A DNA stretch of 36,141 nucleotides from a virus. The stretch is taken from positions 119-36,259 of IMG/VR virus record IMGVR_UViG_3300000116_000073; one strand, written 5' to 3'. The notes beneath the pieces are model-generated. The model was not told the DNA's origin and made no database searches. It saw only the letters and a list, made by a program, of their open reading frames with translations. The position numbers were made by a program, and so were the translations under genes. Shown in pieces: positions 1 through 36,141 of this stretch. Every line of letters begins with the position of its first letter. Positions within the stretch are counted from its first letter, which is position 1.

Positions 1-128
1 GTCACTATTACTTTCCAGAGTCAATCTCTCGTGAGGAGGCACTAGAACGCATGAAGCAATATGCAAAGAAAGCAGAACAGAATGAGCGTTCTGGACAACA
101 ACTATTTGATGACATGTTCGGCGGTTAA
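1..128 (+). CDS. C-terminal end of an unidentified protein (5' end outside window)
   Basis: An open frame enters from the left edge (first complete codon at base 3) and ends at TAA 126-128. The visible 41 residues are charged and helix-prone, with EEALERMKQYAKKAEQNE in the middle, and end in an acidic/aromatic tail, LFDDMFGG. A short acidic, Phe-containing tail is common in phage replication proteins that dock onto partners, but that is only an analogy. The family cannot be named from this fragment. The stop codon overlaps the ATG of the next gene (TAATG), which points to one operon with translational coupling. Confidence 0.75.
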   Translation, partial: HYYFPESISREEALERMKQYAKKAEQNERSGQQLFDDMFGG

Positions 129-367
129 TGCACGATCTTTTCTCTGATTCTTTACAACAACTCTCTAATCTTTCTATCTACAAACCTATGACTACTAACA
201 ACCCCTATGTTGACACATTGCTTGAAATGGGTTATGATAAACAAGACATAGAAGTTGCAGGCGCTATGTTTCAAAAGCATACATTTCCATGTGAGATTTA
301 TGGTCGCAAGTTTGAGACTGAAGAGCAATACTTTGCTGAGTTGCATGAGTATTTCAATGGCATGTAA
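128..367 (+). CDS. small hypothetical protein (79 aa)
   Basis: The frame opens at an ATG that shares one base with the upstream stop. A second in-frame ATG at 188 (protein beginning MTTNNPYVDTLLEMGYDKQ, 59 aa) is an equally good start, and the residues before it are low in information. The core reads like a small soluble alpha/beta protein: a helix with LLEMGYDKQDIEVAG, followed by FETEEQYFAELHEYF. No catalytic motif is visible and I do not recognise the family. Its place in a run of closely spaced or overlapping genes with the same AT-rich codon use supports it as a real gene. Function unknown. Confidence 0.6.
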   Translation: MHDLFSDSLQQLSNLSIYKPMTTNNPYVDTLLEMGYDKQDIEVAGAMFQKHTFPCEIYGRKFETEEQYFAELHEYFNGM

Positions 368-400
368 ATCGTCCTCCTAAGTAGTATCACCACTCATTTT

Positions 401-535
401 ATGCGTTTTATTCTTGCCGCTTCAGTCATCATCATGGGGTTACACATTGGCACACATCTAGTGAAGCAAGTTAACAACATGCAAGATGCTAAGATGGAAA
501 GACTGTGCCAAATTGACTCATCATATTGCAAATGA
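401..535 (+). CDS. small predicted membrane protein (44 aa)
   Basis: ATG 401 to TGA 533-535 encodes 44 residues. The first 20 (FILAASVIIMGLHIG within them) form one hydrophobic segment after a single Arg, followed by a charged tail ending in DSSYCK. This fits a single-pass membrane protein or an uncleaved signal anchor. The stop overlaps the ATG of the downstream oxygenase gene (ATG at 532), an arrangement typical of translationally coupled phage genes and the main support for this short gene. The function is not recognisable. A small lysis or superinfection membrane protein is possible, but nothing in the sequence decides it. Confidence 0.5.
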   Translation: MRFILAASVIIMGLHIGTHLVKQVNNMQDAKMERLCQIDSSYCK

Positions 536-1227
536 AACTAATACCAATTGTTGATCCTATTCCATACTTGAGGATAGAGAACTTCTTCAGTGAGGTAGAA
601 CTAACTCAGTTAGTCTTCCCTGAGTTAGATTACTATACAAAAACAGGTAAGTTACTCAATGCTTTAGAAACTGGGTCTGCTCGTGATAGAGAAGGGAACG
701 TAATCAAGAATAATCATGGCGTCTTTATTGAGCAACTCTACAGAGAGAACTCCGCGTCTAGTATTGCAGGGTTAATCAATAACTTATGGAACACAGATAC
801 ATGCGCGGCGATAGAACAAACTGGACCATGGAATAGAGGGTTTAGGCAATCAAATGCGAACGCAACTTTAGTAAATTACTATCAAGATGGTGATTACTAT
901 ATGCCCCACTGTGATGATGTTCAGTTCACACTTTTAATTTGGTTATGGAAAGAACCCAAGGCATGGAGTGGTGGAAACTTCTATTTTAACGATGTAAATC
1001 ATAAGATCAAGATGATGAACAACTCAGCAGTGTTGTTCCCTGGTTGTTATTCTCATTCAGTAGATAAGGTGAGTATGAATAACCCTAGTCACTTAGATAG
1101 TACAGGAAGATATTGCTTATCGCGATTCTATTGGATACATCAAGCGACTGAAATGTTCTCATTTAGTGGCAACACACCACGAGACATGACACCATTAAAT
1201 CTATCCGACTCGCTCCCCTCACTATGA
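532..1227 (+). CDS. 2OG-Fe(II) oxygenase, prolyl 4-hydroxylase-like
   Basis: The protein has 231 residues from ATG 532; an upstream in-frame TTG at 526 is less likely because ATG 532 forms the four-base overlap with the preceding stop. It shows the jelly-roll iron-site pattern of 2-oxoglutarate/Fe(II) dioxygenases: HxD in MPHCDD (H126, D128), distal His in CYSHSV (H175), and a basic strand GRYCLSRF (R193/R198) placed to bind the 2OG carboxylate. GGNFYFND between the His motifs is the usual strand after the HxD. Family enzymes hydroxylate proteins or small molecules using O2 and 2OG. Such genes are frequent in cyanophages, where substrates are mostly unknown. It overlaps the next gene by four bases, and that gene also looks like a 2OG oxygenase. 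Confidence 0.85.
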   Translation: MKLIPIVDPIPYLRIENFFSEVELTQLVFPELDYYTKTGKLLNALETGSARDREGNVIKNNHGVFIEQLYRENSASSIAGLINNLWNTDTCAAIEQTGPWNRGFRQSNANATLVNYYQDGDYYMPHCDDVQFTLLIWLWKEPKAWSGGNFYFNDVNHKIKMMNNSAVLFPGCYSHSVDKVSMNNPSHLDSTGRYCLSRFYWIHQATEMFSFSGNTPRDMTPLNLSDSLPSL

Positions 1228-1916
1228 TTGAACCAAAGCAAATCATCCCACTATTTCCTATTGCTGTAGGTTGTTATCACTTTGGAGATGTTACAGAGTT
1301 AAAAGATCGTGTCCGAGAGTATATCAAAGACCGCCCATTCAATTCTAATAATGATAACCCCAATCTCAAACATTATTTACAGAAAGGCGATAATACTGAT
1401 GGATCTGTTAATATTAACGACAGTTTCTTTAATCATTTTGATGATACTGGTCTAGAGGCATTCTTTAATGAGTCAGCATACCATTTCCACACTACTATAC
1501 TGGGGTTGAGTATACAATCACCTTATAGAGTTGTTGATGCTTGGGTCAATCATTGTTCCCAAGGTAATCAATCATTTCATGCACATATTAATTCATTCAT
1601 ATCAGGTACATTCTATCTTGATCATGATGAAACAGCAGCACCGATTGAGTTCGTAAATCCATCAGTTACACACCAGACTGAACCCGCTATTAGTTTCAGT
1701 CCCGATTATACTAAGACGACTATCTTCTCACAACCAGCAGCACAGATTAAACCTGAACCAGGAGACTTGCTCTTATGGCAATCACACATAAGACATGGTT
1801 ACAATAACAATCAGTCTCCTAATCGTCTCTCCCTAAGTGTTAACATGATCCCACAGATTGTGTTCTCTCATCGCTATGGTTTTGAAGTGTCACCTATTAC
1901 TAAGGAGTGGAACTAA
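1224..1916 (+). CDS. putative 2OG-Fe(II) oxygenase (TIGR02466/PF13759-like)
   Basis: The 230-residue protein starts with ATG overlapping the upstream stop (ATGA). The region FHAHINSFISGTFYLD (H119, H121) resembles the HxH...SGxYYL segment of the PF13759 group of 2OG-Fe(II) oxygenases. GDLLLWQSHIRHGY carries the distal His (H191), and NRLSLSVNM supplies the Arg (R201) expected to hold 2-oxoglutarate. The iron triad would be H119 or H121 plus H191; the usual Asp/Glu is not obvious, so activity is uncertain. It is not a recent duplicate of the neighbouring oxygenase: the motifs differ and it belongs to a different subfamily. A role in modifying a host or phage macromolecule is inference only. 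Confidence 0.78.
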   Translation: MIEPKQIIPLFPIAVGCYHFGDVTELKDRVREYIKDRPFNSNNDNPNLKHYLQKGDNTDGSVNINDSFFNHFDDTGLEAFFNESAYHFHTTILGLSIQSPYRVVDAWVNHCSQGNQSFHAHINSFISGTFYLDHDETAAPIEFVNPSVTHQTEPAISFSPDYTKTTIFSQPAAQIKPEPGDLLLWQSHIRHGYNNNQSPNRLSLSVNMIPQIVFSHRYGFEVSPITKEWN

Positions 1917-2129
1917 ATGAAGTTTAAACATCGTGATATAGTTAAGTACAAACAACACAAAGGTTTCATTAATTATATTGACGAACAGAATGCTTATCTT
2001 ACTATCTGTCTCTTTGAATACCTTAAACCTGAACCTCTACGTGTAGGAAGTAAGTGTGATTATAATCAAGTTAATCTTATCATATATCCTAACGATTGGC
2101 ATCTGATAGAGAGACAAGATGATGAATGA
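1917..2129 (+). CDS. small hypothetical protein, SH3-like barrel possible (70 aa)
   Basis: ATG lies directly after the TAA of the oxygenase gene (TAAATG), so the two are probably co-translated. The 70 residues start MKFKHRDIVKYK, a pattern seen in small beta-barrel (SH3/KOW-like) proteins in which a conserved D-x-V-x-Y/F strand opens the barrel. Alternating beta-type residues and a closing NDWHLIER follow. Tiny barrel proteins of this look are common among conserved hypotheticals of marine T4-like phages. No function can be assigned; nucleic-acid or protein binding is a fold-based guess. Confidence 0.6.
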   Translation: MKFKHRDIVKYKQHKGFINYIDEQNAYLTICLFEYLKPEPLRVGSKCDYNQVNLIIYPNDWHLIERQDDE

Positions 2130-2241
2130 TGATTTAACGCGGAAAGATGAATTAGACTATGTGTGGTTAACACTTAAGGAGGCAACTTCTATAGTATGGG
2201 AACATTGGAGAGACTTCGTAATTAAGTCTAGAAAGACCTAA
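2122..2241 (+). CDS. very small hypothetical protein (39 aa)
   Basis: This open frame begins at ATG 2122 (alternative ATG 2119, one codon more) inside the end of the 70-aa gene and stops at TAA 2239-2241. The product is charged and Trp-rich (three Trp) with an amphipathic look: DELDYVWLTLKEA then IVWEHWRDFVIKSRK. Overlap with the upstream stop and ordinary phage-like codon use favour a real gene, but length gives little statistical support. It would be the last gene of the left-hand operon; the next stretch is non-coding and holds the box array. Confidence 0.4.
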   Translation: MNDDLTRKDELDYVWLTLKEATSIVWEHWRDFVIKSRKT

Positions 2242-2243
2242 TC

Positions 2244-2285
2244 TGTGGAATAAATGTGGAAAACCTGTGGAAACTCTGTGGAAAA
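2244..2285 (+). repeat. four phased TGTGGAA boxes (DnaA-box-like array)
   Basis: TGTGGAA begins at 2244, 2255, 2266 and 2277, an exact 11-bp period. The copies at 2255 and 2277 are perfect complements of TTTTCCACA, the DnaA box described for cyanobacteria; the other two differ in the last bases (TGTGGAATA, TGTGGAAAC). One helical turn spacing puts all sites on one face of the DNA. The array lies just after the stop at 2241 and beside AT-rich DNA. Confidence 0.7.
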
Positions 2286-2412
2286 AGAATGTTTAATTAA
2301 ATATAGTTAAGTGTTAGATAAAGAGAGTTATTGTCTCAGAGAAGTGTAGTCTTAGCGTGCATCCTAACAGTTGTCAACCTCCGAAACATCAGCATTCCTC
2401 ATATACCACTAC

Positions 2413-2441
2413 TTGACAAATCTCCCAAATATAAGTAGAAT
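2413..2441 (+). promoter_or_regulatory. sigma70-type promoter for the 66-aa gene
   Basis: TTGACA (2413-2418) and TAGAAT (2436-2441) are separated by 17 bases: a perfect -35 and a one-mismatch -10 at optimal spacing. TATAAGTA (2430-2437), overlapping the spacer, also resembles a T4-type late motif. Transcription would start near 2448, just before the ATG at 2466. The host RNA polymerase is the likely reader. Confidence 0.65.
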
Positions 2442-2465
2442 AACAATGTCAGATATAAGAAAAGT

Positions 2466-2666
2466 ATGGTCTTCAATCTGTATGACAACGATGATGCCCT
2501 CAGAGGTACTTTCAGCAGCATCTATGATTTAGAACTTTACGTTGATGGTGTAAGAAACTCAAGGGGAGAGAGATATCCTCAGACTGAGAGAACTTCACCA
2601 TTTGACTATATTAAATCAATTGGTTGGTGTATGGTAATTAAGGAAGAAAGTATGTCCACTAAATGA
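2466..2666 (+). CDS. small hypothetical protein (66 aa)
   Basis: The 66-residue protein begins MVFNLYDNDDALRGTF. It is a mixed alpha/beta, slightly acidic polypeptide with SIYDLELYVDGVRNSRGERYP in its first half and IKSIGWCMVIKEE near the end. I do not recognise it. It lies immediately behind a strong promoter-like sequence, so it may be an early gene, a class that in T4-like phages includes many short host-takeover proteins; this is inference. A purine-rich stretch (AAGAAAAG) before ATG 2466 is only a weak ribosome site. An overlapping ATG at 2446 in another frame gives a 28-codon peptide and is less credible. Confidence 0.55.
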   Translation: MVFNLYDNDDALRGTFSSIYDLELYVDGVRNSRGERYPQTERTSPFDYIKSIGWCMVIKEESMSTK

Positions 2667-2750
2667 TACTCAGGCCAGCTGCCTCAATCAGTTGACTAAG
2701 TGGCACAAGGAGACGGCACAGGGCACCAAAATCGTGTATCTTATAGGAGT

Positions 2751-2770
2751 GGAGGGGACAGCACCTCTCC
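2751..2770 (+). other. GC-rich hairpin ahead of the 113-aa gene
   Basis: GGAGGGG (2751-2757) pairs with CCTCTCC (2764-2770) through a six-base loop, seven pairs including one G-U. A pyrimidine-rich tract with TTTT at 2786-2789 follows, too far away for a classic terminator. It stands out against the AT-rich surroundings and could act on mRNA stability or on translation of the gene at 2799. Confidence 0.4.
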
Positions 2771-2798
2771 CGCCCTCTAAACCTCTTTTAAGACTCTC

Positions 2799-3140
2799 AT
2801 GCGTAAGATTGAAACCCAGATGAACGCCGCTATCCAGGCAAACAAAGATTTCAAAAGTGGTAACACTCAGGTGATCACGATTGAAGGCGTTAGTTTCATC
2901 TATCTCCACGGCAACCAGATTGCAACAGTGGACGAAGATAGCATGACAATCTATGATGGCGGTTGGCAGTCAACTACAACTAAATCCAGATTGAATGCCT
3001 TATGTAATGAGTTCTGCATCACTGGTGAGGGTGTATTCCAAAAGAACTATAAGTGGTTTGTGCGTAAGTTCGTTGGACAAGTTGGTTCTGAGAAAGTATT
3101 TAAGAATGAGGAGTTTGTGTCAGGTTACGTCTTCGCTTGA
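2799..3140 (+). CDS. conserved hypothetical phage protein (113 aa)
   Basis: The protein begins MRKIETQMNAAIQANKDFKSGNT and contains VTIEG-type strands, YLHGNQIATV, TIYDGGWQSTTTKSRLNAL and GEGVFQKNYKWFV. This combination (a His-Gly-Asn turn, then a Trp-containing GGWxSxTTKxRLNALL element) is one I recall from small conserved hypothetical proteins in many marine phages; no function is established to my knowledge. It looks like a compact beta-sheet protein. Non-coding DNA with DnaA-like boxes lies on the far side of each flank of this gene and the 66-aa gene before it. Eighteen bases after its stop stands a perfect inverted repeat that could terminate its transcript. Confidence 0.8.
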   Translation: MRKIETQMNAAIQANKDFKSGNTQVITIEGVSFIYLHGNQIATVDEDSMTIYDGGWQSTTTKSRLNALCNEFCITGEGVFQKNYKWFVRKFVGQVGSEKVFKNEEFVSGYVFA

Positions 3141-3155
3141 TATCACTTAGAGGGC

Positions 3156-3186
3156 ACCTGTGGATATTAAGTTTTCCACAGGTTTT
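3156..3186 (+). terminator. perfect 9-bp inverted repeat, possible terminator
   Basis: ACCTGTGGA (3156-3164) and TCCACAGGT (3175-3183) are exact complements with a ten-base spacer, and the 3' arm runs into TTTT (3183-3186). It sits just after the stop of the 113-aa gene, where an intrinsic terminator would be expected, though the T-tract is short. The arms also contain DnaA-box-like sequences, so protein binding is the competing explanation. Confidence 0.5.
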
Positions 3187-3191
3187 CCACA
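3159..3191 (-). repeat. facing TTTTCCACA boxes (DnaA-box-like)
   Basis: Two perfect TTTTCCACA boxes at 3172-3180 and 3183-3191 repeat with the same 11-bp period as the array at 2244-2285 but point the other way. A diverged forward copy (TGTGGATAT) lies at 3159-3167. The last box ends five bases before the -35 element of the promoter at 3196, so a bound protein could regulate that promoter. Confidence 0.65.
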
Positions 3192-3195
3192 CTAG

Positions 3196-3224
3196 TTGAC
3201 ATTTAGCACAAAACATGTTATTAT
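3196..3224 (+). promoter_or_regulatory. strong extended -10 sigma70-type promoter
   Basis: TTGACA (3196-3201), 17-base spacer, TATTAT (3219-3224), with TG at 3216-3217 giving an extended -10 (TGTTATTAT). This is close to ideal for the primary sigma factor and suggests strong host-polymerase transcription toward the gene run beginning at 3391. The predicted start is about 3231. Confidence 0.75.
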
Positions 3225-3230
3225 CATTGC

Positions 3231-3390
3231 AGTCGCTGAGATCGCAGTCCCTGTAAGGGTTTTGGGCGGTCGGGGCGGCCGTATATAAAACGCAACACTA
3301 CCCTAACCTACAAAGGTTCCCACAACCCAGATATATAATAATTGGGTTGATGATTTCCCCAGAGATTAAAAAAATTTTTGCCAGTAAAAA
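3231..3390 (+). other. structured G-rich untranslated leader
   Basis: About 160 bases between the promoter and ATG 3391 hold no gene. Small hairpins can be drawn: CCCT/AGGG around 3249-3259, AACCT/AGGTT around 3305-3319, and CAACCCA/TGGGTTG around 3323-3349. A G-run cluster lies at 3257-3278 (GGG, GGG, GG, GGGG, GG), very GC-rich for this genome. TATATAAAA at 3282-3290 and A7T5 at 3368-3379 are further AT-rich elements. It may be a 5' regulatory leader or a small RNA; no known riboswitch class is recognised. Confidence 0.4.
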
Positions 3391-3600
3391 ATGGACGTGA
3401 AGATCCGCCAAGACCGCCAAGATGATCGCACGAGAATCCTGGAGTCACTCATACGATATGAGGGACGCCTAGACAATCGTATGTACGCATGTGCAGACTA
3501 CTTAGTGTCAGCAGGTACTGTAGAACACTCGGATACACTTGCAGGGTGGTCAGAGTGGAAGAAAGAAAACCCCAATCAATTTACTCAAACAACTCTATAA
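3391..3600 (+). CDS. small hypothetical protein (69 aa)
   Basis: The 69 residues are strongly charged and probably helical. The N-terminal half (DVKIRQDRQDDRTRILESLIRYEGR) is rich in Arg and Asp, then YACADYLVSAGTVEHS and a hydrophilic C-terminus with WSEWKKENPNQ. No recognised family. It is the first gene behind the strong promoter and its long leader. Its stop shares a base with the next ATG (TAATG at 3598-3602), so this gene, the 52-aa and the 61-aa genes form a tightly coupled set. No clear Shine-Dalgarno sequence precedes it. Confidence 0.6.
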   Translation: MDVKIRQDRQDDRTRILESLIRYEGRLDNRMYACADYLVSAGTVEHSDTLAGWSEWKKENPNQFTQTTL

Positions 3601-3758
3601 TGGCAAGATATTCAGTAATCTATCAGACAGATTCAGAGGAAGTCGTAGATAGCAGACATTCTCAGAAGGAGTATGCTGAGGAAAGACGAGAGTTCTGTAA
3701 AAATCTGCTACATAAGTTAAATGTATCGTCGGTAGATGTAACCGTAAGAAGCCTATGA
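3600..3758 (+). CDS. small hypothetical protein (52 aa)
   Basis: ATG 3600 is chosen because it overlaps the preceding stop by one base; the frame is open further upstream (to 3489), but that extension runs inside the previous gene. The protein begins MARYSVIYQTDSEEVVDSRH and continues with a charged helix (KEYAEERREFCKNLLHKL) and a beta-type end. The pattern of strand, helix, strand suggests a compact alpha/beta fold. Not recognised. It overlaps the next gene by four bases. Confidence 0.6.
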   Translation: MARYSVIYQTDSEEVVDSRHSQKEYAEERREFCKNLLHKLNVSSVDVTVRSL

Positions 3759-3940
3759 AAAGATTTGTTGTGCCTGTAGAGGAAGATGAGAGTGGTGAGT
3801 GTTATTTCAATATACCAGAGGAGGTATTAGAGGACCTCGGATGGAATGTGGGGGATATTTTAGAGTATTCAGATGAAGGTGATGGTACACTATTGATAAC
3901 CAGAGCCGATATTAACAAACCAAAGCAGCAACCAGAGTAG
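3755..3940 (+). CDS. AbrB/SpoVT-like small DNA-binding-type protein (61 aa)
   Basis: The core reads CYFNIPEEVLEDLGWNVGDILEYSD, which follows the swapped-hairpin AbrB/MazE pattern: a strand, then IPxEvLexLGwxxGDxLe, then a second strand ending in LLITRA. Members are transition-state regulators or antitoxin DNA-binding domains that dimerise through this fold. In this phage it could repress or tune transcription or simply be a conserved small protein; no toxin gene is visible beside it. It overlaps the upstream stop (ATGA) and is the last of three coupled genes. The acidic N-terminus and Lys/Gln/Pro-rich tail are extra to the fold. Confidence 0.65.
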   Translation: MKRFVVPVEEDESGECYFNIPEEVLEDLGWNVGDILEYSDEGDGTLLITRADINKPKQQPE

Positions 3941-3957
3941 CGCGTTCACTGCATATT

Positions 3958-4308
3958 ATGTTTAATCCAGATCAATTTGACTACAACGATCCCGCTGAGG
4001 GCGAAGTCCCCGCATGGATGCAAGATAAAGAAGCATCTTTATGGGCAGATAATAAACTTGCACATGACACTATACTACAGATATTTGAAAAAATCCTCGG
4101 AAGAGTAGCAGCATTAGAGCAAGGTACTACAGCTGTAGGTGAACATGTCACTACTTTATATGATAGAGTGAATGCGATACCTGAGATCAATGGAGATTTG
4201 TTTAAGTATAAACCAAGAGGTAAGGAGTACCTTTCATTAGGTAGTAACTTTGATGAGATTTATAATCGTATAGAAAATATAGAAATGCATCAAGGGGGAT
4301 TCTGGTAA
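3958..4308 (+). CDS. hypothetical protein upstream of large virion gene (116 aa)
   Basis: This acidic 116-residue protein begins MFNPDQFDYNDPAEGEVPAWM. Its centre is a heptad-like helix (AHDTILQIFEKILGRVAALEQGTTAVGEHVTTLYDRVNAI, read in parts) that may form a coiled coil, and the C-terminus has another helix, NFDEIYNRIENIEMHQ. It ends directly before the ATG of the 997-aa structural-type gene (TAAATG), which suggests a structural or chaperone partner of that protein. No catalytic motif is seen. The ATG at 3958 lacks a clear ribosome site. Family not recognised. Confidence 0.65.
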   Translation: MFNPDQFDYNDPAEGEVPAWMQDKEASLWADNKLAHDTILQIFEKILGRVAALEQGTTAVGEHVTTLYDRVNAIPEINGDLFKYKPRGKEYLSLGSNFDEIYNRIENIEMHQGGFW

Positions 4309-7302
4309 ATGGGATGTAATAATTACGAAGACATCGGTCTGAATATGAATCATTGTGGACGCTATAGTCCATACAATGGTGGTAACTTCAATGACCAGGG
4401 AGCATTTAACTCTACTAGTTGGCAGGGTGTGCCTGTATCACATGCTAAGTATGTTGTTGATCCACGTTTACAAGAGAGACAGGATAACATTGACAATATA
4501 TTAGACGTTCCTACTTGGGATGATGATATGGTAATGTATCCATCTCAAGTTTGTACTGAGAGTGCCAATCCTAGATTTTCTGGTGGCAGTTCATGTTCAG
4601 TACAAGAATGTGGTAATTTTGCCAAGCCAATACCTGGAGGTTTCTTTGGCACTCAGTATGTTATTCTAGGTCACTATCCATCCGAGTTATCATTTAGACC
4701 TATCTTTAGTGATCAATGGTTTTACTATTTGTTTGACCTAAGTGATCCTATTGTAGGTTATCCATGCTACTTTCTGGAGACGATTACTAGAACTAGTAGT
4801 AGCTCAACCACTACTTCAAGTCCTGGCAGTGGTACTGAAGGTCAACCTGGTTACACTCCTCCTAGTTCATCAACTTCAACATCATCCTCTTCTGGAACCG
4901 AACAGAGATGTCATCCATGCACTACTCTAAATTGTAGTGCAGGTTCATCAGAGATTACCTATACTACTCAGGATGGTAGAGTTGTAGATGGTAGAGATCC
5001 ATTTCCTACGATTTGGACTGCAGGTACTCGTTCCAACTCTATTGCATTTCGTTATGTTGGTGGTTTACCTTCAGCAAATCCTATTTCTGCTGTAGATTTT
5101 AATATTATTGGTAATGGACTTGCCGAAACAGATGCTTGGGATAAAGATTTAGGAGCAGGACTTAATTTAACAGTAACAGATAATCCATGGGCAGACCCTG
5201 GAGACATTGGTTTTGAATCAATTTATGTTACAGGTTCTGATGAACTTAACATCGGTACGGAAAAAACGGGTCTGCAACTTAAATTTCGTTACTCACCTTC
5301 TACTACAACTACAGCAAATACTGAAACTATCACTGGAAGTATCATTCGTCTAGATGAAATTATCAGTCCTGGTGTTGGATATGAAGTCGGAGACACATTT
5401 AATATTTCAATTACTGCAAATAGTCTTACTATTGACTTTACTGTAAAGATTACTGAGGTAGGAGAGATTGAAAGTAGTAATCCATACACCAATTATGATC
5501 TAATTAATGCAGGAGATACTGTAAATGGTCATACTGTTGAGAGTGTGCGCCATATGGATTTGAATTTCAACTGGCATGTTGTTAATATTGATGGGGCTGG
5601 TAGTGATTTTGCATATGATCAGACATATACTACTAACCGTGGCAATCAAATTGTTGTAAAAGCAGGTAATGGTATTGCTGATAAGGCATTTATTGGAGGG
5701 CTGTATGAATTTAGAAACAAGTCTTTCCAATATATGACTGCAGATTACAATGTACAACCTAATGCAGCAGATGATTATATTCAACCTACTGCTAGAAAAG
5801 ATGTAGAAGTCACCTTTACCGATGGTTCCAATCAAGTTACTCTTGTAAATGGATCAGATTCTACTTACTTGCGTGTTGGATATAGTGTAGACTCTCCCAA
5901 TATTCCCAATAATACCTATATTACATCTGTAAATGGCAATACAGCAACCCTAAGTCAGTCGGCCGCGGCCACTTCTACCAGTAGTTCTTACAATGGTAAA
6001 CTTAGAATCACTCTAATTGAGATTGTTAATGGTCAAATACTCAGTATTCGTGTAGCAAATGGCGGACAAAACTGGCAACTGCTGCAAAGACCCCCTCTAT
6101 TAGTGCTAGTTTCCTCAAGCGAACCAGCAACATCCGCTGCTGAGATTGATTATCAGTTCACTGGTGGAGTTTTACAGTCAGTTAATGTAAAAAGTCGCGG
6201 AGCTGGGTATGCTCAGGGCGTAGCAATTGATATTGCCATCCCACAAACCATGAAAACGCGGGATAATGTTGCTTGGCCATCTAGCGAACGCGGTGCTGAC
6301 CCTGCAAATGAGCTTGGAGATGCTGTATATGGTCTAAAAGAGTTCCAAAACTCGTCAAATGAGGGAAAAACTATAGAAATTGACACTGCTACGGAGTTTA
6401 ATCGCAAACCTATAGACTATAACTACGAAGGTGGTGCTATTGACACCTATGAAAAGTTCCAAAAGATCCTTCAACGTGCGGCAAATGACCGTCCGAAGAG
6501 TAAAGGTGATTCTGTTGGACTAGAAAGTCTGCGTTTCAAGACTTCTTTGCGTCCAAAGGACATAAGATCCGCTCTGAATAAGTCTCAATATGAAGAAGTG
6601 CGCTTTGACAACCCAACTAACGAGGTAAAAGACCTAAAAAGAACAAAAGGTGTCCTCCGAACAGAAAGATTGGAACGAGCTTTGCCTGATAGAGAAGATT
6701 TGGAAGATCTTCAGTGGAAAACACTGGATTCTAGACTACCAGATGCATTTATTGATGCTCCAGGTGGTGCTAGAAAGTTTATGGAGCAACTTGTAGTAAA
6801 TGATGAGATTCGTAAAAATGAAATTCTGGACCTAAATTCAGAGGCACCAGAAGTATCTGCCAGTGGAATCAAGTTGGCAACATATGACCGTGAAGAAGTT
6901 CGTACTGTTAGAGGTACTGCGTTTGATTTACCTTGTGCCTCTACCTATACTAAATATATGTTAAGACAGTTTAAACCTGATAGTAGAAACAAATCTGCAA
7001 TTTACATTACTTTAAATTGGGAACCAACCGCATCTACAAGTTGTGCTGACAATACTGGGTGTGCAATTAATTACCCATTTGTTGGTACTGATGCAGGGTC
7101 AACAACTACAACTTCAGGTGACAGTTCAACAACAACATCAGTTACATATGCTTCCGTAATCACGGGTCCATTTGGTGAAGGTTGTAGACAATTTTCTGCC
7201 GAAGGGCAAGTAGATGTTTATAATGACTTAACAAATGGTGCATATATTTACGAACTAGCTGTAAATGCATATGGAAATCCATTTGCATTTAAATGTCAAT
7301 AG
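4309..7302 (+). CDS. large virion-type protein, modular (997 aa)
   Basis: The start ATG follows the upstream stop directly, with AGGGGG ten bases before it. Residues 1-160 are Cys-, Asn- and Tyr-rich. Residues about 161-200 are a Ser/Thr linker next to a Cys pair motif (RCHPC). The centre is beta-rich and carries glycine-tyrosine turns like those of the neighbouring giant protein (PGVGYEVGD near 355, RGAGYAQG near 631). Residues about 708-845 form a highly charged, probably helical segment. A second Thr/Ser linker lies near 930-947, followed by a compact C-terminal domain. Its position just before the PAAR spike gene suggests a baseplate or spike-associated virion protein. I cannot equate it with a named T4 protein. 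Confidence 0.75.
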   Translation: MGCNNYEDIGLNMNHCGRYSPYNGGNFNDQGAFNSTSWQGVPVSHAKYVVDPRLQERQDNIDNILDVPTWDDDMVMYPSQVCTESANPRFSGGSSCSVQECGNFAKPIPGGFFGTQYVILGHYPSELSFRPIFSDQWFYYLFDLSDPIVGYPCYFLETITRTSSSSTTTSSPGSGTEGQPGYTPPSSSTSTSSSSGTEQRCHPCTTLNCSAGSSEITYTTQDGRVVDGRDPFPTIWTAGTRSNSIAFRYVGGLPSANPISAVDFNIIGNGLAETDAWDKDLGAGLNLTVTDNPWADPGDIGFESIYVTGSDELNIGTEKTGLQLKFRYSPSTTTTANTETITGSIIRLDEIISPGVGYEVGDTFNISITANSLTIDFTVKITEVGEIESSNPYTNYDLINAGDTVNGHTVESVRHMDLNFNWHVVNIDGAGSDFAYDQTYTTNRGNQIVVKAGNGIADKAFIGGLYEFRNKSFQYMTADYNVQPNAADDYIQPTARKDVEVTFTDGSNQVTLVNGSDSTYLRVGYSVDSPNIPNNTYITSVNGNTATLSQSAAATSTSSSYNGKLRITLIEIVNGQILSIRVANGGQNWQLLQRPPLLVLVSSSEPATSAAEIDYQFTGGVLQSVNVKSRGAGYAQGVAIDIAIPQTMKTRDNVAWPSSERGADPANELGDAVYGLKEFQNSSNEGKTIEIDTATEFNRKPIDYNYEGGAIDTYEKFQKILQRAANDRPKSKGDSVGLESLRFKTSLRPKDIRSALNKSQYEEVRFDNPTNEVKDLKRTKGVLRTERLERALPDREDLEDLQWKTLDSRLPDAFIDAPGGARKFMEQLVVNDEIRKNEILDLNSEAPEVSASGIKLATYDREEVRTVRGTAFDLPCASTYTKYMLRQFKPDSRNKSAIYITLNWEPTASTSCADNTGCAINYPFVGTDAGSTTTTSGDSSTTTSVTYASVITGPFGEGCRQFSAEGQVDVYNDLTNGAYIYELAVNAYGNPFAFKCQ

Positions 7303-7305
7303 GAG
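7301..7305 (+). promoter_or_regulatory. ribosome binding site of the PAAR gene
   Basis: AGGAG lies eight bases before ATG 7314 and overlaps the TAG of the 997-aa gene. It is one of few clear Shine-Dalgarno sites here and supports the chosen start. Confidence 0.7.
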
Positions 7306-7313
7306 TATACTAG

Positions 7314-7808
7314 ATGGGACTTCCCGCCGCTTTATACAGAGGAAACTGTTCTGGGCATGGTATACCCATTCCAGCACACATTCACAGTTATGAACCTTGT
7401 GGTACTACTTGTATCACAGCATCGGTGCAACCAGTACAAGTCAAAGATGCCACTTGTCTTTGGCCGCCAACAGTTCTTGCTCCTGCAGGACCTTACATCC
7501 GAACTGTGATCGTTAATGGTATCTTTCCAATATGCGATCAAGACATTCTAACTCCACACAAATCTCCTACTACTAACATTGTTATGGTTGGACCGTGTGG
7601 GCAAACTCCACCAATTCCAATGCCGTGTGTTTGTAGTTTGTTGGCGGCTGAGGATTCCAAAGGTATTGGACATCCAAGAAAGGTGACTGCACTGACAAAG
7701 ACTGTTTATGCTAATGGTCTGGCAATGGCAAAGGTAGCGGATCCATTAGGACCGCCATGCCTCTCTGTAATCGCTCAGGGAAGTCCAAATGTACTCGTAG
7801 GACCCTAA
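7314..7808 (+). CDS. PAAR-domain tail spike tip protein (gp5.4-like)
   Basis: The 164-residue protein ends with the hallmark PAAR pattern: VYANGLAMAKVADPLGPPC, then SVIAQGSPNVLVG. PAAR proteins fold into a sharp metal-stabilised cone at the tip of the central spike (gp5.4 on gp5 in T4) and help pierce the outer membrane. The N-terminus has GHGIPIPAHIHSYEPCG, rich in His and Cys, and a further His lies in KGIGHPRKV; such residues are candidate metal ligands. At 164 residues it is longer than the roughly 100-residue T4 protein, with extra Cys/Pro-rich strands (ICDQDILTPHKSP) in the middle. It sits between the 997-aa protein and gp25/gp6, in a baseplate context. Confidence 0.88.
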   Translation: MGLPAALYRGNCSGHGIPIPAHIHSYEPCGTTCITASVQPVQVKDATCLWPPTVLAPAGPYIRTVIVNGIFPICDQDILTPHKSPTTNIVMVGPCGQTPPIPMPCVCSLLAAEDSKGIGHPRKVTALTKTVYANGLAMAKVADPLGPPCLSVIAQGSPNVLVGP

Positions 7809-7810
7809 TC

Positions 7811-7957
7811 ATGGTAAGATCAAAAGTAGGCATCTCAGGGCAACAACTGATTGAATCAAAGCCTAAGAAAACTCGTCAAGGAAGTGGCAAGAATACCAAG
7901 TATGCTTCCACTTCACGTAATAATAAGCGTAAAGTGTACCGTGGACAAGGACGTTAG
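7811..7957 (+). CDS. small basic protein (48 aa)
   Basis: ATG 7811 lies two bases after the PAAR stop; the frame is open further upstream, but that extension overlaps the PAAR gene. The 48 residues are strongly basic and Ser/Gly-rich: MVRSKVGISGQQLIESKP, then RQGSGKNTKYASTSRNNKRK and a YRGQGR end. This looks like an unstructured RNA- or DNA-binding peptide, similar to small ribosomal proteins in composition. Its place in the baseplate operon is puzzling. I recall similar short basic proteins from cyanophage baseplate operons but know of no function. Confidence 0.65.
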   Translation: MVRSKVGISGQQLIESKPKKTRQGSGKNTKYASTSRNNKRKVYRGQGR

Positions 7958-7968
7958 TCCCTAACTGC

Positions 7969-7976
7969 GATAAATA
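7969..7976 (+). promoter_or_regulatory. T4-type late promoter motif (GATAAATA)
   Basis: GATAAATA matches the T4-like late -10 consensus (TATAAATA; NATAAATA in cyanophages). It lies in the only real gap (7958-8029) before the 52-aa, gp25, gp6 and giant genes. The phage-coded late sigma factor (gp55) would read it; no -35 is required. Confidence 0.65.
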
Positions 7977-8029
7977 AGAAAGGAGATAGTAACCTCGCTA
8001 AAAGTTCTAATATATAATTCTATAGGAAT

Positions 8030-8188
8030 ATGGCAAACTCTCCAAATCCTGATACTGTTCCGTCGTTAATGGAAAATGATCATGGTACGATTGTTCTTAT
8101 TACCGACCCTCGTGCTGACCTTTACCTAAGCAAAGTTCAGACAAAACTTCATAATGATACCAGTAATGTAAAAAAAGAAACTGACTAA
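8030..8188 (+). CDS. small hypothetical protein before gp25 (52 aa)
   Basis: ATG 8030 to TAA 8186-8188 encodes 52 residues starting MANSPNPDTVPSLMENDHG, followed by a strand (TIVLITDPRADLYLSKVQT) and a Lys-rich end. An AGGA-like sequence (about 8024-8027) lies just before the ATG. The stop is two bases before the GTG start of gp25, so the pair is tightly packed behind the late promoter. Function unknown. The conserved-looking position next to gp25 suggests a minor baseplate or assembly factor, as inference only. Confidence 0.6.
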   Translation: MANSPNPDTVPSLMENDHGTIVLITDPRADLYLSKVQTKLHNDTSNVKKETD

Positions 8189-8190
8189 CA

Positions 8191-8610
8191 GTGGCAATAA
8201 AACCAATAACATCTAAAAATCTTAAGGTTTCTCGTAATTTTAAGGATCTTGCGAATTCTTTTCTTCGTAATCCTATTACGAAAGACCTTACTGTTTTAAA
8301 GGATCAGCAAGCTGTCAAGCAAGCTATGAAAAATTTGGTTTTGACATCTCCTGGAGAAAAATTATTTCAACCCGATGTGGGTTCAAAGGTGTTTCAACTA
8401 TTGTTTGAACCTTTGGACCCATTTACAGTAGATACTCTTAGGGATGAAATAACTGACACCCTTAGGAATTATGAACCAAGAATTGAAGTCATTTCGGTAG
8501 AAATTTCTGCAGAGGATGATTATCACCAATTAAGAGTTGATGTTGAATATAGGATTGTTGGTCAACCTCTTGTACAAACTATAGACTTTATCTTACAGCG
8601 AGCGCAGTAA
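8191..8610 (+). CDS. 25: baseplate wedge protein gp25
   Basis: The protein has 139 residues (T4 gp25 has 132) and begins at GTG 8191. It has the gp25/W_rpJ lysozyme-like fold signature: DLANSFLRNPITKDLTVLKD, then QAVKQAMKNLVLTSPGEKLF, the latter matching the conserved NLlltxxGErlf strand-helix, and LRDEITDTLRNYEPRI near the end. In T4, gp25 joins the gp6-gp7 core of the wedge and contacts the sheath, starting sheath contraction. gp6 follows one base after its stop, as expected for this family. Despite older naming, members are not active lysozymes. A weak ribosome site suggests coupling to the 52-aa gene. Confidence 0.93.
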   Translation: MAIKPITSKNLKVSRNFKDLANSFLRNPITKDLTVLKDQQAVKQAMKNLVLTSPGEKLFQPDVGSKVFQLLFEPLDPFTVDTLRDEITDTLRNYEPRIEVISVEISAEDDYHQLRVDVEYRIVGQPLVQTIDFILQRAQ

Positions 8611-8611
8611 C

Positions 8612-10693
8612 ATGATTCCAACAGATCTTACAGCGATGGATTTTAATTCCATCAAAGCTTCTATCAAAGATTATTTGCGAACTCGTCCAGAATTCACAGA
8701 TTTTGATTTTGAGGGTTCAACTCTATCATATCTGATTGATGTTCTTGCTTATAATACTTACTATGGAGCATTTAATGCTAACATGGCAATCAATGAGGCA
8801 TTTCTCTCTTCTGCTACAGTAAGAGATAATGTAGTAGCGATTGCTAAACTTTTAAACTATACTCCTAGGTCTTCTAGGGCAGCAAAAGCATGTATCGGTT
8901 TTGATGTTCAGACTGAAACTTTAAATGATGTATTTCCCCAGTATGTTGTTCTAAAAAAAGGTACGATCGTTACTGGAGGCGATTATAATTTCGTTTCTTT
9001 GATAGATGTAATTCAACCGACAGATAATACAGGTAAAGCAGTATTTTCCAATGTGCTTGTTCGTGAAGGTACTCTATTAACCTATAAGTATACTGTATCT
9101 TCATTTAAGAAACAAAATTATGTCATCCCAACGGATAAGATTGACGATACTACGATAACAGTAACTGTAAAACCCAACGCTCAGTCAACTCAAGAAGACG
9201 TTTATGTGAAGGGAGTAGATATTACCACAATTACAGCAACTTCTAGGGTATATTTTCTGACAGAAACTGAAGATAGTAGATATGACTTGACTTTTGGTGA
9301 TAATGTTATTGGTAGGAAGTTGGAAGATGGAGAAGTTATTAGTATTTCATATCTCAAGACTCATGAAGAGCTAGCGAACGATATTAGTTCTTTTAACTTT
9401 GTTGGGGAACTAACAGATCAGTATGGGCGACCGATTGCTGATATTGATAGTGCTGTCCGCGTTACTGAGCGTTCCCAAATGGGAGATAAACCAGAAAGCG
9501 TAGAATCTATCAAATATACTGCTCCTAGAGATTATACTACTCAACTTCGCGCAGTAACTGCTCAAGATTATAGTATTATTGCGAAAAAAGTGTATCCTAA
9601 CGCACAGTCTGTAATTGCGTTTGGTGGAGATGAACTTTCTCCGCCAGTTTATGGAAAAGTTTACGTCACTATTAAGACCAAAACAGGAAACCAACTTAAT
9701 AATGCGACTAAATTGACAATTGCTAAGGATTTAAAGCAATATGCAATGGCATCTATTGAACCTGTAGTTATTGATGCAGAATTTCTGTATGTTGCTACTT
9801 CTTTGTTTGTATTTTACGATCCTACTAAAACTAGTAAGAGTATTTCGGAATTGCAAGGATTGGTTCTTGGAGCAGTTGAGCAATATGCTAATCAAGAGAA
9901 CATTAATAACTTTGGATCCACTTTCTCTCTTTCTAAGTATCAAAAAGCAATTGGACTTGCAGATACGGCAGTTGACTCTGCATCTGTACAAACTACCCTT
10001 GTAAAATACCTTAATGTTAATCCTGGAACTGTAAACACTTACTGTACTGATTTTGGTTCTCCTATTTACGACTCAAATCCATCCCGTGGTGGTGGTGGTG
10101 ATAATGGTGAGGGAACATGCTATAAAGAACCTGTAATTGCTTCTGGTCAATTTATTACTACTGATAGGCCAACGGTCATTCAATATTTTGAAGATGATGG
10201 TTATGGTAACTTGAGAACATATTACAATAGTGGTTCTAGTAAAGTATATACTAATAACACTGCTGGTACTGTAGATTACTCAACAGGAAAAATTTGTTTT
10301 GGTCCAGTATCACTATTAAAACCAGATGGTGATGGTGGTAATCTAGTCACAGTTGATCCTGGCACGGGCGATGGAGACACTGATGGCGGCGATGGTGGAG
10401 GAACTAGCGATCCAACTCCTGGTGGCGATGGTGGTGACGATGGAACTGGAACTCCTGGTGTACTTCCTGTTCAAATTATCCCTTCAAACGTATCAAATAT
10501 TAAACCTGCTACGTCTGGAACTGTTATTTCTCTTCCAATACCATCTATCACAATTGTACCTGTCGGAACTCAACCACCATCTACAATTCCGCTAAATAAT
10601 CTTACGCCTGAACAGTATGCAGTCGTGCCTGCTGTAATCACTCCGATTGACATTGGCAATACGGGTGGTCTTAATAATATCTCTTGTTTCTGA
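8612..10693 (+). CDS. 6: baseplate wedge subunit gp6
   Basis: The protein has 693 residues (T4 gp6 has 660). The N-terminus carries the baseplate J family features: MDFNSIKASIKDYLRTRPEF, then STLSYLIDVLAYNTYY and ANMAINEAFLSSATVRDNVV, diagnostic of gp6. The middle has RAVTAQDYSIIAKKVYPNAQ, the conserved J-type segment. gp6 forms the dodecameric inner ring of the baseplate that dilates on contraction. Oddities are in the last 200 residues: a Gly-rich patch (SRGGGG near 491), a Gly/Asp repeat at about 584-617 (GDGDTDGGDGGG and similar) and a Pro/Ile/Val-rich tail not expected in T4 gp6. The large gene downstream probably follows on the same transcript. Confidence 0.92.
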   Translation: MIPTDLTAMDFNSIKASIKDYLRTRPEFTDFDFEGSTLSYLIDVLAYNTYYGAFNANMAINEAFLSSATVRDNVVAIAKLLNYTPRSSRAAKACIGFDVQTETLNDVFPQYVVLKKGTIVTGGDYNFVSLIDVIQPTDNTGKAVFSNVLVREGTLLTYKYTVSSFKKQNYVIPTDKIDDTTITVTVKPNAQSTQEDVYVKGVDITTITATSRVYFLTETEDSRYDLTFGDNVIGRKLEDGEVISISYLKTHEELANDISSFNFVGELTDQYGRPIADIDSAVRVTERSQMGDKPESVESIKYTAPRDYTTQLRAVTAQDYSIIAKKVYPNAQSVIAFGGDELSPPVYGKVYVTIKTKTGNQLNNATKLTIAKDLKQYAMASIEPVVIDAEFLYVATSLFVFYDPTKTSKSISELQGLVLGAVEQYANQENINNFGSTFSLSKYQKAIGLADTAVDSASVQTTLVKYLNVNPGTVNTYCTDFGSPIYDSNPSRGGGGDNGEGTCYKEPVIASGQFITTDRPTVIQYFEDDGYGNLRTYYNSGSSKVYTNNTAGTVDYSTGKICFGPVSLLKPDGDGGNLVTVDPGTGDGDTDGGDGGGTSDPTPGGDGGDDGTGTPGVLPVQIIPSNVSNIKPATSGTVISLPIPSITIVPVGTQPPSTIPLNNLTPEQYAVVPAVITPIDIGNTGGLNNISCF

Positions 10694-10711
10694 TTCGCAT
10701 AATATACTTCA

Positions 10712-13700
10712 ATGACGACTAACCCAAATAAGGTCTCTCAGAATATTCTGAATCAACTTCCTGATTTTATAAAATCAGATTTTCCTGCATTTGAGAAGTT
10801 TTTAGAATATTACTATAAGTCTCAAGAGAAAACAGGTCAACCTCAAAATATTCTCAACGAACTCAAGTCTTACTTAGATATTGACAGTTATGACTTTGGA
10901 CTGATCCAGAGTAAAACTTCATTACTTGAAGATGTTAGCGCAACATCTGATATTATCACGGTTGAAAGTGTAGATAACTTCCTTCAAGACAACGGAAGTC
11001 TTTTAATCAATGATGAAATTGTTTACTATGAAAGAGCAGATAAATCACCAGAAATTTCTCTAACTGATGGAGTTTCTTATCAAGAATTTCGCGAAAAATG
11101 GATTGAACTTCAAAGTCCATATTTAAACTTTAATGGTGTACAAAGGTCTTTCCCACTACGTTCGGAAAATAATCCTGTTTCTGCACCCTCACCAGATCAT
11201 GTTGTCGTAAGGTTGTTTGGCAAGTATCAGGTCCCTAATGTTGATTTTATAATTTCTGGTACTGATATTATCTTCACCGATCCTCCAAGATCGCCAAACC
11301 CATCAGATTCTGTTGAACAGACTGGTATTTTTTACCTGAAAGGTTTTCTTCAAGATGCGATTCAAGTATTAGATGATGTTTCTAGTCAGTTTAATTCTGC
11401 AAAGAAAGAATTTTTAATTCAGACTAATGGAGTAAAGTATAACCCAGTTCTTGATGTATATCTTAATATCATCATTGGGGATAAGCTTCTAGTTCCTTTT
11501 GTTGATTTTACTATTGTAAGTGATGGAATTAATAATATCCTAAAACTTACATCTGCCCCTACTCCAGATCAGGGAATATATATCGCTTCTATTGAGGCAC
11601 CTATCAGTAGTTTTGGTAGTGGAGCTTCTGCTGTAGCACAAATTGCAACAAATGGAGAACTTAGCGGAATTCGTGTAAAATCTGGTGGTTCTAACTATAG
11701 GATTCAGTATCCACCAGCAGTTAATATTGTAACTACCGTAGGTGGTGGCGGAGCAGCTGCATACTCTCTAGTCAATGGAATCAAAACTTTACCTCTTTTG
11801 AGTGGTGGGGCGGGATACAGTGATTTGAACCCTCCTATTGTAGATATTGAAGTTCCCACCGCAGCTGGTGGAATTAGGGCTAAAGCTACCGCTATAGTTG
11901 AAAACGGAACTGTTACTTCAGTTACTCTTGACGACTCTGGAAGTAATTTTACATTCACACCTAGAATTACATTTAAAGATCCTGGTGGATGCGTACTTAC
12001 ATATCCAACAGTTGATGTCAATGGATCTTTGAATTCGGACTCAATTCAAATTACTTCTGGTGGTGTTGGATATACTGTTCCCCCATCAGTATACGTTGAT
12101 GCTCCAACTGGTTCAGATCCAGTACAAGCAGAGATCAATGTAACTATCGCAGACGGCACTGTAACAGGTTATACGATCACTAATCGTGGAAGAGGGTATA
12201 CTGCATCCCCTAGGGTTGCTGTAATTGATCCTGGTGCTGCTCAGATTCTTGATGTTTCTGTTGATAGTACTGGTAGGGTAATTGATATTGAATTGCTATC
12301 TGGTGGCTCTGGATATGTTGACATTCCGTCCATCTATATTGTAGATAACAGAAAGGATGCTTCTGGAGCATATATTGGTGGAGTTGGTGCTACTGCGGTA
12401 GCATCCATCTTTAACGGACAAATTACGGATTTGAATATCACGAATTTTGGTACTGGATACGATCCCGCAAATCCACCCAGAGTTGTTATTCAAAGACCCC
12501 CTTCTGCCAACGCTTCTGCGGAAGTTGGATTCGGTGAAGTGACTGGATTCCGTGTAGTTGAAAATGGATCTGAGTATACCAAAGCACAATTCGTTGGATG
12601 CTCTCGTGGTGTCTCGGCTATTGTTGGATATGATAGTGATGGTAACGTAATATATGAAGATAATACTGTTCCTGCAGCACATTCCGCACTTACTACTGAA
12701 GTTGAGTGTCTTGATGGGGTATTCATTGAAAAAATGCTCACTAAATTTACTGAGCAGTATCTTCCAGACATTCCAAAAATTGACCTTAAGAAGATTAATA
12801 TCAATACGGTCATAAAAAATATTCGTACCTTCTATGCATCAAAAGGTACTCAAAGATCCATTCAGTATCTCTTTAAAATTCTGTATGGTGAAGATGTTAG
12901 TGTAACTTATCCAAAAGAGCAGATCATTAAACCATCTGCGGCAAGTTGGCAGGTTGACACTATTCTAAGATGTATTATTGTTGATGGATCATCTGCAAAT
13001 CTTAGGGATGGATTTCTTCAGCAGTTCCAAGATCAGGTAGACCCCAACATTGGATTGGCATCTGCTCTAATTGAAAACTTTATTTCAATTAAAACTTCTG
13101 AGCTTGAAATTTACGAATTGGTTCTTTCAGAAGAAACTATTAAAGGTTCTTTTACTATTCCGTACAAGACTAAACTAGCAGAAGCTATTAGTACTACAGA
13201 TAGTGTAATTACAGTTGACTCAACGATTGGTTGGCCAGAAAGAAACGGAGAAATCCTTATTGGAACGGAACTTATCCGCTATAAGGAGAAATCACTTAAC
13301 CAGTTTATTGAGTGTACTCGTTCAGTAAATAATATTGTTGAAGATTGGGATGCAGCTACGGAAGTTACTTCCAATTTTTATGCATATGTCAACTATGGAC
13401 TGCCAACACAAGTAACAGTCAACGTTGTCGGTATTATTAAAGCGGAAAATACCACACTGACTGATGATGGTACTTATTATCTTCCTGGAGATAAACTAAC
13501 CGTCTCTAAGTTAGGCGCATCTGAAACTACTCCACTACTAAACACTTGGAATTATAATGTAAAGAAACTTGTTTCTGTTGATCGTATTGAGTTTGGTGGC
13601 GTTAATAATAGAACTGCTACTGTATATTGCAACAACCCACACGGTCTTTTGGTTGGAGACCAAGTAACCATTTATGGCGCAAACCCAATTCTCTTTAATG

Positions 13701-16700
13701 GCACGTATTTTGTACAATCTAGAGAGTCTACGACTGTATTTAAATATGAGTTAGTTCAACCTGCTGCTACTGTTCCTCAAGGAAATATTCTAATTTCGGT
13801 TGACCTTAACAGGGGTAAGTCTGATATTGAATCTATTAATAATGTTATTAGCATTTACACTACAAATATTCAGAATGCATTTTTCAATGATAATTATGTT
13901 TACATTGCTGCTTCTGGTATACCCAATTATAAGATTGGTCCTTTCGCAGGACAAGCACTAATTCCTGGTAATCAGCGTAAACTATTGAGATTCCCTAGAA
14001 GATCTCAAACAATTTCAACAAAAGATACAATCAAACCTGGTCCAATTGGATCTTGGGTAAATGGAGTATCTATCTGGTCTTATAAGTCTGATCTGAAAAA
14101 AATCTTCGGAAAACTTACAGCAATCAATATTACCTCTCAGGGTGATTCATATGATGCTGCTTCTCCACCAGCTCTCACTATTTCTGGTGGGGATGGAGAT
14201 GATGCTGCTGGAGTAGTAGTTATTAATGGTTCTATTACCAGTATTGATGTTGATAATACTGGTACTAACTATGCTGAACCTCCTCTAGTATCCATTGTTG
14301 GTGGTGGTGGTTCTGGAGCATCAGCAACTGCTGTTGTTACCAATAGTGTAGTATCTAGAATTCTTATCACTGATGGTGGTACTGGTTATATTTCCAAACC
14401 TGAAATCACCATTGTTGGTGGTGGTGGATCAGGTGCTACTGCAACGGCATCAGTTAGAGGACCTATTTCTGCTGTCAATCTGACTAATACAGGAACTGGA
14501 TATACCTCAGAACCTACAGTAACGTTAAGTTCTGGTTCTGGTGCTCAAGCACAAGCAATTGTACAAAATGGTCGTATCATCTCTATTGCTGTTATTAACG
14601 CTGGTTTTGGATATACAACTCCTCCAGAAGTAGAAATTTATGGTAATGGTTTTGGTGCTATTGCTAGAGCAAATATTGATACTGATGGGGAGAACGCTGG
14701 ACGTGTTACAAGTATCTCAATTTCCAATAGAGGTATTAACTATGAATCTGGTACTACTGTAATTATCTTACGTTCTGTAGGATCCAATGCAGAATTCCAA
14801 GCAACTGTTCAAGATTGGAATTATAATCTTGCATTTAATACTACTCTTGATAATGCTCAAGGTTCTGTATTTTCTGGATTTAATAACCAGTATGGTGGTG
14901 AGTATGCACACTTTACCAATCCCAAGAGACTGAGATTTGTTCTTGGAGATAATCTTCTTGAGGATTCTAATGGGAATTTAACTGAAGCCACAGCAAACAT
15001 TACTCACTCTCCAATCATTGGATGGGCATTTGATGGTAACCCAATTTATGGTCCTTACGGATATGGTGACCCAACTAATCAAAGTTCAAATGTCCGTCGT
15101 TTAGAACCAAGTTACCAATTGAGGTCTGAATTGGTTCTTGATGCACAGACCAATCCAAATCCAATTAGAACTGGTGGTCCTTTGCTCTCAGGTGATGCTG
15201 CAGGCACCTTTGTAGAAGATTATGAGTATACCTTCGGAGAAGGTGACTTAGACCGCTACAATGGTCGTTTTGGCAAGACTCCTGAGTTCCCTGATGGTGT
15301 CTATTCTTACTTTATTTGCATTGACGCAACTGCAGAAGGAAATTCTGTATATCCATACATTATTGGACCACAGTTCAATTCTAGTGTTGATAGTTGGAAC
15401 CTTTTAGCATCTGCAACTCAGCAAAATATTCCTGTTGGTGTTATCCGTTATCGTGACCCTTACGAAAATGTTGATATTGATGTTGAACGTCAACCTAATG
15501 CTACTGCGGACCTTTTAACCACCGAAGATGGATTAGAACTTACATTTGAACCTATTTGGGAAGATGCTGATGGAGATAATGTAATTGATACCAATTATCA
15601 AACCGATGACGATGGAAATCCTATAACTCCTTTAGTACGTCTTGCAACTAGAAATGATGATAGAGTATTCCGTTTAACGTTTGATCAAAATACAATTACT
15701 ATGGCAGTAGGTCAAACCTACACTATTCCAGCATACGTTACTACTGATAGTCAATATGCAGCATCTACTGGTATTTTAAATTTCCAAGTATTGCAAAATG
15801 GAATTACCAATAGTACTGTACTTGGACGTATTGTATCGGTAGAAAAATTCATTCCAGCTTTTGATAAGACTTACGATCAATATATTGGATTGGACTTTAC
15901 TTACACCGATAGCGATGGTGTATCGCAAGGTAGTGCAAATATCACCGATATTGAGTTTGTTGGATTTAGAGCAACTACGGAACTTGAGGATAATGTAACT
16001 GAAGAACTGAATGATGTTGGTTCTTTACTGGAAGAAAATAAACTTGAATTGTTTGATTACTTCCCTAAAGTTAGATTTGATTCTAAAGTTGACATTGAAG
16101 TTGAAACTATTACCAAGTTTGAAGATGCTAAAGTAAATGCATTTGTAGTAGAAAACCCTGGCGATAGTTATCAGGTTGATGATAGATTAGTATTTGATGA
16201 TACTGAGACTGGCGGTTATGGAATATCGGCAACTATCAAAACTATTCAAGGTAAAGATGTTTCTTCTTATACCACAGAACTTATTGATGATGTTCCTCAT
16301 GGAGTAGTTCAAACTGACGGACCACATGAACTGTCAGTTGGTGATAGAGTTGAAATGCTCTATGATCCTAATATTTCTAATGAAAATAGACAGTATAAGG
16401 TCAAAGTCGTAAATGGTGTTGAGAGAATTGTAGTAACTCAAACTGGTACTGGTTATAATGATGATGTTCCTATCACTGTTGAAATTGATGGTGATGGACA
16501 ACATGCTGATATCAAACCTATAATCAATGTCAGCAATGGTACTGTTTCTACTTTTAATATTGAAAAATCTGGTAATGGATTTACCGAAAATCCAAGATTG
16601 ATTATTTCACATCCACAAGAATTTAAGAAATCTGAATATTTTATTAATGGTACTCAAAATCTAAACAATACTGTAATCAATTCTACCTATACCAGCGACA

Positions 16701-19700
16701 TAACTAAAGAAATTTATGTCTGTGGTAATAGTTTAGATGAATTTAACAACAGAGTCGGTTTTGTTGCTAAGTACTCACCATCTGGAGATATCATCTGGCA
16801 AAAAACTGCTAGATCTGAACAACCTAGTGGAGCGGATACATTCTGTGATTTTAAAGCAATCACAGTAGACGAAACAAGTCTTTCTTTGGATGTATATGTT
16901 ACTGGTACAACTAAACCCAATGCACTAAACGTCAATTACAATCCTGATATTGTATTGATGAAGTTTAATCAGAATAGTTCTGGTTCTAGTGTTAATATTC
17001 AATTCCAAAAAGAACTTGCTGGTATTTCTGGTTCTACTCGTTTGGATGAAGTTCAAGCAATCTGTAAAGTTGGAGAAAATAAGTGGGCCATTGGTGGTCA
17101 TACTAATACAAACTCCAGTAATCCTTTTGATGCATTCTTAATTATCTTTAACGAAAACTTAGGTATTCAGCAGAAAAGAAAAGTTGCTACTGCAAGCGAT
17201 TCCGAGAAAGTTAGAGATATTGTATACAATCCAGATAATAACAAATTCTACGTTCTTTTAGAAATTGCTCCCGATACTACTAGCGCAGTAAAGTCTGCCG
17301 CAATTGTAACGTGTGAAGCGACACAGTTTGCTCTAGTTATAGATGGTGTTCAAAACTTTACTACTACTAGTTACAATCTTTGGGATGCTAGATTTGATTT
17401 AGATGAATTTGGAGATTTCTTAATCGCAGGTACTTCTTATTCTGGATCTAATCCTATTGGAGTTTTTGTTGGTAAAGTAACTCCTGCAGGAACTGTTACT
17501 TGGGGTAAGAGAATTACTCCATTGGGAACTTTCAGAAATCTTCAAGTTATCGGTGGCAATGTTGATGTATTTGGTAATTATAATATTGCAATAAACTATG
17601 AGATTAATGAATCTACATCAACTTCAGAAGCATTTAGAAAGCAGAGTGAGGTTGTTAAGTTCAAATATGATGGTAGTGTAGTTAAATGCAATAAGATCAG
17701 TTTGGATCGTAATATTGTCGGTTTTGAAGTCAATGATATTTCCTCAGACAGTTCTGGTGATCCAATTGTAGTCGGACAAGGATATCGCAACGAAGTTGTT
17801 GCTCTATTTGATTTTGAAGCAACTACAGAAACAGAACCTGTTGATACTACTGGTAACATTACCAATAGAAATATTATTGGTGACTACTATACAGGTTCTA
17901 ATATTGCTAGTGGAGCACCTACTGGAGTAGGAAGCACCCGTGCTCTCAGGATTGATGCTCATGATGGATCTGCTTGGTCAGATACTCACTTTGTAATCAA
18001 TCCAGAAAATAATACTGGAATTTATGGATATGCCGATACCTTTAATCCTAATAATAATTGGACTATTGAAGGTTGGTTTGGCGTAACTGAGACTACTGTA
18101 CTTCAAGACAGTAGACTTGGTGGACTTGGATCAACTCATCATACATTACTGGCAATCGGTGATGGAAATACTCCAGGTCTTGCTCTTCAGTTAGATCGTT
18201 CCAATAAGGCACTGAAACTCTTTGTTTCTGCTACTACAACTAGAACTGCATCACCAATTACTACTGTAGGTGGAATTATTGCTAATGATGCTGGATATGT
18301 TCATATTGCTGTAACCAAAAATGGAAACTTGTTCACCATTTATGCTGATGGAACATCTGTTGGTAGTGGTTCACTTCCAGCATTAACTATCCCAAGTACT
18401 GCTAAAATTTATCTGGGTAATGTTCCTAATTGGACTGGTGCTGCTAGTGGATTTACTATTGAATCTGCAGGATCTTTTGATGTTGATGGTCTGAGAATTA
18501 CTGATAGAGTCAGAACTATTTCTGTACCTTCGGTTTCATCTGAATATAATGAGTACTATAAGACATATCATTACACCGAAGATACTTCAATCATTTTAAA
18601 AACTGACAAGAATATTGATCTTTCTCGTCAGGGTACGTTTGTTGGAACTAATAGTAATTTCCACTTTACTACTGCATCATATACATATCCATCTACTATC
18701 AATCAACCAGTTACATCTGCAGCGGTTACTCTTGCTTCTGAAGGTCTTCAAGTTCTAGATTATAATGATGTAAACTCTTCACTTGTTCTTGATAGTGTAA
18801 CTCTTACTTCTGTTGCTGATGTTTGGTCTTCAAGAACTGCAACTGTTCCTGCTCTTGGTGGTAAAAAGGTAAAAGCAACTACCACAACTTTTGGTAAGTT
18901 TTATATTAAGGTTACCAATACTGTTCAAGCAGATAATGTTTTAAGACTTACTTTAAATCAAACTTACAATCTTAACGTTGGGTCTGTATTAACTCAGATT
19001 AATTCAGCAGGACAAACTCTGGGACTTGGTACAATTATTGATATTACCGATTCTGGTATCTTCATTGCTCAGTATGGTAACGAAAGCACCTGGCAAGGAT
19101 TTGCTGGCAGTGGAGAAATTACTTCTAGTGGACTAGAATCAAATACAATTGCTTCATCAATATTTCCAAATGTACCATTTACAACAACACAAGGTACATT
19201 TATCTTTGACATTCCAGTTGGAACAGATGCAAGATTCAAAACTTATGCACAAGAAGATTTTAGTATAAGAATTGATAATACTGCACCTGCAGGATCTCCA
19301 TATATTATCGGTAGTGTAATCACACCAACAGAAGATCAGGTTACTTATAATGCAGATAGATCTCAGTTAACAATTAGTGGATTGACTGCTGTTACTGAAG
19401 TTACTCTGGTCACCAACCTGGACAAGATTCTTCAGATTACTGCCGTCAATAATACCGATAGAGTATTTGTTAAGACTGAAAAGGCTCATAGACTAAACTT
19501 AGGAGATAATCTTTTCATTACTGGAAATTCTGATGCTCAGTTCAATGGATCATTCTCAGTATCCCAGTTAATTTCTTCTAGAGAATATGCAATTACGTTG
19601 AGAAGTATTGCAACTGCTGCGCTATCAACTGCATCTAGTATTGAGATCTTTACGAAGCATCCTGTGCTTCAGTTGTTCTACAATCATAAGTATCAATTTA

Positions 19701-22700
19701 TGATGGGCGACCCTTCACTGGAAGGGTATTTCTTCTCATTCTCAAAAGATAATCTATTCAAACTAGAGTATTCCTTCAACTCTATTCAGAGAGTTGGCAC
19801 ACCTGGAATTCAAGCTGGATCTGATCCTGAACCATATGTTCAGTTGTCAGTTGCAAATGATGTTACTAACATTTCATATTACTTTGATCCATCTAGAGTT
19901 GGAGATACTTCTCCTGTAGATCAAGGAACTTACTTGGATGTAGTAACATCTCCATATAAGGGTAACTTCGTTCTCAATCGTTTAGATGGTGCTACTATTA
20001 CTACTGGGGCTACTATCTTCAAGTTCCCTCTTCTAAATGAAACTGAAAGTACTGCTACTGCATCCAGAACTACATATGCTACCTATTCTAAGGCAGCTGC
20101 TGGTCCAATTGGTGAGATTCGTCTCATTAGTGGTGGTGGATTCTATACTAAGTTACCAGTTGTCTCCGATATCATTTCAAATCGTAAAATTGAAAGAGTT
20201 GAGATTACTGAACCTGGAACTGAATATGCTGTAGGTGAATATACTGGTGTTAGTATTAGTGGTGATGGTGAAGGAGGAAAAGTCAATATTACTGTAGAAG
20301 ATGGTACTGATGATGAAGGGGGAGTTATCCCAGGTCAAATTAGCAGAATTGTTGTTACTGATCCTGGTAAAGCATACACCACAGCATTCATTGATATTGA
20401 ATCTATTGCAGGAATCCTTGGATCTAGTCTTGCTGGATCTGGTGCAGACTTAAAGGTTGTTATTCCACCCAATGGTAATGGAGCATCTGTCTTTGTTAAG
20501 GCAGACGAAATTGGAAAAATTAAAAAACTTAAGAATAATAACTTTGGTTTTGATTATACTCATGACTATACTCTACGTCCTGAGATCACTTTCCCAGTTA
20601 ACGTTCAGTTGACTAGTACCAGTATTCTGGATAGCATCACTGTTACCGATCCTGGTTCTGGATATGCAACACCTCCAGCAGTAGAAATTGCTGGCGGCGG
20701 CGGAAACGGAGCTACTGCTGAAGCAACTATCAGAAACGGTCGTATTGATCAAATTGAAGTTAAAGATCCTGGAGCAGGATATTCTTCACAGCCCACAGTT
20801 TCACTCAAATCACAGTTCAACTATGTTGTAAACCTTGACCTGAACTTACTTCAGTTCTCTTTCCCTCATGGTATTACTAACGGTGCTGCTGTTACTGTTA
20901 ACGTAAATGATGATGGATCTGGTGTTGATCCAGCACTTCCAATCTCATCTTTCGGTAGATTGAATACCGCAACGACATACTATGCTATTTCGGGTATTGG
21001 TAATTCTCTTGAAGATGACCAATTGAGACTTTCCCTTACTGCAGACAATGCTGCTATCGGTGATTTCATTTCCTTTACTAATGCTGGTGATGGACGCCAA
21101 CAACTGCTTACCGACTCGTTCGGTGGTGCTGCTTCTGCCAATGTAATCACTGGTCGTTTCCTTGCAGGCGAATATGTATATCAAGGAGAAACTCAGGAGC
21201 AAGCAACTGCATTTGGATATGTGTCCAATAATGATGGTTGGCAAGAAGGTCCGAGAATCCTTAAAATTGTAGATTACACTGGAACCTTTACTAGTCAGGA
21301 AAGACTTACTGGTACAATCTCTAAGGCATCTGGTACTATTGATAACCTAAGCATCGCTAGAGGTGTTCTGGAAGTTGGTGCCATTACTTCAACTCCTGGT
21401 AGATTTATTGATGATATTGGCAAACCTTCAGAAATTATTCAGAAGATTCAAGATTCTTACTTCTATCAGGATTTCTCATACAGTGTTCAAGCACCTGTAC
21501 CTATTTCTGATTGGAGAGAAATTCTTACTACTAATGTTCACCCTGGCGGATTTAAAGTCTTTGGAGAACTTGGTCTAGTTGAGAGTGGTACTATTGAAAA
21601 TAAGACTACTAGTTTTGAACTTACTAAGTCGGTAAACTTGGCAGAATCTGCTATCGTTCCGAATCTTCAGAATTTCACTCTAGTTGAACCAGTTTATACT
21701 GACTTTGATAATACTGAGGTTCGTTTCCGCCAAAAGAATCTAACTTCTTCTGAGCAGATTCTAACTTCCACGGTACAGAAAATTAATGATATTTCTCAAC
21801 TATTTGATGGTGAAAGAATTTCATTCCCACTTGAAGTAGAAAATAGAGATGGGGATGGAAATCCAGTAACTGAACCAGTTATTGCAGCTGCAAATCAACT
21901 GATTATTACTCTTAATGGTATTGTACAGTCTCCAGAAGAAGCATTTACAGTACAGGGTTCTAATGTAGTATTTGCTTCACCACCACAACCTCCCGCTAAT
22001 GTTCAGTATGCTACTGCTACATTAGGTTTCAAAACTATCTATAGAATGGACCTTACCAATATTAGTGGCATTTTCCCACTGATTGGTGGTAGCATTAGAG
22101 GAGTTGTGTCTGACATCAATGCAACTGTTGTTGCTGTAGGAACTACAACAATTGATTTCTATTATGAATATAGTGGAGACGCCTTTACAATTGGAGAAAA
22201 CATTTTCTCTGGTGCTACTGGATTCTCAGGTGATTTAGCGACTATTACAGATATTACTCCTCAAAATCTCTTCCAATTCAAAGAAGAGATTGAAAACTTA
22301 AGAAATGATACTGCTACTATTGAAGAAGTAAACCTTGAAGGTAATAATGGTATAGTTCTGTCAACTATTCCTAATGGTCTATCTGCCACTGGCACCACAT
22401 TTGATGTTGCTGATGGATATAAGTTGTCTGATGTTTCTATCGCAAGTGTTGGTTCTGGATATTCTGATGATATTGACGGAATTGCTACTACAGGTGGTAG
22501 TGGAACTGGATTGACTATTGAAGTTGATGCTAATGGTGATGGTACTGTTGCATCAGTCAAAATTAAGAATTTCGGATCTGGTTATAATATCGGAGAAGTT
22601 GTAACACTTGCTGCTGGTAATAATGATGCAACTCTCACGATTGTAGCTGATGTTGGTGGTGTTTATCAAATTGATTCTGAAAGATTCTCCGTTGTAAGTA

Positions 22701-25700
22701 TTACTGGAAACACAGTAGTCGCAAATAGGGGTGCTGATGGTACAGCTGTAGTCGGACACCAAACTAACAGTAATGTTTTTGGTACTACTATTGAAGTTGG
22801 AAACAAAGTTGTACTGAGTAAAACTGCTGGCACGTATCAATCGTCTCCTGGCGTCTTTGATATTGTCATTGGTGATATTATCATTGGACAGCAAAGTGGA
22901 ATTGTTGCTGAGATCACTGGTATTCAGTCATATAGAGACCCTGTAACTGGAGCTGCAAATAATCAAGTTATTATCTCCGAAGGATCATCTTTCTTCGGTA
23001 TCGTATTCAATAGAATCACGAGTGTTGATTTCCAAAACGTTGTTCTGGATAATATTTCTCAAACTCAGTTGCAGTTGACTGACATTAATGATTCTGCAGT
23101 TGAATTTAATACAAAATTCCCAAATTCGGAAGTAGTAAGTAATTTGGTTCTTGAGTATGAAAATGCGACAAGCGACTTTACTATTGAAGAACAACTTAGA
23201 AATAATATTATAAACTACTCTAATCTTAACGGTGACCTGGTTGACGGTGAGACTGTAAGGGTTTATAAATTGGCATACAATCCAGCATATTATGCTCCTG
23301 ATGGATTGATACTTTCTGGTGATCGTATTCGTAGTGAGAATGCTACTGCTGAAGTCATTGGTACTAACTATGCTCGTGGGTATTTGTACTTAGGTAAGGT
23401 TGCTAGACGTGCAACTGATCTTCATGTACCAATTGCAGGAAATGGCGCGATTGTCTCTTCTCTTCAGAAGAAATTTGGAGCAGGTTCGTTGTACCTGAAT
23501 GGAACTGCTTACGTTGACATCCCTAGCAATAGTGATTTTGCATTCTCAACTAATGACTTTAGTATTGAGGCACAAATTTATGCTAGTGCATCTGCTTTAA
23601 CTGGAACTGCTACACTTTTGGACTTCCGTGCTGCTTCTGCCTCAGAAGTTGCAGTTAGACTATATTTGCAAAATGGTCAACTTCGGTATAATATTAACGG
23701 AAGTGATCTTCTTGCTGCAGGAACTATTGCTCAGGACACTTGGACTAGTATTGCGATTACCAGATCAAGTAACACTATCAAGATGTTTATTGATGGTGCT
23801 CAAGTAGCTAACGGTTCGGACTCCAATACCCATATAGCAAAACCAATTAAGATTGGTGCTGATTATGCAAATGCAAATGCGTTTGCTGGGTATATGGATG
23901 AAATCAGAATTTCTAGCACTGCAAGGTATACCACCACATACACTCCTGCAACTGGGATGTTCCAAGGAGATGCAAATACTGATCTTCTACTCCATTTTGA
24001 CGGAGACAACCTCTCTACTACTTTCTTAGATTGGTCTGGAGCACCTACATGGAATCAAGGTGATGAATTTGTCAATGGAGAAATTGATTTTAGATTCTAT
24101 GATGCTTCAAATGAAATTTTGAATAATCGCAATCTCATTACGAATGAAGCGATTTATCTTCTTGATAGACAGTATCCAGCCTTGCATATTCCTCTCTTAG
24201 CAACAGATATTGCAATCACTTATGGTGCAGAGTTCTATGATGTAATTATTTCAAACTTGGATCTTATTGCCAACGAAGCATATGAAGTAATCAATCCTTC
24301 TGTTCCATCTGGAACTACTGCTCAAGATTGTATTGATGATGTTAAAGATGTAATCAGAAATATCGCCTACAACCTTAAGTACGGTTTCAATAGTAAAGTT
24401 TGGGACGCTGCTGATCTTTATGTAAATGGTGGAGCAATTCAACACCTGACAGGTGTAACTGCTGCTTCTATTAGTGTATTCAATAAGGCAAGAGATATTG
24501 CTAAGGATATCATTAATAATACAACAGTTACTATTACAGGATCTCACGGTCTTACTCAAACAGAAAATACTAACATTCCATTCATCTACGAAGGTTATAC
24601 TGCTGCCGAGGACAGAATTACTGCTCTCACTAAAATTGTTACCGATACACTATCCGATCCAGGTGGATCTGATGCAGTAACATATCCAAGTTCTACCGCT
24701 ACTTTAGATAGAACTCATCCTTCCTATGCATATTGCCTGAGAGATGCTGGTCTTTGGGTTGACTCTATCGCCTATGACTTGAGAAATACTGGAAACAGTA
24801 AGTCATGGGATGCCGCGGCCAATTATGTTGATCGTACTGATCCTTCAAATGTAGTAATCAATCATGTTGCTGGTGAAGAGGGTGAGACAGTATGGGCAGT
24901 TGATAAGGTTCGCGACTTTGCAATCTCAGTAATGCGTGGCGATCTTCTTACTATTACTGGTGATCATGGTCTAACACAAGTTGTAGATGCAACTATCACT
25001 AGAGACTCGTCTTCTCCATACTGTGCCAACGTCGCTTCGGCAATCACGATTTATGCTGATATTATTTCAGATACTATTGAGCAGGCAAATCTTGCTAGTC
25101 CCGTAGATCATCTTGGTACTGTAACTCGGGTTGCTCCAACTAGTTTACATGGATCTGGAGTAGTTGACTCTGCTATTGTATCTGAATTTACTTGCGATAA
25201 AGAATTTGCAGATTCTGATCTGTTTGTATCAACTCAACTTTGGCCCGATTCTCAGAATAGATTTAAAGATGCTGCTACTTTGATCCGTGCTAACGCTGGA
25301 ACTATCGTTGATGAAACTGCAGGAGATATGCTAGCTCGCTATCCAGAACTCGCTTTGGATATGCCAAGAAATGCTAATGGTACTTCTACTCTAGGAACCC
25401 TAAGATGCAAAACTGACCTTACTCTGTTACTTAATTCTATCGCAGATGATATTGAATTTGGTGGATCAGGTAATACAGTAACTGCATTCAAGTTCTACTT
25501 AGGAGCAGAGGGTGAGATTCTATTCATCCGTCTACAACTCTTGCAGTCGCTTTACGCTCATGAACGCCTAGCATTCTATGCTAAGGCAGCAATTGACGGA
25601 ACTTTAGTCGCAAATTACTCCGATCGTGTTGTAATTCCTCCTGCAGGAATCACTAATGATCCTGGTGGATGTGCTGATGTTAAGTCTGCTATTGATACTT

Positions 25701-28700
25701 TGGCAGATCTGATTAATGAAACTCTTGCTCCTACGGGAGATAGGTTCCGTGATGCTGGAGATCTTTTGATCTTTAACCAGACTTATATTGCTGAAGAAGC
25801 AGTTGGTCTAATGCAAGAAGAGTTTAGTTATGTCAACTCTGGTGGTATCACAATTAAGACGTTTGACTATCCTGGTGGTGACATTGACGGAAAAGCAAAA
25901 TGTGTTCGTGATATGGAGGAAATTGTCAAGTCTATTGTTTCTGACTTGTTAGTTGGTGGCAACTATAGTACTGTTGAAGCAGCAAAACTATATCTTGATT
26001 CTAATAATAAGATTAATCACGTTGAAGATCAGATTGCACCTACTGTAGAGGCAATTGAGCGTGTAGGTTTCCTTTGTAAGAAGGCGGTAAACAACCTCCT
26101 ACAGAATACTGGTGATGGATCACTTGGATTTGAATTCTATGTTCCTAGATTTACATTAGAAAGTGCATATACTGATGGTACTATTACTGATAGCACCGAT
26201 GATGGAGATACGAACAACTATGGATCTAGAGACTGTACTAATGTAAGATCTGCTATTGATACTCTAATTTCTACAATTATTGAGATCCTTGCTCCTGGAA
26301 GTGAATCTGCTCGTTCTTCTAATCAGCAGGTTATGTTCGGTAGAGAATATATTGATACCGAACTTAGACAAATTGTTCTTGGAGATTGGGGTGATGTATG
26401 GAAAACTTCTACTGGACAATGGGTCACTGATAGAGCATACGTTGCAGGATCCATTATTAGTAGCGGTCCATATCTCTATCAAGCACAGAATACAGAAACC
26501 TCTGGTTCTATAGCACCTACACACTTGAGTGGAACTGTTATTGATGCTACTCCAGATGAAAGTGATGTAAATAACAATGCGAATCCTGTAGGTGTCAATT
26601 GGACATTCGTTGAATTTGGTAAGGATTATTGGTTGGATCAGTTTGTGCAGGATGCACTTTATGATAACATCACTACTCCAGATGTAGTTTCTGCTCCATA
26701 CGAGGTAGAAAATGCTACATACGATCCTACTAGTGGTGACCTTGTTATTACTAGTTCCGATCATGGTCTTACTACCAGTGATGGCATTTTCATCACACCA
26801 AATTCTCTGACATTTACATGCTCTTCTGATAACTACAATAGTTACAATAAGTATCCAAGACAAACTGATCCAGCATACAAAGAAAAACTTGCAATTACTG
26901 CAGTAACTACTGATACCATAACAGTAAACGTTGGAGCATCACCTACCGTCAATTACAATGTCGGAGCTGGCACAACATATGATGCTGGAAATGGTGTATT
27001 AGTACTCAATATCGGCAATCATGATTTGTTTGAGAACACTTCAATCCGACTTGCAGATAATTCTCTCACATTTACTTGTACCTCTGATGGTAATGTTTCT
27101 AACGAGACATATCCTCGTTCTGGATCCGATCCTTATGCAGGAACTACAATCAATATAGATGCTGTTGGTACTGATTCATTTGATATTGATGATGCTGTAT
27201 ATGTTCCTAGTACTGGAGTTCTTACACTCACTGTAGTTGGCAATTCCTTCGTTAATGGAGATAAGATCAGAATAGAAGATGAGTCTATCGTATTTACTTG
27301 TGGTTTAGATAATGATGTAACCGAGCATGCATATCCTCGTTCTTCGGATCCTTTCAGCTACAAGTGGTTGACGGTATCTAATGTTACTGATGATCAGTTT
27401 GATGTTAATGTTGGTGTTTCTTCAAATACTTCTGTCCATATCTTCAAATACGCCCTTGATAATGCTTTAGATCATCAAGACGGAACTATCACGCTAAATG
27501 TTGGAAATGCAGGATCTGCAGCAGGAGAAGCTCACACATTCATTAGTGCTACTGCTAATGCTGTAATTGCTGGTGGTAATTATACACATCAATTTATTTC
27601 AGCTACATCTGACGCCATTCAAGGTCCTGTTGCACAAAGCAAATTTAACAATACATCAACTATTGATAGTTTAATCTTTATAGATTCGCCTGTAGAAAAT
27701 GAAACTTCTGCAGTCAATATTTGGCCTGCTGGTGAAAGAGAAGAGTTTGGTGCTGGCGGTTGGACTGTAACTGGTGGTACTGTAGTTGCTGATCAGACTA
27801 TAGCTCCCGATAAGACTAATACTGCAGACAAGTATATTCCTGGAAATAATACTACTGCTAAGGTTATAGAAAGAACTTATTCTCTACCTTCATTTGATAC
27901 TTTTGATGATGATTCAATCACCTTTGACGACACTACTAATACTCTTGACGAAGGTGCTAACATCTCCTTCCAAACTTACACCTGGTCTTGTTTCGTTAAG
28001 CAAGATGAGTTCTTTAAGTTCCGTCATAGTATTGCCTGGAGTGCTACCGATAAGGCAGAATTTACTTGGGATGCTGTAACTGGTGCTGTTGGACCTTCAC
28101 TGTTTGTTAATGGTAACGTTATTGTTGGTGACAACATAACGAGTTCCACCAGTTTTGCTGACTCGGAAGCAAGGAAAGGTATTGATTGGGGTGTCAAACC
28201 TTATGGATTTGGTTGGTTCCGCCCATTCATCACTATCCAAGTTCCCTTTGGTATCTCTCAGTTAGATATCAAAGAATATATGTTGAACAACAGTGGTACT
28301 TTAGCTGGTACTGGTTCGGAGGGTGATGGTACTTCAGGTTCTTATATTTGGGGTGCTAAACTCAATAAAGGAGGTCTGGATATCTATACCTCTGTTAGTG
28401 GTGAAGGACTGTATGTCAGTGATGAATATAACATCAAGAAATTCATGATTGATAAGACAGAAGATTTGATTGAACTTCAACTCAATAATACTCAAGTCAA
28501 CCCTGCTTTGGAATCGGGAACCATTCCAAATTATGATCTTCAACTAACTGAAAATTATACTACTGCCTCCACGATGTTGAGATTCAGTAATACCTTTAAT
28601 CTCTATAGGGAGCAACTGAAAGACAGTGAATACTGGCTCACAGTACCTAAGATTTCTGGAATCACTGTTCCAAATCAAACATATGTTCAGGGTAACTCTA

Positions 28701-31162
28701 GAAATGTCCCAGTTTCTCTAACCAAAAAACTTGATAGTGCAGATTTCTTCTACGGACTATCATCTAACACTCAAGGTGAAATTGAGAAAATTACCTTTAA
28801 TGAGTCTACTGTCGCGGCCATTTATAAGAGATTTAAGTTTAATGCAGATCAAGTAAATCTTGGTACTGCTCTTGCAGACTTTGCTCTGGGTGAGACAGTT
28901 CAGACTACTGGAAATGCTGCAAATACGGGAACAATTTATTCTCTGTATGCAGATGAGAACTTCAGATACATGGATGTTGTTGTTACTGGAGGAACTTTCA
29001 GTCTCTATGATGGTTTGACTGGTGCAGCTGCAGGAACAAATCTTGAGGGTGGTACTGACTTAGTTGGTTCATTCATTAATTTGACTAACGCGGGTGCAGA
29101 TGTCAACAGAGTACAAGGTTCTTATACAGTATCTTCTATTGGTGGTAATGGAAGCGGCGCATCATTTACGGTTTCCGTTGATGATACTGGAGCAGCAAAC
29201 GTTATCATTGATGCTGGTGGTACTAGTTACCAAGTCGGAGATGTGCTAACACTCCAAGATGTCAGTATGGGTAATGGTGGAGGTAATAATATTACTTTAG
29301 AAGTTGATACTTTAACTAACGCGGGTATTCAAGTTTCTACTGATAGACTTCAGGTTATTGATTTGGTCAATGGTATTGGATTTACTGCTGGATATCCATT
29401 CAAAGGATATACTTCAGGATCTAAAGCAGATACCTTAAACTATATCAGTAACAGAGGTGCTGTTACCAACAATACTGGAGGAAGACTAACTCTTGACACT
29501 GAGTCTCTTGAAGGTACTTTTGAAGATACCTCAGTAATTTATCCAGATCAGACGAGAATATTCTTGGACTTGATTGTTCATCCTGGTATTCCAACTGGCA
29601 TTGATGTTGGTGATAACATTGTTGCTACTGGATATACTAGGTTGGGTATTTCCTTGGCTGGTAGTTTTGCATCTTCAGATTTCGTTGTTGGTGATCTTGT
29701 ATATCAAGCAAACTCAAATCTATCTCAAATCTTCCAAGGTGCATATGGATATGTTACTGGATGGGATGATGCTAACAACTACCTATATGTCTCTCCGATT
29801 GGCACTTCTGTCTTCCAGAATGGTCAAAACGTAGCGCAGTATCCGTTAGGCAATACTCAGACTCCTAGAATCTTCGGGCAAGTTTCCACGACTGTTAATC
29901 AGACTACTGTAGCGTATGGAACAATCACTCGTATTGATCAAATTGGTCTAAGTAGACGTGTATATCTCGCAGATGTTGTTGGCACCTTTAGTGGCAATGA
30001 TACGGTGGTCTCTGACGCTGGATATATAGCAGCAGCATATGAGAAGATTGATATTCAAGGTAGAACTAGCAGATACTTTGTAGGATTTGATGGTACGCAA
30101 ACATCATTCAAACTGACTGAGAATAATGGTACTCCATACTTCCCAGATGCCGAAGGTCATATGATGATCTTTGTCAATGGTATCCTACAACCTCCTGGTG
30201 CTGCTGGATCTTATACCGCATTCTCTGATACTATCTTGTTCAATGAAGCACCTACGCTGGGTTCTTCCTTCACTGGATTCTATCTTGGTAAAATGCGTCA
30301 ACTGGATGATATTAGCTTTGAGTTTGACTCCTTGCGTTCGTCCTTTAACCTCAAGCGGGATGGAACTTTCTACTCGCTCGCGCTTACGGAAGGTGTTCAG
30401 GAGACTGAATCTATTATCGCAGATAATAATATTATTATCTCTCTCAATGGTGTTATTCAGGAACCTGATGTTGGTTTTGAATTAGTCGGTTCTCGTGTCA
30501 TTTTCAAAGAGATTCCTCGTGTAGGATCCACATTTGTTGGATTTGCTTACATTGGTTCTGATGCAGACGTTACAAGATCCGAGGTTGTACCTCCAATTGA
30601 ATCTGGAGACTTACTGCAAATTCAAGGTGAAAATGTAGATAGAGAGGTCGCAGTTATTGAATCTGCAAATACTCTAGTAACATTTGAATATATCGGATCC
30701 GTGTTTGGTCGTGACGCTCAAGGTACTGCTAACATTCTCAAGGGAAGAGTTAACGGAGTTCAGGTAACTAATCCTGGTTCTGGATATACTGCTCGCCCAA
30801 CAGTTCGGATTGATTCATCTTCTGGTTTTGATGCAGAGATTAAAGCTCTGGTGGGTGTCTCTCGTGTAGACACTACCAATCCTGGTTCTGGTTATGGATA
30901 TCCTGAAATTGATGTTCTCACATCAGTTCCCGATGACTGGACAAGTCCAGATATTACACTATATGGAGAGGAACCATTCTTCTCACAGGAAATTATTGAT
31001 CCTGAGATTCAGCAGATCGCACCAGAAGATCTTAGCAATATCAATAGTGGAGACATCGCAGGTCAAGGTCCATCCGACCCCACCCAAACTCCTACTACAC
31101 TAACTGATTTTGCAACTACAGGAACGTCAAATACATCCAACGTTTGGGTGAGTGGATCATAA
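10712..31162 (+). CDS. giant modular virion protein (6816 aa), in gp7 position
   Basis: One open frame of 6816 codons directly follows gp6, where T4 has wedge gene 7 (1032 aa). The N-terminus (LPDFIKSDFPAFEKFLEYYY) and residues 703-734 (RTFYASKGTQRSIQYLF, LYGEDVSV) look like the conserved wedge-attachment part of marine phage baseplate proteins. Then come modules: glycine-tyrosine beta repeats (294-630, 1134-1357, 1907-1970, 3134-3367, near the end), a YHYH-like domain (about 1370-1553; FDGNPIYGPYG), a seven-blade propeller-like region (1985-2365), LamG-like domains (2367-2610, 4243-4430), Cys-starting helical repeats (4463-5237), three SxxFTC repeats (5327-5577) and LNGVIQEP-type fibre repeats at the C-terminus. 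A baseplate-anchored adhesion fibre is the likely role; gp7 homology is inferred. Confidence 0.85.
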   Translation: MTTNPNKVSQNILNQLPDFIKSDFPAFEKFLEYYYKSQEKTGQPQNILNELKSYLDIDSYDFGLIQSKTSLLEDVSATSDIITVESVDNFLQDNGSLLINDEIVYYERADKSPEISLTDGVSYQEFREKWIELQSPYLNFNGVQRSFPLRSENNPVSAPSPDHVVVRLFGKYQVPNVDFIISGTDIIFTDPPRSPNPSDSVEQTGIFYLKGFLQDAIQVLDDVSSQFNSAKKEFLIQTNGVKYNPVLDVYLNIIIGDKLLVPFVDFTIVSDGINNILKLTSAPTPDQGIYIASIEAPISSFGSGASAVAQIATNGELSGIRVKSGGSNYRIQYPPAVNIVTTVGGGGAAAYSLVNGIKTLPLLSGGAGYSDLNPPIVDIEVPTAAGGIRAKATAIVENGTVTSVTLDDSGSNFTFTPRITFKDPGGCVLTYPTVDVNGSLNSDSIQITSGGVGYTVPPSVYVDAPTGSDPVQAEINVTIADGTVTGYTITNRGRGYTASPRVAVIDPGAAQILDVSVDSTGRVIDIELLSGGSGYVDIPSIYIVDNRKDASGAYIGGVGATAVASIFNGQITDLNITNFGTGYDPANPPRVVIQRPPSANASAEVGFGEVTGFRVVENGSEYTKAQFVGCSRGVSAIVGYDSDGNVIYEDNTVPAAHSALTTEVECLDGVFIEKMLTKFTEQYLPDIPKIDLKKININTVIKNIRTFYASKGTQRSIQYLFKILYGEDVSVTYPKEQIIKPSAASWQVDTILRCIIVDGSSANLRDGFLQQFQDQVDPNIGLASALIENFISIKTSELEIYELVLSEETIKGSFTIPYKTKLAEAISTTDSVITVDSTIGWPERNGEILIGTELIRYKEKSLNQFIECTRSVNNIVEDWDAATEVTSNFYAYVNYGLPTQVTVNVVGIIKAENTTLTDDGTYYLPGDKLTVSKLGASETTPLLNTWNYNVKKLVSVDRIEFGGVNNRTATVYCNNPHGLLVGDQVTIYGANPILFNGTYFVQSRESTTVFKYELVQPAATVPQGNILISVDLNRGKSDIESINNVISIYTTNIQNAFFNDNYVYIAASGIPNYKIGPFAGQALIPGNQRKLLRFPRRSQTISTKDTIKPGPIGSWVNGVSIWSYKSDLKKIFGKLTAINITSQGDSYDAASPPALTISGGDGDDAAGVVVINGSITSIDVDNTGTNYAEPPLVSIVGGGGSGASATAVVTNSVVSRILITDGGTGYISKPEITIVGGGGSGATATASVRGPISAVNLTNTGTGYTSEPTVTLSSGSGAQAQAIVQNGRIISIAVINAGFGYTTPPEVEIYGNGFGAIARANIDTDGENAGRVTSISISNRGINYESGTTVIILRSVGSNAEFQATVQDWNYNLAFNTTLDNAQGSVFSGFNNQYGGEYAHFTNPKRLRFVLGDNLLEDSNGNLTEATANITHSPIIGWAFDGNPIYGPYGYGDPTNQSSNVRRLEPSYQLRSELVLDAQTNPNPIRTGGPLLSGDAAGTFVEDYEYTFGEGDLDRYNGRFGKTPEFPDGVYSYFICIDATAEGNSVYPYIIGPQFNSSVDSWNLLASATQQNIPVGVIRYRDPYENVDIDVERQPNATADLLTTEDGLELTFEPIWEDADGDNVIDTNYQTDDDGNPITPLVRLATRNDDRVFRLTFDQNTITMAVGQTYTIPAYVTTDSQYAASTGILNFQVLQNGITNSTVLGRIVSVEKFIPAFDKTYDQYIGLDFTYTDSDGVSQGSANITDIEFVGFRATTELEDNVTEELNDVGSLLEENKLELFDYFPKVRFDSKVDIEVETITKFEDAKVNAFVVENPGDSYQVDDRLVFDDTETGGYGISATIKTIQGKDVSSYTTELIDDVPHGVVQTDGPHELSVGDRVEMLYDPNISNENRQYKVKVVNGVERIVVTQTGTGYNDDVPITVEIDGDGQHADIKPIINVSNGTVSTFNIEKSGNGFTENPRLIISHPQEFKKSEYFINGTQNLNNTVINSTYTSDITKEIYVCGNSLDEFNNRVGFVAKYSPSGDIIWQKTARSEQPSGADTFCDFKAITVDETSLSLDVYVTGTTKPNALNVNYNPDIVLMKFNQNSSGSSVNIQFQKELAGISGSTRLDEVQAICKVGENKWAIGGHTNTNSSNPFDAFLIIFNENLGIQQKRKVATASDSEKVRDIVYNPDNNKFYVLLEIAPDTTSAVKSAAIVTCEATQFALVIDGVQNFTTTSYNLWDARFDLDEFGDFLIAGTSYSGSNPIGVFVGKVTPAGTVTWGKRITPLGTFRNLQVIGGNVDVFGNYNIAINYEINESTSTSEAFRKQSEVVKFKYDGSVVKCNKISLDRNIVGFEVNDISSDSSGDPIVVGQGYRNEVVALFDFEATTETEPVDTTGNITNRNIIGDYYTGSNIASGAPTGVGSTRALRIDAHDGSAWSDTHFVINPENNTGIYGYADTFNPNNNWTIEGWFGVTETTVLQDSRLGGLGSTHHTLLAIGDGNTPGLALQLDRSNKALKLFVSATTTRTASPITTVGGIIANDAGYVHIAVTKNGNLFTIYADGTSVGSGSLPALTIPSTAKIYLGNVPNWTGAASGFTIESAGSFDVDGLRITDRVRTISVPSVSSEYNEYYKTYHYTEDTSIILKTDKNIDLSRQGTFVGTNSNFHFTTASYTYPSTINQPVTSAAVTLASEGLQVLDYNDVNSSLVLDSVTLTSVADVWSSRTATVPALGGKKVKATTTTFGKFYIKVTNTVQADNVLRLTLNQTYNLNVGSVLTQINSAGQTLGLGTIIDITDSGIFIAQYGNESTWQGFAGSGEITSSGLESNTIASSIFPNVPFTTTQGTFIFDIPVGTDARFKTYAQEDFSIRIDNTAPAGSPYIIGSVITPTEDQVTYNADRSQLTISGLTAVTEVTLVTNLDKILQITAVNNTDRVFVKTEKAHRLNLGDNLFITGNSDAQFNGSFSVSQLISSREYAITLRSIATAALSTASSIEIFTKHPVLQLFYNHKYQFMMGDPSLEGYFFSFSKDNLFKLEYSFNSIQRVGTPGIQAGSDPEPYVQLSVANDVTNISYYFDPSRVGDTSPVDQGTYLDVVTSPYKGNFVLNRLDGATITTGATIFKFPLLNETESTATASRTTYATYSKAAAGPIGEIRLISGGGFYTKLPVVSDIISNRKIERVEITEPGTEYAVGEYTGVSISGDGEGGKVNITVEDGTDDEGGVIPGQISRIVVTDPGKAYTTAFIDIESIAGILGSSLAGSGADLKVVIPPNGNGASVFVKADEIGKIKKLKNNNFGFDYTHDYTLRPEITFPVNVQLTSTSILDSITVTDPGSGYATPPAVEIAGGGGNGATAEATIRNGRIDQIEVKDPGAGYSSQPTVSLKSQFNYVVNLDLNLLQFSFPHGITNGAAVTVNVNDDGSGVDPALPISSFGRLNTATTYYAISGIGNSLEDDQLRLSLTADNAAIGDFISFTNAGDGRQQLLTDSFGGAASANVITGRFLAGEYVYQGETQEQATAFGYVSNNDGWQEGPRILKIVDYTGTFTSQERLTGTISKASGTIDNLSIARGVLEVGAITSTPGRFIDDIGKPSEIIQKIQDSYFYQDFSYSVQAPVPISDWREILTTNVHPGGFKVFGELGLVESGTIENKTTSFELTKSVNLAESAIVPNLQNFTLVEPVYTDFDNTEVRFRQKNLTSSEQILTSTVQKINDISQLFDGERISFPLEVENRDGDGNPVTEPVIAAANQLIITLNGIVQSPEEAFTVQGSNVVFASPPQPPANVQYATATLGFKTIYRMDLTNISGIFPLIGGSIRGVVSDINATVVAVGTTTIDFYYEYSGDAFTIGENIFSGATGFSGDLATITDITPQNLFQFKEEIENLRNDTATIEEVNLEGNNGIVLSTIPNGLSATGTTFDVADGYKLSDVSIASVGSGYSDDIDGIATTGGSGTGLTIEVDANGDGTVASVKIKNFGSGYNIGEVVTLAAGNNDATLTIVADVGGVYQIDSERFSVVSITGNTVVANRGADGTAVVGHQTNSNVFGTTIEVGNKVVLSKTAGTYQSSPGVFDIVIGDIIIGQQSGIVAEITGIQSYRDPVTGAANNQVIISEGSSFFGIVFNRITSVDFQNVVLDNISQTQLQLTDINDSAVEFNTKFPNSEVVSNLVLEYENATSDFTIEEQLRNNIINYSNLNGDLVDGETVRVYKLAYNPAYYAPDGLILSGDRIRSENATAEVIGTNYARGYLYLGKVARRATDLHVPIAGNGAIVSSLQKKFGAGSLYLNGTAYVDIPSNSDFAFSTNDFSIEAQIYASASALTGTATLLDFRAASASEVAVRLYLQNGQLRYNINGSDLLAAGTIAQDTWTSIAITRSSNTIKMFIDGAQVANGSDSNTHIAKPIKIGADYANANAFAGYMDEIRISSTARYTTTYTPATGMFQGDANTDLLLHFDGDNLSTTFLDWSGAPTWNQGDEFVNGEIDFRFYDASNEILNNRNLITNEAIYLLDRQYPALHIPLLATDIAITYGAEFYDVIISNLDLIANEAYEVINPSVPSGTTAQDCIDDVKDVIRNIAYNLKYGFNSKVWDAADLYVNGGAIQHLTGVTAASISVFNKARDIAKDIINNTTVTITGSHGLTQTENTNIPFIYEGYTAAEDRITALTKIVTDTLSDPGGSDAVTYPSSTATLDRTHPSYAYCLRDAGLWVDSIAYDLRNTGNSKSWDAAANYVDRTDPSNVVINHVAGEEGETVWAVDKVRDFAISVMRGDLLTITGDHGLTQVVDATITRDSSSPYCANVASAITIYADIISDTIEQANLASPVDHLGTVTRVAPTSLHGSGVVDSAIVSEFTCDKEFADSDLFVSTQLWPDSQNRFKDAATLIRANAGTIVDETAGDMLARYPELALDMPRNANGTSTLGTLRCKTDLTLLLNSIADDIEFGGSGNTVTAFKFYLGAEGEILFIRLQLLQSLYAHERLAFYAKAAIDGTLVANYSDRVVIPPAGITNDPGGCADVKSAIDTLADLINETLAPTGDRFRDAGDLLIFNQTYIAEEAVGLMQEEFSYVNSGGITIKTFDYPGGDIDGKAKCVRDMEEIVKSIVSDLLVGGNYSTVEAAKLYLDSNNKINHVEDQIAPTVEAIERVGFLCKKAVNNLLQNTGDGSLGFEFYVPRFTLESAYTDGTITDSTDDGDTNNYGSRDCTNVRSAIDTLISTIIEILAPGSESARSSNQQVMFGREYIDTELRQIVLGDWGDVWKTSTGQWVTDRAYVAGSIISSGPYLYQAQNTETSGSIAPTHLSGTVIDATPDESDVNNNANPVGVNWTFVEFGKDYWLDQFVQDALYDNITTPDVVSAPYEVENATYDPTSGDLVITSSDHGLTTSDGIFITPNSLTFTCSSDNYNSYNKYPRQTDPAYKEKLAITAVTTDTITVNVGASPTVNYNVGAGTTYDAGNGVLVLNIGNHDLFENTSIRLADNSLTFTCTSDGNVSNETYPRSGSDPYAGTTINIDAVGTDSFDIDDAVYVPSTGVLTLTVVGNSFVNGDKIRIEDESIVFTCGLDNDVTEHAYPRSSDPFSYKWLTVSNVTDDQFDVNVGVSSNTSVHIFKYALDNALDHQDGTITLNVGNAGSAAGEAHTFISATANAVIAGGNYTHQFISATSDAIQGPVAQSKFNNTSTIDSLIFIDSPVENETSAVNIWPAGEREEFGAGGWTVTGGTVVADQTIAPDKTNTADKYIPGNNTTAKVIERTYSLPSFDTFDDDSITFDDTTNTLDEGANISFQTYTWSCFVKQDEFFKFRHSIAWSATDKAEFTWDAVTGAVGPSLFVNGNVIVGDNITSSTSFADSEARKGIDWGVKPYGFGWFRPFITIQVPFGISQLDIKEYMLNNSGTLAGTGSEGDGTSGSYIWGAKLNKGGLDIYTSVSGEGLYVSDEYNIKKFMIDKTEDLIELQLNNTQVNPALESGTIPNYDLQLTENYTTASTMLRFSNTFNLYREQLKDSEYWLTVPKISGITVPNQTYVQGNSRNVPVSLTKKLDSADFFYGLSSNTQGEIEKITFNESTVAAIYKRFKFNADQVNLGTALADFALGETVQTTGNAANTGTIYSLYADENFRYMDVVVTGGTFSLYDGLTGAAAGTNLEGGTDLVGSFINLTNAGADVNRVQGSYTVSSIGGNGSGASFTVSVDDTGAANVIIDAGGTSYQVGDVLTLQDVSMGNGGGNNITLEVDTLTNAGIQVSTDRLQVIDLVNGIGFTAGYPFKGYTSGSKADTLNYISNRGAVTNNTGGRLTLDTESLEGTFEDTSVIYPDQTRIFLDLIVHPGIPTGIDVGDNIVATGYTRLGISLAGSFASSDFVVGDLVYQANSNLSQIFQGAYGYVTGWDDANNYLYVSPIGTSVFQNGQNVAQYPLGNTQTPRIFGQVSTTVNQTTVAYGTITRIDQIGLSRRVYLADVVGTFSGNDTVVSDAGYIAAAYEKIDIQGRTSRYFVGFDGTQTSFKLTENNGTPYFPDAEGHMMIFVNGILQPPGAAGSYTAFSDTILFNEAPTLGSSFTGFYLGKMRQLDDISFEFDSLRSSFNLKRDGTFYSLALTEGVQETESIIADNNIIISLNGVIQEPDVGFELVGSRVIFKEIPRVGSTFVGFAYIGSDADVTRSEVVPPIESGDLLQIQGENVDREVAVIESANTLVTFEYIGSVFGRDAQGTANILKGRVNGVQVTNPGSGYTARPTVRIDSSSGFDAEIKALVGVSRVDTTNPGSGYGYPEIDVLTSVPDDWTSPDITLYGEEPFFSQEIIDPEIQQIAPEDLSNINSGDIAGQGPSDPTQTPTTLTDFATTGTSNTSNVWVSGS
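11590..12600 (+). repeat. glycine-tyrosine beta repeats, N-terminal block of giant gene
   Basis: The encoded protein repeats a roughly 30-50 residue unit of the form GGxGYxxPPxVxI, Gly/Ala-rich spacer, then xGxVTxVxxxxxG (residues about 294-630). Further blocks lie at about 14110-14780, 16430-16620 and 20110-20810. The same unit occurs in the genes at 4309 and 34164. Confidence 0.7.
16660..17800 (+). other. propeller-like region of the giant protein
   Basis: Residues about 1985-2365 contain some seven units, each with a beta hairpin such as EIYVCGNS, DVYVTGTT, KWAIGGHT, FLIAGTSY or PIVVGQGY, followed by a strand ending in FVAKYSPSGDIIW or VGKVTPAGTVTW. This matches the SBBP/Kelch-like beta-propeller pattern in which each blade reports value and context strands. 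A seven-bladed propeller is the best reading; the exact blade count needs structure prediction. Confidence 0.6.
17800..18540 (+). other. LamG/concanavalin-like module 1 in the giant protein
   Basis: Residues about 2364-2610 show the LamG-type jelly roll signature: NNWTIEGWF, a long strand series, AGYVHIAVTKNGNLFTIYADG (VxVTrxGxxxxlYvDG type), then AKIYLGNVP and DVDGLRITDRVR. Such modules bind glycans or proteins and are common in phage fibres. Confidence 0.7.
23440..24000 (+). other. LamG/concanavalin-like module 2 in the giant protein
   Basis: Residues about 4243-4430 repeat the pattern: GSLYLNGTAYVDIPSNSDF, NDFSIEAQIY, TWTSIAITRSSNTIKMFIDG, IKIGADYANANAFAGYMDE and IRISSTARYT. This is the classic domain order of concanavalin-like lectin modules with a closing D-E-(V/I)-R-I strand. 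It is clearly separate from module 1 and less compositionally simple. Confidence 0.75.
24100..26420 (+). repeat. Cys-starting helical repeats in the giant protein
   Basis: Within residues about 4463-5237 two alternating helical units recur. One has CIDDVKDVIRNIAYNL, CLRDAGLWVDSIAYDL, CKTDLTLLLNSIADDI or CVRDMEEIVKSIVSDL, followed by a small loop and AAxLYL-type helix. The other has CADVKSAIDTLADLI or CTNVRSAIDTLISTI. Four of the first and about three of the second are seen, each opening with Cys. This is an all-alpha island inside an otherwise beta protein. Confidence 0.65.
26740..27440 (+). repeat. three SLTFTC repeats in the giant protein
   Basis: Three copies of a roughly 95-residue unit carry NSLTFTCSSDNYNS, NSLTFTCTSDGNVS and ESIVFTCGLDNDVT, each followed by a YPR/DP turn and a strand pair. 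Each unit places its Cys at the same spot. Confidence 0.7.
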
Positions 31163-31165
31163 ATA
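31158..31165 (+). promoter_or_regulatory. T4-type late promoter motif (CATAAATA)
   Basis: CATAAATA overlaps the stop of the giant gene and precedes ATG 31185, allowing the hydrolase-fusion gene to be transcribed independently in the late phase. Confidence 0.6.
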
Positions 31166-31184
31166 TTAAAAAGGTTCGTAGACA

Positions 31185-32948
31185 ATGCCGCAATCAAATA
31201 CCACAGCAGTATTAGACAACGGGGTGCTGACAGTTACTACTGATCAGCTCCCTGAACCTGCTTTGTATGGGACCCCACTTGGATCTGGAAATTTTCCAAA
31301 TAATCCAAATACTGTAGATAGTCAAGATGGATTATATGCATTTACTATTAGGGCAGGAACTAATACTGAAAATCCTCAAGCAACTACTCTAGGTGCTCAA
31401 GGTGTAGCATTAAATGGGGTAGTTTTATTTAATCCTTCTGCTGGTCCTGGTCCGTTGCCTGGACAGACAGTTTTTCCTGCTGCTGGGTTTAATTGGAATG
31501 CCGTATTTAATGAGAGTGTATATGGTGTTGATGCGTGTGGCGGACATGCAGAGCAAAATGGTGAGTATCACTATCGCTCTGGCAGTTTTCTTGTGAATTG
31601 TTGGGGCAATGATTTAATACAATCTAATGTATATTATAGTGCCACTCAACATAAAGGTAATTTCTTTAGGCATCCAGACGGACACTCAAAAATTGTAGGA
31701 TTTTGTTTTGATGGATATCCAATTTATGGTCCTTTTGGATATGATAGTGTTGAGGATAGAACGAGTGGAACAAAAAAATTAAAGTCATCTTTCAGAATTT
31801 TAACAACACCTGCAGATGGAAGGCAATATAGTTATCAGCAGTATACTGCAGGAAGTTTTGTTCAAGACTATGAATATGTAAATGGTTTTGGAGACTTGGA
31901 TGAACATAATGGTAGATTTTGCCAAACTCCAGAATATCCAAATGGAACGTATGCATATTTTCTTTCACTAGACGAAAATAATCTTCCAGTCTACCCATAT
32001 ATTTTTGGACCTACAACTAAAGAACAGAGAACTTGGCCAGAGGAAGGCGTTGATAGTCCAACAGGAGGTCCTGTAGCACCTCTTAGTAATACTGATATTC
32101 TCAGAATTACCAAAACTTGGTCCGAAGCAACTAATTTTAATTATGATTCTGTAGTTAGTCTGCCTGCAGACCCCTCTGAAGGTGAACCCCCACTGCCCTC
32201 ACAATTGCCTGTAACCATCTTGTTACATGGTAGTGGTGGTAATGGTAGTAATACTGTAAATAGATGGAGGAGCGTTCTTCCTGGAGATATTTTAGTAGCA
32301 CCTACTGGGTATAGTAATGCATGGAATATTGTTGATGAGAGTAAAGCACCTGATATAGATTTTCTAATTCAGTTGATTAGAAATCTTAGGCAATATAGTA
32401 ACGTTGCTGGTGATAAATTCCGAATTCTTGGTGTATCTAATGGTGCGGCTTTAGCACTTAGGGCATTCTTAGAATTAAATGATGCTGGTGTAACTACAGT
32501 AGTTTCTGTAGTATCCGCTCTTCACATTAATCAATGGGACAATTTTGTTTGGTATAGACCCCCAACCAACGAATCTACTGGATCTGCAAATGAGCGGTAT
32601 GGTTATACTCTACCAATAACTCCTCCAACTGGTAGAAATATTATGACTATTGCAAATACCAATGATGGGGTTATTCCTTATAATGGTGGATTGGGAGGTG
32701 TTGCTGGTACTACGTTCTTTGATTCGCAATTTGGTGCATATCTTCTTGCCACATCTCAAGGTTATACTGGAGATCAACTAGGAGATCCTCAAGGTGTACA
32801 GTATTCATCTTACTCCAACATATATCTCTACAAATACCTTAATAATTCTGTAGTTCATGTTAAGAGTAATACTGGTCACGACATTGATGCTGGTCATGAA
32901 GCTCTAATTCGGCAGTATATTGAAAGCGACGGAAACTCTGCTGGTTAA
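31185..32948 (+). CDS. YHYH domain fused to alpha/beta hydrolase (esterase/depolymerase-like)
   Basis: The protein has 587 residues. Residues about 40-285 form a YHYH-type domain: HAEQNGEYHYRSGSF (H129), then GFCFDGYPIYGPFG (172-185) and a C-terminal NGRFCQTPEYPNGTYAYF. Residues about 325-587 form an alpha/beta hydrolase of the LpqC/PHB-depolymerase type: oxyanion loop LLHGSGGNGS (346-355), nucleophile elbow GVSNG with Ser418, acid Asp494 in NTNDGVIPY and His565 in NTGHDID. All three catalytic residues are present in the right order, so activity on an ester is plausible: polymer, capsule O-acetyl groups or lipid. The setting between virion genes suggests a tail-borne enzyme acting on the host surface; this is inference. 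Confidence 0.82.
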   Translation: MPQSNTTAVLDNGVLTVTTDQLPEPALYGTPLGSGNFPNNPNTVDSQDGLYAFTIRAGTNTENPQATTLGAQGVALNGVVLFNPSAGPGPLPGQTVFPAAGFNWNAVFNESVYGVDACGGHAEQNGEYHYRSGSFLVNCWGNDLIQSNVYYSATQHKGNFFRHPDGHSKIVGFCFDGYPIYGPFGYDSVEDRTSGTKKLKSSFRILTTPADGRQYSYQQYTAGSFVQDYEYVNGFGDLDEHNGRFCQTPEYPNGTYAYFLSLDENNLPVYPYIFGPTTKEQRTWPEEGVDSPTGGPVAPLSNTDILRITKTWSEATNFNYDSVVSLPADPSEGEPPLPSQLPVTILLHGSGGNGSNTVNRWRSVLPGDILVAPTGYSNAWNIVDESKAPDIDFLIQLIRNLRQYSNVAGDKFRILGVSNGAALALRAFLELNDAGVTTVVSVVSALHINQWDNFVWYRPPTNESTGSANERYGYTLPITPPTGRNIMTIANTNDGVIPYNGGLGGVAGTTFFDSQFGAYLLATSQGYTGDQLGDPQGVQYSSYSNIYLYKYLNNSVVHVKSNTGHDIDAGHEALIRQYIESDGNSAG

Positions 32949-32952
32949 TCTT

Positions 32953-32960
32953 AATAAATA
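32953..32960 (+). promoter_or_regulatory. T4-type late promoter motif (AATAAATA)
   Basis: AATAAATA lies in the 30-base gap between the hydrolase-fusion gene and ATG 32979. Same motif class as those at 7969 and 31158. Confidence 0.6.
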
Positions 32961-32978
32961 ACTAAAAACCTTGGTCTA

Positions 32979-34157
32979 ATGGCAAAAGAAATTCTACAAC
33001 TTGGTAATTCTGCCAACGACGGAACGGGAGATTCCCTCCGAGCGGGTGGCACTAAAGTTAATGCAAACTTTACCGAGCTGTACGATTCTCTCGGGGGAAC
33101 TGCAGGTGCCACTGCATCTTTGATTAGTACAGCATCTCCAAATCTAAGTGATGCATTGACATGGAACGGCACTTCATTTTCTCCTGGTATTCCCAAGAAT
33201 AAAGGCATTCTTGAGCAAAACTTGAATGTTAATGGATATAATATTGTATCCTCTTCAAATGGTAATGTTCTGATTCAATCAGATGGTACTGGAGATATTG
33301 TACTTAGAAATACTTCAAATAGTACTGATACTATTATTGATGGCACTGATGGATTCTTAAAATGGAGAGCACCTTATGCATCTGCGGCAAATCTACCAGT
33401 ATCTAGTAACTACGATGGAATGTTTGCTTATGTCGCTGATGTAAGTAAAGCATACTATTCTAACGGAACTGCTTGGATTAATTTAATTGATACTTCTACT
33501 GGTAGGATTCAAGACCTATCAAACGTTGCAGATACATCATATACCGATGGTGAGGTTCCTACTTGGAATGCTGTTAATGGACAATTTGAACCTGGAACTG
33601 GTGGTTCTTCTGGTGGTGGTAACATCTTTGCAACGTTCAACGCGGATGCAGGATCTACCACTGCGTTGGGTGCCACAGACACACTGACAGTAACTGGTGG
33701 TACAGATATTACTACTACAATTAGTGGTGATACTCTGACCATTAACTATTCTGGTGGTGGGGGTTTCCAATTTACTGGCACACCTTCGGAAGGTGACACT
33801 CTCTTTTATGATGGAAACAATTGGGTTCCTGTTACTTCTCCTATAGTTGCATGGGACTTGGGTGCTAATGGATCTTCCCACTACACTTTCACTGGAGCGG
33901 GATTTACTGGTGCGATTAATGACCCTGCCTTGTATCTTCATAGAGGGCAGACTTATTTGTTTAATAATTCTAATAGTTATACTGTCCATCCGTTTGAAAT
34001 TCGTCAATCTAATGGTGGTTCTGCATATACTGCTGGAATCACAAATGATGGTGCTGGAAGAACAACATTCGTAGTTCCTATGGATGCTCCTTCTACGCTT
34101 TATTATCAGTGTACCGTTCATGGTGCAATGGGAAATCAGATCGTAATCGTATCGTAA
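32979..34157 (+). CDS. tail fibre/baseplate protein with gp9/gp10-like N-terminus and cupredoxin-like C-terminus
   Basis: The 392-residue protein opens with LGNSANDGTGDSLRAGGTKV then NANFTELYDSLG, the attachment motif shared by T4 gp9, gp10 and fibritin (GN..DDGTGDxLRxGGxKxNxNFxELY). Residues 60-290 are beta-rich fibre-type sequence with Gly/Thr/Ser repeats. The last 97 residues resemble a small blue-copper (cupredoxin) fold: His337 (VHPFEI), then Cys378, His381 and Met384 in YYQCTVHGAMG. The C-x2-H-x2-M spacing is that of amicyanin. Whether copper is bound is untested. The N-terminus argues that this is a baseplate-attached virion protein, so the domain would be displayed on the particle. 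Confidence 0.75.
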   Translation: MAKEILQLGNSANDGTGDSLRAGGTKVNANFTELYDSLGGTAGATASLISTASPNLSDALTWNGTSFSPGIPKNKGILEQNLNVNGYNIVSSSNGNVLIQSDGTGDIVLRNTSNSTDTIIDGTDGFLKWRAPYASAANLPVSSNYDGMFAYVADVSKAYYSNGTAWINLIDTSTGRIQDLSNVADTSYTDGEVPTWNAVNGQFEPGTGGSSGGGNIFATFNADAGSTTALGATDTLTVTGGTDITTTISGDTLTINYSGGGGFQFTGTPSEGDTLFYDGNNWVPVTSPIVAWDLGANGSSHYTFTGAGFTGAINDPALYLHRGQTYLFNNSNSYTVHPFEIRQSNGGSAYTAGITNDGAGRTTFVVPMDAPSTLYYQCTVHGAMGNQIVIVS

Positions 34158-34163
34158 TACTAA

Positions 34164-36141
34164 ATGGCAAGATCAGTACCAGGTAGCGGCGCAATTATTG
34201 AACCACTCTTTAATAAAGAGTTTGGTGTATCAAGTGTCATTGTCCTAAAAGGGGGGTCTGGATATTCAGCAACCGATCCACCAAAACTAGAAGTTGATAA
34301 TTGTGGAACACCCGAAATAGATGCATTATTGTATCCTATTATTGAGAGTGGTAGACTTACTCATGTAAGAGTATTAACTCCTGGTAAGGGTTATGATCCT
34401 TTGCGTGTGGTTATTTCTGCCCAACAGGATGATAATCAAAGAGTATCTTCATTTGATATCCGAAGCATTCTAACGAGTGTATCAGTATCAATTACATCTG
34501 GAGCATTTTCTGGAGATCATTTAAGTTTAGTATCAAATAATCTTCCAGATCCTGCAGTTACTGGTGATTTTCCGAGTACGTTTAATAATAATAGCATTTA
34601 TTCTCAAGATTACAGTCATGAGATTGTATATCGTGGTGGTAAAGATATCCCCACTCTCAATAATCCAGAAAGAAGATCAGAACAACTTGGATTACTTTCT
34701 AATGGAACACCATTATACTCACCAGATGCAGGTGTAAATGGAATTCCACCTGTAGGATTTAAATTTAACGCAGTTCATACTAATATTTTTGACCATGATG
34801 TTTATCATGGTTATCCAGATAATGATAACAATTACTTTTTCCAAGACTCAAAATTAATTAATTCGTTTTCTAGTACAAACGGATTATTTTCAGTCAAGAG
34901 TTATTATTCAGTTACTAATTTTGGTGGAGATAAATCTCGTCATGATAATGGACACAGTAAAATATTGGGTGTTAGTTATGATGGATATCCAATCTATGGT
35001 CCATATGGGTTCTCGGAATCTCTTAATGATCAATCCGCAATAAAAAGAATTGAATCTAGTTATAGGTTTAAAACTGGTGTTGAAATTGATGGCAATCGTG
35101 CAGCGATTAATGTACCTGCCGCAGTTACTTACACTATCACTGTTGCTAATGTAGGTGGTTCAAATAGATATATTCTCAATGGTGGTGGTTTTACTGATGA
35201 AACCGCTCCAGTATTACTTTTAAATCGTGGCGATACTGTAACATTTAATCAAGATGATGCTACTAATGATACACATCCTTTACTGTTAAGTGATGTTTTA
35301 GGTGATGTAAATGGTCAAGCATGGCATGCCGCTGGACAAACTCTTTACGATCCAGATATACTTTATAGTAGAGGAGTTACTTACAGGTTAGATGGATCTA
35401 CAGTAACATATGATCAATATATTGCTGGATTTGCATCTGCAACTACAAGAAGTATTGAGATTGTAGTACCTGATATTTCACCAAGTAATTTTTCTTACTT
35501 CTGTAGATATCACGCTTTGATGGGAAGTAAGACTAATAATCTTGGTTTTACTGCAGGAACTTTTATTGAAGACTATATCTATGAAAATTCCTATGGTGAT
35601 CTTGATGGTCATAATGGAAGATATACAGTTACTCCAGAATATCCCAATGGAACATATGCATACTTCCTAACTATTGATGCTAGTTTAGAACCACAATTCC
35701 CATATTGTATTGGAGAATCATACTATAGTGAAGTGATCAGGTATGGAGAATCTGCGCCAACCGCATCTCAAGAAGTTCCGACAGGTGCTAGAGCAGAAGT
35801 TATCCTCAGTGAGGAGAATCCTGGAGAAGTACAATATGTAAAAATGATCGCTGGTGGCGATGGATACTTTGGTACTGCAAGAACAGATATTCTCGGAGGA
35901 GAAGGAACGGGTGCATCTGCAGTTCCAGTAACTCAATCTATCAGTGGATTATCACTATCAAATCCTGGTAGATCTTATATCAATCCACCCTCACTATTTT
36001 TCCAAGGTGGTGGTGGACAAGGTGCTGAAGGTGTTGCTAATATTGATCTTTCTGGTATTATTACTGATATTGCAGTAGCAGATGGTGGTAGATTTTATCA
36101 AGAACCACCGTTTGTTCTTATTAGTGGCGGCGGCGGTGTTG
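34164..36141 (+). CDS. YHYH/cupredoxin/glycine-repeat virion protein, 3' end outside window
   Basis: ATG 34164 opens a frame of at least 659 codons with no stop before the window end. The N-terminus has a glycine-tyrosine repeat (GGSGYSATDPPKLEV and TPGKGYDPLRVVI). Residues about 170-310 resemble a YHYH domain, with GVSYDGYPIYGPYGF (around 270-285). Residues about 325-460 resemble a cupredoxin: His371 (THPLLL), then Cys447, His450, Met453 in FCRYHALMG, again C-x2-H-x2-M. EYPNGTYAYFLTID, the usual end of the YHYH module, follows after the cupredoxin, so the latter seems inserted in the YHYH domain. Further glycine repeats run into the window end. A fibre or tip virion protein is likely. Confidence 0.72.
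   Translation, partial: MARSVPGSGAIIEPLFNKEFGVSSVIVLKGGSGYSATDPPKLEVDNCGTPEIDALLYPIIESGRLTHVRVLTPGKGYDPLRVVISAQQDDNQRVSSFDIRSILTSVSVSITSGAFSGDHLSLVSNNLPDPAVTGDFPSTFNNNSIYSQDYSHEIVYRGGKDIPTLNNPERRSEQLGLLSNGTPLYSPDAGVNGIPPVGFKFNAVHTNIFDHDVYHGYPDNDNNYFFQDSKLINSFSSTNGLFSVKSYYSVTNFGGDKSRHDNGHSKILGVSYDGYPIYGPYGFSESLNDQSAIKRIESSYRFKTGVEIDGNRAAINVPAAVTYTITVANVGGSNRYILNGGGFTDETAPVLLLNRGDTVTFNQDDATNDTHPLLLSDVLGDVNGQAWHAAGQTLYDPDILYSRGVTYRLDGSTVTYDQYIAGFASATTRSIEIVVPDISPSNFSYFCRYHALMGSKTNNLGFTAGTFIEDYIYENSYGDLDGHNGRYTVTPEYPNGTYAYFLTIDASLEPQFPYCIGESYYSEVIRYGESAPTASQEVPTGARAEVILSEENPGEVQYVKMIAGGDGYFGTARTDILGGEGTGASAVPVTQSISGLSLSNPGRSYINPPSLFFQGGGGQGAEGVANIDLSGIITDIAVADGGRFYQEPPFVLISGGGGV

Follow-up and report, generated by a model that had tools for sequence, protein, structure and literature searches.

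The window analysed here is a stretch of 36,141 nt covering nearly all of a 36,259-base virus record (IMG/VR IMGVR_UViG_3300000116_000073, positions 119 to 36,259). More than half of it is a single gene whose product is, to judge from sequence comparisons, very probably the gp7 baseplate wedge protein of a marine T4-like cyanophage, at about 6.6 times the size of T4 gp7. The helical part of this protein, around residues 4458–5221, consists of phycobiliprotein-like domains in tandem. Four lines of evidence agree on this, and the array appears to be undescribed in the literature that could be searched.

A single gene of 20.4 kb

The gene and its neighbors in the baseplate region are as follows.

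8191..8610, + strand: gp25 baseplate wedge gene (Pfam GPW_gp25, 2e-18; phrog_261)
8612..10693, + strand: gp6 baseplate wedge gene (Pfam Gp6-like_1st, 2e-17; phrog_219, 2e-223)
10712..31162, + strand: giant ORF, ATG start, 6816 aa, probable giant gp7-family baseplate wedge/adhesion protein
31185..32948, + strand: downstream YHYH protein (Pfam PF14240, 9e-40)
32979..34157, + strand: gp9/gp10-like wedge/tail-fibre connector (Pfam T4_gp9_10_N, 1e-6; phrog_677)

An earlier, sequence-only reading of the window had described one gene without a stop over 6816 codons, and this was confirmed: a single ATG-started frame runs through 10712..31162 with no internal stop and a stop codon at its end, while the remaining five frames contain 235–890 stops over the same interval. 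The likelihood of 6816 stop-free codons, calculated from mononucleotide frequencies, is about 10^-203, and a chance ORF is thereby ruled out. In isolate genomes the orthologue is one annotated CDS of 6076–7312 aa (ACG-2014d, 6817; S-SSM4, 6932; P-SSM4, 7312; Syn9, 6076; S-SZBM1, 6619; S-RIM8, 6395 aa), and the frame stays open until the available DNA ends in all 80 IMG/VR loci spanning the N-terminus and all 79 spanning the centre. Because isolate CDSs and IMG/VR loci show one unbroken frame, intact in hundreds of homologues, an assembly error or frameshift is also ruled out as the source of the ORF. Values of dN/dS per 300-codon bin were 0.055–0.19 against ACG-2014d and 0.05–0.23 against S-SSM4, and thus show purifying selection along the whole length. 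The product has a calculated mass of 732 kDa and a pI of 4.4, and in the closest relative the gene takes up about 11% of the genome (20,454/179,111 bases).

Several features of the surrounding DNA were also observed. Upstream of the baseplate operon lie two neighboring 2OG-Fe(II) oxygenase genes (526–1916; Pfam 5e-6 and 4e-15) and, flanked by hypothetical genes, a CDS for a small MazE/AbrB-like protein (3755–3940; Pfam 2.5e-5). Directly downstream of the giant gene are two further YHYH proteins (31185–32948 and 34164–36141), giving three within 26 kb. The end of the 32979–34157 protein and approximately residues 320–455 of the 34164–36141 protein both carry an H..(~40)..C..H....M pattern that by eye resembles a cupredoxin copper site; these stretches gave no Pfam match at 1e-3.

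Relationship to gp7

The size estimate of 6–7 times T4 gp7 was accurate (6816 versus 1032 aa, 6.6-fold), and the proposed correspondence with the T4 gp7 position is borne out by the location of the gene directly after gp25-gp6. The wedge-like N-terminus postulated at the same time is supported by Pfam, PDB profile and hhalign comparisons. Pfam Baseplate_wedge matches residues 678–738 (1e-7), and a tblastn search with a 91-aa piece of the core matched 1410 phage records, among which the sampled T4-like records carried the same 25-residue motif and were almost all annotated as gp7 or baseplate wedge. A profile of ten homologues matched T4 gp7 in the PDB (5hx2_A/5iv5, E=8.5e-4) and also 9f4a, and hhalign of the homologue profile against four T4-like gp7 proteins gave a probability of 91.3 (P=9.6e-7, 98 columns), the control comparison of gp7 with phycobiliproteins reaching a probability of 0.1%. 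In a Foldseek search with an AF2 model of the N-terminal part, gp7 chains ranked 1, 4 and 19, with TM values of only 0.07–0.08 and core helices at pLDDT 40–70; the top match was gp7 9f4a, a weak one (E=6e-3, TM 0.08). Searched against viral structures, the model retrieved mainly orthologues.

The giant protein and T4 gp7 (PDB 5iv5, 5hx2) have in common the core motif, the place after gp6 and, in relatives of the giant, presence in the virion. They differ in that the N-terminal part of T4 gp7 (~640 residues) is missing from the giant, whose core is split by an insertion of about 515 aa and followed by some 5900 added residues. It has been stated that gp7 is absent from such phages and replaced by VrlC (PMC7029224). 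Related genomes carry VrlC as a gene of its own, and the putative gp7 core present in the giant ORF contradicts that statement. The YHYH and LamG/ConA domain types of the giant are the same as those of baseplate proteins of jumbo phages and pelagimyophages (PMC7824862, PMC7029224).

The giant ORF is not unique: it belongs to a known family of giant gp7 proteins, common among marine T4-like cyanophages. In PHROGs it corresponds to phrog_701 (6136 positions, 'virion structural protein'), a profile covered from position 2 to 6136 over the five pieces in which the ORF was searched. The first 3000 residues matched 471 phage records by tblastn, 281 of them over at least 80% of the query. Compared with the phrog_701 giants of Kyanoviridae (P-SSM4 gp7, Syn9 gp101, S-SZBM1_208), the window protein is an orthologue over the full length that shows only normal divergence, the central cassettes differing between genera; it shares 87.7% identity with the ACG-2014d protein, and the P-SSM4 orthologue is already annotated as gp7. 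Homologues located after gp6 grade in size from 1288 to 7312 aa, and include, below the giants, those of the Stenotrophomonas phage DLP6 (1288 aa), S-CREM2 (1937 aa), S-CAM1 (3032 aa), S-PM2 (3048 aa), ACG-2014f (4225 aa), P-HM2 (4454 aa) and P-SSM2 (5195 aa). The suggestion of a merged wedge-plus-fibre protein, with an adhesin-type architecture, is largely supported. That reading had missed how widespread the family is.

Architecture of the giant protein

Outside the helical array, the following parts were recognized.

10712..11032, + strand: gp7 core, first part, residues 1–107 (putative), aligned with gp7-like proteins of P-SSM2, P-HM2, S-PM2, S-CAM1 and ACG-2014f
11033..12574, + strand: beta-repeat insertion of ~515 residues, residues 108–621, splitting the gp7 core
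12575..13411, + strand: gp7 core, second part, residues 622–900 (putative), FYASKGT..LFKILYGE motif at 707 (Pfam, PDB profile, hhalign)
14708..15331, + strand: YHYH domain, residues 1333–1540 (Pfam PF14240, 7e-15 and 6e-8, one per half)
18035..18517, + strand: LamG/ConA-like lectin domain 1, residues 2442–2602 (Pfam PF13385, 4e-9)
23498..23926, + strand: LamG/ConA-like lectin domain 2, residues 4263–4405 (Pfam PF13385, 2e-17)
26699..27388, + strand: tandem beta repeats, residues 5330–5559 (self-comparison), of low conservation and variable between phages
29909..31009, + strand: conserved C-terminal block, residues 6400–6766, 58–63% identity across giants

The equivalents of residues 1–107 and 622–900 are contiguous in the seven shorter homologues aligned, while the insertion between them is present in the giants. 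This insertion was modeled (AF2) as nearly all strand with a pLDDT of about 90, from an alignment built from the window and IMG/VR loci only. It consists of GxGY..PPxV repeats with internal duplications, and self-comparison in pieces showed that its modules recur at residues 1131–1313, 3300–3367, 3688–3825 and 6453–6735; because of this recurrence, the giant protein probably grew by internal duplication. The C-terminal block is partly made of the same modules (paralogy to residues 137–247 and 1239–1309), and a PDB sequence search found no solved relative for it. Comparison of independent giants shows three blocks of high identity, at about 1–1620, 3000–3800 and 6400–6770, and low identity in between.

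The YHYH and lectin-like parts recognized by the sequence-only reading are supported (Pfam YHYH; two LamG/ConA domains). The propeller-like part is unsupported: a PDB sequence search of residues 1960–2400 gave nothing convincing for a beta-propeller, and this stretch has no solved relative by sequence. An NCBIfam search of the giant ORF returned just one weak fibre-domain match. At 26699–27388 there are three or more tandem repeats of ~80 residues (SLTFTC..DN....YPR..DP), which also occur in P-HM2 and P-SSM2 and are possibly a variable-copy display module.

Presence in the virion

That the product is a virion protein, as had been claimed, is borne out by published mass spectrometry of orthologues rather than of this phage. 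In CsCl-purified virions of S-SZBM1, the orthologue S-SZBM1_208 (6619 aa) was reported as one protein of 724 kDa, detected by 71 peptides with 13.5% coverage, given without peptide positions (PMC9146016), and its length agrees with the CDS aligned here. ORF122 of S-CREM2, the 1937-aa homologue, was detected by 91 peptides in virion mass spectrometry (PMC10665884). The giant protein would be assembled whole. A polyprotein, with cleavage of the 732-kDa product at assembly separating the gp7 wedge from fibre or adhesin portions, would suit the modular make-up and the sharp shifts in conservation at about residues 1620, 3000, 3800 and 6200, but is unlikely given that Pfam, PHROGs and NCBIfam detect no protease or intramolecular chaperone domain in the ORF, that the S-SZBM1 orthologue was reported as a single protein, and that the frame is unbroken in hundreds of phages.

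An array of phycobiliprotein-like domains

The stretch that the sequence-only reading had called helical is indeed so, but its relationship to phycobiliproteins had been missed. The following repeats were distinguished.

24083..24535, + strand: repeat 1, residues 4458–4608, Cys4540, CIDD (phage-repeat HMMs D_B/D_C); the weakest copy
24728..24955, + strand: repeat 2, partial, residues 4673–4748, Cys4675, CLRD (phage-repeat HMMs; hhalign weak alone)
24989..25648, + strand: repeat 3, residues 4760–4979, Cys4899, CKTD (hhalign P=1e-5, PF00502, Foldseek)
25646..26122, + strand: repeat 4, residues 4979–5137, Cys5064, CVRD (hhalign probability 92.4, P=5e-7, 96 columns)
26231..26374, + strand: first part of a fifth helical repeat, residues 5174–5221 (D_C HMM, 1e-10)

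An AF2 model of the array (residues 4675–5240, 53 sequences, mean pLDDT 78) has the phycobiliprotein (globin-like) fold. The best 50 Foldseek matches in the PDB were all phycobiliproteins (probability 1.00, TM (target) 0.56–0.70), with no globin or other helical bundle among them. Their E-values were modest (5e-3 to 8e-2), and the relationship was therefore tested by sequence as well. Pfam PF00502 matched 39 of the 53 relatives (best 8e-5). On the window protein it scored 19.5 bits, under the curated cut-off of 22.2, so that this is a homologous domain not filed as a PF00502 member; PF00502 domains above the cut-off are found in the giant ORFs of S-CAM1, S-PM2 and S-SZBM1. When a profile of the phage array was searched against the PDB, 38 of the 39 matches at E<=10 were phycobiliproteins or smURFP-type designs with that fold. 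Conversely, an HMM of 40 cyanobacterial phycobiliproteins, drawn from 80 cpc loci, yielded 66 matches in a set of 1095 phage frames, all at E<=0.01 (best 4e-14, the S-CAM1 tail protein), and gave E=1.1e-7 on a fragment from the window and 1e-4 on the whole 6816-aa protein. A search with repeats 3–4 matched 364 records; by name, all are phages of Synechococcus or Prochlorococcus or cyanophages except one, an unassigned marine virus.

Individual scores are modest, helical folds match easily, and three non-photosynthetic control genomes give a weak PF00502 signal, all of which might be expected if the likeness were that of a generic helical bundle, arisen by convergence. Such an origin is quite unlikely, however, in view of the uniformity of the Foldseek and PDB profile matches and of two further results. 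The cyanobacterial HMM had no matches among reversed frames, and shuffled sequences scored lower than the real phage domains. In addition, hhalign placed repeats 3 and 4 in the same register on the phycobiliproteins (control probabilities 0.1%), with C-x-R-D and GKAKC..D..LVGG segments in register in these two separate repeats. Descent of the array from the phycobiliprotein family is supported by these homology tests, and most simply the domains would have been acquired from the host lineage. Phycobiliprotein domains in any virus particle have not been described in the searchable literature.

The phage copies share with cyanobacterial phycobiliproteins (PF00502: CpcA, CpcB, phycoerythrin) the predicted fold, the aligned Cys84/Asp87 segment and the surrounding helices. 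They differ in being arranged in tandem within one virion polypeptide, at about 14–22% identity and with long insertions, and in having mostly lost Arg86 and having no known chromophore.

Possible bilin binding and the cpeT neighborhood

The retained cysteines raise the question of whether the array is a bilin-binding phycobiliprotein, with covalent bilin attached at Cys4540, Cys4675, Cys4899 and Cys5064 by host or phage lyases, and so a colored or light-sensing arm of the virion. Among 225–236 unique phage domains the Cys84 equivalent is kept in 93–96% and the Asp87 equivalent in 97–99%, both columns ranking in the top ten of 150 for conservation. In 56 domains with the motif Cys there is no further Cys 25–150 residues upstream, and an intra-repeat disulfide is therefore not obligatory; each repeat nevertheless has another conserved Cys (4987), with which disulfides could form. 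Whereas cyanobacteria invariably have Arg86, only about 31% of the phage domains carry Arg at this position, and within the window the Arg of the C-x-Arg-Asp motif is present in repeats 2 and 4 only. In P-SSM4 the Cys is lost from both repeats.

Gene content points in both directions. The bilin-lyase gene cpeT lies 0.4–3.5 kb upstream of a gene for a related tail protein, on the same strand, in seven cyanophages (S-PM2, S-CAM1, S-H9-2, S-RIM44, S-RSM4, S-CAM4 and ACG-2014e); in six of these the phycobiliprotein-like part was matched beside cpeT, while in ACG-2014e only the N-terminus of the tail protein was matched. Bilin reductases occur in 4 of 12 phage genomes. On the other hand, the cpeT neighborhood is a variable, tRNA-gene-rich spot, and ACG-2014d, the closest relative, carries neither CpeT nor a bilin reductase. 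Overall, we regard a bilin-carrying array as very unlikely. In S-PM2 (163952–177267) and at the S-CAM1 locus (5266–17948), a row of genes was seen consisting of cpeT, a 2OG-Fe(II) oxygenase, the giant phycobiliprotein-domain tail protein and then a short tail fibre gene.

Proposed role and implications

By analogy with T4, each wedge would contain one copy of gp7, giving six in the virion, and the two parts of the N-terminal core would be locked in place next to gp6 and gp25. The remaining ~5900 residues may form a peripheral arm in contact with the cell surface, made up of YHYH domains, lectin-like domains and repeats. Proteins such as those encoded by g10, g11, g12 and others are absent from cyanophages (PMC2984593), and the arm may replace these missing T4 peripheral baseplate and fibre proteins. 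The conserved blocks (~1–1620, 3000–3800 and 6400–6770) are probably fixed points of contact inside the baseplate; the lectins, the phycobiliprotein-like array and the tandem repeats, which make up the variable blocks, would be displayed modules. For the array itself, recruitment for a structural or a binding role is most likely. There is an outside chance that phycobiliprotein domains are built into the baseplate or tail arms of marine cyanophages and that at least some of these phages equip them with bilin using their own CpeT lyase and bilin reductases; if true, this would provide a function for the long-unexplained phage cpeT/pebS genes.

For marine T4-like phages, the 'missing' gp7 would be identified within the giant ORF, and within the family the length of this core wedge protein grades from about 1.3 to about 7.3 thousand residues. 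The array suggests that a fold of the host photosynthetic antenna has been reused in a virus particle, and its phycobiliprotein-like domains make testable the question of why cyanophages carry genes for a bilin lyase and bilin reductases.

Follow-up and report, generated by a model that had tools for sequence, protein, structure and literature searches.

A YHYH domain and an alpha/beta hydrolase with a Ser-Asp-His triad are fused in one protein of this virus, as the original prediction had it, and the analysis confirms the fusion, with motifs and residues exactly where they had been placed. The window, which is the whole 36,141 nt stretch of DNA that was analysed, comes from a virus record of 36,259 bases, and its genes include a baseplate cluster of the T4-like cyanophage type. 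The hydrolase belongs to the alpha/beta hydrolase superfamily, near the CE1-type esterases. We propose that the target protein is a late, baseplate-displayed CE1-like esterase that would deacylate host surface glycans on adsorption. Taken as a whole chain, this proposal has about an even chance of being right; in its parts, the hydrolase is very probably an active esterase-type enzyme, the protein is probably present in the virion, and the case for a host glycan ester as the substrate is evenly balanced.

Domain architecture and gene neighborhood

Over its full length (residues 1-587 of 587 aligned, 1113 bits), the target protein is a member of PHROG 2576. The cyanophage proteins of this family from S-SSM4, ACG-2014d, S-RIM14 and S-ShM2 are full-length orthologues with no difference in build, at 79-81% identity to the target in S-SSM4 and ACG-2014d and 50% in S-ShM2, and gene order is kept in the records opened. 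They are annotated as 'hypothetical protein' and, in S-ShM2, as 'gp7 baseplate wedge initiator'; the latter label was rejected, since the baseplate-wedge PHROGs 2885 and 708 have their best-matching stretches within the YHYH part (residues 163-284). Moreover, the C-terminal half matches 65 of 50,697 phage records, all of them named Synechococcus phage or Cyanophage. The suggestion that such a protein would be a new type for a cyanophage does not survive, because the full-length family already exists as PHROG 2576 and the hydrolase occurs in these 65 isolate records. No description of the target hydrolase was found in the CC-licensed PMC literature, and publication elsewhere is possible.

The cluster runs in the order gp25 (8191), gp6 (8612), gp7-slot protein, target gene, gp9/10 connector and a further YHYH protein (Table 1). 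The predicted location in a tail gene cluster holds, and 'baseplate cluster' is a more exact wording than the predicted place beside fibre genes, since the target gene lies between the 6816-aa gp7-slot protein and the gp9/10 connector. The single 6816-aa reading frame occupies more than half of the window. Before gp25, a PAAR-type protein (7314-7808; PHROG 281 at 7e-30, Pfam PAAR below cut-off) is a candidate spike tip, and the insert that parts the two YHYH stretches of the last protein in the window has, by eye, a plastocyanin-type look.

Table 1. Positions of the target gene, its parts and its neighbors in the window
Feature	Position	Strand	Basis
6816-aa protein, gp7 slot, with internal YHYH stretch (about 14810-15376)	10712..31162	+	ORF; match to target protein
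Late-promoter motif CATAAATA, matching cyanophage NATAAATA, 20 nt before target start codon	31158..31165	+	
YHYH + CE1-like alpha/beta hydrolase gene (target), 587 aa	31185..32948	+	ORF; PHROG 2576
YHYH domain PF14240, residues 59-265	31359..31979	+	Pfam 137.1 bits (gathering cut-off 25)
Low-confidence linker, about residues 285-304	32037..32096	+	pLDDT
Alpha/beta hydrolase domain, about residues 305-587	32097..32945	+	pLDDT blocks; AoAXEB fold match
H348, HGSGG oxyanion-type loop (HGSGGNGS from residue 348)	32226..32228	+	Invariant 143/143; after strand 341-347
S418, predicted nucleophile in GVSNG (starts at 416)	32436..32438	+	Invariant 143/143; between strand 407-417 and helix 419-430
D494, predicted acid in NTNDGVIPY	32664..32666	+	Invariant 143/143; after strand 485-491
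H565, predicted base in TGHD	32877..32879	+	Invariant 143/143; between strand 556-561 and helix 569-580
Late-promoter motif AATAAATA, 19 nt before gp9 start codon	32953..32960	+	
gp9/gp10-type baseplate wedge tail fibre connector	32979..34157	+	PF07880 28.9 bits; phrog_677 E 1e-145
Next baseplate protein, T4-GC 399 type, YHYH in two stretches	34164..36141, continues past window end	+	Orthologues

Modelled alone (33 rows; window 31185-32054), the YHYH half reaches a pLDDT of 87.6 and a pTM of 0.88. Against the PDB, its model finds a best Foldseek E of 1.1 and none of 416 aligned chains at Z 2, a want of matches that does not establish a new fold. Its matches among predicted viral structures include the YHYH protein of S-RIM14 as well as Mimiviridae and Megaviridae proteins. 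Where three other aligned proteins of the YHYH class have the motif YHYH itself, the window protein has YHYR. Around the linker to the hydrolase, the two models fall below a pLDDT of 50 at residues 268-297 and 281-290, respectively.

Both the target gene and gp9 are preceded by a late-promoter motif; NATAAATA has been published as the motif of S-PM2 late promoters (PMC2984593). ATAAATA occurs 3 times in the window against 13.8 expected by chance, and two of the three precede the target and gp9. Further, the exact motif stands before gp9 in all 18 loci that carry the YHYH-hydrolase fusion and in all 9 examined loci that lack the hydrolase; before the fusion gene itself it stands in 4 of 18, and the other 14 have CTAAATA, with one mismatch. 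Across five comparisons, dN/dS was 0.08-0.12 in the YHYH half and 0.15-0.24 in the hydrolase half, values that are rough because dS is at least 1 in four of the five and several are near saturation. On these codon comparisons, the hydrolase half is under purifying selection, that is, in constrained evolution.

Catalytic residues, fold and family of the hydrolase

The hydrolase was checked by conservation because its family matches are only weak. Relatives were gathered from viral contigs (two scans), from genomes (one scan) and from four annotated phages, giving 144 loci besides the window; the alignment holds 143 of the resulting 145 sequences, leaving out the frameshifted L056 and the partial L145. 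S418, D494 and H565 are invariant throughout, and in total 11 of the 287 columns are so, which gives a probability of 4e-5 that three random columns would all be among the 11. The patterns used to fetch the relatives (alignment A2) did not include S418 or H565, and included H348 and D494 in part. Conservation confirms that the predicted triad is real and more than chance. Some relatives (ACG-2014d) have HD in place of HG in the oxyanion loop, which weakens the esterase reading.

The AlphaFold2 model of the hydrolase, built on a 93-row alignment, has pLDDT in blocks of 76-97 over residues 301-587, mostly above 85. In the canonical alpha/beta hydrolase order, the Ser follows a strand and precedes a helix, and the Asp and His follow strands. 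The predicted model agrees with superfamily membership, with Ser, Asp and His in order and the Ser of the GxSxG motif at a strand-helix turn, and the triad order read from the letters is borne out, each residue occupying its right topological place. An SGNH-type tail esterase, where the catalytic Ser lies in a GDS(L) block near the N-terminus of the domain, was considered and rejected, the Ser here being in GVSNG at 418, about 110 residues into the domain.

Fold comparison of the predicted hydrolase gave Z of at least 8 for all 1000 aligned chains. Acetyl xylan esterase B from Aspergillus oryzae (AoAXEB, 9j07; Z 24.7, rmsd 3.1, 252 residues aligned) matches best, and the next are feruloyl esterase 8jh8 (Z 21.3) and the PHB depolymerases 8daj (20.6) and 9byu (20.5), with acetyl xylan esterase 5x6s at Z 20.4. 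AoAXEB also heads the profile search (6.3e-7), where its Ser and Asp motifs align with those of the phage hydrolase; it is reached by profiles only, the best phmmer match of the single sequence against the PDB being 0.13. The nearest solved relative by profile and fold is taken to be of CE1 type, a label that follows the title of PDB entry 5cxx. In the structure comparison with LpqC and feruloyl esterases that had been suggested, the fold adjoins acetyl xylan and feruloyl esterases; LpqC (3d0k) is also among the matches, at Foldseek rank 33 (E 6e-6), and is not within the best 50 of the 1000 aligned chains.

No Pfam family passes on the C-terminal half, the best being PF02230 with 13.4 bits against a cut-off of 23. 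NF050058 (PHA depolymerase, extracellular type 1) is matched by the whole protein at E 5.6e-6 (26.0 bits) and by the C-terminal half at E 9.4e-7 (28.6 bits); filing as a PHA depolymerase was rejected because the curated cut-off of 150 bits is missed. The glycan-deacylase reading is weakened at this point, since the family matches point to PHA depolymerase no less than to carbohydrate esterase, and the profile cut-off is missed. Indeed, the matches to NF050058 (92 of 93 hydrolase members at E <= 0.001) and to 8daj and 9byu would also suit an active virion lipase, lactonase or PHA-depolymerase-type enzyme that acts on outer-membrane lipid or another polymer during entry. This alternative is unlikely, if by no means negligible: acetyl xylan esterase is best by both profile and fold, 4 Z units above the PHB depolymerases, and the window protein has 26 bits against the 150 of NF050058.

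Carriers of the hydrolase and the slot before gp9

Viral contigs yielded 89 relatives, of which 80 were kept. Sorted by sequence signatures, 85 phage loci fall into four classes and one remaining fragment (L042) outside them. The YHYH-hydrolase class has 18 loci and one fragment (L018). The gp7-slot class has 26 loci with a C-terminal hydrolase; both carriers scanned match phrog_17744 (baseplate wedge), and the five fragments of the class that were looked up fall into its tree group. The subtilase-hydrolase-plastocyanin class has 14 loci (Pfam was run on two), and the 1160-aa tail-cluster class, where the hydrolase is N-terminal, has 25. L003 (4120-7158) and L013 (10267-13188) encode proteins of about 1000 aa with a subtilase (S8), the hydrolase and a plastocyanin-type part, the last below cut-off in L013; they have two catalytic domains per protein and adjoin tail fibre genes.

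The next gene was tested with an HMM of gp9 N-termini at loci with at least 250 nt downstream. It is gp9 in all 41 testable loci of the YHYH-hydrolase (17/17) and gp7-slot (24/24) classes, and gp9 also lies directly after L018 and L042; however, it is the next gene in none of 14 subtilase-plastocyanin and none of 22 1160-aa loci, which weakens the reading as a baseplate esterase. For 23 of the 25 loci in the 1160-aa class, a separate YHYH gene match ends 47-54 nt upstream; in the frameshifted L056 it ends 326 nt upstream of the called start, and L062 is truncated. A cluster of this class (L031) also has genes of gp9 type, S8 type and gp9/10 N-terminal type. The other 824 aa of the 1160-aa carrier found no counterpart in the phage collection, and the matches of the gp7-slot carrier, at about 30%, are to T4-like phages with hosts such as Sinorhizobium, Caulobacter and Methylophilales. 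Overall, the carrier classes and their gp9 or tail-gene neighbors indicate that the hydrolase stays with baseplate or tail proteins despite the change of carrier.

The slot between the gp7-slot gene and gp9 varies as well. In all six other cyanomyoviruses examined (S-SSM5, P-SSM4, Syn9, S-RIM2, S-RIM8 and ACG-2014b), the slot is empty and gp9 follows the gp7-slot gene after a gap of 23-34 nt. In L163 and L164, the slot holds a stand-alone 284-aa YHYH protein, about 65% identical to the YHYH half of the window protein (residues 1-284), and the gp9 after it is 70% identical to the window gp9. Further, P-RSM6 has a YHYH protein with an Ig-like C-terminus (Ig_3 below cut-off), and L183, L186 and L193 have one of 578-580 aa, whose C-terminal part in L183 and L193 matches the C-terminal module of the window gp9. 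This polymorphism points to the hydrolase as an optional C-terminal add-on to a YHYH protein of the baseplate slot. In S-ShM2, the annotation divides gp9 (L011:13755-14997) into two genes of 133 and 314 aa that overlap, where related contigs have a single frame of 413 aa; the split is a frameshift or sequencing error.

The genome scan gave 59 loci, mainly in Bacteroidota and Planctomycetota and also in Neomarinimicrobiota, Verrucomicrobiota and a few distant others, with no cyanobacterium-named record among the 59. In a quick tree of 108 rows, 52 bacterial rows lie to one side of a fully supported branch; constraining the 52 phage rows together (without L120 and L042) gave a higher likelihood and was not rejected (p-AU 0.81). 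The phage hydrolases may be a single lineage, in that one clade is not rejected and one origin is unproven. Read by eye, the bacterial relatives mostly have signal-peptide-like N-termini, and many have sorting or dockerin-like tails, which suggests exported enzymes; this secreted look counts for the esterase reading. Bacterial flanks were covered by scanning 55 of 83 listed ORFs from 15 chosen loci, and the 25 commonest of 85 families included no carbohydrate-active or polysaccharide-degradation family except dockerin (4 members). With no polysaccharide-degradation theme in the scanned flanks, inferring the substrate from bacterial neighbors is disfavored.

PF14240 occurs in 39 of 55 hydrolase-holding bacterial genomes (1/4, 24/30 and 14/21), a count that leaves out the genomes of L145-L148; for comparison, it occurs in 113 of 295 sampled from a single class and in none of 14 controls. 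Hydrolase and YHYH lie within 5 kb of each other only in L093 among the 59 loci. No conclusion is drawn from this co-occurrence, because relatedness is uncorrected, the carriers span several phyla and a single locus is linked. On that Neomarinimicrobiota contig (L093:3443-9189), the hydrolase (4842-5885) is followed, after about 2 kb, by the only YHYH match of that genome (7891-9189), and just upstream lies what by eye is a second esterase-like gene (3443-4774).

The presence of one hydrolase lineage on four carriers, the adjacency of gp9 and the slot polymorphism favor a baseplate or tail protein. A late enzyme that acts inside the cell, or a metabolic gene that just happens to lie in the baseplate operon, would fit the want of a carrier virion proteome and of proof that the window protein itself is assembled into particles. 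No virion proteome of a hydrolase-carrying phage was found in the CC-licensed PMC literature, and S-SM1, S-PM2 and Syn9, which do have proteomes, are not among the 65 hydrolase records, so that this counts against the reading as a virion esterase. Indirect evidence comes from the S-SM1 proteome (PMC3037559), with 41 detected virion proteins, T4-GC969 included; in S-SSM5, the gp7-slot protein bears the label T4-GC969. An intracellular role is nevertheless improbable, given the four different carriers (two directly before gp9, the others among tail genes where examined), the fusion to a YHYH domain that also occurs inside neighboring proteins, and the late-promoter motif before the target gene. 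A hydrolase fold used for binding only, as a lectin-like receptor-binding module with dispensable catalysis, would suit a slot that does not need catalysis, as the Ig-like tail of P-RSM6 and the gp9-type module of L183 indicate, but is very improbable, since a pure binder would be expected to lose a triad that is invariant in 143 of 143 sequences, where only 11 of 287 columns are.

Proposed role and known systems

The esterase reading is favored by the invariant triad, the fold and profile match to AoAXEB, purifying selection and the late-promoter motif. In the mechanism that we propose, the target gene would be expressed late and its product built into the baseplate beside the gp9 connector, the YHYH half serving as the baseplate module that would keep the protein in place and the C-terminal half being displayed outward as a CE1-like serine esterase of acetyl xylan/feruloyl type. 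On adsorption, the esterase would strip host surface glycans of acyl or other ester groups, and the removal of these groups would loosen or unmask the layer beneath the baseplate. Tentatively, and with more doubt than belief, these results can be joined in a wider reading: marine T4-like phages would share a mobile esterase cassette, one CE1-like lineage repeatedly grafted onto baseplate or tail proteins near gp9 and YHYH, across hosts; glycan deacylation would be a recurrent, swappable step of entry in the ocean, with YHYH as an adapter that has no solved relative, and the YHYH-esterase pairing may predate phage use.

To our knowledge, it is poorly understood how cyanophages pass the polysaccharide at the surface of marine Synechococcus and Prochlorococcus, and most huge cyanophage baseplate proteins are without assigned function. 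The present analysis gives a testable enzyme with named catalytic residues and natural presence/absence pairs in one gene slot, and isolated phages for such tests exist (ACG-2014d, S-SSM4, S-ShM2 and S-RIM14). It would assign a role to PHROG 2576, a family of unknown function, and a structural model to the YHYH domain. The relatives on several tail proteins of other ocean viruses suggest that the trimming of acyl groups on host surface sugars may be part of their entry.

Among characterized enzymes, AoAXEB (9j07/9j08) and the CE1-type feruloyl and acetyl xylan esterases share the fold of the predicted hydrolase over 252 residues, with aligned Ser and Asp motifs, although AoAXEB is fungal and 18% identical to the phage hydrolase. 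LpqC (3d0k) and the PHB depolymerases (8daj, 9byu; NF050058) share the superfamily and match more weakly than acetyl xylan esterase. The Vi-phage acetyl esterase is reportedly a phage tail esterase acting on host polysaccharide; it and G7C gp63.1 are tailspikes with other esterase folds (SGNH for gp63.1). The target differs in being a predicted GxSxG alpha/beta hydrolase in a baseplate slot. The job proposed for it is that of G7C gp63.1, described in PMC13082707 as a tail esterase that edits host surface polysaccharide. By analogy, the target protein may act like such polysaccharide-editing tail esterases, by a different fold and on a different part of the tail.
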